The notes below the pieces were generated by a model that worked only from the letters and a program-made list of their open reading frames with translations, was not told the origin of the DNA and searched no databases. A program made the translations under genes and the position numbers. A stretch of DNA of 64,000 bases, from positions 310,001 to 374,000 of the forward strand of contig NZ_JAHNZT010000002.1 of NCBI RefSeq assembly GCF_019039035.1, given 5' to 3'. Within the stretch, counting starts at the first letter, position 1, and each line of letters opens with the position of its first letter. Shown piece after piece: positions 1 to 64,000 of the stretch. Source of the stretch: Citreicoccus inhibens (GTDB lineage: Bacteria > Myxococcota > Myxococcia > Myxococcales > Myxococcaceae).

Positions 1-383
1 GCGCGGGGGCCGCCGAACTGGAGGCGCGCGCGCCCTCGGTCACCCTGGCGCGAAGCCCGGAGGGCTGGAAGGTGGTGGAGGCTCGCCCCGCGGATGCGCC
101 GCGCGCCGCGCTGACGCGCTTCCTGGACGCGGCCGAGGCTCGGGACTGGAAGGCCACCTGGGGGCTGCTCGCCGCGCCGCTGCGCGCCCGCTACACCCCG
201 GAGCGGCTGCGCGAGGACTTCGAGCGAGAACCCCTGGCGAAGGAGCGCCTGCGCCGCGCCCGGCTCGCCCTGCATGCGCCCATCCGAGTGGCTGCGGGGG
301 CCGCGGTGCTGCCCGTGGGCGAGGAGCGCGCGGTGCGGCTCGTCCTGGAAGACGGGGAGTACCGCGTGGCGGCGCTCGAATGA
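1..383 (+). CDS. C-terminal fragment of a protein of unknown function, possibly NTF2-like
   Basis: The frame is open from base 3 to the stop at 381-383, so the gene begins outside the window and only about 126 C-terminal residues are visible. The last ~95 residues form one compact alpha+beta unit: an amphipathic helix (ALTRFLDAAEARDW), a second helical stretch rich in Arg and Glu, then short strands ending EDGEYRVAALE. That pattern (helices, then strands ending in a 'dGeYrv' turn) resembles NTF2-like/DUF4878-type exported proteins. The visible N-terminal piece ends with a similar strand pair (SPEGWKVVE), so the full protein may hold two tandem copies of the fold. No catalytic motif is visible. 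The family is my inference from layout only; the reading frame itself is well supported by GC3 bias and the following intergenic gap. Confidence 0.55.
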   Translation, partial: AGAAELEARAPSVTLARSPEGWKVVEARPADAPRAALTRFLDAAEARDWKATWGLLAAPLRARYTPERLREDFEREPLAKERLRRARLALHAPIRVAAGAAVLPVGEERAVRLVLEDGEYRVAALE

Positions 384-435
384 ACAGGCGTCCTTCCGCT
401 CCCGTGCGGCAGTCGTGCCGGCGCGTTAATCGACG

Positions 436-463
436 TTGACAGCCCTCGGGGGGCTGGCAATCT
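436..463 (+). promoter_or_regulatory. Candidate promoter of the mrp gene
   Basis: A perfect -35 hexamer TTGACA lies at 436-441. A CAATCT sequence at 458-463 (16-base spacer) is the best -10 match and is weak. It lies in the 136-base gap before mrp, about 57 bases upstream of the chosen ATG. Housekeeping-sigma promoters in high-GC bacteria often have weak -10 boxes, but transcription from here is inference. Confidence 0.4.
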
Positions 464-519
464 CCGCGCCCCGTTCAGGCGTGCAAACGCCCGTATTCCA
501 AAAGGTTTCAGGTGTCCTG

Positions 520-1602
520 ATGAGCGTTTCCGAGTCCGACATCCTCACGGCGATGTCGAAGGTGATGGATCCCGAGCTGCACGTGGACCTGGTGAAGGCC
601 GGGATGGTGAAGGATGTCCGCGTCGCCGGTGACTCGGTGAAACTCAAGATTGAGCTGACCACGCCCGCCTGCCCCATGAAGGGGAAGATCCAGGCGGACG
701 CCGAGGCGGCGCTCAAGGCGGTGCCCGGCCTGAAGTCGTTCGACATCGAGTGGGGCGCGCAGGTTCGCTCGGTGGCCGGCGGCTCGGGCAACGCGATGCT
801 GCCCAAGGTGAAGAACATCATCCTCGTGGGCGCCGGCAAGGGCGGCGTGGGCAAGAGCACCGTGGCGGTGAACCTGGCCACCGCGCTCGCGCAGCACGGG
901 GCCAAGGTGGGCCTGCTGGACGCGGACTTCTACGGCCCCTCCGTACCGCTCATGACGGGCCTGTCCGACAAGCGCCCCGTGAGCCCGGATGGCAAGTCGC
1001 TGGAGCCGCTCACCGCGCACGGCCTCAAGGTCATGTCCATCGGCTTCCTGGTGGAGGCGGATCAGGCCCTCATCTGGCGCGGCCCCATGTTGCACGGCGC
1101 GCTGATGCAACTGGTGCGCGACGTGAACTGGGGCGATCTGGACTACCTGGTGCTGGACCTGCCGCCGGGCACGGGCGACGTGGCGCTCAGCCTGTCGCAG
1201 TCGGTGCGCGCGGCCGGCGCGGTGCTGGTGACGACGCCGCAGGACGTGGCGCTGGCGGACGTGGTGCGCGCCAAGCAGATGTTCGACAAGGTCCACATCC
1301 CGGTGCTGGGCATCGTGGAGAACATGAGCCAGTTCGTGTGCCCGCACTGCTCGCACACCACGGCCATCTTCAACCACGGCGGCGGGCGCAAGGCCGCCGA
1401 GATGTTCGGCATCCCGTTCCTGGGGGAGATTCCCCTGGACCTCAAGGTGCGCGAGTCCGGAGACTCGGGCACGCCCGTGGTGGTGGCCGCCAAGGACAGC
1501 CTGGAGGCCAAGGCCTTCCAGGAGGTGGCGCGCAACATCGCGGGGCGCGTGTCCGCGCAGACGATGAAGGGCATCCCGCTGCCCGTAGTCCAGGCCCGCT
1601 GA
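520..1602 (+). CDS. mrp: Mrp/ApbC family iron-sulfur cluster carrier ATPase
   Basis: This 360-residue cytoplasmic P-loop ATPase of the Mrp/ApbC/NBP35 family is expected to carry and deliver [4Fe-4S] clusters to apo-proteins. Residues ~1-80 form the MIP18 (DUF59) domain (start MSVSESDIL, then MDPELHVDLV). Next comes the deviant Walker A GKGGVGKST at about residue 105, the switch region LLDADFYGPSVP, and a C-terminal CPHC pair near residues 274-277, the cluster-binding motif of the family. The ATG at 520 was preferred over an upstream in-frame start at 436 because the MIP18 domain begins right after it and AGGTGT lies just upstream. Nineteen bases separate the stop from the next ATG, which suggests co-transcription with the following small gene. 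Function is known for the family; the client proteins here are unknown. Confidence 0.93.
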   Translation: MSVSESDILTAMSKVMDPELHVDLVKAGMVKDVRVAGDSVKLKIELTTPACPMKGKIQADAEAALKAVPGLKSFDIEWGAQVRSVAGGSGNAMLPKVKNIILVGAGKGGVGKSTVAVNLATALAQHGAKVGLLDADFYGPSVPLMTGLSDKRPVSPDGKSLEPLTAHGLKVMSIGFLVEADQALIWRGPMLHGALMQLVRDVNWGDLDYLVLDLPPGTGDVALSLSQSVRAAGAVLVTTPQDVALADVVRAKQMFDKVHIPVLGIVENMSQFVCPHCSHTTAIFNHGGGRKAAEMFGIPFLGEIPLDLKVRESGDSGTPVVVAAKDSLEAKAFQEVARNIAGRVSAQTMKGIPLPVVQAR

Positions 1603-1620
1603 ACAACCCGAGGAGACCGC

Positions 1621-2136
1621 ATGGCCGGCAACGATGACTTCCCGCCCGATCCGCTGCTCGACGACGACGAGCAGCACCCCGGCCGTGACGGGCGCCCGGG
1701 CGGCGGCTTCGTTCCCGAGTTCGTGCGGCGCATGGCGGTCGCGGGCCTGGGCGCCATCTTCATGACGGAGGAGGGCATCCGCTCGCTGTCGGGGCAGCTC
1801 AAGCTCCCGAAGGAGGCGCTCGGCTTCATCCTCTCCCAGGCGGAGAAGACGAAGGATGACCTCACCCGCGTCGTCTCCGAGGAGCTCCGGCGCTTCCTCC
1901 AGTCGGAGAAGCTCCGCGACGAGTTCCTCAAGCTCCTGTCCGGCATGACGGTCGAGGTGAAGGCGCAGATCCGCCTGGTGCCCCACGAGAAGGACGAGGC
2001 GCCCCGCGAGCCGGAACCCCAGGCCGAGCCGGAGCCGCGCAAGAAGTCCGCCAAGGCCCCCGCGCAGCACTCGGCCCGGGTGGTCATCTCCGAGCTGAAC
2101 GCCCGCCGCCCCGCGCGGCGGACCAAGAAGGAGTAG
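1621..2136 (+). CDS. Conserved-looking helical protein of unknown function
   Basis: A 171-residue protein with a good ribosome site (GAGGAGACC ending just before the ATG). It has three parts: an acidic N-terminus (PPDPLLDDDEQ), a helical core of about 100 residues with one mildly hydrophobic segment (MAVAGLGAIFMTEEG) followed by amphipathic helices rich in Lys, Glu and Leu, and a charged tail alternating Glu/Pro and Arg/Lys. The hydrophobic helix followed by a coiled amphipathic region resembles phasin-like and granule-associated proteins in layout, but I do not recognise a family. No Cys, signal peptide or catalytic motif is visible. It sits between mrp and a small membrane-anchored protein, with only 4 bases before the next start, so the two are probably translated from one message. 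Confidence 0.72.
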   Translation: MAGNDDFPPDPLLDDDEQHPGRDGRPGGGFVPEFVRRMAVAGLGAIFMTEEGIRSLSGQLKLPKEALGFILSQAEKTKDDLTRVVSEELRRFLQSEKLRDEFLKLLSGMTVEVKAQIRLVPHEKDEAPREPEPQAEPEPRKKSAKAPAQHSARVVISELNARRPARRTKKE

Positions 2137-2140
2137 CAGG

Positions 2141-2575
2141 GTGGCGGAAGCACCGGAGTCCCCCCCGTCCTCGCGCCCCGAGCCCCGTGCGGGGTGGCGC
2201 TCCCACCCGTTGGCCAAGCGGCTCCCGGTCATCCTCCTGGCGGCGCTGGGCCTATGGCTGTGGCGTGTCACCGCCACTCCGGAGCGCGAGCTGGTGTTCG
2301 AGCTGGAGGGCTCCGGGTGGGCCTCGGCGCGCGCGCTGGACATCCAGGTGCTGGGCGCGGACGGCCACATCGAGAAGCGCGAGGAGCGCTTCTTTCCGTC
2401 CGGACCTCCACCCCGGGTGGAAGTCCAGACGGCCCTGCCCGAGGGCACCTTCCGCGCGCTCGTGTTCGTGAAGCGCGAAGGGCAGGAGGCCCGACTGCGC
2501 GTGGAGGACACCCTCTCCGTAGGAGAGGAGGCGCGCATCGTTCGCCAGCTCCGACTGCCGGACGCCAGTCGTTGA
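2141..2575 (+). CDS. Small single-pass membrane protein, function unknown
   Basis: A 144-residue protein with a GTG start. The choice rests on AAGGAG at 2128-2133, seven bases upstream and inside the end of the previous gene. Residues ~1-22 are Pro/Arg-rich and cytoplasmic-looking; about residues 25-42 (RLPVILLAALGLWLWRV) form one transmembrane helix. The remaining ~100 residues look like an extracytoplasmic beta-rich domain with short alternating strands (ELVFELEGSGW, HIEKREERFF, FRALVFVKRE). There are no cysteines. I do not recognise the family. The 4-base gap to the upstream gene suggests translational coupling. Confidence 0.7.
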   Translation: MAEAPESPPSSRPEPRAGWRSHPLAKRLPVILLAALGLWLWRVTATPERELVFELEGSGWASARALDIQVLGADGHIEKREERFFPSGPPPRVEVQTALPEGTFRALVFVKREGQEARLRVEDTLSVGEEARIVRQLRLPDASR

Positions 2576-2643
2576 CCGCCCCCAGGGCGTGCGTTATGGC
2601 CGCCCGCACGTTTTCCCAAATGACCGAGGGGTCCACGAACGCC

Positions 2644-3492
2644 ATGGCAACGGAGCACGTCGTCGTCGTCGGTGCAGGGCAGATGGGCGCGGGCATCGCG
2701 CAGGTGGCGCTGGTCGCGGGCCTGCGCGTCACGCTGGTGGATGTGTCCAAGGAAGGGCTCGCCAAGGGCGCCGAGCGCATCCGCGGCGGCCTGAAGAAGC
2801 TGGTGGAGAAGGGCAAGCTGGACGAGGCGAAGCAGAAGGCCGCCGAGGCCAACCTCGCCACGCTGACCCAGGCCACGGACGCCAAGGACGTGGACTTCGC
2901 CATCGAGGCCGTCACCGAGAACGAGGACCTCAAGCGCCGCATCTTCCTGGAGCTGGACGCCGTGGTGCGCCCCGGCGGCATCCTGGCCACCAACACGTCC
3001 TCCATCCCCATCACCCGCATCGCCGCCTCCACGAAGCGCCCCGAGTCCGTCATCGGGATGCACTTCATGAACCCGGTGCCGGTGATGCAGCTGGTGGAGC
3101 TCATCCGCGGCGCGGCCACCTCCGAGGAGACCTACAACACCACGCGCGCGCTGGCCGAGCGCATGGGCAAGACGACGGTGGTGTCCAAGGACTTCCCGGG
3201 CTTCATCGTCAACCGCATCCTCATCCCCATGCTGAACGAGGCCTGCTACGCGCTGATGGAGGGCCTGGGCACCGCGGAGGACATCGACACCGCGATGAAG
3301 CTGGGCACCAACCAGCCCATGGGCCCGCTGCAGCTCGCGGACTTCATCGGCCTGGACACCGTGCTCTTCATCGCCGAGGTGCTGCACAAGGGCCTGGGCG
3401 ATCCGAAGTACCGCCCGTGCCCGCTGCTGCGCCAGTACGTGGACGCCGGCTGGTTCGGCAAGAAGAGCGGCCGCGGCTTCTACAAGTACTAG
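2644..3492 (+). CDS. hbd: 3-hydroxybutyryl-CoA dehydrogenase
   Basis: This 282-residue enzyme, the usual length for the short form, oxidises (S)-3-hydroxyacyl-CoA to 3-ketoacyl-CoA with NAD(P)+. It works reversibly in beta-oxidation or butyrate-type metabolism in the cytoplasm. The Rossmann fingerprint VVGAGQMGAGIAQ opens the protein. NTSSIPITRIA and the catalytic His in IGMHFMNPVPVMQLVE follow, then the C-terminal dimerisation domain with PGFIVNRILIPMLNEA. The ATG at 2644 was chosen because the nucleotide-binding strand starts six residues later; ATGs at 2596 (with AGGGCG upstream) and 2620 are possible longer starts. The crotonase gene follows after 30 bases, so consecutive steps are encoded together. 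Confidence 0.93.
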   Translation: MATEHVVVVGAGQMGAGIAQVALVAGLRVTLVDVSKEGLAKGAERIRGGLKKLVEKGKLDEAKQKAAEANLATLTQATDAKDVDFAIEAVTENEDLKRRIFLELDAVVRPGGILATNTSSIPITRIAASTKRPESVIGMHFMNPVPVMQLVELIRGAATSEETYNTTRALAERMGKTTVVSKDFPGFIVNRILIPMLNEACYALMEGLGTAEDIDTAMKLGTNQPMGPLQLADFIGLDTVLFIAEVLHKGLGDPKYRPCPLLRQYVDAGWFGKKSGRGFYKY

Positions 3493-3522
3493 TTCCCCCG
3501 AGCACGGACAGGAGCCCGCACC

Positions 3523-4299
3523 ATGGCCTACGAGAACATCCGGCTGGAGAAGGACGGCGGCATCGCGGTCCTCACGATTGACCGGCCCAAGGCGCTCAAC
3601 GCGCTCAACAGCAAGACCTTCCACGAGATGGACGCCGCCCTGAAGACCTTGGGCGACGACACCCGCGCGCTCATCGTCACCGGCGGCGGCGACAAGGCCT
3701 TCGTGGCGGGCGCGGACATCGCGGAGATGGTCACCATCACCGCCGCCCAGGCGCGCGAGTTCTCCGCGCTGGGGCACCACGTCTTCCAGACCCTGGAGTC
3801 GCTGCCCATCGTCACCATCGCGGCGGTGAACGGCTTCGCGCTGGGCGGCGGGTGTGAGCTCGCCATGGCGTGCGACCTCATCTACGCCTCGGAGAAGGCG
3901 AAGCTGGGCCTGCCCGAGGTCACCCTGGGCGTCATCCCGGGCTTCGGCGGCACCCAGCGGCTCACGCGCCTGGTGGGTCGATCGCGGGCCAAGGAGCTGC
4001 TCTTCACCGCGGACCGCATCGACGCGGCCCGGGCCAAGGAGATTGGCCTGGTGCTGGACGTGGTTCCCGCGGACAAGCTCATGGAGCACTGCCGCACGGT
4101 GGCCGGGAAGATACTCAAGAACGGCCCCCTGGCCGTGTCCCAGGCCAAGCGGGTGGTGGAGTTCGGCGCGGACCAGGACCTGCGCGCGGCGAACGAGTTG
4201 GAGCGCCAGGGCTTCGCGGTGCTCTTCGGCTCGGAAGACCAGCGCGAGGGCATGAAGGCCTTCCTGGAGAAGCGCCCCGCCCAGTTCACCGGGAAGTGA
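3523..4299 (+). CDS. Enoyl-CoA hydratase (crotonase family)
   Basis: A 258-residue crotonase-fold enzyme, full length for bacterial short-chain enoyl-CoA hydratases. It hydrates trans-2-enoyl-CoA to (S)-3-hydroxyacyl-CoA. The oxyanion-hole segments are present (FVAGADIAEM and ALGGGCELAMACD). Both catalytic glutamates are seen: one in GGGCELAMACD, the other in LPEVTLGVIPGFGGTQRL. This active-site set points to a true hydratase rather than an isomerase. Its product is the substrate of the dehydrogenase encoded 30 bases upstream, and the two genes are almost certainly one transcription unit. Two hairpins follow the stop. Chain-length preference cannot be read from sequence; clustering with butyryl-type enzymes suggests C4. 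Confidence 0.93.
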   Translation: MAYENIRLEKDGGIAVLTIDRPKALNALNSKTFHEMDAALKTLGDDTRALIVTGGGDKAFVAGADIAEMVTITAAQAREFSALGHHVFQTLESLPIVTIAAVNGFALGGGCELAMACDLIYASEKAKLGLPEVTLGVIPGFGGTQRLTRLVGRSRAKELLFTADRIDAARAKEIGLVLDVVPADKLMEHCRTVAGKILKNGPLAVSQAKRVVEFGADQDLRAANELERQGFAVLFGSEDQREGMKAFLEKRPAQFTGK

Positions 4300-4306
4300 G
4301 CGAGGG

Positions 4307-4381
4307 GCCGCCGGCTAATCCCGGCGGCAACCCGCGCTTGTCCCGTGGCCCCGCGTCTTCGCTGTTCCCGGACGCGGGGCC
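4307..4381 (+). terminator. Two consecutive hairpins between the hydratase and acyl-CoA dehydrogenase genes
   Basis: Hairpin one is GCCGCCGG (4307-4314) with CCGGCGGC (4321-4328), a perfect 8-bp stem starting eight bases after the stop. Hairpin two is GGCCCCGCGTC (4347-4357) with GACGCGGGGCC (4371-4381), a perfect 11-bp stem with a 13-base loop. Neither has a T-run, so they may be weak or Rho-assisted terminators or mRNA 3'-end stabilisers. TACTAT at 4385-4390, right after hairpin two, could be a -10 box for the next gene, but no convincing -35 precedes it. Confidence 0.5.
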
Positions 4382-4430
4382 GCATACTATGTAGGCCCGA
4401 CTTTCTTCCTCCCGCCGTCCGAGAAGCCTC

Positions 4431-5573
4431 ATGAACTTCGAGCTGACCGACATCCAGCGCGAGATCCAGCGTCTGTGCCGCGAGTTCGCCGCCAAGGAAC
4501 TCATCCCCAACGCCCGCAAGTGGGACGAGACGCACGCCTGGCCCACGGACGCGGTGAAGAAGCTGGCCGAGCTGTCGCTGTTGGGCGTCGCGGTCCCCGA
4601 GAAGCACGGCGGCGCGGGCCTGGACAATGTCTGCTACGCCATCGCCATGGAGGAGATCAGCCGCGGCTGCGCCTCCACCGGCGTCATCATGAGCGTGAAC
4701 AACTCGCTCTACTGCGATCCGGTCAGCAAGTTCGGCACCGAGGAGCAGAAGGAGCAGTTCCTCAAGCCCTTCGCCAGCGGTGAGAAGCTGGGCTGCTTCG
4801 GTCTCACGGAGCCCGAGGCGGGCAGCGACGCCGCGGCCCAGAAGACGGTGGCGGTGCGCCGGGGCGACGAGTACGTCATCAACGGCTCGAAGAACTGGAT
4901 CACCAACGGCCCGAAGGCGGACGCCATCGTCCTCTTCACGATGACGAACAAGGAGGCGGGCAACAAGGGCATCACCGCGTTCCTCGTCCCCACCAACACG
5001 CCGGGCTTCATCCGCGCCGAGCCCGACAAGAAGATGGGCATCAGCGCCGCGTGGTCCTGCTCCATGTTCTTCGAGGACATGCGCGTGCCGGCCAAGAACA
5101 TCCTGGGCAAGGAGGGCGAGGGCTTCAAGGTCGCCATGTCCACCCTGGACGGTGGTCGCATCGGCATCGCGTCCCAGGCGCTGGGCATCGCGCGCGCGGC
5201 GCTGGAGGAGGCCGTGCGCTACTCGGGTGAGCGCAAGTCCTTTGGCAAGCCCATCCGCGAGCACCAGGCCATCCAGTTCATGATCGCGGACATGGCCACG
5301 GAGATCGACGCGGCCCGCCTGCTGGTGTGGAACGCGGCGCTGCTCAAGGACAAGGGCGTGCGCCACAGCCAGGAGAGCGCCATGGCCAAGCTGTACGCCA
5401 GCGAGATGGCCAGCCGCGTGGCGAACAAGGCCCTCCAGGTGCACGGCGGCATGGGCTACAGCAAGGAGATGGACGCCGAGCGCCACGTGCGCGACGCGCG
5501 CATCACCGAGATCTACGAGGGCACGAGCGAGATTCAGCGCATCGTCATCTCGGCCAACCTCCTCAAGGACTAG
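4431..5573 (+). CDS. Acyl-CoA dehydrogenase (short-chain type)
   Basis: A 380-residue FAD flavoprotein that oxidises acyl-CoA to trans-2-enoyl-CoA and passes electrons to ETF. The order of elements is typical: N-terminal helical domain (LTDIQREIQRLCREFA), the central beta domain with CFGLTEPEAGSDAA and NGSKNWITNGPKAD, and the C-terminal helical domain. The C-terminus carries the catalytic Glu in IYEGTSEIQR, the position used by short-chain (butyryl) dehydrogenases. LQVHGGMGYS is the FAD/adenine-binding loop. The length is normal for the family. Together with the hydratase, dehydrogenase and thiolase in this window it completes a C4 cycle. The next gene begins six bases after the stop. Exact substrate (butyryl-, isovaleryl- or isobutyryl-CoA) is not decided by the motifs seen. 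Confidence 0.93.
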   Translation: MNFELTDIQREIQRLCREFAAKELIPNARKWDETHAWPTDAVKKLAELSLLGVAVPEKHGGAGLDNVCYAIAMEEISRGCASTGVIMSVNNSLYCDPVSKFGTEEQKEQFLKPFASGEKLGCFGLTEPEAGSDAAAQKTVAVRRGDEYVINGSKNWITNGPKADAIVLFTMTNKEAGNKGITAFLVPTNTPGFIRAEPDKKMGISAAWSCSMFFEDMRVPAKNILGKEGEGFKVAMSTLDGGRIGIASQALGIARAALEEAVRYSGERKSFGKPIREHQAIQFMIADMATEIDAARLLVWNAALLKDKGVRHSQESAMAKLYASEMASRVANKALQVHGGMGYSKEMDAERHVRDARITEIYEGTSEIQRIVISANLLKD

Positions 5574-5578
5574 TCGCC

Positions 5579-6019
5579 ATGACGCGTTCACTCGCCCTCG
5601 CGATGGCGGTGCTCCTGAGCCCGGCGCTGGCGCTGGGGCAGGGTGCGCCCGCGAAGCACAAGACGGCCCAGAAGGCCCCGGCCCGGCAGGAGGAGGCGCT
5701 GGACGTCGGCGCGCTGCCCTTCACGCCGGACTCCATCCAGCAGGTCATCCTCCACCACAAGGTCCGCATCCAGGAGTGCTACGAGGACCACCTGGTGGAG
5801 AAGGGCAAGAAGGTGGAGGGCAAGCTGATGACGTCCTTCACCATCACGCCGGATGGGCTGGTGAAGGACGCCAAGGTCGTGAAGAAGGCGAGCACGCTGA
5901 AGGACGCGGGGCTCAATGACTGCGTGGTGGCGGTGCTGATGTCCATGAGCTTCCCCAAGCCCACGGACGGACGCGACCACCCCATCGAGTACCCGTTCAA
6001 CCTCAAGGCCATTGAGTAG
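5579..6019 (+). CDS. Exported protein with AgmX/PglI-type C-terminal domain
   Basis: A 146-residue protein starting at the ATG at 5579, six bases after the acyl-CoA dehydrogenase stop. Residues 1-20 form a signal peptide (MTRSLALAMAVLLSPALALG). A Lys/Ala/Gln linker follows, then a ~95-residue domain beginning FTPDSIQQVILHHKVRIQECYED. The conserved cysteines lie in QECYED and LNDCVVAV, and the end is a strand, SFPKPTDGRDHPIEYPFNL. This two-cysteine, TonB-C-like arrangement is the AgmX/PglI C-terminal domain common in Myxococcus proteins linked to gliding and envelope functions. The domain probably acts in the periplasm. It sits tightly between two acyl-CoA dehydrogenase genes, which is odd for an envelope protein. 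Its role is unknown. Confidence 0.82.
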   Translation: MTRSLALAMAVLLSPALALGQGAPAKHKTAQKAPARQEEALDVGALPFTPDSIQQVILHHKVRIQECYEDHLVEKGKKVEGKLMTSFTITPDGLVKDAKVVKKASTLKDAGLNDCVVAVLMSMSFPKPTDGRDHPIEYPFNLKAIE

Positions 6020-6034
6020 CACAGGACGCCCGCC

Positions 6035-7180
6035 GTGAACCTCGAGCTGACCGAGACGCAGACCCTCATCCGTGACACCGCCCGCAAGTTCGCGCGGGAG
6101 CGGGTGGCTCCGCAGGCACGCGCGATGGATCGCGAGGAGCGCTTCCCCACGGAGCTCTTCCGCGAGCTGGCCGAGCTGGGCCTGTTGGGCGTGAACCTCC
6201 CGTCGAAGTACGGCGGCGCGGAGGCGGGCGTGGTGGCCTACGCCCTGGCGATGATGGAGATGGCGGCGGCGGACGCCTCCGTGTCCGTGGCCATGGCGGT
6301 GACGAACATGTGCGCGGAGCTGATCCACGCCTTCGGCACCGACGCGCAGCGCGAGAAGTACGTCACCCGGCTCACGTTGGGCGAGGCGGTGGTGGGCTCG
6401 TTCGCGCTCTCCGAGCCGCACGCGGGCTCGGATCCGGGCGCGCTGCTCACCAGCGCCGTCAAGCGCGGCGACCGCTACGTCCTCAACGGCAGCAAGCAGT
6501 GGATCACCTCCGGCGCGCACGCCGGGGTGATGGTGGTGTGGGCCCGCACGTCCGGGACCGGCAACAAGGGCCTGTCCTGCTTCATCGTCGAGGGGGGCAC
6601 GAAGGGTCTGCACATCGGCCGGCACGAGGACAAGATGGGCCTGCGCGCCTCCAACACGGTGGCGCTCACCTTCGAGGACTGCGAGGTCCCCGCCGAGAAC
6701 CTCCTGGGCAAGGAGGGGGACGGCTTCAAGCTGGCGATGACCGCGCTGGACGGCGGTCGCATCGGCATCGCGGCGCAGGCGTGCGGCGTGGCCCGCGCGG
6801 CGATGGAGGCCACGGTCTCGTACACGAAGGACCGCAAGGCGTTCGGCGAGGCCGTCGCGGAGTTCCAGGCGCCTCGGTTCATGATGGCGGACATGAAGAC
6901 GCAGCTGTCCGCGGCGGAGCTCTTGACCCTGCGCGCCGCGTACCTGAAGGAGCAGAAGCAGCCCTTCACCCGCGAGGCGTCCATGGCCAAGCTGTTCGCC
7001 AGCGAGACGAGCAACCGCGTGTGTGACAAGGCGGTCCAGCTCCACGGCGGCTACGGCTACATCGACGAGTTCCCGGTGGAGCGCTACTTCCGCGACGCGC
7101 GCGTGCAGACCATCTACGAGGGCACCAGCGAGGTGCAGCGGCTGGTCATCGCCCGCGAGACGTTCCGCCTCATCGGCTGA
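6035..7180 (+). CDS. Acyl-CoA dehydrogenase, second paralogue
   Basis: A 381-residue FAD-dependent acyl-CoA dehydrogenase with a GTG start, supported by AGGACG upstream. It has the same architecture as the gene at 4431-5573: SFALSEPHAGSDPGA and NGSKQWITSGAHAG in the beta domain, LHGGYGYIDEF, and catalytic Glu in IYEGTSEVQR. Beta-domain substitutions relative to its neighbour suggest a different acyl substrate. It lies 15 bases after the AgmX-like gene, so the three genes probably form one operon. The LTETQTLIRDTARKFARE start resembles butyryl- and isovaleryl-CoA dehydrogenases. Branched-chain acyl-CoA oxidation is plausible in a myxobacterium but is inference. Confidence 0.92.
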   Translation: MNLELTETQTLIRDTARKFARERVAPQARAMDREERFPTELFRELAELGLLGVNLPSKYGGAEAGVVAYALAMMEMAAADASVSVAMAVTNMCAELIHAFGTDAQREKYVTRLTLGEAVVGSFALSEPHAGSDPGALLTSAVKRGDRYVLNGSKQWITSGAHAGVMVVWARTSGTGNKGLSCFIVEGGTKGLHIGRHEDKMGLRASNTVALTFEDCEVPAENLLGKEGDGFKLAMTALDGGRIGIAAQACGVARAAMEATVSYTKDRKAFGEAVAEFQAPRFMMADMKTQLSAAELLTLRAAYLKEQKQPFTREASMAKLFASETSNRVCDKAVQLHGGYGYIDEFPVERYFRDARVQTIYEGTSEVQRLVIARETFRLIG

Positions 7181-7735
7181 GGCGCGCGAGGTCAAGACGG
7201 GCGGGGCCGAATCCGCCGGCACGCGGGAACAAGTCCACCCCCCCGGGCGCACCTCCCCGTGTTTCGTGCCGGACGCGGAACTTCTCGGCCCCCGCCCACC
7301 GGGAAGACGAACCCCGGCGCGAAATGTCGCACCCGGTTCGAGTCCATTCGCCGCTTGCCCCCGCCCAGGCAGTCCCACCGGGCGGGCAGGGCAGGGGTGC
7401 TCTCCCCGAGCGGGAACAGGTGCGGCGCGGGGCGAGCGGCCTTACATCAAGGGTCCCGCTCTCACGCGGAGCGGGAGTCAGCGGGGCGCGGTCGTGCCCC
7501 GCGTCCGGGCGGACACCGCCTGGGGTTGACAGGGCCGGGGGAAGTTCTCCTCGAGTCCCCACATGAGGCACGCGCCTGCTTGACTACCGGAATAAGCGGT
7601 GTCTAGGGTGCGCGGCTTCAACATGCATCATGTCCCTATTGGAGGGACGCCCGCAGCGACCGGTTGCTCCCCGCAGGCGCTGCGATTCATTCTCAAACAG
7701 GGGGCAGTTGTACCGTTTCCAAGGACTTTCATTTC
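7181..7735 (+). other. 555-base intergenic region upstream of rpsA
   Basis: No convincing gene is visible: short frames here lack a ribosome site and GC3 bias. It holds a perfect 7-bp hairpin (CCCGCTC 7456-7462, GAGCGGG 7470-7476), a TTGACA at 7526-7531 without a good -10, and the better promoter at 7580-7609. The tract from ~7610 to 7735 would be an rpsA leader of about 120 bases, long enough for S1 autoregulation as known in other bacteria. No known riboswitch was recognised. Confidence 0.5.
7580..7609 (+). promoter_or_regulatory. Candidate rpsA promoter
   Basis: TTGACT (7580-7585) and TAGGGT (7604-7609) are separated by 18 bases and followed directly by GC-rich GCGCGG. Transcription would begin near 7616, about 120 bases before the rpsA ATG. 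A GC-rich stretch right after the -10 is typical of promoters repressed by ppGpp, which fits a ribosomal protein gene. Inference from sequence only. Confidence 0.55.
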
Positions 7736-9451
<1,716 letters not shown>

Positions 9452-9472
9452 TCGCTTCGCGTCATGTCGGCG

Positions 9473-9513
9473 ACGGCCGGGTTCCCGAGCGGGGGCCCGG
9501 CCGTTTCCTTTTT
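9473..9513 (+). terminator. Intrinsic terminator of rpsA
   Basis: A perfect 9-bp stem, ACGGCCGGG (9473-9481) with CCCGGCCGT (9496-9504), is followed at once by a T-rich run (TTTCCTTTTT, 9504-9513). It starts 22 bases after the rpsA stop. This is a textbook Rho-independent terminator. Confidence 0.88.
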
Positions 9514-9524
9514 GGGGACGGTGC

Positions 9525-9553
9525 TTGACCCCTCCGAAACGCCCAGTGATAAG
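9525..9553 (+). promoter_or_regulatory. Candidate promoter of the thiolase gene
   Basis: TTGACC (9525-9530), a 17-base spacer and GATAAG (9548-9553), with TG just before the -10 and GGCCCC just after it. It lies directly after the rpsA terminator and 46 bases before the thiolase ATG. The hexamers and spacing are good. The G/C tract after the -10 also occurs at the miaB and guaA promoters in this window. Confidence 0.65.
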
Positions 9554-9598
9554 GGCCCCCGCCGCTGTTAACGAACGTCATCTCAGGAGGCAGTTGTC

Positions 9599-10780
9599 AT
9601 GGCTCGTGAAGTCGTCATCGTGGGCGCAGCCCGCACTCCCATCGGGGCCTTCCAGGGTGCCCTCTCCAAGCTCACGGCGCCGCAACTGGGTGCCATCGCC
9701 ATCAAGGCGGCGCTGGAGCGCGCGGGCGTGAAGCCGGAGGCGGTCCAGGAGGCCATCATGGGCTGCGTGCTCCAGGCGGGCGTGGGCCAGGCGCCTGCCC
9801 GCCAGGCGGCCATCTTCGCGGGCCTGCCGGACAGCGTCCCCGCCGTCACGCTCAACAAGGTGTGCGGCTCGGGCCTCAAGGCCGTCATCTCCGCCGCGCA
9901 GGCCATCGCGCTGGGCGACGCGGACGTCATCGTCGCGGGCGGCATGGAGTCCATGAGCAACGCGCCCTACCTGAGCCACACCATGCGCGGCGGCGCCCGC
10001 ATGGGGAACGTGGAGTTCAAGGACGCGATGATCCTCGACGGTCTCTGGGACGTGTACGGCAACGTCCACATGGGCCTGTGCGCCGAGGAGTGCGCCACGT
10101 CCCAGGGCATCAGCCGCGCGCAGCAGGATGAGTTCGCGCTCGAGTCCACCCAGCGCGCCATCAAGGCCCAGAAGGACGGGCTGTTCGCCGCGGAGATCGT
10201 CCCGGTCCAGATTCCGGGCAAGAAGCCCGAGGACGTCGTCACCGTCACGGATGACGAGGGTCCGCGCAACGCGAAGCCGGAGAAGATCGCGGGCCTGAAG
10301 CCCGTGTTCAAGAAGGACGGCACGGTCACGGCGGCCAACGCGTCCTCCATCAACGACGGCGCCGCGGCGCTGGTGCTGATGAGCGAGGAGCGCGCCAAGG
10401 CCGAGGGCCGCACCATCCTGGGGCGCATCAAGGGCCACGCGCAGGCCGCTCGCAAGCCGGTGGAGTTCACCATCGCGCCGGCGGACTCCATCAACAACCT
10501 CCTGAAGAAGACGTCGCTGACGGCCAAGGACGTGGACCTCTGGGAGATCAACGAGGCGTTCGCGGTGGTGGCCATCGCGAACAACCGCCTGCTCGGCCTG
10601 GACCCGTCCAAGGTGAACGTGCGCGGCGGCGGCGTGTGCCTGGGTCACCCCATCGGGGCGTCGGGCGCGCGCGTGCTGGTGACGCTGCTCCAGACGATGA
10701 AGGACCTGGACAAGAAGCGCGGCGTGGCGTCGCTGTGCATCGGTGGTGGCGAGGGCATCGCGCTGATGGTGGAGCGCTGA
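9599..10780 (+). CDS. Acetyl-CoA C-acetyltransferase (thiolase)
   Basis: A 393-residue biosynthetic-type thiolase that joins two acetyl-CoA into acetoacetyl-CoA, or cleaves 3-ketoacyl-CoA in the reverse direction. The nucleophilic Cys89 is in LNKVCGSGLKAV, the catalytic His in CLGHPIGASGARV, and the second Cys in ASLCIGGGEGIALMVE. FVIVGAARTPIG-type and SMSNAPYL segments fit the family. A strong ribosome site (AGGAGG, eight bases before the ATG) supports the start. With the CoA-transferase subunits 78 bases downstream it forms an acetoacetate/ketone-body module. With the dehydrogenase and hydratase earlier in the window it supplies the C4 interconversion. Length and all active-site residues are normal. 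Confidence 0.94.
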   Translation: MAREVVIVGAARTPIGAFQGALSKLTAPQLGAIAIKAALERAGVKPEAVQEAIMGCVLQAGVGQAPARQAAIFAGLPDSVPAVTLNKVCGSGLKAVISAAQAIALGDADVIVAGGMESMSNAPYLSHTMRGGARMGNVEFKDAMILDGLWDVYGNVHMGLCAEECATSQGISRAQQDEFALESTQRAIKAQKDGLFAAEIVPVQIPGKKPEDVVTVTDDEGPRNAKPEKIAGLKPVFKKDGTVTAANASSINDGAAALVLMSEERAKAEGRTILGRIKGHAQAARKPVEFTIAPADSINNLLKKTSLTAKDVDLWEINEAFAVVAIANNRLLGLDPSKVNVRGGGVCLGHPIGASGARVLVTLLQTMKDLDKKRGVASLCIGGGEGIALMVER

Positions 10781-10858
10781 GGCTCAGCACGTAGGCATCT
10801 TGCGCGGGATGGGGGCCAGGGCAGGGCTTCCATCCCGTTTCCACATGCGGGAGGACGG

Positions 10859-11557
10859 ATGAACAAGGTCTACGCGAGCGCGGATGAGGCGGTCGCCGAC
10901 ATCCCCGATGACATCACCCTGATGAGCGGTGGCTTCGGGCTGTGCGGCAACCCGGAGAACCTCATCGAGGCGATTCACCGGAAGAACGTGAAGCGCATCA
11001 CCATCATCTCCAACAACTGCGGCACCACGGAGTTGGGGCTCGGCATCCTGCTTCAGAACAAGCAGGTGAAGAAGATGGTGGCCAGCTACGTGGGGGAGAA
11101 CAAGGAGTTCGAGCGGCAGTTCCTCTCCGGCGAGCTGGAGGTGGAGCTGAACCCGCAGGGCACCTTGGCCGAGCGCATCCGCGCGGGCGGCTGCGGCATC
11201 GGTGGCTTCTTCACCCCGACGGGCGCCGGGACGCAGGTGGCCGAGGGCAAGGAGTCGCGGATGATCGACGGCCGGCTCCACGTGCTGGAGACGCCGCTCA
11301 AGGCCGACTTCGCCATCATCCACGCGTGGAAGGCGGACACGTGGGGCAACCTGGTGTTCAGGAAGACGGCGCGCAACTTCTCCCCGATGATGTGCATGGC
11401 GGCGAAGGTGACCATCGTCGAGGCCGAGCACATCGTGCAGCCCGGCGAACTCGACCCGGACCTCGTGCACGTGCCGAGCATCTTCGTGCACCGCATCGTC
11501 CAGGCGAAGAACCTCCAGAAGTGGATCGAGCGGCGGACCGTCCGCAAGCAGGCGTGA
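10859..11557 (+). CDS. 3-oxoacid CoA-transferase subunit A
   Basis: The 232-residue alpha subunit of a two-gene class I CoA-transferase (ScoA/AtoD type) moves CoA between succinyl-CoA or acetyl-CoA and acetoacetate. [15 protein letters not shown] is the typical N-terminal CoA-binding glycine motif. [23 protein letters not shown] is diagnostic of the subunit family in content, and [11 protein letters not shown] is the conserved C-terminal strand. GGGAGG sits four bases before the ATG. The beta-subunit gene follows after seven bases, as expected for an obligate heteromer. Donor preference (succinyl- versus acetyl-CoA) cannot be settled; similarity to succinyl-CoA:3-ketoacid transferases is my impression. 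Confidence 0.92.
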
Positions 11558-11564
11558 GGAGCCC

Positions 11565-12221
11565 ATGCCACTCTCTCGTGAACAGATCGCGCAGCGCATC
11601 GCCCAGGAGCTTCGGGACGGCTACTACGTCAACCTGGGCATCGGCATCCCCACGCTCGTTCCCAACTACCTCCCCGAGGGCGTGGAGGTGGTGCTCCAGT
11701 CGGAGAACGGGCTGCTCGGCATCGGGCCCTACCCGGTCGCGGGCGACGAGGATCCGGACCTCATCAACGCGGGCAAGGAGACGGTGACGGTCGTCAAGGG
11801 CTCGGCCTTCTTCGACTCGGCGCTGTCCTTCGGGATGATCCGCGGCGGCCACATCGACATGGCCGTGCTGGGCGCCATGGAGGTCAGCGAGCAGGGTGAC
11901 CTGGCCAACTGGATGATCCCCGGGAAGATGGTGAAGGGGATGGGCGGCGCCATGGACCTGGCGGTGGGCGCCAAGCGCATCTACGTGGCCATGGAGCACG
12001 CGAACAAGGAGGGGCAGCCGAAGATCCTCAAGAAGTGCTCGCTGCCGCTCACGGGCCTCAAGTGCGTGCACCACATCGTCACGGACCACGCGTTCCTGGA
12101 CGTGACGCCCGAGGGCCTGGTGCTGCGCGAGGTGGCGCCCGGCGTGACGGTGGAACTGGTGAAGAAGCTCACCGAGCCGACGCTGAAGGTGGCGCCGGAC
12201 CTGCGCGAGATGAAGCTCTGA
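11565..12221 (+). CDS. 3-oxoacid CoA-transferase subunit B
   Basis: The 218-residue beta subunit partners the preceding gene. [13 protein letters not shown] is the family motif. The catalytic glutamate that forms the covalent CoA thioester is in [24 protein letters not shown] and [13 protein letters not shown] complete the pattern. It starts with an ATG preceded by GAGGAG. Length is normal for bacterial ScoB/AtoA-type subunits. The tight spacing to subunit A indicates one operon with the thiolase upstream. Confidence 0.92.
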
Positions 12222-12274
12222 GCTAGGGTCCTCCGCCGCGCGCCGGACGTCCTGGCGCCGCGGCGGAGTCCACC

Positions 12275-12664
12275 ATGGCCGATTCCCTGGAGAAGACATC
12301 CCCCGGTCACCGCGCCCCGCGCGTTGAGCACGAGCTGCCGGTGGCGTATCGCACGGTGGCGGGCTTCGTCTCGGACTGGGCGGTGAACCTGTCTCGCGGC
12401 GGGCTGTACATCAATACGTCCCAGCCGTTGGACGTGGGGACGCTGGTGCGGGTGCTGGTGTCGCTGCCGGGGGCGGACTTCCCGGTGGACCTGACGGGAC
12501 GGGTGACGCGCTCGAACACGCCGGGAGCGTCCGCGCCGGAGTCGCCGGGGATGGCCGTGGAGTTCGTGGACGTTGATGACGACAAGCGGTCCCGCATCGA
12601 GCGGTTCGTGGAGCGCCTTCGCGCGGCGCTGCCCCCGGACGAGCGCGACGCGAGCCGCAAGTAG
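12275..12664 (+). CDS. Small PilZ-domain protein
   Basis: A 129-residue single-domain protein. The core reads HELPVAYRTVAGF, then NLSRGGLYINTSQPLDVGTLVRV, a strand GRVTRSN and a closing PGMAVEFVDV. This is the PilZ-like domain present in many copies in Myxococcus xanthus (the paralogous set I recall as TIGR02266). In canonical PilZ proteins an RxxxR and a D/NxSxxG motif bind cyclic di-GMP. Here NLSRGG fits the second motif, while the first is reduced to RAPRVE, so nucleotide binding is uncertain. A short C-terminal helix follows. A related domain is fused to Hsp70 at 56910-59162. Partner and process are unknown. Confidence 0.83.
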   Translation: MADSLEKTSPGHRAPRVEHELPVAYRTVAGFVSDWAVNLSRGGLYINTSQPLDVGTLVRVLVSLPGADFPVDLTGRVTRSNTPGASAPESPGMAVEFVDVDDDKRSRIERFVERLRAALPPDERDASRK

Positions 12665-12688
12665 GGGTGGCCGCCCTGGGCGCCACCC
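12665..12688 (+). terminator. Hairpin after the PilZ gene
   Basis: GGGTGGC (12665-12671) pairs perfectly with GCCACCC (12682-12688) right after the PilZ stop codon. There is no T-run, so it may be an mRNA end-stabilising hairpin or a weak terminator before the methyltransferase gene. Confidence 0.4.
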
Positions 12689-12701
12689 GCCGAGCGCCTG
12701 A

Positions 12702-13991
12702 ATGCTGCCGTTGCCTGAACATTCCATCGAGTTGACCATCGAGCGCCTGGGGCAGCTCGGAGAGGGCGTGGCCTCCTGGCAGGGGCGCACCGTCTTCATC
12801 CCCGGCGCCTTTCCCGGCGACACCGTGCGCGTCCACCTGGAGCACCAGGGGCGGGTGCTGAGGGGCTTGTTGCGTCAGGTGGTGGAGGCGGGGCCTGCCC
12901 GGCGCCCGGCGCGCTGCCCGGTGGCCGGGGAGTGTGGCGGCTGCGACTGGCTGGAGCTGGACGAGGCCGCGCAGCGCACCGCGAAGCAGGAGATTGTCCT
13001 CTCCACGCTGGAGCACCTGGGGCACCTGTCTCGCGAGTCCTTCACGGTGCGGCCGTTGCTGGTGGCCCCGCGTGACTGGGGCTACCGGCGCCGCGCGGTG
13101 CTGCACTTCGCGGGCAAGAGCGCGCTGGGCTACTTCGGCCGGCGCAGCCACGAGCGCATCCCTGTCGCCGAGTGTGGCGCGCTGACGCCCGTGCTGGCCG
13201 CGCTCCCCGGGAAGCTCGCGCCCCTGCTCAAGCCCTTGGCGAAGGACGCCGAGGAGGTGCTGCTGCTCGCCGAGGGTGACGCTGCCGCGTTCGCGGTGAA
13301 CCTCACCGGTCCGGTGACGGCGCGACACCTGGAAGCGACCGAGGGCGCGGTGCGCGCGCTGCGGCTGGAGGGGGCGGTGCTGGTGCCGAAGGAGGGTTCG
13401 CCTCGCGTGGTGGGCCGCCCGTCCTTGCGCTCCTTCTCTCCGCTGCGGCCCGAGGTGCCGATGTTCCTGCGGCCGGATGCGTTCGCGCAGGCGCATGCGG
13501 AGGCCAACGTGGGGCTCGTCGCCTCCGCGGTGCAGGAGCTGGCCGCGCGCGAGGGCGACCACGTGCTGGAGCTGTACTCAGGCAACGGCAACTTCACGTT
13601 CCCCGTGGCCGGCTGTGCCGCGTCGGTGCTCGGGGTCGAGACGTCGCCGGTGGGCGTGGAGGCCGCGCAGCGCAGCGCCCGCGAGGGTGGGGTGGGCAAC
13701 GTGCGCTTCGTCCAAGGCGATGCGCGCAAGGTGTGCGACGGGCTGGTATCCGAGGGCCGGCGGTTCGACCTGTGTCTGGCGGATCCGCCGCGCACGGGGG
13801 CTGCGGGGATCGCGGGGTGGATGACGGCGTTGGGGGTTCGGCGCGTGGTGTACGTCGCGTGCGATCCCGCCTCGCTCGCGCGGGACGCGGCGGGGTTGGT
13901 GGCGGCGGGCTATCGGCCCGTGGCGCTGCAGGTGGTGGACATGTTCCCGCAGACGCATCACGTCGAAGCCGTCATGTCGTTCGAGCGCTGA
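12702..13991 (+). CDS. rlmD: 23S rRNA (uracil-5-)-methyltransferase, RlmD/RumA type
   Basis: A 429-residue SAM-dependent RNA m5U methyltransferase. An N-terminal TRAM domain (residues ~5-60, IERLGQLGEGVASW) is followed by an iron-sulfur cysteine cluster (CPVAGECGGCDW) and the Rossmann methyltransferase domain. SAM is bound around LELYSGNGNFTFPVA, the DPPRTG motif binds the target base, and the nucleophilic Cys lies in YVACDPASLARD. The cluster plus TRAM domain points to RlmD or RlmCD rather than TrmA, which lacks them; the exact target uridine is not determinable. The start ATG has no strong ribosome site but the TRAM domain begins immediately after it. The next gene starts 25 bases downstream. 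Confidence 0.9.
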   Translation: MLPLPEHSIELTIERLGQLGEGVASWQGRTVFIPGAFPGDTVRVHLEHQGRVLRGLLRQVVEAGPARRPARCPVAGECGGCDWLELDEAAQRTAKQEIVLSTLEHLGHLSRESFTVRPLLVAPRDWGYRRRAVLHFAGKSALGYFGRRSHERIPVAECGALTPVLAALPGKLAPLLKPLAKDAEEVLLLAEGDAAAFAVNLTGPVTARHLEATEGAVRALRLEGAVLVPKEGSPRVVGRPSLRSFSPLRPEVPMFLRPDAFAQAHAEANVGLVASAVQELAAREGDHVLELYSGNGNFTFPVAGCAASVLGVETSPVGVEAAQRSAREGGVGNVRFVQGDARKVCDGLVSEGRRFDLCLADPPRTGAAGIAGWMTALGVRRVVYVACDPASLARDAAGLVAAGYRPVALQVVDMFPQTHHVEAVMSFER

Positions 13992-14016
13992 CGCGAGCAG
14001 AGAGGACCCGAGGCGC

Positions 14017-15414
14017 ATGGAAGCCCGCATCGTCGAGTTCGCCGAGGTGCTCCGCCAGAACGGCGTGCGCGTCAGCACGTCCGAGGTCCAGGACGCCCTG
14101 CGCGCCACCGCCGAGGTGGGCTTGAAGAGTCGGACCCTGTTCCGCTCCGTGCTCCGCACCACGCTCGTGAAGCGCGAGCTGGACGTGGACACCTTCAACC
14201 GCGCGTTCGACTTCTTCTTCTCCGGCGCCGCGAGCACCTTCGAGGCCATCGACAAGTCGCTGGCCAAGCAGTTGGAGGAAGAGGGCTATCTCGAAGGTGA
14301 CCTGCTGAAGATGGTCATCTACCAGATGAACCTGCTGCTCCCCGAGATGTCGCCGCTGGCGCAGGCCATCCTCTCGGGGGACCGGGCCCGGCTGGCGCAG
14401 ATCTTCCGGCAGGCGTCGTTGCAACTGGACTTGTCTCAGCTGGAGAGCCCCATGCAGGCGGGCTTCTTCTCGCGGCGGATGCTGGCGGCGGCGGGCATGG
14501 AGCGCGCGCGCTCGGACGTGAAGTCGCTGGAGGACGAGCTGCGGGCGCGCGGCGTGAACCCCGAGGGCGTCGAGATTGTCTCGCGGCATGTCGCCGGCGC
14601 GATGCGGAAGATTGAAGAGGCCGCGCGTCAGGAAGTGAAGCGGCAGGCCGAGGCCCGCATCCGGCGCCGCACGGACAGCGTGCAGGAGAAGCCGCTGCAC
14701 CTGCTCACCCAGGCGGAGGTGGATCAGATGGAGGCCTCGGTGCGCATGCTGTCGGCCAAGCTGCGCAGCCGGCTCATCCGCAAGCAGCGCTCGCACCGCA
14801 AGGGCGCGCTCAACGTGCGCCGCACGCTCCGGCGCAACATGCCGTGGGGTGGGGTGCCCATGGTGCCCCAGTTTCGCAAGCGCCGTCCGGAGCGCCCCGA
14901 GCTGGTGGTGCTGTGCGATGTGTCCGACTCGGTCCGCAACGCCTCGCGGATGATGCTGCTGTTCATGCACACGTTGCAGTCGATGTTCGTGCGCGTGCGC
15001 TCGTTCGTGTTCGTGTCCGACGTGGGCGAGGTGACCCAGTACTTCAAGGACCTGGACGTGGACGAGGCCATCGACATGGCCACCGCGGGGCGCACCGTGT
15101 CGCTCAGCGCCAACTCCAACTACGGGCGCGCGCTGGCGGACTTCACGCGCGACCATCTGGGCAGCATCACCCGCCGCACCACGGTGATGGTCATTGGCGA
15201 CGGCCGCAATAACTACAACCCCAACAACGCGTGGGCGCTGAAGGATCTGCGGCGCAAGGCCAAGCGGCTGTTGTGGATCTGCCCCGAGGACCGGGGCAAC
15301 TGGGGCATCGGCGACAGCGAGATGCTCACCTACGAGAAGCACTGCCATCAGGCGGTGGTGGTGGCCTCGGTCTCCGATCTGGCGCGCATCGCGGATCAGC
15401 TCGTTCCCGCCTGA
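14017..15414 (+). CDS. VWA-domain protein, CoxE-like family
   Basis: A 465-residue cytoplasmic protein without signal peptide. The N-terminal ~280 residues are helical and basic (MEARIVEFAEVLRQNGVRV at the start, LRRNMPWGG near the domain boundary). The C-terminal ~190 residues form a von Willebrand factor A domain. Its metal-ion adhesion site begins LCDVSDSVR (DxSxS), and VMVIGDGRNNYNPNN provides the distal aspartate. CoxE-like VWA proteins usually work with a MoxR-type AAA+ ATPase to insert metals or assemble enzymes, as in CO dehydrogenase maturation. No such ATPase is adjacent here, so the partner must be elsewhere or absent. The client is unknown. Confidence 0.85.
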   Translation: MEARIVEFAEVLRQNGVRVSTSEVQDALRATAEVGLKSRTLFRSVLRTTLVKRELDVDTFNRAFDFFFSGAASTFEAIDKSLAKQLEEEGYLEGDLLKMVIYQMNLLLPEMSPLAQAILSGDRARLAQIFRQASLQLDLSQLESPMQAGFFSRRMLAAAGMERARSDVKSLEDELRARGVNPEGVEIVSRHVAGAMRKIEEAARQEVKRQAEARIRRRTDSVQEKPLHLLTQAEVDQMEASVRMLSAKLRSRLIRKQRSHRKGALNVRRTLRRNMPWGGVPMVPQFRKRRPERPELVVLCDVSDSVRNASRMMLLFMHTLQSMFVRVRSFVFVSDVGEVTQYFKDLDVDEAIDMATAGRTVSLSANSNYGRALADFTRDHLGSITRRTTVMVIGDGRNNYNPNNAWALKDLRRKAKRLLWICPEDRGNWGIGDSEMLTYEKHCHQAVVVASVSDLARIADQLVPA

Positions 15415-15446
15415 CTTCCTTCCCCCTGTAGACTCGGGAACCCTGC

Positions 15447-15968
15447 ATGGCCCCCTCGATCTTCGACGACTTCTCCTATCAGGACATCCGCAACGTCGAG
15501 TCCGGCACGGACCTCTCGGCGGCGGATGACCGCACGCTGCGCATGGCGGCCCTGCCGCTGGACGAGGCGATGCTCGATGCCTTGATTCGCTTCCAGGAGA
15601 CCTTCCTGGCGCACGTGGGCGCCCTGACCTCCGCCGAGGCCATGGCCGCCGCTCACGCCGAGGCCGTGCGCATCAGCGGGCTGGCGCCCCAGGTGGTGGA
15701 GTCCGGCACCGCGCTCCTGCGCGCCTTCTGCGGCCGTCGCTGGGCGGTGGCGCAGCTGCAGGCCAGGCTGGCGCGGTGGGCGACCTTGGACACCCCGGAT
15801 GCGCCCGAGCTGCGCGCGCGACTCCAGCAGGAGGTGGCAAAGCAGGAGCGCGCCACGGACGCGCTCGCCCGGCGCTACGGAGACACCACCCTGGCGCTCC
15901 TGCGCCAGCGCGAGGCCCCGCTCTTGGACCTCCACAGCCGGCTGACGCGACTGCTCAGCCGGGGATGA
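15447..15968 (+). CDS. Alpha-helical protein of unknown function
   Basis: A 173-residue, almost entirely helical protein starting MAPSIFDDFSYQDIRNV. Long amphipathic stretches with Ala, Leu, Arg and Glu (residues ~35-70 and ~95-165) suggest helical bundles or short coiled coils. One Cys is present and there is no signal peptide or recognisable motif. It lies 32 bases after the CoxE-like gene on the same strand, so it may share its transcript, but no functional link can be claimed. I do not recognise the family. Confidence 0.68.
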   Translation: MAPSIFDDFSYQDIRNVESGTDLSAADDRTLRMAALPLDEAMLDALIRFQETFLAHVGALTSAEAMAAAHAEAVRISGLAPQVVESGTALLRAFCGRRWAVAQLQARLARWATLDTPDAPELRARLQQEVAKQERATDALARRYGDTTLALLRQREAPLLDLHSRLTRLLSRG

Positions 15969-15986
15969 AGCCCTCTGCCCGGCAGG

Positions 15987-16015
15987 TTGCAATCCCGCCC
16001 GGGCCATCGCATAAG
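15987..16015 (+). promoter_or_regulatory. Candidate miaB promoter
   Basis: TTGCAA (15987-15992), a 17-base spacer and CATAAG (16010-16015), followed directly by GGCCCG. Transcription would start near 16022, giving a ~34-base leader before the miaB ATG. A TTGACA at 16024-16029 falls downstream of the -10 and is not needed. Confidence 0.6.
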
Positions 16016-16055
16016 GGCCCGATTTGACAGGGCCGTTCAGACCCAGAGCCACCCC

Positions 16056-17441
16056 ATGAAGCGCTACTTCATCCACACCTTCGGCTGCCAGATGAACGTC
16101 AATGACTCGCTCCGCATGAGCGAGGCGTTGGCGAAGATGTCCTACGAGCCGACCCCGGTGCCGGACAACGCGGACCTCATCATCCTCAACACCTGCGCCA
16201 TCCGCGAGAAGGCCGAGGACAAGATGCTGTCCGCGCTGGGGCGCTACCGCACCGTCAAGGCCAGCCGCAAGGCGCTCATTGGCGTGGGGGGGTGCGTGGC
16301 GCAGCAGGAGAAGGACAAGCTGCTGAAGAAGGTGCCGTACCTCGACTTCGTCTTCGGCCCGGACAACATCGCGAAGCTGCCGGAGATCATCGGCCGCGTG
16401 GAGAACGAGCGCGAGCGCGTGGTCGAGACGGCCTTCGTGGACTCCGAGGAGTACGTCTTCCCTCGCGCGGACGCGGAGACGTCACGGGGCAAGGTCACCG
16501 AGTTCGTCACGGTGATGAAGGGCTGCGACAACGTCTGCTCGTTCTGCGTCGTGCCGCACACGCGCGGTCGCGAGGTGAGTCGCGGCTTCACCGACGTGCT
16601 GCTGGAGGTCGCGGACCTGGCGCGCGTGGGCGTGCGCGAGGTGACGCTCATTGGCCAGAACGTGAACTCGTACCAGGGCGGCATCAGCTTCGCGCAGCTG
16701 CTGCTGCGCACCGCCGAGGTCCCAGGCATCGAGCGCGTGCGCTTCACCACCAGCCACCCGCATGACCTGTCCGACGAGCTCATCGAGGCGTTCCGCACGC
16801 AGCCGAAGATCTGCCCCCACTTCCACCTCCCCGTGCAGTGCGGGAGCGATCGCATCCTGAAGATGATGCGGCGCGACTACACCGTGGTGCAGTACCTGGA
16901 GCGGCTGGCGAAGCTGCGCGAGGCGCGCCCCGGCATCGCCGTCACCACCGACATCATCGTGGGCTTCCCCGGAGAGACCGAGGAAGAGTTCGAGATGACG
17001 ATGCAGCTCACCGAGCAGGTGCGCTACGACAACCAGTTCTCCTTCGTCTTCAGCCCGCGTCCCAAGACGGGCGCCGCGCTGCGCGAGAACGACTGGGGCC
17101 CGGTGCCGCACGAGGTGAAGGTGGCTCGGCTGGAGCGGCTGCAGAAGGTGCAGCGGCGCATCAGCGGCGAGTACACCGCGGCGCTGGTGGGCTCCGAGGT
17201 CGAGGTGTTGGTGGAAGGGCACTCGAAGTACGACGCCACCAAGCGCTTCGGTCGCACGCCGGAGAACCGCACCGTGAACTTCGAGGGCGACGCGCAGGCC
17301 GGGGCCATCGTGAAGGTCCTGGTGGAGCGCTCCACGCCCAACCAGCTCGCGGGCAAGCAGGTGGCGCTGCTCCAAGGCCCCACCGTGGCGCCCGTCGAGG
17401 ATCCGGTCGAGCCGCAGACCTGCGTGGTCGCCGAGGCCTGA
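16056..17441 (+). CDS. miaB: tRNA-2-methylthio-N6-dimethylallyladenosine synthase
   Basis: A 461-residue radical-SAM methylthiotransferase that converts i6A37 to ms2i6A37 in tRNAs reading UNN codons. The N-terminal UPF0004 domain supplies the first three cluster cysteines (TFGCQMN, LNTCAIREKAEDK, GGCVAQQE). The radical-SAM motif is CDNVCSFC, followed by VPHTRGREVSR, which is diagnostic of MiaB rather than RimO or MtaB. A C-terminal TRAM domain binds tRNA. The ATG at 16056 was chosen because MKRYFIHTFGCQMN is the standard N-terminus; an earlier in-frame start at 15987 would overlap the proposed promoter. Length is typical. Confidence 0.95.
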   Translation: MKRYFIHTFGCQMNVNDSLRMSEALAKMSYEPTPVPDNADLIILNTCAIREKAEDKMLSALGRYRTVKASRKALIGVGGCVAQQEKDKLLKKVPYLDFVFGPDNIAKLPEIIGRVENERERVVETAFVDSEEYVFPRADAETSRGKVTEFVTVMKGCDNVCSFCVVPHTRGREVSRGFTDVLLEVADLARVGVREVTLIGQNVNSYQGGISFAQLLLRTAEVPGIERVRFTTSHPHDLSDELIEAFRTQPKICPHFHLPVQCGSDRILKMMRRDYTVVQYLERLAKLREARPGIAVTTDIIVGFPGETEEEFEMTMQLTEQVRYDNQFSFVFSPRPKTGAALRENDWGPVPHEVKVARLERLQKVQRRISGEYTAALVGSEVEVLVEGHSKYDATKRFGRTPENRTVNFEGDAQAGAIVKVLVERSTPNQLAGKQVALLQGPTVAPVEDPVEPQTCVVAEA

Positions 17442-17480
17442 AGTCCGTCGTCCGCTGTCCCAATCCCTGGAGGTATCGCC

Positions 17481-17996
17481 ATGGCGTTGAGGCCGTTTCG
17501 CGGGGTGCTCCCGCGCGTCCACCCGAGCTGCTTCGTCGAGGACTCGGCGCAGGTGATTGGTGACGTAGAGCTGGGTGAGGACTCCTCGGTCTGGTTCAAC
17601 GCCGTCATGCGCGGGGATGTGAATCCCATCCGCATCGGCAAGCGCACCAACATCCAGGACCTCACCATGGTCCACGTCACCGCGGACTCGTACGCCACTC
17701 AGGTGGGGGACGACGTGACGGTGGGCCACCGCGTGATTCTCCACGGCTGCATCATCGGCAACCGCGTGCTCGTGGGGATGGGCGCCATCGTCATGGACGG
17801 CGTGGAGATTGGCGACGAGTGCATCATCGGCGCGGGGACGCTGCTGACGCCTGGCACGAAGGTGCCTCCGGGCTCGTTGGTGGTGGGCTCGCCCGGTAAG
17901 GTCAAGCGCCCGCTGACCGAGACAGAGCGGGAGTTCCTCGTCTTGTCCTCGCACCACTATGTGCACACCGCCGCCGAGCACCGCGCCAGTCGCTGA
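17481..17996 (+). CDS. Gamma-class carbonic anhydrase family protein
   Basis: A 171-residue left-handed beta-helix protein built from hexapeptide repeats (VIGDVELGEDSSVWFNAVMRGD, then VTVGHRVILHGC, IIGNRVLVGMGAIV). The three metal-binding histidines of the gamma-carbonic anhydrase family are present, in TMVHVT, VGHRV and ILHGC. This matches the YrdA/CaiE-like short group rather than archaeal Cam, which carries an extra acidic loop. Activity as a carbonic anhydrase is not certain for this group. A clear ribosome site (TGGAGGT) lies seven bases before the ATG. It follows miaB by 39 bases with no functional link evident. Confidence 0.9.
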   Translation: MALRPFRGVLPRVHPSCFVEDSAQVIGDVELGEDSSVWFNAVMRGDVNPIRIGKRTNIQDLTMVHVTADSYATQVGDDVTVGHRVILHGCIIGNRVLVGMGAIVMDGVEIGDECIIGAGTLLTPGTKVPPGSLVVGSPGKVKRPLTETEREFLVLSSHHYVHTAAEHRASR

Positions 17997-18028
17997 CGCG
18001 ACGGTTGGTGCGTGTTAGGAACACTCCC

Positions 18029-18499
18029 ATGCCTCTCGTGCCCGAGACGACCCTCAAGGCGTGCCCGCTCTTCAAGGGCTTCACCGACACCGGCATCCAG
18101 ATTTTCGCGGGGGTGGCGGTGACTCGGGCCTTTCCCAAGGGCTCGGTGTTGTTCACCGAGGGCAAGCCGGGCGAGTCGTTGCTGATTGTGGGGGAGGGCG
18201 CGGTGCGGTTGAGCGCCAAGAGCGTGTCGGGCGAGGACGTGTCGCTGGGCGAGGTGGGCGCAGGGGAGCCGCTCGGAGAGCTCGCGCTCGTGCAGAAGGG
18301 CGAGCGGCTGTGCTCGGCCACGGCCGTGTCCGATGTCTCGGCGCTGGAGATCCGTTTCGCGGATTTTCAGAAGCTGCTCGTCTCCAAGCCCCAGGCCTGC
18401 ATCAAGCTGTTGATGGGCATCGTCAGCCACTTCGGAACGAAGGCGCGGGACAACCGCGACATGCTCCGCACGCTCATCACCAAGGCCCCCGCGGCTTGA
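18029..18499 (+). CDS. Cyclic nucleotide-binding domain protein
   Basis: A 156-residue protein consisting of one CRP/PKA-type cyclic nucleotide-binding beta-roll. FPKGSVLFTEGKPGESLLIVGEG and LGEVGAGEPLGELALVQKGERLCSATAV are the phosphate-binding cassette region; GEPLGELAL aligns with the GExxGE motif. A C-terminal helix ends the protein, with no helix-turn-helix, so it is not a CRP-type transcription factor. Such stand-alone domains are common in myxobacteria and may act through protein contacts. The ATG at 18029 has AGGA eight bases upstream. The canonical Arg of cAMP binders is not obvious, so ligand binding is uncertain. Confidence 0.85.
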   Translation: MPLVPETTLKACPLFKGFTDTGIQIFAGVAVTRAFPKGSVLFTEGKPGESLLIVGEGAVRLSAKSVSGEDVSLGEVGAGEPLGELALVQKGERLCSATAVSDVSALEIRFADFQKLLVSKPQACIKLLMGIVSHFGTKARDNRDMLRTLITKAPAA

Positions 18500-18566
18500 A
18501 GCGTCCGCGCGGCGCGCGTTTCGCCGGCCTGCCTGTACGGTTGCCGTGCTAGCGTGCGGACCGCTC

Positions 18567-19550
18567 ATGCGTCTGCGTGTCTTGGTGTCCTCCGTCCTGT
18601 TCGTGGCCCTGGGGCCCGGCAGTGCGCGTGCGGCGGGCACTGATGCGGACTGGTTCGCCAGCGTCTGGTCTCCCGGTGGAATCGAAATCCGCTCGGACGA
18701 CCGCGTGTTCTCGCTGTTCGCGCTGCTGAATCGCGCGGGCTACGACGAGGCCCCCGTGCTTCGCGAGCACCCGATTCGTGCGCATGACTTCGGGCCCGCT
18801 CGGAGCGCCGTTCGCGAGGCCCTCCGCTCGGCTTCCCCGGCCGCCCTGGTGCAGGCCGAGGCCCTTTTCGACGCACACCCCCGGCGCTTAAGGGACTACG
18901 TGGGGCATGTGCTGGGTGACACGGCGTCATCCGACCTGACGGGTCTTGACGACGTGTTGACACGGGTGGAGGCGGAGTGGCCCCTGCGCTCACTTCGCGA
19001 GCAGACCTTCGAGGCGCATCGGGCCGCTCAACGTCAGTGGCTCCCGGTGGTGGATGCGCCGCTCCAGCGGGCCGCACGCCTGCTCTCCCTGCCCGAGGGC
19101 AAGCCCCCCGTCCAGCTTGTGGTTACCCTGCTGGGTGCCAAAGGTGAGTGTTGGGGGGCCAAGGTAGGGGCAGGGTGGCGGATTGTCGTGGGGGCCGGGG
19201 AGCCACCGAGTGCCGAGTGCCTGGTGCGTGCCTGGGCCGCACAGGTGCTGGCGGAGCGGGTAGGCAGGCAGTTAGAGGCACGGTGGACAGCGGGCGCGGC
19301 GGTGTGGCGGGAGGCTCGGGCGCAGGGGGCTCGCGAGGAATCGGTGGGAGAATTCGGTGTGGCGCTGCTCAGCCGCGCCCTGGCGCTGTCGGCCACGGGA
19401 GCGCCGGAAGCGGCCTACGTGGCGGCCGGGCGGGAGGGGTACTTCGGTTTGAAGGCCCTGGCTCGGAGTTTTGAGGACTCGCGCCCGGTTGATGCTTGGG
19501 CGCTGGAGGGGCTGGCTCGGGTGGTTTCCGCGCGCCCCCTCCGGAAGTGA
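18567..19550 (+). CDS. Exported protein of unknown function
   Basis: A 327-residue protein with an N-terminal signal peptide (MRLRVLVSSVLFVALGPGSARA, cleavage likely after ARA). The mature part starts AGTDADWFASVW and is mostly helical, with two aromatic-rich strands (LVVTLLGAKGECWGAKVGAGWRIVVG) in the middle. No HExxH, catalytic triad or lipobox is seen. The ATG at 18567 was preferred over an in-frame start seven codons upstream because it directly opens the signal peptide. The DedA gene starts 16 bases after the stop, so the two may be co-transcribed. I do not recognise the family; it looks like a myxobacterial envelope or periplasmic protein. Confidence 0.72.
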   Translation: MRLRVLVSSVLFVALGPGSARAAGTDADWFASVWSPGGIEIRSDDRVFSLFALLNRAGYDEAPVLREHPIRAHDFGPARSAVREALRSASPAALVQAEALFDAHPRRLRDYVGHVLGDTASSDLTGLDDVLTRVEAEWPLRSLREQTFEAHRAAQRQWLPVVDAPLQRAARLLSLPEGKPPVQLVVTLLGAKGECWGAKVGAGWRIVVGAGEPPSAECLVRAWAAQVLAERVGRQLEARWTAGAAVWREARAQGAREESVGEFGVALLSRALALSATGAPEAAYVAAGREGYFGLKALARSFEDSRPVDAWALEGLARVVSARPLRK

Positions 19551-19566
19551 ACGGACGGAACGACGC

Positions 19567-20373
19567 GTGGAGAATCTGCTCACCCAGCTGCTGGGAAACT
19601 CACAGGGGTTCATCGCCTATGCCACGGTGTTCGGCATCCTGGTGGCGTGCGGCCTGGGGGTTCCTCTTCCGGAAGACATCTCGCTCATCCTGGGAGGCTT
19701 CCTCGCGCACAAGGGTGCCGCCAGCCTGCCGGTCATGATGGCGGTGGGCTTCTTCGGCATCCTCGCGGGCGACAGCCTCATCTACCTGGCGGGGCGGCGG
19801 TTGGGCTCGCGCATCGGGCGTGATGGGAAGGGGGGGGCGGGCGGCTTCTTCGCGCGCATCGTCACCCCGGAGAAGCGCGCGAAGGTGGAGTCGCTCTTCA
19901 CCTCGCACGGCCAGAAGATCGTCATGATTGCGCGCTTCATGCCGGGCGTGCGCGCGGTGACGTACTTCACCGCGGGCTCGGTGGGCATGCCGTACTGGCG
20001 CTTCATCTTCTGGGATGGGCTGGCCGCGCTCTTGTCCGCGCCGGTGTTCGTGTGGCTCGGCTTCCACTTCGGCAGCGAGCTGGACATGGTCATCTCCAAG
20101 ATGAAGGAGGGCCAGGTCGCGGTCCTCGGGACGCTGGCGGTCCTGGCCGTGGGCTACTTCCTGTGGAGCCGTCGCCGTGCCGCCAATCAGCGCGCCGCGG
20201 CGGCGAAGGCATCGCCTGTGTCGACTCCTCCCGAGGTGGCTTCCTCGACGAAGGGCGAGTCCGGTGAGCCGAACACGGTGGCGTCGTCGCGCGCGCCCAG
20301 CAGCAGCTCCTTCTTCGATGTGTCCTCGGAGCGGACCTCGCCTGCGGATCCGCTCCGAGAGCTTCAGAAGTAG
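19567..20373 (+). CDS. DedA/SNARE-associated (VTT domain) membrane protein
   Basis: A 268-residue inner-membrane protein with a GTG start, ACGGACGGAAC upstream and a start 16 bases after the previous stop. The DedA core spans residues ~10-205, with the glycine/proline-rich re-entrant segment GLGVPLPEDISLILGGFLA. FMPGVRAVTYFTAG and the membrane-proximal R(F/M)xPGxR motif follow, then two further membrane helices. DedA proteins are proposed flippases for polyprenyl phosphate or phosphatidylethanolamine and support envelope integrity. The last ~55 residues are a hydrophilic, Ala/Ser/Pro-rich tail of low complexity, longer than usual. It converges with the giant NRPS gene, the stops being 18 bases apart. 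Confidence 0.9.
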   Translation: MENLLTQLLGNSQGFIAYATVFGILVACGLGVPLPEDISLILGGFLAHKGAASLPVMMAVGFFGILAGDSLIYLAGRRLGSRIGRDGKGGAGGFFARIVTPEKRAKVESLFTSHGQKIVMIARFMPGVRAVTYFTAGSVGMPYWRFIFWDGLAALLSAPVFVWLGFHFGSELDMVISKMKEGQVAVLGTLAVLAVGYFLWSRRRAANQRAAAAKASPVSTPPEVASSTKGESGEPNTVASSRAPSSSSFFDVSSERTSPADPLRELQK

Positions 20374-20391
20374 GTCCGCGCTCGCGGGGCG

Positions 20392-23300
20392 TCAGCGCGA
20401 TGCCTCGAGCGCCTCCTTCAGTCTCCGAGCCAGCTCCTCGACCGCGGGCGCCTTGAGCAGGCTGTAGTGGTCGCCTGGCACGGTGTGCACCTCCAACTTG
20501 GCGCCCACCAGCGCGGACCAGCCTCCGTCCTGAGGCAGGCCCGCTGGCGTCTCCGTGGCCTTGAGCAGCAGCACGGGCCCGGGGCTCGCGCGTGCGCGGT
20601 AGCTCCGTCCCGCGCGCAGGTGCGCCTCGAACACGCGGTACAGCGCGCGCAGCGAGTCCGCTCCCATGCCGGACGGGAGCGCGCCGGACTTCACGGCCTC
20701 CTCCATGATCGCGTTCATGAGGGCCTCAGGCTCCAGGTCCGCGCGCCGCGCCGCGCCGAGGTCCAGGCTCTCCAGGGACAGGCCCATCAAGTCTCGCGCG
20801 AACATGCCCAGCCGCTGGAGCGCATCCGGCTCTGGCTCCGCCGAGTGGGGAGGCGCGGGCGCGTAGGCGTCGATGAGGACGATGCGGGCGACCTGCTCAC
20901 CGTGCTCGCGAAGCTGTCGCGCCATCTCGTAGGCGATGACGCCCCCGAGGGACCACCCGCCCAAGGTGTAGGGCCCGTGAGGCTGAACCTCTTGGATGGC
21001 CTGCACGTAGGCCGTCGCGAGCGCCTCCAGGGTCTCTCTCGGTTCGCTGGTGCCATCGAGCCCACGCGCCTGGAGTCCGTAGAACGACTGTTCAGGGCCG
21101 AGCCGTCGCGCCAGCTCCGCGTAGCAGAGGACGCCGCCCCCCACGGGATGGACGAAGAAGAGCGGCGGTCGCGCTCCAGCCGCCGTGTCACCGAAGGGCA
21201 CCAGCGAGGTGTGCGCCTCGGCGTGGGCGTCTCGCAGCAGCGTGGCGAGTGCTTCGACCGTCGGCGCGCGGAACAGCGCGGCCAAGGGGAGACGTCGTCC
21301 CATGGCCTCTCGGATGCGCGCCATCACTGTCACCGCGAGCAGGGAGTGCCCTCCCAGGTCGAAGAAGTTGTCGCGCACGTCGAGCGCGCTCGTTCCGAGC
21401 ACGTCCTCCCAGATGCGCGCGAGCTGTTGCTCCACGGGGTCTCGTGGTGCGAGTCGCTCGCGCGTGGTGCGCTCCTCGGCCCGCGGCTCGGGAAGTGCGC
21501 GCCGGTCGACCTTGCCGTTGGGTGAGAGCGGGAGCGCTTCGAGGACGACGAAAGCGGAGGGCACCATGTACTCAGGCAGATGGAGTCGCAGGTGTGTGCG
21601 CACGACGTCGAGCGGCGGAGGTGTGCTCGCGGGGACGAGGTACGCAACGAGGCGTGCGTCTCCTGGCGAGTCCTGGCGGAGCAGGACGCAGGCATCGCGT
21701 ACAGCGGGAAGTGCACGCAGTGCGGCCTCCACCTCCCCGAGTTCGATGCGGTATCCGCGGAGTTTGATCTGGAAGTCGAGCCGGCCGAGGTACTCGAGGG
21801 TGCCATCGGGGCGCCAGCGCGCCTTGTCTCCGGTGCGGTAGAGGCGAGCGCCGGGGACCGAAGAGAAAGGGTTGGGGAGGAAGCGCTCCGCGGTGAGGTG
21901 CGGCGAACGGAGGTAGCCGCGAGCGACGCCCTCACCGGCAAGGAAGAGTTCCCCTGGGACTCCGATGGGCGAGGGGAGGCCGGAGGCGTCGAGGACGAAG
22001 GCAGAGGAGTTGGAGAGCGGACGACCGATGACGGGCACGGGGACTTCCGTCCCCTGCATGAGCCACGTGGTGGCGAGGACCGTGGCCTCCGTGGGGCCGT
22101 AGCCGTTGAACGCGCGTGTCCGCGTCGTCGCGGAGAGGGTTCGCCAGAGGGACTCGTCCACGGCTTCGCCCGCCAGGACCAGCAAGCGCGGGACATGGGC
22201 TCGCGTGAGCAGGCCCGCCTGTAGCATCAGCTTCGCTTGCGCCGGTGTGCAGCCCAGGACATCCACGTGCCCTTGCTCCATCCACGACAGCATTCGCTCG
22301 GGATCCCTTCGCGTCTCCTCTGAGACGAGGTGGAGCGAGTGCCCATCGAGCAGCTGGACGAGGTGATCCACGGAGACGTCGAAGTAGAGCGGTGCGTTGA
22401 AGGCGACGCGGAGCCCCGCGGGCTGGCCCGCGTAGATCGAGCGAGCCAAGGCCCGATGGATGTGGAGGACCGAGCGGTGCTGCACCATCACGCCCTTGGG
22501 CGTGCCCGTGGAGCCCGACGTGTAGATGACATACGCGAGGTTCTCGGCGGTCGTGTGGTGCGTGAGGTCATCGGGCGACTGGGCCGCGATCTCCGGGCCG
22601 GCCGTGTCCAGGTCGACGAGGTGCATGTCGCCGAGAGGCCACGTCTCCAACAACCGACGACGCGTGACGAGCACTGCCGCGCCGCTGTCGCGAAGCAGCA
22701 AGGCCGTGCGCTGCGTGGGCGCTGAGGGATCCAACGGGACGTAGGCCCCGCCCGCCTTGAGAATGCCCAGGATGGCGGCAAGCGCAGCAATGGAGCGCTC
22801 GAGACAGATCGCGACGGGGACCTCAGGGCCCACGCCCAGTCCTCGCAGATGTCGCGCGAGCTGGTTGGCTCGGGCGTTGAGTTGGAGGAACGACACCGTC
22901 TCTTGCTCCGCGACGATGGCCACCGCGTCGGGAGTCCGCGCCACTTGTTGTTCGAAGGCCTGAGGCAGACAGACCGTGCGCGGAAAGTAGGCCTCGGGGC
23001 CCGCGCATTCCCGCATCAGCCCGTGCTGTTCCTCGGCGGAGATCAGGGACAGGGTGCGCAGTGGTTGCGTGGGTGCGGCCACTGCGCCTTCGAGCAGTCG
23101 CTCGAAGTGTGTCATCCATCGGCGAGCGGTCGTCACCTCGAAGAGGTCCGTGCTGAAGGTCAGCACGCCCCGGTATCCGTCGGGGGTCCGCGAGAGCGTG
23201 AGGTTCAGCTCGAACAGCGTGGTGTCGGCCTCCACGTCCACGCCTCGCATCGTCAGCTCGGGCAGCGCCACTTCTTCGGCGGGCGCGTTCTGGAGAGCGA

Positions 23301-24363
23301 ACATGGCCTGGAAGAGGGGCGTGCGGCCGAGGTCCCGGGCGGGGTGGAGTTCCTCGACGAGGCGCTCGAAGGGGATGTCCTGGTGCTCGAAGGCGCCGAG
23401 GGTGGAGTCTCGGACTTGAGCCAGGAGGGAGCGGAACGAGGAGTCCGGAGTGAAGCGAGCGCGAAGGACGAGGGTGTTGACGAAGAAGCCGATGAGGGGC
23501 TCGGTTTCGGCGAGTCGGCGGTTGGCGATGGGGGAGCCGACGAGGACGTCGTCCTGGCCGCTGTAGCGCTGGAGCAGGGACTGGAAGGCGGCCAGCAGCA
23601 CCATGAAGGGCGTGGCTCCCTCCCGTTGTGCCAGCGACTCCAGCGCGGAGGCGAGGGCCACGGGCAGATGGACTGGCAGCGCCTCACCCCTCGCGGAGAG
23701 CCCCCTCGGGCGAACCTTGTCCGTGGGGAGCTCCAGCGCGCGCGGTGCACCGGCGAGCTCCTCTTTCCACCAGGTGAGCTGTGCGTCGAGCGCTGGTCCC
23801 TGGAGCCAGTCGCGCTGCCACCGTGCGAAGTCCGCGTACTGGACGGGCAGCTCGGGCAGCGGCGAGGGCAGTCCTTGCGTGAAGGCGGCATAGAGCATGC
23901 CGACCTCGCGGACGAGGATGCCCGTGGACCAGCCATCGGACACGCTGTGGTGCACGTTGACGAGAAGCACGTGCTCCGTGTTTCCGACGCGCATCAACGT
24001 GACGCGCATCAGCGGGCCCTCGCTCAGCGAGAAGGGCTGACGCGCATCCTGCGTCGCGATCCGAATGGCTTCGGCCTGGCGCTGGCCCTCGGGGGTTTCG
24101 ATGAGATTGACGACCTTCAGTGGCAAGCCCACGGGCGCGTGGATCTGCTGCCACGGTTGCCCGTGCTCCTCGTGGAAGGTGGTCCGCAAGGCTTCGTGGC
24201 GCAAGCGCAGCGCATCGAAAGCCTTCTGAAGCGCTGGCACGTCGAGCCTTCCCGACAGTCGCAGCGCCGCCGGGATGTTGTAGCGCGGGCTTCCAGGTTC
24301 GAGCTGATCCAGGAACCACAGTCGCTGCTGCGCGAACGACAGCGGGATGCGCTCGGTCCTCGG
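20392..24363 (-). other. NRPS module 10: C-A-PCP and terminal thioesterase
   Basis: The C domain has HHSVSDGWS (~10949). A-domain landmarks FDVSVDH, LGCTPAQA, VLAGEA and NGYGPTEATVL give the code DVDGVAGVLK, which matches nothing I know. PCP Ser11819 is in LGGHSLLAVT. The ~270-residue type I thioesterase has FFVHPVGGG, nucleophile Ser11950 in GWSLGG, Asp11977 in VLIDAYAP and His12111 in GDHYSLL. It may hydrolyse or cyclise the product; sequence does not decide which. Confidence 0.9.
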
Positions 24364-27300
24364 CGTGCGGAGCAGGGGCGGAGGCCGCATGCCCGGGGCC
24401 TGGTCATGGAGGCGCTCGGCGAACTGGGCGAGCGTGGGGGCTTCGAACAGCACCCGAACGCCCGATTCGATCCCCATCTCCGAGCGCAGGCGCGCCATCA
24501 ACTGTGTGGCCAGCAAGGAGTGTCCACCCAGCTCGAAGAAGTTGTCGTGGCGACCCACTGCGGCGACTCGCAGGACTGCGCGCCAGGACTCGGCCAGCCG
24601 TTCTTCCAGTCCCGAGCGCGGCGGTTCGTGCGGAGTCGCCGCCTGTGCATCGGTCCACTCCGGCGCGGGGAGCTCGCGACGGTCGACCTTGCCGTTGGGG
24701 GACAGCGGGAGCGCGCCGAGGAAGACGAAGGCCGAGGGCACCATGTACTCGGGCAGATGGAGTCGCAGGTGCACGCGCAAGGCGTCGAGGGTTGGCGGTG
24801 TGCTCGTGGGGACAAGGTAGGCGACGAGGCGAGAGTCCCCTGGGGAGTCCTGTCGGAGCAGGACACAGGCATCGCGCACCGAAGGCACTGCGCGCAGGGT
24901 GGCCTCAATCTCCCCGAGTTCAATGCGGTGGCCGCGGAGTTTGATCTGGAAGTCGAGGCGGCCGAGGAACTCGAGGGAGCCATCGGGACGCCAGCGAGCC
25001 TTGTCCCCGGAGCGATAGAGGCGGGCGCCAGGGGTTGAGGAGAAGGGGTGAGGGAGGAAGCGCTCGGCGGTGAGGTGGGGGGAATGGAGGTAGCCGCGTG
25101 CGACGCCCTCGCCAGAGAGGAAGAGTTCGCCCGGGACCCCGATGGGAGAAGGCAGCCCGGAGGAGTCGAGGACGAGGGCGGCGGTGTTGGAGAGGGGCCG
25201 GCCGATGACAGGCACCGAGACAGGCGTCCCTTGAATGGGCCAGAGGGTCGAGTTCACCGTGCACTCGGTGGGGCCGTAGACATTGAAGGCCTTGGTGCGC
25301 GGCGTGGCTTGGAGGGCGAGCCAGCTGGCTTCGTCGATGGCCTCGCCCCCCACGAGGAGGATTCCCGGCACGTGGTGCCGCTGGAGCAAGCCGGCTTGGA
25401 GCAACAGCTTGAGTTGTGACGGCGTGCAGTCGAGCGCGTCGATGTGGTGCTGTTCGAGCCACGACAGCAGTTGCTCCGGGTCCTTTCGAGCGTCGTCTGG
25501 GACGATGTGCAGGCAGTGCCCTTCGAGCCAGAGGACGAGGTGCTCAATCGAGGCGTCGAAGTGGAGCGGAGCGTTGAGGCTGACGCGGGCGTTGGAGGGG
25601 AGCGCACCGCAGGCGGCTCGGACCATGGCGCGATGGAGGTTGGAGACGGAGCGGTGCTGCACCATCACGCCCTTGGGCGTGCCCGTGGATCCCGACGTGT
25701 AGATGACGTACGCGAGGTTCTCCGGGTAGGCGCTCTCGGGCAGGTCCTCGCCCGACAGCGTGCTGAGTCGCTCATGCTCCGCATCCACGCAGACGACGCT
25801 GGGCACCTGGGGCTGCCACGCGTCGAACACCGCCTGCTGGGTGATGAGCACGGTTGCGCCGCAGGCCTGGAGCAAGAGGGAGCGACGCGGGATGGGCGCG
25901 CTCACATCGAGCGGGACGAAGGCTCCACCTGACTTGAGGACCGCGAGGAGGGCGACGAGTGCATCCGGCGAGCGCTCCATGCAGAGCGCCACGGGGCTCT
26001 CCGGGCCGCCTCCCAGCGCGCGCAGATGGCGCGCGAGCTGATTGGCGCGCGTGTTGAGTTCGAAGAACGAGAGGGACACGTCCCCCATGCGGAGCGCGGG
26101 TGCGTCCGGAGTCCGGGCGACTTGTTGCTCGAAGGCTTGGGGGAAGCAGCCACTCCGTGGGAGATAGGCCGCAGGGCCAGTCCAGTTCCGCAGCAGGGTC
26201 TCCCGCTCCTCGGGAGCGAGCAGGGACACCGCTCGCAGTGGAAGCTCGGGCTGGGTGGTGACGGACTCCAGCAGCACGCGCAGGTGGGTGAGGAGGCGCT
26301 CCGCGGTGGTGTGCTCGAAGAGGTCGGTGCTGAACGACAGCCACCCCACGAAGCCTTCCGGCGCGCGACGGAGATCCAGGCTCAGCTCGAACTGCGTCGT
26401 GCCGCTGTCATCGAGTCGCGCGGGCCGCAAGGCGAGCCCCGGCAATGCCAGCTCCGGCACGGGCGCGTTCTGGAGAGCGAACATGGCCTGGAAGAGGGGC
26501 GTGCGGCCGAGGTCCCGGGCGGGGTGGAGTTCCTCGACGAGGCGCTCGAAGGGGATGTCCTGGTGCTCGAAGGCGCCGAGGGTGGAGTCTCGGACTTGAG
26601 CCAGGAGGGAGCGGAACGAGGAGTCCGGAGTGAAGCGAGCGCGAAGGACGAGGGTGTTGACGAAGAAGCCGATGAGGGGCTCGGTTTCGGCGAGTCGGCG
26701 GTTGGCGATGGGGGAGCCGACGAGGACGTCGTCCTGGCCGCTGTAGCGCTGGAGCAGGGACTGGAAGGCGGCCAGCAGCACCATGAAGGGCGTGGCTCCC
26801 TCCTGTTGTGCCAGGGCTTCCACCGCCTCGCTCACGCCGCGCGGGAAGGCGACGGACAGCGTGGCGCCTCGGTTGGAGAAGACGGCCGGCCTGGGCCTGT
26901 CGGTGGGGAACTCCAACGCGGGGGGCGCACCCGCGAGTCGAGCCGCCCACCACTTCAATCGCGTGCGGAGCGTCTCGCCCTGAAGCCACGTGCGCTGCCA
27001 GACGGCGTAGTCGGCGTACTGGACGGGCAGCTCCGGCAACGGCGATGGACGGCCTTGGGCGAAGGACGCGTACAGCGCGCTCATCTCGCGGACGAGCACT
27101 CCGAGCGACCAGCCGTCCGAAACGATGTGATGCAGCGTGAGGAGCAGGAGGTGCTCGCGAGGCTGGAGCTTCAGCAGCAACGCACGCAGCAGTGGCCCCT
27201 GCGCGAGGTCGAACGGCCGCCGTGCATCTTCGGTCGCGAGGCGAACGGCTTCGGCCTGTCGCTGGGAGGCGTCCGCCACGTGGCGGAGATCCACGTGTGC

Positions 27301-30300
27301 CATGGGCACGGCCATCTTCGCGTGAATGTCCTGGACGGGCTCTCCCGACTCCGTGCGGAACGTGGTGCGCAGCGACTCGTGACGGCGCACCAGCTCTTCG
27401 AAGCCGCGCAGGAGCGCCTTCTCATCCAGGTCACCCTCCAGGCGCAGCGGCAGGGGGACGTTGTAGAGCGGGCTGCCCGGTGAGAGCTGATCGATGAACC
27501 ACAGCCGCTGCTGCGCGAACGACAGCGGCAGTGCGCCCACTCGCGAGACTCGCTTCAGGGGCGGGGCCTGAGTCACCGCGATATCACCGAGGCGCTCGGC
27601 GAACTTCGCCACCGTGGGCGCGTCGAACAAGAGGCCCAGCGGCGCTTCTCGTCCCAGGACCGAGCGGATGCGCGCGACGACTTGGGTCGCGAGCAGCGAG
27701 TGGCCACCGAGGTCGAAGAAGTTGTCGTGGATGCCCACCGACGGGCGGCCCAGCACCTCGGCCCAGAGCGCGACGAGCTGCGCCTCCAGCGCGTTGCGTG
27801 GAGCGGCGTCCTCGGTGGGCCGTGCGACCGGCGCCTCGGGCGCGGGCAAGGCTCTCCGGTCCACCTTGCCGTTGGGGGACAGCGGCAGCGCGGCCAGCTC
27901 CACCACGGCCGAGGGCACCATGTACTCGGGCAGGTGCTTCTGCACGTGCGCTCGCAGCGAGGACACCTCTCCGCCGGGGACGACGTAGGCCACCAGCCGC
28001 TTGTCTCCGGGGACCTCCTCGCGAGCCACCACCACCGCGTCGCGCACGCCCGGGTGTTGGCGCAGCACGGCCTCCACCTCGCCCGGCTCGATTCGGTAGC
28101 CGCGCACCTTCACCTGGAAGTCCACTCGGCCGAGGAACTCCAGCGTGCCGTCCGCGCGCCACCGCGCCTTGTCCCCCGTGCGGTACAGCCGCGCTCCGGG
28201 CGTGGCGCTGAAGCCATGGGGCACGAAGCGCTCCGCCGTCAGGTCCGCTCGACGCAGGTAGCCCCACGCGAGGCCGTCTCCGCCGACGTACAGCTCTCCG
28301 GGCACGCCCGGAGGCACCGGCTGCTGGCGGCCATCCAACACCCACGCCGTCGAGTTCGACAGCGGCCGGCCAATGGGCACCGTGCGCCCCACCGAGTCGC
28401 CGCCCCTCAGCGAGTGCGTCGCCGAGAACGTGGTGTTCTCCGTCGGACCGTACCCGTTGATGAGCACCGAGCCCGAGGGCAACCGCGCCAGGTGCTCGGA
28501 CACGCGCTCCACGGGCAGGACATCTCCTCCCGCGAGCACTTGCCGGACACGCGTCAGGGCCGCGCCCTGGTGCTGCACCATCTGCGTGAAGAGGGCCGCC
28601 GTCAGCCACAGGGTGGTGACGCCTTCCCGAGTCAGCAGCGCGCCCAGCTCCTCCAGCGAGAGCGCACGCGGCGGGGCCAGCACGAGCCTCGCGCCGTGCA
28701 GCAGCGCACCCCACACCTCCAGGGTGGAGGCGTCGAAGGCCACGGGCGCCAACTGAAGGAGGACTTCGTCGGGGCCGAAGCGCGCGAAGGTGTTGTTTCG
28801 CACCAGTCGCGTCACGCCTCGGTGCGGCACGCAGACGCCCTTGGGGCGCCCCGTGCTTCCGGAGGTGAACATGACGTAGGCGAGGTCGTCTGCGCACACC
28901 TGCGTATCGGGCGGGGTGGAGGGCCTCGCCGAGATGGCGTCCCACTCTGCGTCCAGCAGCACCAGCAGGCCGCCCACTTCGGGCAGCTCATCCGCCAGTC
29001 GCTCCTGCGTCAGCACCACACTGACGCCGGCCTCCTGGAGCATCCACGCCACGCGCTCCGTGGGCTGGCTCGCCTCCACCGGCACATAGGCCGCGCCTGC
29101 CTTGAGGATGCCCAGCATGCCCACGACGAGCTCGGGCGAGCGCTCCACGCTCAGGCCCACGCGGTCTCCGACTCGAACCCCCAGGGTCTTCAAGTGCCAG
29201 GCCACTTGATTGGCGCGGGCGTTGAGCTGGGCATAGCTGAGGCGCCGCTCGCCCGAGCTGACCGCCACCGCGTCGGGCATGGCATCCGCCTGCATGGCGA
29301 AAAGGGCGTGCACTGTCAGCTCGCGCGGGAAGTCGCGGGCCGTGTCGTTCCATTCAACGAGGACGCGCCGCCGCTCCTCCGCGGTCATCAGCGGGAGGTC
29401 GGACACACGCGACTCCGGCGAGGCGAGGGCCGCTTCGAGGAGCAGCCGCAGGTGCCGAGCCATGCCCTCCACGGTCGAGGACTCGAACAGCGCCGTGCTG
29501 TAGGTGAATCCGCCCACGAAGCCCTCGGCCTCGCGTTGCAGGGCCAGCTCCAGGTCGAAGCGCGTCACGCCATGCTCGGTTTGCAGTGGACGCAGCGAGA
29601 GCCCAGGCAAGGCCAGCTCCGGCAGCGGGGTGTTGTGCAGGTTGAAGGTGATCTGGAAGAGCGGTGACCGCCCCAGGTCGCGCGTGGGCCGCAGCTCCTC
29701 CACGAGCTTTTCGAAGGGCAGCTCCTGGTGCTCATAGGCGCCCAGGGTCGTGTCGCGCACTTGCGTGAGCAACTCGCGGAACGTGGTGCCACGATGGATG
29801 CGAGCCCGCAGCACGAGCGTATTGGCGAAGAAGCCGATGATGTTTTCAGTATCCGCGTGACGCCGTCCCGCGATGGGGGCGCCGATGAGCAAGTCCTCCT
29901 GCCCGCTGTAGCGGTGCAGCAATGCGTCGAAGGCGGCGAGGAGCACCATGAACGGCGTGGCGCCGTCGCGCTGGGCTCGGGATTCGATGGCGAGGCTCAG
30001 CTCGCGTGGGAGATGCAGGCGCACCGCGGCGCCTCGATAGGACTGATGCGTTGGCCGCGGATGATCCGTGGGCAGCTCCAGGTGGGACGGCGCCTGGGCG
30101 AGCTGTCGCTTCCAGTATCCGAGCTGGGTCGCCAACACGTCGCCCTGGAGCCAGCCGCGCTGCCACACCGCATGGTCGGCGTACTGGACCGGCAAGTCTG
30201 GCAGCGACGACGGGAGTCCCCGAAGCGAGGCCGCGTAGAGCTGCGCCATGTCGCGCACGAGCACACCCATGGACCAGCCATCCGAGATGATGTGATGCAG

Positions 30301-33300
30301 GTTGAGCACGAGGACGTGCTCGGTGTCGCTCAGCTTCAGGAGGAGCGCTCGGACGAGCGGGCCCCGCACGAGGTCGAACGGACGCCAGCCCTCCTCGGTG
30401 GCGAGGCGCAGGGCCTCCGCTTCACGTTGCGCGCTGTCGCGCAGCGCCGTCAGGTCCCCCCGCGAGAGCGGAAGCGGGGAGGGCGAGTGGATGCGCTGGA
30501 AGGGCGCTCCCTGCGTTTCATGGAACGTGGTCCGTAGCGACTCGTGTCGGCGCACCAGCGCATCGAAGCCTTGCTGGAGGGCCGCCTCGTTCAGTGCGCC
30601 GGTCAACTTCAAGGCAAACGGCAGGCTGTAGGCGATGCCAGTCGAGGCGAGCTGCCCGAGGAACCACAGCCGCTGCTGCGCGAACGAGAGCGGGTGATCC
30701 GAGGTCCGGTCCGCGCGGGTGAGCGTCGGTGGCGCAGGCGACTCGACGGCGCGAGGGGCGTGCTCGTCCAACCTCGCGGCGAGCGCGGCGACGGTGGGCG
30801 CTTCGAACAGGGTTCGCAGAGGCAGCTCCACGCCGAAGCCACTCCGGACGCGCGCCACCACCTGGGTGGCCAGCAGCGAGTGACCACCCAGCTCGAAGAA
30901 GCTGTCGGTCACGCTCACCCGTTCCACACCCAGCACTTGGGCGAACAACGTAGCCAAGGCGTGCTCGGTGGGCGTGCGGGGCTCCACGTGCGCGCCGCGA
31001 GGAAGGGCGGACGCGCTCGGGGCCGGCAGGGCGGCGCGGTTCAACTTGCCGCTCGTCGTCAGAGGCAGCGCATCCAGGTGCACGAAGACGGTGGGCACCA
31101 TGTGCTCGGGCAACCGCTGCTGAAGGGAGGCGCGCAGCGCGGCGGACTCCAGCGCGGGCCCGTCTCCCGTGACGTAGCCCACCAGCCGCGCGTCTCCGGG
31201 CGAGTCCTCGCGCACCAGCGCCACGGCCTCGCGCACGCCAGGGCTGGCGCGCAGCGCGGACTCCACTTCGCCCAGCTCGATTCGGAAGCCCCGCAGCTTC
31301 ACCTGGAAGTCGAGCCGGCCCAGGTACTCCACCGTCCCGTCCTCCAGCCACCGCGCCTTGTCCCCCGTGCGGTACAGCCTCGCGCCCGCTGTCTGGCTGA
31401 AGGCGTCCGGCACGAAGCGCTCCGCCGTCAACTCCGGCCGCGCCCAGTACCCGCGCCCCACCTGGACGCCGCCGATGTACAGCTCTCCCGGCACCCCCAC
31501 CGGAACGGGCCGGCCTCGTCCGTCCAGCACGTACAGCCGCGTGTTCGCCACCGGCCGGCCAATGGGGACGCGCCGCAACGACTCCCCTCGCGGGCACGCC
31601 CACGCGCTGACGTCCACCGCCGCTTCCGTCGGGCCGTAGAGGTTGTGCACCTCCACTCCCGGCAGTCGCTCCTGGGTGCGTCGCACGGACTCCACTGGCA
31701 ACGCCTCGCCGCTGCACACCACGCGCCTCAGCGACGTCAGCCGCTCGACTCCGGGCTCCTCCACGAAGGCGCGCAGCATGGAGGGCACGAAGTGCACCGT
31801 GGTGACGCGCTGCTCGCCCATCAGTCGCGCAAGGTACGCCGGCTCCTGGTGTCCCCCAGGGCGTGCCACCACCAGCCGCGCGCCCGTCATCAACGGCCAG
31901 AAGAATTCCCAGACGGACACATCGAAGCTGAAGGGCGTCTTCTGCAACACCGCGTCCTCGGCGGTGAGGCCGTACTCGTGCTGCATCCACCGCAGGCGGT
32001 TGACGACGCCCCGGTGGGCATTCATCGCCCCCTTGGGCCGGCCCGTGCTGCCCGAGGTGAAGAGGACGTAGGCCAGCGACTCCGGCCCCGCCACCGTATG
32101 CACCGGCGTCCTCGGCTGCGCGCCCACCTGCGCCGCGTCCGCGTCCAAGCGCAGCACTCGCGCGGACGTCTCCGACACCCTGCCTTCCAGGCCGCTTTGG
32201 GTGACGACGACGCAGGCCGCCGTGTCCTCCAGCATCCCCTTCAGGCGCTCCCTCGGGTAGCTCGGCTCCAGCGGCACATAGGCGCCGCCAGCCTTCAGCA
32301 CGCCCAGCAACGTCACCACCAGCTCGGCCGAGCGCTCCAGGCACACGCCCACCCGTGACTCCGGGCCCACACCCCAGGCGCGCAGCTGGTGCGCCAGCTG
32401 GTTCGCCTGCGCCTCCAACTCCCCGTACGTCAGCCGCGCTCCCTCCGACTCCACGGCGATGGACTCGGGTGTCTTCGCCACCTGCTGCTCCACCAGGTGG
32501 TGCACCTGCTCGTCCCGTGGGTACTCCGCGGCGGTGTCATTCCACGCCACCAACACCCGCGCCCGCTCCGACTCCGTGAGGAGCGGCAGGTCCACGAGCG
32601 GTGTGTCCGGTGACGCGATCACGGCGCGAGCGAGGAGCGACAGGTGCTCGGCCATGCGCTGGAGGGTGCGCTCGTCGAACAAGCTTGTGGCGTACTCGAA
32701 CCGGCAGGAGAGGCCCGCGCGGTGCTCCCAGACCTCCAGGCTCAGATCGAACTTCGAGGTGTCCGTCGACACGTCCACGCCGCTGAGTTTCAGCGATCGC
32801 GGTGAGGCATCCGCCTCGGGCGTGTTGAGGACGTTCAGGACGACCTGGAACACGGGCGTGCGGCTCTGGTCTCGCGGGACCTGGAGCATGTCCATGAGCC
32901 GCTCGAAGGGCGCGTCCTGCCGTGAATAGGACTCCAGGGCTTGCTGCCGCACTCGGCCGAGCAGCTCGCGGAAGGTGGGGGTGCCGGACAAGCGCGCGCG
33001 GAACGCCAGCGTGTTCACGAAGCAGCCGATGAGTCCCTCGACCTCGGGGCGCGTCCGGCCCGCGATGGGGGTGCCCACCGCGAAGTCTTCCTGGCCCGAG
33101 TAGCGCCCGAGCAGGGTCTGGAACAGCGCCAGCAGCACCATGAAGGAGGTCGCCCCCTCCCGCCTGCCAAGCTGGAGCAACGGCTCGGACAGGTCACGCG
33201 ACAACTGCAACCGCAGGCTCGCGCCCGCATAGGACTGCACGGCGGGCCTGGGCCGATCCGTGGGCAACTCCAGCGCTGGGACGTGGCGCAACTGCTCGTT

Positions 33301-36300
33301 CCACCACCGCAATTGGTCCGCCAGCACCGAGCCTTCCAGCCACTCGCGCTGCCACACCGCATAGTCCACGTACTGAATCGGCAGGGGCGGCAGCGGCGAC
33401 GGAATCCCCGCGCCGAAGCACGCGTAGAGCACCGTCAGCTCACGCGCGAGCACCATCGTGCACCATGCATCGGAGACGACGTGGTGCAGCACCAGGCTCA
33501 ACACGTGTTGCTCCGCGCCCAGTCGGAACAGCACGGCTCGCGCCACCGGGCCCGTGGACAGGTCGAAGGGCAGGGCGGAGTGCTCCCGGCAACGGCGCAG
33601 CATCGCCTCCTCGCGGTCCTCCACCGTGGCGCCCGCGATGTCCTCCACGCGCATGGGCAGTCCGCCTGTATCGGCGATGCGCTGTACGGCGCCGCTCTCC
33701 GTGAGGGCGTAGGTCGTGCGCAGCACTTCGTGGCGCCTCACCAATTCATCGAGCGCTGCCTGGAGCGCCGCCACATCGAGCGCCCCCGTGAGGCGGAAGT
33801 TGGAGGCGTTGTTGTAGGCCACGCTCGAAGGATCGAGCTGTTGCAGGTACCAGAGTCGCTGCTGGGCGAAGGACAGCGGCAGAGGCCGATCCCTTCGCGC
33901 GCGCGGAATCGCGGTGGCCCCCGGGACGTCGGCTGGACGCGGCGCGGGGGCTGCTGGGCGAGGCGCCCCGGGTGTCTCGGTCCGCGGCTTTGGCGCGGGC
34001 ACAGGAGGTTTCGCCGAGGGGAGGGTCACGGGTTCGACCCGCCCCTCCGTGCGGAGCCGCGCGCTGCGTCCCGTCCGGTACAACCACGCCTCGGCATCCA
34101 ATGGATGCGGCACGAGTCGCCGCGCGGCCTCCGCTTCAGCGCGCCAGAGCCCACGAGGCAAGCCCGCGCCGGCCAGGGCCAGCTCCCCCACCACGCCCAC
34201 CGGCACCGGCTGTCCGCCCGAGTCGAGGATCCACGGCTGAAGTCCCTCGGGCACGCGCTCGTGCGGCGCGCGGGGAAGCAATGCGCCCTCGCGAGGGCCA
34301 CCCGCGAGGAGGACCTCCACGCCGGCCGCGCGATACAGGGCGCTCGCCAACTCCGTGGACGCGCTGTCCAGGACGAGGGTACCCACGGGGCCCAGCGACT
34401 CCTTCGCTCGAGGCAGCTCCGCGAGCGTCCGAGCGAGCCGCGCGGAGGTGTGCAGCAACGTGGCGCCGGACTGCCGAGCCAGCTCCAGCAGCGCATCCAC
34501 GCCCTGTTCGGCCTCCGCCACGACCTGGACGCGGTGCGCCGCTTCCTCGTGTTCGAGCTGCTCCCGCACCTTGGCCAGTCGGCGCAGGCCCTCCAGGACG
34601 ACGGGAGTCTCCAGCCCGAAGTCGATGAGGCACGCGACCTCGTCCACGTCGGCCTCGCGCACCACGCTCAGGCGCTTCACCCCGCTGTCGATGGTGCCGA
34701 TGAGGCCCGTTTGCTTCGCGTGCCCCTCGAACGTGTGCTCCAGGATGGCGTGAAGGTCTTCCTCGGAGACCTTGTCGATCTCCCCCTGGTAGCCCTGGGC
34801 CGCCAGCAGCGACGCGGTGATCTCCGCGGAACTGCGGAAGTAGCTCATCAACGGCTGCCGCACCGTCCTCAGCACTTCCTGCTCGTCGTCGCCGATGAAC
34901 GTGTGGAGCATCACCGTGACGTGGCCTCGGCCCGGGTGTCCGTTGCGACGCCACGCTTCGCGGTAGAGCGCCACCTTCTGCTTCAGTTCTTCCAGCGGCT
35001 GGACCATCAGGCCCGTGAGCACGCCGGCGCCCAGCTCTCCGGCCAGTCGGAAGGTCTCGGGGCTCGATGTGGCGGTGAGCCACACGGGCAGCTCGCGCTG
35101 CACGGGGCGGGGCCGCAGCGCGACCTCCACCTGGACGCCTCCGCCGCCCGTCCGGCGGATCCGCTCCCCCCGCCACAACGCGCGCAGGGTCTCCAGGTTG
35201 CGTAGGAGGATGGTGCGGCGGTCCTCGTAGTTCTGCGGCGCGAACGAGAAGTCGTGCACGTGCCAGCCCGTGGCCACCGAGATGTCCACGCGTCCACCGG
35301 ACAGGTTGTCCACCACGGACCACTGCTCGGCGACGAGCAGCGGATCATGCAGAGGCAACACGACGCTGCCAGAGCGCAGGCGCAGATTCCGAGTGACGGT
35401 GGACAGCGCAGCGGCGACCACCGCGGGCTGCGGATAGAGCCCACCGAAGGAATGGAAGTGACGCTCCGGAGTCCACACGGCGGAGAACCCGTGGGCGTCC
35501 GCGAACTTCGCGCCCTCGACGAGCAGTTCGTACTTGGGTCCGCTGAGCGAGTCCTCGTCGTTGGCGAAGTACAGGAGGCTCACGTCCAGCGCGCGCGAAC
35601 GGGGCCCACCGCCCTGCAACCGCACCAGCCGCGCGGAGACTTGATCCGCTGGGAACACGACGCGCATGCCGCGCGACAGCGCCCACAGGGATTCCAGGTC
35701 GGCATGCTCCGGGGAGGAGTCCGCGGCGGCGAGCCACGTCCCCTCGGCGCTCGGGGACAGCCGAGCCTCCATCGCGGAGAACAGAGACGCCAACGCGCGG
35801 TGGTCGAGCGTCCAGGCTGGCTGTCCCGCTCCGGCGGGAAGGATCCAGGCGAGTGAGTCGGACCCCGGTGGCGCGGCTTCGAAGGACGGAGGCGGTGCAT
35901 CCCGCGGCGCTTCCACGAACACGACCCGCGAGGGGTCCAGCCGCGCGGAGGTCACCATGCCCCGCCACGTGAGGATGAGCGGCGAGACCGAGCCCTCGGG
36001 TGAGTACAGGGCGAGGGTGCCCAGGTCGGTTGGCCCCAGGGCCACCACCGCCGCGCCGGCCTCCAAGGCGCCCCATTGCGCCGCGAGCTTCTCGGGCGTG
36101 GCGCGCAGGCAGAGCACCACCGGGTCTCCCGAACGCACGCCGAGGGTCCGCAGGCGTATCGCGATGCCCTTCGCCCAGTCGGCCAAGGCACGCCAGGTCC
36201 AGGCCGCTTCGCCACGCACCATCGCCACGGCCTCGGGTCCGCGCGCGAGCTGCTCCGCGAGCCGAGTGGTCACCCCGGGAGACGCGGTCGGACGCGCGGG

Positions 36301-39300
36301 CCGCGGCCAGGAGCGGTGCTCCTCGGGCGTCGCGAGGGGGAGGCGGGAGACGCGCGTCTCCGGAGCCGCGAGGGCAGCCCCCAGCAACACCTGGAGGTGC
36401 TCCACCAGGCGCTTCACGGTGGGGGCATCGAACAACTCGGTCGCGTACTCCAGGGCGCCGTGGACGCGCCCAGGCTCCTCGGCGAGCACCAAGGTCAGGT
36501 CGGACAGCGTGGCACCCCATTGCACGGGCGCGTCCGGCAGATCGATCAACGAGCCGCGAACCCCCGTCAGCTCCAGCGCCGCCGCGCCCCCGGCAATCCC
36601 GCTGTGGAACACGAAGACGGTGTCCGTCATGCGGCCCCGGCCAATGTCCTTGCCGGGGATGAGCTTCTCCACGAGGTATTCGAACGGGACATCCGGCTGT
36701 CCCTGCGCGTCCGCCACGTCCTGCTTCACCCGACCGAGCAGCTCGCGGAACGTCGGATCATCCGCGAAGCCCGTGCGGAACGCGGCCGAATGCGCCACGT
36801 AGCCAATCAGCGGGAGCAACTCGGCGCGGGTGCGATTGCCAATGGGCGTGCCGACGATGATGTCCGTCTGGCCACTGTAGCGATGCAGCACCGTGTTCCA
36901 GGCCGCCAGAACCACCATGTACGAGGTGAAGCCTTCGCGCTTGCCGAAGGCCCCCAACTCGCGCGCGAGGTCCGGCGGGAAGTCCACCGACATGCGCACG
37001 GAGGTGAGGGGGCTCGTTGGAGGCCGAGGGCGATCCGTGGGCACATCGAGGTGGCGCGGCATGCCCGCCAGTCGCTGGCGCCACCATTGCTCCTGCTCGG
37101 CCAGCCGGCCTTCGTTGATCTCCCGTCGTTGCCACGCACCGAAGTCGGCGTACTGAACGGGCAAGGGCGACAGCGGCGAGGGACGTCCCTGCCGGAACGC
37201 GCCGTAGAGCTGCCCGAGTTCATGGACGAACAGCGCGATGGACAGCGTGTCGCAGACGATGTGGTGGATGCCGCCGATCAACACGTGCAGCCGAGCTCCG
37301 AGCCGCAGCAGCGTGGCGCGGAGGACGGGCCCGTTGACGAGGTCGTACGGGCGCGCCGAGTCCTCCCTCGCCAGCCGGAGCGCCTCGGCTTCGCGCTCCT
37401 CGGGCGTACCGGCCAGCTCCACCACGTCCATGGGGACGTGGACGTGCGGGTGGAAGCGCTGAACGGGGCGGCCCTCGACGGTGTCGTAGGTCGTGCGCAG
37501 CGCCTCGTGGCGTTGGACGACTTCCTGGAGGCTGCGGTCCAGCAGCTTCGCGTCCAGCTCACCCTCCAGGCGAAGGATGAACGGGATGTTGTACGCGGAG
37601 AGGCCGGGGCGATGCTGCTCCAGACGCCACACGCGCTCCTGGACGAACGACAGCGGCAGCTCACCTGTGCGCGGCAGCGGCACGAGCGGCAGCTCGACGC
37701 TCTCCGTGACAGCGGGCGCCTGACGCAGCAGCGGCTCCAGGCGCTCGGCGATGCCCGCCACCGTGGGCGCTTCGAAGAGCGCGGCGAGCGGGAGTTGGAC
37801 GCCGAAGGCTTCGCGCACCTGGTTGAGGAGCTGCGCTGCCATCAGCGAGTTGCCACCAATCTCCAGGAAGTTGTCGTCGCGCCCGACGAACGGCACGCCC
37901 AGTCGCTCGCGCCACAGCGACGCCAGCCGCTCCTCGATGTCACCCCGAGGGGCATCCTCCCGTCCGGGCGGCGGCGCGGAAGGTGCCGGAGGAGGTGCCA
38001 CCTCCTCGCGCGCCTGCTCGGGGGCCCTCCGCGCGGGAGCGACCGTGGCCGCGGCGCTGGGCTTGGGCTTGGGCTTGGGCTCGACCCAGCATCGGATCTC
38101 CTGGAACGGATAGGTGGGCAGGTGCAGGCGTCGGCATTGTTCATGCGCGTGAACGGCGCTCCAATCCGGCTCCAACCCCAGGCTCCACAGATCGCCCAGG
38201 GCCGTCATCACCCCCGCGTGCTCGGGCGTCGCGCCTCCGCGCCGCAGTGAGGCCAGCGCCGTCACGCGGTCCTTGTCCGCGCCCAGGCACGCACGCACCA
38301 GCGGCGTCAGGTCCTGGCCCGGTCCCACTTCGAGCAGGATGCTACAGCCCTCTTCGAGCAGCGCGCCCACGGCGTTCGCGAAGCGCACGGGCTGCCGCAT
38401 CTGCTCGGCCCAGTAGGTCGGCGTGCTCAGCTCACCCGCTCGGCTCCATGTCCCCGAGAACCCGGACGCGTAGCGCAGGGTGGGCGCCCCACACCGCATC
38501 GTGGCGACCTCTCGCGCGAGCGCGGGCATCAGCGGCTCCACGTCCGCGGAGTGGAACGCATGGGACGCGGGCATCCGCACCACACCAACGCCTCGGCGCT
38601 TCAGCTCGGCCTGGAGTCGCTCAATCTCCGCCACGGGCCCCGAGGCGACGCAGCGATCCGGCGCGTTGATCGCCGCCACGCTCAGCTTCGGTGACAGCAG
38701 CGGCAGGAGCTGCGCCTCCGGCATCGCCACGCCCACCATTGCGCCCTCGGGCAGGCGGTGTATGAGTTCGCCGCGAACCACCGACAGCCGCAGGGCGTCC
38801 TCCAGCGAGAGCACCCCGGCGACGCAAGCCGCGGCGTACTCACCGAAGCTGTGCCCCACGACCGCGTGAGGACGGATGCCCCAGGTCATCCACAGTCGCG
38901 CCAGCGCGAACTCCACGATGAACAGCGCGGGCAGCGCGACGCGGGTGTCACCCAGCAGCGGGGTGGCGGACGCTTCACCAAGGCCCAGCAAGGCGCGCAC
39001 GGAAGCGGCGAGCGGCGCCTCCAACTGACGGAGGCACGTCTCCACTGTCGCGCGGAAGTCCGGCTCCGCGGCGTACAGCTCGCTCCCCATGCCGAGCTGC
39101 TGCGCGCCTTGTCCTGGGAAGACGAAGGCCACGCGGCGCTCGCGGGCCGACTCAGGCTCCGCGACATGGCGAGGCGTGGCGGACTTCACCAGCTGACGCG
39201 CCAGCGAGGCCGCATCGGAGGCCACCACGGCACGGCGGTACTCGAAGCCCTGCCGACCGGTGGCGTGCGTGAAGGCCACGTCCGCGAGCGACAACGACTC

Positions 39301-42300
39301 CGCATTCGCCTGGGCATGCTCCGCGAGGTTCCGCGCCGCTGCGTCCAGCGCCTCGGGGCTGCGCGCCGAGACGACAACGACGTGGTGGGGGCGGTGCGTG
39401 GATCCGCTCCGCGACATGGGGGACTCCTCGAGGATGGCGTGGGCGTTGGTGCCTCCGATGCCGAAGGAGCTGACCGCCGCGCGGCGGGGCGTCTCGCAGC
39501 GAGGCCAGGGACGGAGGGCGGTGTTGACGAAGAAGGGACCCGCGTCGAAAGCAATCTGCGGGTTGGGCTTCTCGAAGTGGAGGCTGGCGGGGATCTCTCC
39601 GTGATGCAGCGACAGCGCGGCCTTGATGAGCCCCGCCAGTCCCGCTACCGTATCCAGGTGGCCAATGTTCGACTTCACCGAGGCGAGCGCGATGGTGGCG
39701 CGATGCTCGTTCCCGAGGGAATAGGCGCGTTGGAGCGCAGCCACCTCGATGGGGTCTCCCAGCGGCGTGGCCGTGCCGTGGGCCTCGACGTACTGGATGT
39801 CCCTGGGCTTCACCCCAGCACGCGCCAGCGCCTGGGTGATGACCGCGGCCTGCCCCTGTACGCTGGGCGCGGTGTAGCCCGACTTCACGTGCCCGTCGTT
39901 GTTGGTCGCGGTGGACTTGATGACGGCGTAGATGGCGTCGCCGTCCCGCACGGCGTCCTCCACGCGCTTGAGCACCACGCAGGCCACACCGTTGCCACCG
40001 ACGGTGCCCTGTGCCCGCGCGTCGAATGGGCGGCAGTGCCCATCCGGTGAGGACACCATGCCCTCCTGATAGATGTAGCCCGTGCGCTGCGGCACGGCGA
40101 TTCGCGTCGCTCCCGCAAGGGCCACGTCGGACAGGCCCGAGCGCAGGTTCTGGCTGGCGAGGTGCACGGCCACCAGGCCCGTGGAGCACGCGGTGTAGAG
40201 CATCGTGCTCTCGCCCGTGAGCCCCAGCTTGAAGGACGTCTTGGTCGCGAGCGCCTCGTGCGTCGCGGTGCCGTACAGCTCGAAGACGGACGCGACGTCC
40301 AAGGCCGCGCTGCCTCGGACCGCCTCCGCGTAGCCCGAGTCCATCGCGCCCGCGTACAGCGAGATGGGCCCCGGGGGACGCCGTGGATCAATGCCCGCGT
40401 CCTCCAACGCGGTCCAGGCGCACTGGAGGAAGAGGCGCTGCTGCGGGTCCATCCACTGCGCCTCCCGCAGGGACAGACCGAAGAAGGCCGCGTCGAAGCG
40501 ATCAATGCCCTCCAGCACGCCACCGGCCGGGACAAAGCCTGGGTGCTGCGACAGCTCCATCCCCTCGGGAAGCCCGGGCAGGCGCTCCAGCGCCTCGGGC
40601 GGGAAGTGGGTGATGGACTCGACGCCCTCGCGCAGGTTGCGCCAGAACTCACGGAGCGATCCCGCGCCAGGGAAGCGCCCCGCCATGCCGATGATGGCGA
40701 TGTCGCCGGCCCCGGCGACGGGCCGCGGTGCCTCGCGCGTCGGGTTCGGAGCGGGGATCTCCACCGGCGCGGCCTCCTTCGCCAGTCGCCGAGCGAGGTC
40801 GTGCACGGTGGGGTGCTCGAAGAGCCACACGACGGGGAGCTCACGCTGCAAGGTTTCTCGCAGGCGCGCGGTGATGCGGACGACGGACAGCGAGGTGCCA
40901 CCCAGGTCGTCGAAGAGGTGGTCGTGCACTCCCACGCGTTCCACGCCCAGCTCGCGCGCCCACAGCGTCGCGAGCTGCGTTTCGAGCGGATGGCTGGGCT
41001 CCACGAAGCGCCCCTGTCGGCCTGTCGTCACCGCGTCCGGTGGCGGAAGAGCCTTGCGGTCCACCTTGCCGCTGGGGCTCGTCGGCAGCTGCGACAGCAG
41101 GACGAAGAGCGTGGGGACCATGTACTCGGGGAGCCGCTCGCGCACGCCGGACCGCAGCGTGGCGGAGTCCAGCGGCGGTCGCCCCGAGCCCGACGCCACA
41201 TAGGCCACGAGCTTGCGGTCGCCGGGCACGTCCTCTCGGACCACGACGATGCAGTCCTCCACGCCGGGAAGCGCGCGCACCGCGGCCTGCACCTCGGCCA
41301 GCTCGATGCGGAAGCCGCGCACCTTCACCTGGTGATCGATGCGTCCCAGGAAGTCGAGCGCCCCGTCCGCGCGCCAGCGCACCAGGTCGCCCGTGCGATA
41401 GAGCCGCTCACCGGGAGTCGTGGCGACGGGGTTGGGGAGGAAGCGCTCGGCCGTCAGGTCCGGACGCGAAACATAGCCGCGCGCCAGGCCATGTCCGCCG
41501 AGATACAGCTCCCCGGGAACTCCGATGGGCACCGGCTGCAACTGCGCATCCAGCACGAGCGCCACGGTGTTATCGAGCGGTGGCCCGATGGGCACCACGT
41601 CCCCGACCTGCGTGGGGTCCGTCATGGGGAACGCGGTCGCGATGACCGTGCACTCGGTGGGTCCGTAGCCGTTGGTGACGGGGATCCCGGTCAGCTCCAG
41701 GGCGCGGCGCGTGTGGACCGCGGGGATGATGTCCCCGCCCACGTGAGTGGCCCGCAGCCGTGCGAGGAGGCTGGGACGGTGCTCGACAATCTGCGCGAAC
41801 AGGCTGGGGGAGAATTGCGCGAACGTGACGCCGTGCTGCGTCACCACTTGCTCCAGCCGAGCCAGATCCGTGGCGAGCGCATCGGCCGGATAGATGACCA
41901 GCCGACTCCCATGGAGCAGCGGATTCCACATCTCCAGGACGGACAGGTCGAAGGAGAGCGGGGCCAACAGGAGCCACGTCTCCCTCTCTCCCAACCCCTC
42001 GAAGGTCGCGCTGTGCAGCAGCCGGAGGATTCCCCGGTGCTCGATGGCCACGCCCTTGGGGCGGCCCGTGCTGCCCGAGGTGAAGATGACGTAGGCGAGG
42101 TTGCGCGGTCCGGCCCCCGCGTGGGGGGCCGTGGTCGGCCGCGAACCCAGCTCCAACTCCTCGGTGAAGGCGACGGGCACCTGGGAGTCCGGCAGGGACA
42201 GCTGCCCATGCAGCGCGCGCGTCGTGAGCAACAGGCGAGGCCCACCGTCCTCCAGCATCAGCGCGAGCCGGTGCGCGGGATAGGACGCATCCAGGGGGAT

Positions 42301-45300
42301 GTACGCGCCTCCGGCCTTGATGATCGCCAACGTCGACACCACCAGGGGGAGTCCGCGCTCCATGCACACCGCGACGCGGTCATCCAGACCCACGCCCTGT
42401 TCGCGCAGCCAGTGCGCGAGGCGATTGGCGCGCAGGTCGAGCTGGCCATACGTCAGGCGCTCCTCGCCGCACTCCACCGCGAGGCGGTCCGGGTGTGCCG
42501 CGGCCCGCCGCGCGAAGTGCTCCGCGAGGGTCACGTCCGACGGATACGGTCGCTGCGTGTCATTCCAATCGAGGACGACCTTGCGCCGCTCGTCCGCGGG
42601 CAGGAACTCCAGCCGCGAGACGCGCGTGTCCGGCTGCGCGACCACGGATTCCAACAGCATGTGGAGCTGGCGCGCGAGCCGCTCCGCGGTATCCGGCGTG
42701 TACAGGTCGCTGCTGTACTCGATGTGACCGCGCACCCCGTCTGAGGTCTCGGTGAGCATCAGCCCCAGCTCGAAGCGCGCCGTGGCGTTGTCCACCTCCA
42801 CGGGGCGCAAGCGGAGGCCGGGAGCGTGCAGCTCCTCGGCGGGCGTGTTCTGGAGCGAGAAGATGACCTGGACCAGCGGCCCTCGGCTCAGGTCGCGTTG
42901 CGGATGCAGCGCCTCGACGAGCTTCTCGAAGGGCAGCTCCTGGTGCTCGTAGGCGGACAGCGTGGTCTCGCGAAGCTGGGCGAGCAGGGCTCGGAACGAG
43001 TCCTGGGCCCGCACGCGCGCGCGAAGGACGAGCGTGTTGACGAAGAAGCCTACGAGCCCTTCGAGTTCACCCTGGCGACGTCCCGCGATGGGTGAGCCGA
43101 TCAGGAGGTCCTCCTGCCGGCTGTAGCGCGACAGCAGGATGGCCCAGGCCCCCAACAGGGCCATGAAGGGCGTGGCGCCTTCCTGGCGGGCCAGGGTCAG
43201 CAATCGCTGGGACAGCTCGCGAGGCACGTGGACGGGATGCAGCCCGCCGCGCATCGAGCGGACCGTCGGCCGAGACTTGTCGGTGGGTAGCTCCAGCACC
43301 CGCGTGGCAGCGGCGAGGGCGTCCTGCCACCACGCCACGTGACGATCGAGCACCTCACCCTGGAGCCACTGCCGCTGCCACGCGGCGAAGTCGACGTACT
43401 GCACGGGCAACGCGGGCAGCTCCGGCTTGTGGCCCGATGCGAAGGCCACGTAGCCCGCGGCCACCTCCCGCACCATGACGCCCATGGACCAGCCGTCCGA
43501 GACGATGTGGTGCATGCACAGCAACAACAGGTGCGTGTCCTCCGAGAGTCGCAGCAGGCGCGTGCGCAGCAACGGCCCGGTGGACAGGTCAAAGGACCGC
43601 TGGGCCTCCTCGATGCACAGGCGCTGGGCCGCGGCCTCGCGCGCTTCGGCGGCGACTTCCTCCAGATCGGTGAGCGGAAGTGCCCAGGCTCCGGGAGGCT
43701 GGATCCGCTGCACCGGCTGGCCGTCCTTCAGGGCGAAGGTGGCGCGCAATGGCTCATGCCGGAGCACGAGGTATTCAAGGGCCAGCCGCAGCGCTTCGGT
43801 GTTCAGCGCGCCTTCCATCCGGAGCGCGCCGACCATGTTGTAGTGACTGCCGCCCGGCTGGACTTGATCGAGTACCCAGAGCCGCTGTTGCGCGAACGAC
43901 AGTGGCAGCTCCCCGTCGCGAGGAATGGTCCGCAGGGGCGGCACCTGTGCCGTGCTCGGCTGGCGCACCAGGAACTGCTCTTCGACGAACTCGGTGACGC
44001 GGGCGACGGTGGCCGCGCCGAAGAACGCGCGCAGCGGAAGCTCGACATGGAACGTGGACCGCAGCCGAGACACGAGCTGGGTGGCCATGAGCGAGTGGCC
44101 TCCCAGCGCGAAGAAGTCGTCGTGGAGGCCCACAGGCTCGACGCGGAGCACGTCGCGGAACAGCTCCGCGACTCGTTGTTGGAACGGAGTCAGCCGTTCA
44201 ACCGGGCGAGCCCCTGGGCTCCGCTCGACATCGGACGGCGGCGGCGGGAGGGCGTGGCGGTCGAGCTTGCCGTGAGGAGAGAGGGGCAGCGAGTCGAGGA
44301 GGACGAAGGAGGAGGGGAGCATGAACTCCGGCAGGAGGAGCCGGAGGTGAGAGCGAAGCGCTGCGGGGTCGATGGAGGAGGGAGAGACGTAAGCGACGAG
44401 GCGCTTGTCGCCGGGAGAGTCCTCACGAACGAGTGAGAGGGCCTCGCGAAGAGAGGGGAAGGAGCGAAGAGCGGCTTCGACTTCCCCCAGCTCGATGCGG
44501 AAGCCGCGCAGCTTCACCTGGAAGTCGGAGCGGCCCAGGAAGAGGAGGGAGCCGTCCGGGAGCCAGCGAGCCCTGTCGCCGGAGCGGTAGAGGCGAGCGC
44601 CTGGGGAGGAGGAGAAGGGGTGGGGGATGAAGCGTTCAGCGGAGAGGGCGGGGTTGCGGAGGTAGCCATGGGCGAGGCCATCGCCGCCGATGAAGAGGTC
44701 GCCCGGGACGCCGATGGGGACGGGATGCAGCGAGGCGTCGAGGAGGAAGACCTGGGTATTGGCGATGGGCCGGCCAATGGAGACCGCCTCCCCCACGGTG
44801 TCTCCAGGCGAGAGGAGGAGACTCGTGGTGATCGCCGTGCTCTCGGTGGGACCGTAGGCATTGAGCACCGAGCGCCCCTGGGCCAGCCGGGCGCGAGCAC
44901 TGGGCACCGGCATCACATCACCGCCCGCGACGAGCTGCCGGACCTGCGCGAGCGCTTCGGGCGCGTGCTGCTGCATCAGGTCGAAGAGCGCGGCGGACGT
45001 GAAGATCGTGGAGATCCTCCGCGCAGTGATGACGCGCGCGAGCTCTGCTACATCTGGCGCATGCGGTGGCGCGAGGACCAACCGGCCGCCATGCAGCAAC
45101 GCGCCCCAGATCTCCAGCGTCGACGGATCGAACGTCAGCGCGGTCGATTGGAGGATGACCTCCTGCGGCCCAAACTGGACGAAGGTCGAGCCGAACAACA
45201 GGCGCACCACGCCGCGATGCGGGATGGCCACGCCCTTGGGCTTCCCCGTGGAGCCCGAGGTGTACGTCACGTACGCGAGGCTCTCCGCCCAGACCTCCCG

Positions 45301-48300
45301 TGGCGGTGCGTCGCTGCGGGCACGAGCAAGCTGCTCGGCCTCGGTGTCCAGGCGCACGACCGGGCGAGTCCCCACGGGCAGCGCTGACGCCAGCGCCTCC
45401 TGCGTGAGCACCGCCGCCGCGTCCGAATCGTCGAAGAGGAAGGACAACCGCTCCGAGGGTTGGGCCGCGTCGAGCGCCACATAGCTCCCACCCATCTTGA
45501 GGATGCCCAGCAATCCCACGATGAGGTCCAGGCTCCGGTGCATGCAGACCGCGACGCGCGGTGCGGGCCCAAGCCTCAAGCTCAGCAAATGCCACGCGAG
45601 CTGATTGGCTCGCGCTTCCAGCTCCGCGTAGGTGAGGGCCTCGTCTTCGAACTCGACGGCGACCGACGTGGGGGCGCGGTGGACCTGGAGCGCGAACAAC
45701 TCCGGCACCGTGGCCTCGCGCGGATAGTCCACCTGCGTGGCGTTCCAGTCCTCGAGGATCTGCCGTTGCTCCCCGACCGTCATGAGGGTGAGCGCGCTGA
45801 TCCGCGCTCCGGCATCCTGAGTGACGACCTGCAGAAGATTCAGGAAGTGCGACGCGAAGCGACCGGCGGTCGCCGGGGTGAAGAGGTCCTGGCTGTATTC
45901 GAGCGCGCCCTCCAGGGTCCCGCCGCGCGCCATGAGGGACAGGCCCAGGTCGAACCGCGCGGTGTCCGGCGCATTCGGAAGAATGTCCACGCGAACGCCC
46001 GGCAACGACGGCGGCGCCATGGGGGCGTTCTGCAACGCGAACATCACCTGGAACAGCGAGCCACGCTCCGTGTCGCGCTCGCCCCCCACCGCGTCCACGA
46101 GTCGATCAAAGGGAACGTCTTGATGCGCGTAGGCCGTCAGGGCCTCGGCGCGCACGCGGCGGACCAGCTCCGTGAAGGAGGGATCTCCCTGGAGGTCCGC
46201 GCGCAGGACCACCGTGTTGACGAAGAACCCGATGAGGGGCTCCAGCTCCGGGTGACTCCGCTGCGCAATGGGGCTGCCGACGCAGAAGTCCTCCTGTCCC
46301 GAGTAGCGCGCCAACAGGGTCTGGAACGCGGCGAGCAAGACCATGAACAAGGTCGAGCCCTCGGCGCGCCCCAGTCGCTCCAGCGCGACCACGCGCTCCT
46401 CGGGGATGACGAAGAAGTGACTGGCACCTCGGAGGCTGCGGGTCGCGGGTCGGCGGAAGTCTGTGGGCAGCTCCAGCACGGGCACATCCTGGAGGCGCGC
46501 GCGCAGGACCTCGACTTGGGACTGGAGCGCGTCGGAGCGCACCCACTCTCGCTGCCAGCTCGCGAAGTCCGCGTACTGGAGCGCCAGGGCCGGCAAGGCC
46601 GTGGCGCTGTGCCGCGTGAGCGCGTCGTAGTGCGCGGCGACCTCGGTCACGAGCACGCCCATGGACCACCCGTCCGAGACGAGGTGGTGCATGCACAGCA
46701 GCAGGACGTGCTCGTCCTCGGTCACGCGGAGCAGGCGGGTGCGCAGCAGGGGGCCCGTGCTCAGGTCGAACGGATGGTGTGACTCCTCCGCGATCCGCTC
46801 GCGCAGGCGGGGCTCCGAGAGCGCGCCGACGTCTTCCACGGGGAGTGGCCATGTGCCGGGCGCGGAATGGATGCGCTGCCAGGGCTGGCCATCGCGGACC
46901 ACGAACGTGGTGCGCAGCACTTCATGTCGCTCGACCAGCCGCGCGAAGGTGGCGCGGAGGGCGTCAACATCGAGCGGTCCCGAAAGGCGCAGGGCCACGG
47001 GGACGTTGTACGCGGCCTGTCCTGGCTGGAGTTGATCCAGGAACCACAGCCGCTGCTGTGCGAAGGACAAGGGCAGCACGTCCTCGCGAGCCACCGGACG
47101 CAGCGGCGGCATCGCCGCGCGCGAGGCCCCGCGCAACGTCGAGTCGAGCTGCTCGGCGAGCCGCTCGATGGTCGGCGCCTCGAAGAACGTGCGCAATGAC
47201 AGGTCGACCCCCAAGCGTGCCCGGACGCGGGTGACCAGCTGGGTGGCGAGCAATGAGTGGCCGCCCAAGCTGAAGAAGTCATCGCGGAGGCCGACCTGCT
47301 CCAGGTGCAGCACTTCGCGGAACAGCGCGCCCACTTGTTCCTGGAGCAGCGTCCACGCCTCCGAATCCTCCGAGCCCTTCACGCGGCCCGGCGGCGGGAG
47401 GGCGTGGCGGTCGAGCTTGCCGTGAGGAGAGAGGGGCAGCGAGTCGAGGAGGACGAAGGAGGAGGGGAGCATGAACTCCGGCAGGAGGAGCCGGAGGTGA
47501 GAGCGAAGCGCTGCGGGGTCGATGGAGGAGGGAGAGACGTAAGCGACGAGGCGCTTGTCGCCGGGAGAGTCCTCACGAACGAGTGAGAGGGCCTCGCGAA
47601 GAGAGGGGAAGGAGCGAAGAGCGGCTTCGACTTCCCCCAGCTCGATGCGGAAGCCGCGCAGCTTCACCTGGAAGTCGGAGCGGCCCAGGAAGAGGAGGGA
47701 GCCGTCCGGGAGCCAGCGAGCCCTGTCGCCGGAGCGGTAGAGGCGAGCGCCTGGGGAGAAGGAGAAGGGGTGGGGGATGAAGCGTTCAGCGGAGAGGGCG
47801 GGGTTGCGGAGGTAGCCATGGGCGAGGCCATCGCCGCCGATGAAGAGGTCGCCCGGGACGCCGATGGGGACGGGATGCAGCGAGGCGTCGAGGAGGAAGA
47901 CCTGGGTGTTGGCGATGGGCCGGCCAATGGAGACCGCCTCCCCCACGGTGTCTCCGGGCGACAGCAGGTGGCAGGTGGTGAAGGTCGTGCTCTCGGTGGG
48001 GCCGTAGGCGTGGATGAGCGCGCACCCCGACGCGAGCCGCTCGCGCACGCGCTCCGCTGGCATCACCTCGCCTCCGGCCATGAGCTGACGCACGCCAGCC
48101 AGGGCTTCGGGGTGGTGTTGCTGCATCTGATCGAACAGCGCCGTGGTGAGGAAGAGCACGGACACGCGATGGTCGATGAGGACACGCGCCAGTTCGGCCA
48201 GATCCGGCGCACCGGGTGGGAAGAGAACCAGCCGAGCCCCGTGCAGGAGCGCGCCCCAGATCTCCAAGGTGGACGCATCGAAGGAGAGCGTGGCGAGTTG

Positions 48301-51300
48301 GAGCACCACCTCCTCCGGCCCGAGGTGAACGAAGGTCGAGCCGAACAACAGCCGCACCACGCCGCGATGCGGGATGGCCACGCCCTTGGGCTTCCCCGTG
48401 GAGCCCGAGGTGTACGTCACGTAAGCCCAGGCCTCGGGAGGGGTCAGGACCGAGAGTGCATCGGACGACCGGGAGGCGATCTGCGCGGTCTCGGAGTCCA
48501 CGCACACCACGCCGCCGAGCCCCGCAGGCAGCTTCTCCACGAGCGCGCGCGTGGTGAGGGTCGCGACCACGCCCGAGTCTTCGAACAGGAACGCGAGTCG
48601 CGCGGCCGGGTAGGCCGGATCGATGGGGACATACGTTCCGCCCGCCTTGATGATGGCGAGCACGCCCACGACCATGTCCAGCCCGCGCGGCAGGCACACC
48701 GCGATGCGCGGCGTGCTGCTCAGCTTCGACTCCAGCAGATGCCGCGCGAGCTGATTCGCCCGTGCATCCAACTGCGCGTAGGTGAGCCGCCCCTCCGCGG
48801 ACTCGACCGCGATGGCCGAAGGGGTACGTCGCGCCTGGGCGAGGAACAACTCCGCGAGGTTCGCCTCCTTCGGGTAGTCCGCCTGCGTCGCGTTCCATTC
48901 GACGAGGACCGTCCGGCGCTCGTCCTCGCTCATGAGCGGAAGCGCGCTCAGCTTCCGGTCCATGCCGCGTGAGGCCTCGCGCAGGAGGCGCTGGAACTGC
49001 TCCGCCATGCGCTGAGCCGTCGCGGCGGTGAACAGGTCCCGGCTGTATTCGAGCTGTCCCTCCAGCTCCCCCCCGCGCTCCAGGAGCGACACGGTGAGGT
49101 CGAACTTGGCGGTTCGCGTGGTCCATCGCATCAGCTCCACGCGCAGCTCGGGCAGCGCGGGAGGAGGCAGCGGCGCGTTCTGCAGCACGAACGCGGTCTG
49201 GAACAGCGGCGTGCGCGAAAGGTCGCGCCCTCCGCCGAGCGACTCGACCAGTCGATCCAAGGGCACGTCTTGATGGGCGAACGCGGCCAGGGACTCCTGC
49301 TGCACTCCGGCCAACAACTCCGCGAAGGTGGGCTCTCCCTCCCAGCGGGCGCGCATCGCGAGGGTGTTGACGAAGAACCCGAGCAGCCCCTCCAGTTCGG
49401 GCCGGACGCGGTGGGCCACGGGCGTGCCCACACAGAAGTCACGCTGCCCCGACAGCCGCGACAGCAGGGCTTGCCAGCCCGCCATCAAGACCATGAACAA
49501 GGTGGCGCCGTGCTCCTGGCCGCGCTTCTCCAGCGCGCTCACCAGCGGCGCAGGGAGCGTGAAGAACACCGTGTCCCCGCGCGAGCTGCGCACGGCCGGA
49601 CGTGGCGAATCCGTCGGAAGCTCCAGCGTGGGAACTCCGTGCAGGTGCGCTGTCCACCAAGCCCGTTGGGCTTCGAGCGTGGGCCCTTCCTGCTCGTGAC
49701 GCTCCCACGCCGCCTGGTCGGCGTATTGGAGTGGCAGCGGTGAGAGCGGGGACGCACGCCCTTCCGCCAGCGCGGCATAGAGCGTGGCGACCTCGCGGAC
49801 GAGCACGCCCATGGACCAGCCATCCGAGAGGATGTGGTGCATGCAGAGGAGCAGCACGTGCTCCTGCGCTTGCGTGCGCAGGAGCACGGTGCGCAGCAAC
49901 GGGCCGTCGGACAGCGAGAACGGACGATGCGCCTCTTCCTCCATTCGCTGCGCCAAGGTCTGTTCGCGCGCGAGGGGCGTCAGGCTGCTCAGGTCCTCGA
50001 TGGGGAGCGCCCAGTCCGTGGGGGCGGGGTGGATGCACTGGCTCGGCGCGCCGTCGCCCGGGAGGAACGTGGTGCGCAGTGGTTCGTGTCGTTGGACCAG
50101 CGCTGCGAAGGTTCGTCGCAGGACATCGACGTGCAGGGCCCCGGTGAGCCGCAAGGCGATGGGAATGGTGTACGCCGCTTGTCCGGGCTGGAGCTGCTCC
50201 AGGAACCAGAGTCGCTGCTGCGCGAACGAGGACGCCAGGACGGTAGGGGTGCTCGGATCCGCGGAGCGTGGCAGCCGTGGAACAGACAGAGTGGCTGGCG
50301 TGGAGGGCTCTGATCCACGGAGGGCATCGAGACGCGCGGCGAGGAGCGCGACCGTCGGAGCCTCGAAGACGGCGCGCAGGGAAACCGGAACACCAGCCCG
50401 AGCACGCAGCCGCGTCACCACCTGAGTCGCCAGCAGCGAATGCCCGCCGAGCGCGAAGAAGTCATCGCGAGCCCCCACGCGCGGCTGCCCGAGCACTTCG
50501 GAGAAGACCTGGGCCACGGCCTCCTCGGTGGGCGTGCTGGGGGCCACGTACTCCTCTTTCAGCGCGGAGCGATCCGCCTCGGGCGCGGGGAGCGCGGCGC
50601 GGTTCACCTTGCCGCTCGGCGTCAGTGGCAAGGACGGCAGCACCACGAAGACCGACGGCACCATGTGCGGCGGCAGCTTCTCCGTCAGCACCTGCCGCAG
50701 CCGCGTCACTTCGCGCGAGGCACGGGCTCCGCGCGTGGGCTCATTCGACGTGGCGACGGGTGCCCCCTCGAACCGCGACGGCTCCGGCGTCAGCGCGATC
50801 CGCGTTCCCGAGCCCGTCCGACTGAACGCGACATCCATCGCGCCGTCGCGATAGGCCCCGCCCCAGCTCACCTGCACGTCGTACCCAAGCGCTCCCCCCA
50901 GGGCGTACAGGTCCTCGGGCTCCACGCCACGCGGCCCCGGCCAGTCGCGGAGCGCTTCTCGCAATGAGGCCACCGTGGCGGGTCTGCCGGACCCCGTGAG
51001 CAACTCCACCGCGCGCGCGTCCTGCCACACGCGGGCATTGGGGACGCGCCGTAGGGCGAATACCTCGGGGCGCGTGAGCAAGCGCTCTCGCATCGACTCC
51101 AGCGTTGCCTCCGAGCCCTCCGCCCACTCCGTCGGATGGAACCGAGGTGCGTCGGCGGAGGCGACATGGAGGATGACCTCGTAGCGGAAGCGGGTCAGCT
51201 CGTTGTCATACCGGCCATGCTTGGGGAGCACTTCGACGTGCGAGATGCCGGGAAGCAGCTCCGGCAACGCCGCGAAGAACGCGGGCGAGAGCAACAGCTC

Positions 51301-54300
51301 TTCTTCGCCCAGCACGTCCTGCTGCGCGCGATACCAGAGCTGCGCGGTGGACAGCGTCGGGGAGGCACGCGCCAGTCGCACCGAGGCGCGGAACGCCTCC
51401 AAGAGCGTGAGGTTGCGCACGTCCCCCAGGAAGATGCGTCCCCCGGGGCGCAGCACGCCCACCGCGCCTCGCAGCACCTGAATCAAGTACTCGGCGCTGG
51501 GGAAGTATTGGATGACCGAGTTGAGGATGACCGTGTCGAATGTGCCCGGCTCCACTCCGGAGAGGTCGTCCACGCTCCGGTGCAGGAGTGTCACGGAGCG
51601 CAGCGCGTCGCCCATCCGCTCGCGCTGGGCCTCGATGCGATCGAGCGCGGGGCGCGCGAAGTCGATGCCCCAGTACGCCTCGCAACGGGGCGCGAGGCGG
51701 TAGAGCAACAACCCCGTGCCACACCCCAGCTCCAGGATGCGACGGGGCCGGAGCTGGAGGATCTGCCTCACGGTCGTGTTGACCCACTCCCGCATCTGCT
51801 CGGCGGGCAGCGGCCCACCCGAGTAGCTGTCGTTCCAGCCCGAGATGTCGAAGGTGGGATCCTCGCTCGCGACTCCGAGCGCATAGGTCTCGTCGTAGAC
51901 GGCCTTCCACTGGGCCGTCTGCTCCCCCGCGCCCGCGGACTCCAGCTCGCCCAGGACGATGTAGGCCGCGAGCCGCTTGTCCCCGGGCGAGTCCTCGCGG
52001 GCGACCACCACGACATCCCGCACGGAGGGCTGCGCGCTGAGCGAGGATTCAATCTCACCCAGCTCGATGCGGAAGCCACGAAGCTTCACCTGGGTGTCGA
52101 TGCGCCCCAGGTACTCCAGGTCTCCCGAGGGGAGTCGGCGTGCGAGGTCGCCCGCGCGGTAGAGCCGGCGTCCAGGCGTGGGGCCGAAGCGATCCTCGAC
52201 GAAGCGGGCCGCCGTCAGCTCCGGCCGGCGCAGATACCCGCGGGCCACGCCCGCGCCACCGACGTGAATCTCGCCCGGTACCCCCACCGGCACGGGCTGC
52301 CCGGCCGCGTCGAGCAGATAGATGCTCAGGTCCGGAATCGGGCGGCCAATGACACTGGACCACGGCCGCTCCAGGTCCTTGATGCCCACCGGGCGGTAGG
52401 TGACATGCACCGTGGTCTCGGTGATGCCGTACATGTTGATCAGCCGAGGCCGTGCGTCCCCGTGACGCTCGAACCACGGGCGCAGCGCGGCCACGTCCAG
52501 CGCCTCCCCCCCGAAGATGACGAACCGCAGCGCCAGCTCGCGCGGCTCCAGGGCCTGTGCCTCCGCGTGGATGAGTTGTCGGAAGGCCGTGGGCGTCTGA
52601 TTGAGGACCGTGACGCCTTCATCGGCAAGGAGGCGCAGGAACGCCTCGGGCGAACGGCTCACCCAGTACGGGACGACGACCAGCCGCCCGCCATGAAGCA
52701 GCGCGCCCCACAGCTCCCAGACGGAGAAGTCGAAGGCGTAGGAATGGAACAGCGTCCACACGTCGGACGCGTCGAAGTGGAACCACGCGTCGGTCGCGGA
52801 GAAGAGGCGCGAGACGTGGTCATGTTGCACCATCACGCCCTTGGGCTTCCCCGTGGAGCCCGAGGTGTAGATGACGTAGGCCAGATCCGTGGGCGCGTTG
52901 CATCCCAATGGACGCGGCGCCCCCTTGGACAGTGCCTCCCTCAGGTCGCTGTCCATCCGGAGCACGGTGGCCCCCGGAGCGGGCACGCATTGTTCCAACG
53001 ACGTCTGGGTGATGAGGACTGGCGCCTGCGCGTCCTCCAGCATGAACGCGAGCTGCTCTCGCGGATATGACGGATCCAACGGGAGATACGCGCCGCCCGC
53101 CTTGAGGATGCCGAGCAGCGCGACCACGAGGTCCAGCCCGCGCTCCAGACACACGCCGACGAGCACGTCCGGGCCCACGCCGCGCCGAGCCAGGACCTGG
53201 GCCAGCGCGTTCGCTCGCACATCGAGCGCGCGATAGGTCAGCGACGCTCCCGCGCAGCTCACGGCGAACGCCTCGGGCGTGCGGTCCACCTGCGCCTCGA
53301 AGCGCTCCACCAAGGTGGGCTGTCGAGGCGCGTCCTCGCCGGGGTTCCACGCGTGCAGCACCTGTTGCCGCTCGGACTCCGCCATCAACGGCACGGTCGC
53401 AACGGCGCGCGAGGGCTCCTCCACCATCGCGCCGATGACCACTTCCAGATGGCCGAGCAGTCGGTCGATGGTCTCCGCGTCGAACAGGTCGGTGGCGTAC
53501 TTGCAGCCCACCCAGAGTCCATCCGGGCCGTGGGCCGCCTCAAACGTGAGGTCCAACTCGGCGGTGTGGTTGTCCAACAGCGCCACGTCGAGCGACAACC
53601 CCTCATCCAGGGAGAGCGCGCGAGGAATGTCGTAGTCATCGAGGACGAACGCGATGTTGTACAGCTCGCGCCGCGACGAGCCCGGCTGTGCCGCCGCGAG
53701 CACATGGTCGAACGGGCAGTGTCCATGCGCGAGCGCGCCCAACGTGCTCTCTTTCACCCGGGAGAGCAGCGCCGTCATCGTCCCTTCGGCGGGAACCTGG
53801 ATGCGCAACGGGACGAAGTTGGTGCAGTCGCCCACCAGCGTTCGGATGCCTGGGACGTCACGCCCCGAGACCGCCGTCCCCAAGACGAAGTCGGCTTGCT
53901 GACTCCAGCGATGCAGCACGGTGGCCAGGGCCGACACCACGCACATGAATGGCGTCGCCCCCTGGCTTCTCCCGAGCGCATGAAGCCGGGCCATGAGCGC
54001 CGCGGGCACTCGTCGCGACCGTCGCGCCCCGTGGAAGGACAGCCGCGACGGACGCGGGCGATCCGTTGGGAGGACCACCATCGGCGGCGCCTCGGCGAGC
54101 GTGCGCCGCCACCACCCCAGCTCGGCCGCCATCGCGCGCGCGGTCAGGTGCTCGCGCTGCCACGCCGCGAGGTCCGCGTACTGAAGGACAGGCTCCGCGA
54201 GCGGAGATGCCTGGCCCGAGGCCCAGGCGGAATAGAGGGAGGCCAGCTCGCGCACGAGCAGTCCCACGGACCAGCCGTCCACCACCAGGTGATGCAGCGA

Positions 54301-56772: not shown

Positions 56773-56866
56773 GGGAGAGCCCGTCGGTTCGATGTCCAAT
56801 CGCGAACAAACCGGTCATACCAGTCCATATGCGCGAGATTGGAAAAGACGGGAAAAACCACATGCA

Positions 56867-56880
56867 CCTCCACGCGGAGG
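56867..56880 (-). terminator. Small hairpin between the PilZ-Hsp70 gene and the megasynthase
   Basis: CCTCC (56867-56871) pairs with GGAGG (56876-56880) around a 4-base loop. Read on the minus strand it lies 29 bases after the PilZ-Hsp70 stop and is followed after nine bases by a TTTTT run. It could be a weak terminator. The rest of the 137-base gap holds an A/T-rich patch (about 56828-56858) that may contain the megasynthase promoter, but no clear -35/-10 pair was found. Confidence 0.35.
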
Positions 56881-56909
56881 CGTTCAGCGGCGATTCAAAA
56901 CTCCGCGCA

Positions 56910-60776
<3,867 letters not shown>

Positions 60777-60795
60777 GGCGCTCCGCGCTCGGGGA

Positions 60796-60817
60796 GGGGG
60801 CCTGGAGGCGGGCCCCC
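60796..60817. terminator. Hairpin between convergent guaB and the lipoprotein gene
   Basis: GGGGGCC (60796-60802) pairs with GGCCCCC (60811-60817) in the 51-base gap where the two genes converge. There is no T-run on either side, so it may act in both directions only weakly or with Rho. Confidence 0.55.
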
Positions 60818-60827
60818 GACCGCGTGG

Positions 60828-61451
60828 CTACTTGCGGCGGCGCTCCTTGCCACTCGCCGCCTCGTCGCTGGCGGGAGCGGTGGTGCCGGAGACCTTCTTC
60901 TCCGCGCCGTTCACCTTGCCCACGAGCTGATCCTTGTCGTCCGGCTCGAGCGTCTCGATGGCCTGCCGCAGGGTGTTGAAGTCCAGGCGCGCCACCGTGA
61001 CGGTGTTGCCGCCCTTGATCTCCTGCACCGTGGGCACCTCGATCAGCTCGCGCAGGTACGTCTCGAACTCGACGCGCACGTCGGCGGACTGCTGCACGCA
61101 GGCCTCCTTGGCGGCGACGATGGACTGGCTGCCCTCGCGGTAGCTCAGGTCGGGGTTGCGGTTCATCGCCTCCTCGAACGTGGCCGTCCGCTTGCGGAGC
61201 GAGGAGTAGAGCTGGATGTAGTCAACCAGGCGGTCGGTCTCCGGACGGTTCACGTTGCGAGCCTTGTTCAAGGCCTCGGAAGTGTCGTCACAGGAGAGCT
61301 TCTGCAGCTCGGCCGCTCCGGGAGTCTCCTTCACGGAGAGATTTTTCGTGTCGCGGTCCAACCGCTCGTCGGACGTAATCTCCTTCACGCAACCAGCGGA
61401 GGACAGCATCAGGACGGTCGCAGCAACAGCACTGGAAGCGGACAGGCGCAT
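60828..61451 (-). CDS. Small lipoprotein of unknown function
   Basis: A 207-residue protein starting at the ATG at 61451. GAGG lies upstream, and this start opens the signal peptide [21 protein letters not shown]; an in-frame start 26 codons earlier is less likely. The lipobox is SSAGC, with Cys21 as the lipidated residue. The mature protein is helical and charged ([41 protein letters not shown]). One conserved-looking Cys pair is present in KLSCDD and EACVQQ. A Lys/Arg-rich tail ends the protein. It should sit in the cell envelope. It converges with guaB and diverges from guaA. I do not recognise the family. Confidence 0.78.
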
Positions 61452-61486
61452 CCGAACCTCGAAGAACAATTGGCGGGCTTTCGGCG

Positions 61487-61513
61487 TTGTTTCCCGAAGT
61501 TTGTAGCGATAAG
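61487..61513 (+). promoter_or_regulatory. Candidate guaA promoter
   Basis: GATAAG at 61508-61513, followed directly by GCCCCCC, is a good -10 with a G/C-rich discriminator. The best -35 is TTGTTT (61487-61492) with a short 15-base spacer. It lies in the divergent region between the lipoprotein gene and guaA, about 42 bases before the chosen GTG. Confidence 0.42.
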
Positions 61514-61555
61514 GCCCCCCACCCGTCAACGACGCCCCCTATTGGAGACCCTCTG

Positions 61556-63109
61556 GTGGACCTGCACGCCGAGAAGATCCTGATCCTCGATTTCGGGAGT
61601 CAGTACACCCAGCTCATTGCCCGCCGCGTGCGGGAATTGGGCGTCTACTGTGAAATCCACCGGCCGGACCTCTCCAAGGAGGAGATCCGCCGGTTCGCCC
61701 CCCGGGGAATCATCCTCTCCGGGGGCCCTGCCTCCGTGGAAGCGCCGGGCTCGCCCCGGTGCGATCCCTACGTGTTCGAGGCCGAGGTGCCCGTGCTGGG
61801 CATCTGCTACGGCCTGCAGCTCCTGGCGAAGCTCTTGGGCGGCCGCGTGGACCGGGGCGCCCATCGTGAGTACGGCAACGCGGAGGTGGAGGTGCTCGCC
61901 GCGCGCGGCCCGCTGTCCGACTTCCGCCCTGGAGACCGCGTCCAGGTGTGGATGAGCCACGGCGATCGCGTGGACGCACTCCCGCCGGGCTTCGAGGCCA
62001 TCGGTCGCAGCGGCAACTCGCCGTTCGCCGCGGCCGCGCACACGAGCAAGCCCTGGTACGGCCTCCAGTTCCACCCCGAGGTGGCCCATACGCCGCAGGG
62101 CAAGGCCTTGCTGCGCGCCTTCCTGTTCAACGACTGCAAGGTGACGGGCTCCTGGACGATGAAGGGCTTCATCGACGAGGCCGTCACGACCATCCGCCAG
62201 CGGGTGGGGGAGCAGGGCAGGGTCATCTGCGCGCTCTCCGGCGGCGTGGACAGCTCCGTCGCCGCGCTGTTGCTGCACCGGGCCATCGGCCCCCGGCTCC
62301 AGTGCATCTTCGTGGACAACGGCGTGCTCCGGCAGGGCGAGCGGGCGCAGGTGGAGGCCCTCTTCGTGGATCGCTTCCACGTGCCGCTCATCACGGTGGA
62401 TGCCCGCGCGCGCTTCCTGGAGAAGCTCGCCGGCGTCACGGATCCGGAGAAGAAGCGGAAGATCATCGGCCGCGAGTTCATCGCGGTGTTCGAGGAGGCC
62501 TCCCGCGACATCCAGGACGCCAGCTTCCTGGCGCAGGGCACGCTCTACCCGGACGTCATCGAGTCGGTGTCCTACAAAGGCCCGTCCGTCACCATCAAGA
62601 GCCATCACAACGTGGGCGGCCTGCCCGAGCAGATGAAGCTCAAGCTGGTGGAGCCGCTGCGCGAGCTGTTCAAGGACGAGGTTCGCGCGCTCGGCCGCGA
62701 GCTGGGGCTCCCCGAGGAGATGGTGAACCGGCAGCCGTTCCCCGGCCCCGGCCTGGCCATCCGCGTGCTGGGCGAGGTGACCGAGCCGCGGCTGGAGCTG
62801 GTGCGCCGCGCGGACGCCATCGTCCAGGAGGAGATCCGCGCCGCGGGGCTGTACACCCAGGTGTGGCAGGCCTTCGCCGTGCTGCTGCCAGTGCAGAGCG
62901 TGGGCGTGATGGGCGACGAGCGCACCTACGAGTCCACCTGCGTGCTGCGCGCCGTCACCAGCGTGGATGGCATGACGGCGGACTGGGCGCGGCTCCCGTT
63001 CCCGGTGCTGGAGCGCATCTCCACGCGCATCACCAACGAGGTGCGTGGCATCAACCGCGTTGTCTACGACATCTCGTCCAAGCCGCCCGCGACCATCGAG
63101 TGGGAGTAG
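61556..63109 (+). CDS. guaA: GMP synthase (glutamine-hydrolysing)
   Basis: A 517-residue enzyme that aminates XMP to GMP using glutamine and ATP. The N-terminal class I amidotransferase domain has the nucleophilic Cys in [12 protein letters not shown] and the His-Glu pair in [10 protein letters not shown]. The ATP pyrophosphatase domain has the P-loop [15 protein letters not shown]. The C-terminal dimerisation domain ends KPPATIEWE, the standard GuaA terminus. The GTG at 61556 was chosen: GGAG lies nine bases upstream, and the amidotransferase strand [14 protein letters not shown] starts seven residues later. Length matches other bacterial GuaA proteins. A strong terminator follows the gene. 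Confidence 0.96.
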
Positions 63110-63137
63110 GCCCCAGCCCCGCGAGGGCCTGAATGAC

Positions 63138-63174
63138 AAGAGGCTGCCCGGGATGAACCGGGCAGCCTCTTTTG
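63138..63174. terminator. Strong terminator between guaA and the S46 peptidase gene
   Basis: A perfect 14-bp stem, AAGAGGCTGCCCGG (63138-63151) with CCGGGCAGCCTCTT (63158-63171), has a 6-base loop (GATGAA). On the plus strand the stem runs into TTTT, making an intrinsic terminator for guaA. Because the genes converge it may also stop the peptidase transcript, although the T-run on that side is poor. Confidence 0.9.
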
Positions 63175-63193
63175 CTTCAGGAGACTGGGACGA

Positions 63194-64000
63194 CTACCCC
63201 GCCGGGTTCGCCTTCACGGGCGGCGTCTGGGTGCTGCCCGGGCGCAGCTCCTCGAGGACGCGGTTCGCACCGTAGACCTTCTGGAGCGCTTCGATGATCG
63301 CGTCGCTGTGCACGGCCACCGTGCGGTTCACGGACTCGTCGAAGCCGTAGTCACCGCCGAGCGACTGGATGTTGCCGTCGAACACCAGGCCGACGATCTC
63401 CGCGTTCTTGTTCAGCATGGGCGAGCCGGAGTTGCCGCCGATGATGTCGTTGGTGGTGACGAAGTTCATGCCCGTGGTCGGCGTCAGGCTGCTCTGCGCC
63501 TTGAGCCAGGACTTCGGCAGGGCGAAGGGCTCCTCGCCCGTCGCGTGCTCGAAGGTGCCCGACATCTGGGTGATGGGGGCCACCGTCTTGCCGCTCGCCG
63601 AGTAGCCCTTCACCGAGCCGTAGGACAGCCGCATGCTGAACGTGGCGTCCGGGTACATGCTGGTGCCGTAGATGTCGAACTTCGCCTTGGCGACCAGCTC
63701 GCTGTTCTTCCGGATGACGGACTCGATGTCATCCTCGAACGTCTTGCGGATGCCGCGCGCGTCCTCGTCCACCAGACGGGCCAGCTGGATCATCGTGTCC
63801 TTGGAGGAGTCGATGGCGGCCTTGCCACCCGCGAACACGGCCTGGCGCGCCTTCACGTCCGCCAACTTGGAGCCCTTGACGACGCGGGCGGCCATCGTGG
63901 CGGGCGACTCCTTGCCCAGCACCTTCTTCACGAACGGGTGGGACGGCCCCAGCTCCTCACGCAGCTTGGTGAGGCTGAAGGTCAGGCGGGCGATCTCCAG
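63194..64000 (-). CDS. S46 family serine peptidase (dipeptidyl-peptidase 7/11 type), C-terminal part
   Basis: The frame stays open to the right edge (LEIARLTFSLTKLREELG is encoded by the last bases), so about 268 C-terminal residues are present and the N-terminus lies outside. The catalytic serine is in NDIIGGNSGSPMLNK, followed by EIVGLVFDGNIQSLGGDYGFD, the S46 signature. The His and Asp of the triad would be in the missing part. S46 enzymes are periplasmic or outer-membrane peptidases that remove dipeptides from N-termini, fitting protein-based predatory feeding. The tail ends with a Pro-rich, low-complexity stretch. Convergent with guaA. Confidence 0.92.
   Translation of the reverse strand: MEIARLTFSLTKLREELGPSHPFVKKVLGKESPATMAARVVKGSKLADVKARQAVFAGGKAAIDSSKDTMIQLARLVDEDARGIRKTFEDDIESVIRKNSELVAKAKFDIYGTSMYPDATFSMRLSYGSVKGYSASGKTVAPITQMSGTFEHATGEEPFALPKSWLKAQSSLTPTTGMNFVTTNDIIGGNSGSPMLNKNAEIVGLVFDGNIQSLGGDYGFDESVNRTVAVHSDAIIEALQKVYGANRVLEELRPGSTQTPPVKANPAG

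Follow-up and report, generated by a model that had tools for sequence, protein, structure and literature searches.

The myxoprincomide synthetase of Myxococcus xanthus is encoded by MXAN_3779 (PMC11619377), and its cluster spans 82.8 kb, from MXAN_3763 to MXAN_3797 (MXAN_3763-3797; PMC4902038). Myxoprincomide c506 has been recorded at m/z 506.2715, the doubly protonated ion of C45H76N10O16 (PMC4752588). Myxoprincomide clusters are conserved in Myxococcus and Pyxidicoccus (PMC12224551), and myxoprincomide-type clusters in the Myxococcia have been described as vertically inherited and probably subject to concerted evolution (PMC10435759). Other systems are relevant to the monooxygenase domain described below. 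In puwainaphycin biosynthesis, a related domain that follows a PKS module was assigned to 2-hydroxylation of the extended acyl chain, giving a 2-hydroxy-3-amino acyl unit (PMC4219810). In addition, X domains, which are derived from C domains, place P450s on carrier-bound chains and represent a known parallel (PMC8949500).

This study was concerned with a 36-kb megasynthetase gene in a DNA stretch of 64,000 nucleotides, referred to here as the window. The open reading frame (20392..56799, minus strand) is unbroken for 12,135 aa when counted from a TTG at 56799. The ATG at 56772, which is codon 10 of this frame, is the likely start and the TTG the first possible one; counting from the ATG gives 12,126 codons. 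The frame contains a single stop and zero N, and its GC content at the three codon positions is 74/49/87%. Domains were identified using Pfam over consecutive pieces of 1,000 residues and HMMs made from the gene's own domains. The domain string is FAAL-PCP / C-A-NMT-PCP / 3x C-A-PCP / KS-AT-ACP / C-a[MOX]a / 4x C-A-PCP / TE, in which MOX is the monooxygenase and each lower-case a is one part of a dead A domain. It comprises a FAAL, nine C domains, eight intact A domains, one N-methyltransferase, a KS, an AT, ten carrier proteins, the luciferase-like monooxygenase and a thioesterase (Table 1). Every carrier protein has its serine motif, and the KS and AT motifs of module 5 are intact, with HAFH as the malonyl signature of the AT.

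A sister species of the same genus carries the megasynthetase on three contigs, with 90-92% conservation in protein. The dN/dS values against these fragments were 0.13, 0.13 and 0.15 over 3,996, 1,881 and 1,110 codons; on this range (0.13-0.15) the gene is under purifying selection and, by selection, would be functional. The original prediction, made from the DNA sequence, had described one unbroken frame of about 12,126 codons running from a FAAL to a thioesterase, which the ORF listing, Pfam, the gene's own HMMs and dN/dS all confirm. Pfam and the HMMs also return its counts of nine C domains, eight intact A domains, one KS-AT-ACP and a built-in monooxygenase, and its residue assignments agree with ours for the Thr code with methyltransferase, the malonyl AT (HAFH), Ser and Val. 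To these our analysis adds that a ninth A domain, which is dead, is split by the monooxygenase, that this module has no carrier protein and that the motif of its C domain is HHxxxDT, not HHxxxDG.

Table 1. Features of the megasynthetase gene and its immediate neighbors, in window coordinates.
Feature	Position	Strand	Evidence
FAAL loading domain	55528..56649	-	Pfam AMP-binding; NCBIfam fatty-acid--AMP ligase models (under their whole-protein cut-offs)
Loading carrier protein, LGLDSL	54754..54951	-	Pfam, own HMMs, motif
Module 1: C-A(DFWNIGMVH, read as Thr)-N-methyltransferase-PCP	50329..54696	-	Pfam, own HMMs, A code
Module 2: C-A(DALFMGATF)-PCP	47146..50244	-	own HMMs, A code
Module 3: C-A(DPLFVGAAI)-PCP; C groups with position 4 of ten-module lines	43984..47082	-	own HMMs, A code, C tree
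Module 4: C-A(DLLQHGGVI)-PCP; residue predicted to pass to the PKS module	40783..43914	-	own HMMs, A code
Module 5: KS (TACSTG, EAHGTAT, NIGH)-AT (GHSFG, HAFH: malonyl)-ACP	37738..40704	-	Pfam, own HMMs, motifs
C domain of oxidase module, HHIVCDT	36310..37665	-	motif alignment
Dead A, N-terminal part, before monooxygenase; no P-loop	35611..36261	-	weak A match (40.8 bits), alignment, fold
Luciferase-like FMN monooxygenase, TIGR04020; nearest solved structure PuwE OX (6KET)	34648..35568	-	Pfam, NCBIfam, structure comparison
Dead A core, C-terminal part; without A8, A10 lysine and C-terminal subdomain; no PCP behind	34144..34566	-	own HMMs, alignment
Module 6: C(HHVVSDA)-A(DVWHVSLVD, read as Ser)-PCP	30769..33888	-	own HMMs, A code, motif alignment
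Module 7: C-A(DALWLGGTF, read as Val)-PCP	27589..30702	-	own HMMs, A code
Module 8: C-A(DAEDLGVVN; putatively basic or amide-like)-PCP	24409..27537	-	own HMMs, A code
Module 9: C-A(DVDGVAGVL)-PCP	21235..24354	-	own HMMs, A code
Thioesterase, GWSLGG	20413..21165	-	Pfam PF00975, 133 bits
568-bp near-identical block, copy 1 (modules 2/3); putative gene-conversion tract	47391..47958	-	repeat search
568-bp near-identical block, copy 2, 99% identity to copy 1	44241..44808	-	repeat search
Exact 344-bp repeat, copy 1, in C of module 8	26460..26803	-	repeat search
Exact 344-bp repeat, copy 2, in C of module 9	23280..23623	-	repeat search
Upstream syntenic neighbor, HSP70-type protein with N-terminal PilZ match; locus marker, not claimed as pathway gene	56910..59162	-	Pfam, synteny
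Downstream syntenic neighbor, VTT (DedA-like) membrane protein; locus marker	19471..20373	+	Pfam, synteny

MXAN_3779 was compared through proxies, namely the synthetase of Myxococcus sp. CA023 (14,284 aa) and a partial sequence from M. xanthus AM003. The ten-module line was taken to approximate the myxoprincomide synthetase for several reasons. The A code before the KS on the AM003 contig, DGMHHVGII, is identical to that of the ten-module line of CA023. The CA023 line has ten A domains, and the formula published for myxoprincomide has ten N. The 82.8-kb span leaves about 42.8 kb for the synthetase gene, assuming 20-kb margins. Through these proxies, the earlier view of the myxoprincomide synthetase as the nearest described case is supported. 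The features of the myxoprincomide-type locus are present here: a single giant ORF from FAAL-PCP to TE, a KS-AT-ACP followed by C-a-MOX-a without a PCP, and fixed neighbors. In Myxococcus and Corallococcus regions, the synthetase likewise lies between an HSP70-type gene (upstream) and a VTT gene (downstream), and further genes from both sides recur as well. Since both flanks are syntenic, the locus is the same and the genes are considered orthologous. As judged from sequence, the gene very likely represents the myxoprincomide-type synthetase locus of Myxococcaceae in a local form that is shorter by two steps. Whether it was an orthologue or a different line had originally been left open, and each alternative holds in part: it is an orthologue by locus, on both flanks, but has a different module set (8 versus 10). 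The HSP70-type protein with the N-terminal PilZ match adjoins the synthetase across genera.

A search with the monooxygenase domain identified close relatives (70-96%) in 49 of 96 family genomes. These were distributed over the home genus (2/2 species), Myxococcus (27/27), Corallococcus (16/16) and Archangium (4/6), where genus labels follow named records, such that Myxococcus and Pyxidicoccus records share one genus and Corallococcus and Archangium have one each. The frames bearing these relatives were mostly 10,000-17,748 aa where the contig was long enough. One gene is the family norm, and the rarity of this layout implied by the original prediction was not supported. Domain orders were compared across sixteen fetched relative regions. 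Ten intact Myxococcus-type relatives (13,299-17,748 aa) have the same domain order as the present gene. Lines of this type comprise FAAL-PCP and C-A-MT-PCP, then n plain modules, the KS-AT-PCP and C-a-MOX-a core, m plain modules and a final TE. The n/m values in Myxococcus-type lines were 4/5 (five genomes), 5/5 and 4/4 (two genomes), and 3/4 in the present gene. A further line, a single open frame of 17,748 aa (G091:C9 ~131538-184780, loci L127-L130), is larger than the lines counted in this way and was called without the methyltransferase; it is among the largest bacterial open frames known to us. The Corallococcus and Archangium lines keep the start, core and end, lack the methyltransferase and have an extra C-like (epimerase-like) domain behind the core.

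Several individual genomes are also of note. Two adjacent synthetase copies, 37-42 kb apart and with differing A codes, are found in G015 (L111-L115) and G029 (L119-L123), and in G029 both copies lie inside the conserved neighbors. In the one-contig genome G071 (L083-L085) the orthologue is in two frames of 3,713 and 10,993 aa, which may reflect a frameshift, a sequencing error or true gene fission. Two records titled 'Comamonas sp. KCTC 72670' (L022 and L051) hold Myxococcus-type synthetases and are apparently mislabelled.

The eight A codes of the present gene are given in order in Table 1, with the core between the fourth and the fifth. The CA023 codes are DVWHVSLVD, DVVLMGATM, DALWLGGTF, DVWHVSLVD, DGMHHVGII, [core], DVWHVSLVD, DGEDVAAVC, DTENVGTAV, DGEDFGVVC and DVDDLAAVY. 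We take DFWNIGMVH to specify Thr (methylated), DVWHVSLVD Ser and DALWLGGTF Val, and DALFMGATF of module 2 is presumably aliphatic-like; no code known to us matches those of module 3, module 4 and the final module. In the C-domain tree, the C domains of the present gene fall with positions 1, 2, 4, 5, MOX, 7, 8, 9 and last of the longer lines with varying support, and the grouping of C3 with position 4 has support of 0.99. Position 3, absent here, specifies Val in every four-plus-n Myxococcus-type line compared. By C-domain phylogeny, the present gene would thus correspond to a longer line minus position 3 (the Val module) and one late module. The C tree follows position; in the A-domain tree, A2 is sister to A3 (0.95) and A7 to A8 (0.98) of the same gene. 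Together with the 568-bp block (99%) and the exact 344-bp repeat, each of which recurs one module apart, this A pairing is best read as gene conversion within the gene.

These same repeats, one module apart, would also fit an assembly artifact, with nine or ten amino-acid modules in the real gene and one of them collapsed at the repeats of modules 2/3 or 8/9. The contigs of the sister species stop at window positions 47943 and 44285, at the repeat, and none carries its module 3; thus the sister genome, which breaks at the module 2/3 repeat, cannot arbitrate. However, the 123-contig assembly contains exactly two copies of each repeat, both of them within the gene, no orphan module contig is joined to either repeat, and the contig runs through the repeats uninterrupted. 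C3 and C4 have also diverged and lie at different tree positions, and 4-module tails occur in three finished or near-finished relatives as well. A collapse is therefore unlikely, and an intact gene of eight amino-acid modules is preferred. A one-module contig of the same genome (G000:C119:1-3139, L096), which holds exactly one NRPS module and no stop, was considered as the lost module and rejected, as it shares zero 40-mers with the present gene. It derives from another synthetase and is a sign that other NRPS genes here break at repeats.

The monooxygenase belongs to TIGR04020 (MupA/Atu3671 luciferase-like; 487 bits versus a curated cut-off of 244) and is inserted into an A domain, after motif A4 and before motif A5. 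An AlphaFold model, which is to be taken with caution at a mean pLDDT of 79 (62-65 for the other four models), matches A-domain cores across the insertion with a target TM of up to 0.71, suggesting that the A fold is kept and the chemistry gone. HHxxxDT was found in 46 of 47 MOX-module C domains versus HHxxxDG in 93 of 108 C domains elsewhere, counts that do not represent independent events because the sequences are related. HHxxxDT is also present in paralogues that are merely 55-61% identical in the monooxygenase, and in the sole exception (L057, HHxxxDG) the A domain is intact and a PCP is present. A "dead C domain" in the oxidase module, suggested by a regular-expression scan in which the motif seemed lost, was dropped because the alignment shows HHxxxDT. 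All synthetases of the first comparison had HHxxxDA in the C domain that follows, but paralogues do not all share it (30 of 44), and it was not kept as a signature. Two more C-a-MOX-a modules occur in the same genome (G000:C63:14030-15025, L063; G000:C22:231875-232873, L064), with monooxygenases 61% and 55% identical to the present one, and named relatives of these modules likewise follow KS-AT-PCP.

The first C domain of the oxidase module retains both catalytic histidines, and intact C-A-MOX-A-PCP modules are known elsewhere (L057, L058). Both points would agree with a working elongation module, in which the first C and the split A act and borrow the carrier protein of the next module. However, in the alignment both A parts are without the P-loop and the A5, A8 and A10 motifs, and the entire C-terminal subdomain is missing, so that the intact A core motifs and following PCP of the functional interrupted-A type are not found here. 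Domain comparison also detected no carrier protein between the split A and the next C in the present gene or in any relative with the dead-A type, and HHxxxDG is confined to the intact-type L057; a working module is thus highly improbable. The activity of the monooxygenase itself is less certain. Instead of alpha-hydroxylating the malonate-derived unit it may, although this is somewhat doubtful, be a Baeyer-Villiger or chain-shortening enzyme or work on a different carrier. In favor of chain shortening, the 2-oxo-beta-amino acid of myxoprincomide has one carbon less than a plain malonate extension would give. In some PKS lines, luciferase-like monooxygenases do shorten chains by hydroxylation and Baeyer-Villiger oxidation (reviewed in PMC8739492). 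In contrast, PuwE, the closest solved relative, is assigned to 2-hydroxylation (PMC4219810).

We prefer to read the oxidase module as the fossil of an extension module, which has an A domain that cannot activate anything and no carrier protein, and which probably just holds the oxygenase beside the ACP. Tentatively, and at just short of an even chance, such a fossil module (split dead A, no carrier protein, HHxxxDT C) may have become fixed, as an oxidase platform on the preceding ACP, in at least three paralogous families of myxobacterial megasynthetases, with the flanking modules freely exchanged. If true, fossil modules would be a general route to in-line tailoring that leaves the number of residues unchanged.

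The sequence itself shows the architecture, the orthology of the locus, the number of modules, the dead A domain, the gene-conversion tracts and the selection; the order of chemistry and the alpha-oxidation of the malonate unit are what we infer from them. A FAAL-loaded acyl group would begin the chain, N-Me-Thr and three further amino acids would be joined, and the KS-AT-ACP would carry out a single malonate extension. The embedded FMN monooxygenase would oxidize the chain while on that ACP, and the oxidized malonate unit of the original prediction is plausible as predicted chemistry. The second of the two consecutive C domains, rather than the first, most likely forms the next peptide bond and would couple the oxidized chain to Ser. 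Val and two more residues would then be added and the chain released by the thioesterase. If the ten-module line is the myxoprincomide synthetase, about 98 Da of the c506 mass remain for each unassigned residue, so that myxoprincomide has no room for a long acyl chain. A FAAL alone is no proof of a lipidated end product, and the label lipopeptide is uncertain for the present product. In evolutionary terms, the chassis (FAAL start, KS-AT-ACP-C-a-MOX-a core, TE end and fixed neighbors) is kept while elongation modules are lost, gained and overwritten by recombination within the gene.

The product is probably new, while the kind of synthetase is known and widespread. From the gene, a specific new compound can be predicted that is shorter than myxoprincomide and has N-Me-Thr close to its beginning, in a lineage that is not among the sampled Myxococcus species. 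Across the family, nature has in effect experimented within one gene, deleting modules and exchanging A domains while the core stayed fixed, as synthetase engineers aim to do, and the conserved oxidase module illustrates a broken module retained for a new job.

The oxidase module can be compared with several known systems. The myxothiazol MtaG-type interrupted A domain likewise has a monooxygenase nested in an A domain, but here the A domain is dead, the insertion is at A4/A5 rather than a8/a9, and no carrier protein lies behind it. As with glycopeptide X domains, a C-type domain would here, in our proposal, bring an oxygenase to a chain bound to a carrier; however, X domains are marked by loss of the HH in HHxxxDG and recruit separate P450s, whereas here the HH is kept in HHxxxDT and the oxygenase is covalent. 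The OX domain of PuwE from the puwainaphycin synthetase (PDB 6KET) is of the same family (48% identity, TM 0.87 to the target) and, in a line that likewise begins with a FAAL, has a PKS module on one side and an NRPS module on the other. It differs in having an aminotransferase alongside and no dead A around the monooxygenase. The myxoprincomide synthetase (MXAN_3779; MIBiG BGC0000393), compared through its proxies, shares the locus, start, core, end and split-A monooxygenase module, with domains 57-85% identical position by position. The present gene differs in having 3 + 4 plain modules versus 4 + 5 in M. xanthus-type lines, and a module 1 code for N-Me-Thr versus N-Me-Ser. The codes after Ser (Val, DAEDLGVVN and DVDGVAGVL) also differ from the proxies. 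With eight amino-acid modules and other codes in place of ten with the M. xanthus A codes, its products should differ from myxoprincomide. The new product originally held to be plausible is thus supported among the relatives compared, and it is likely new, but shorter than and related to myxoprincomide.
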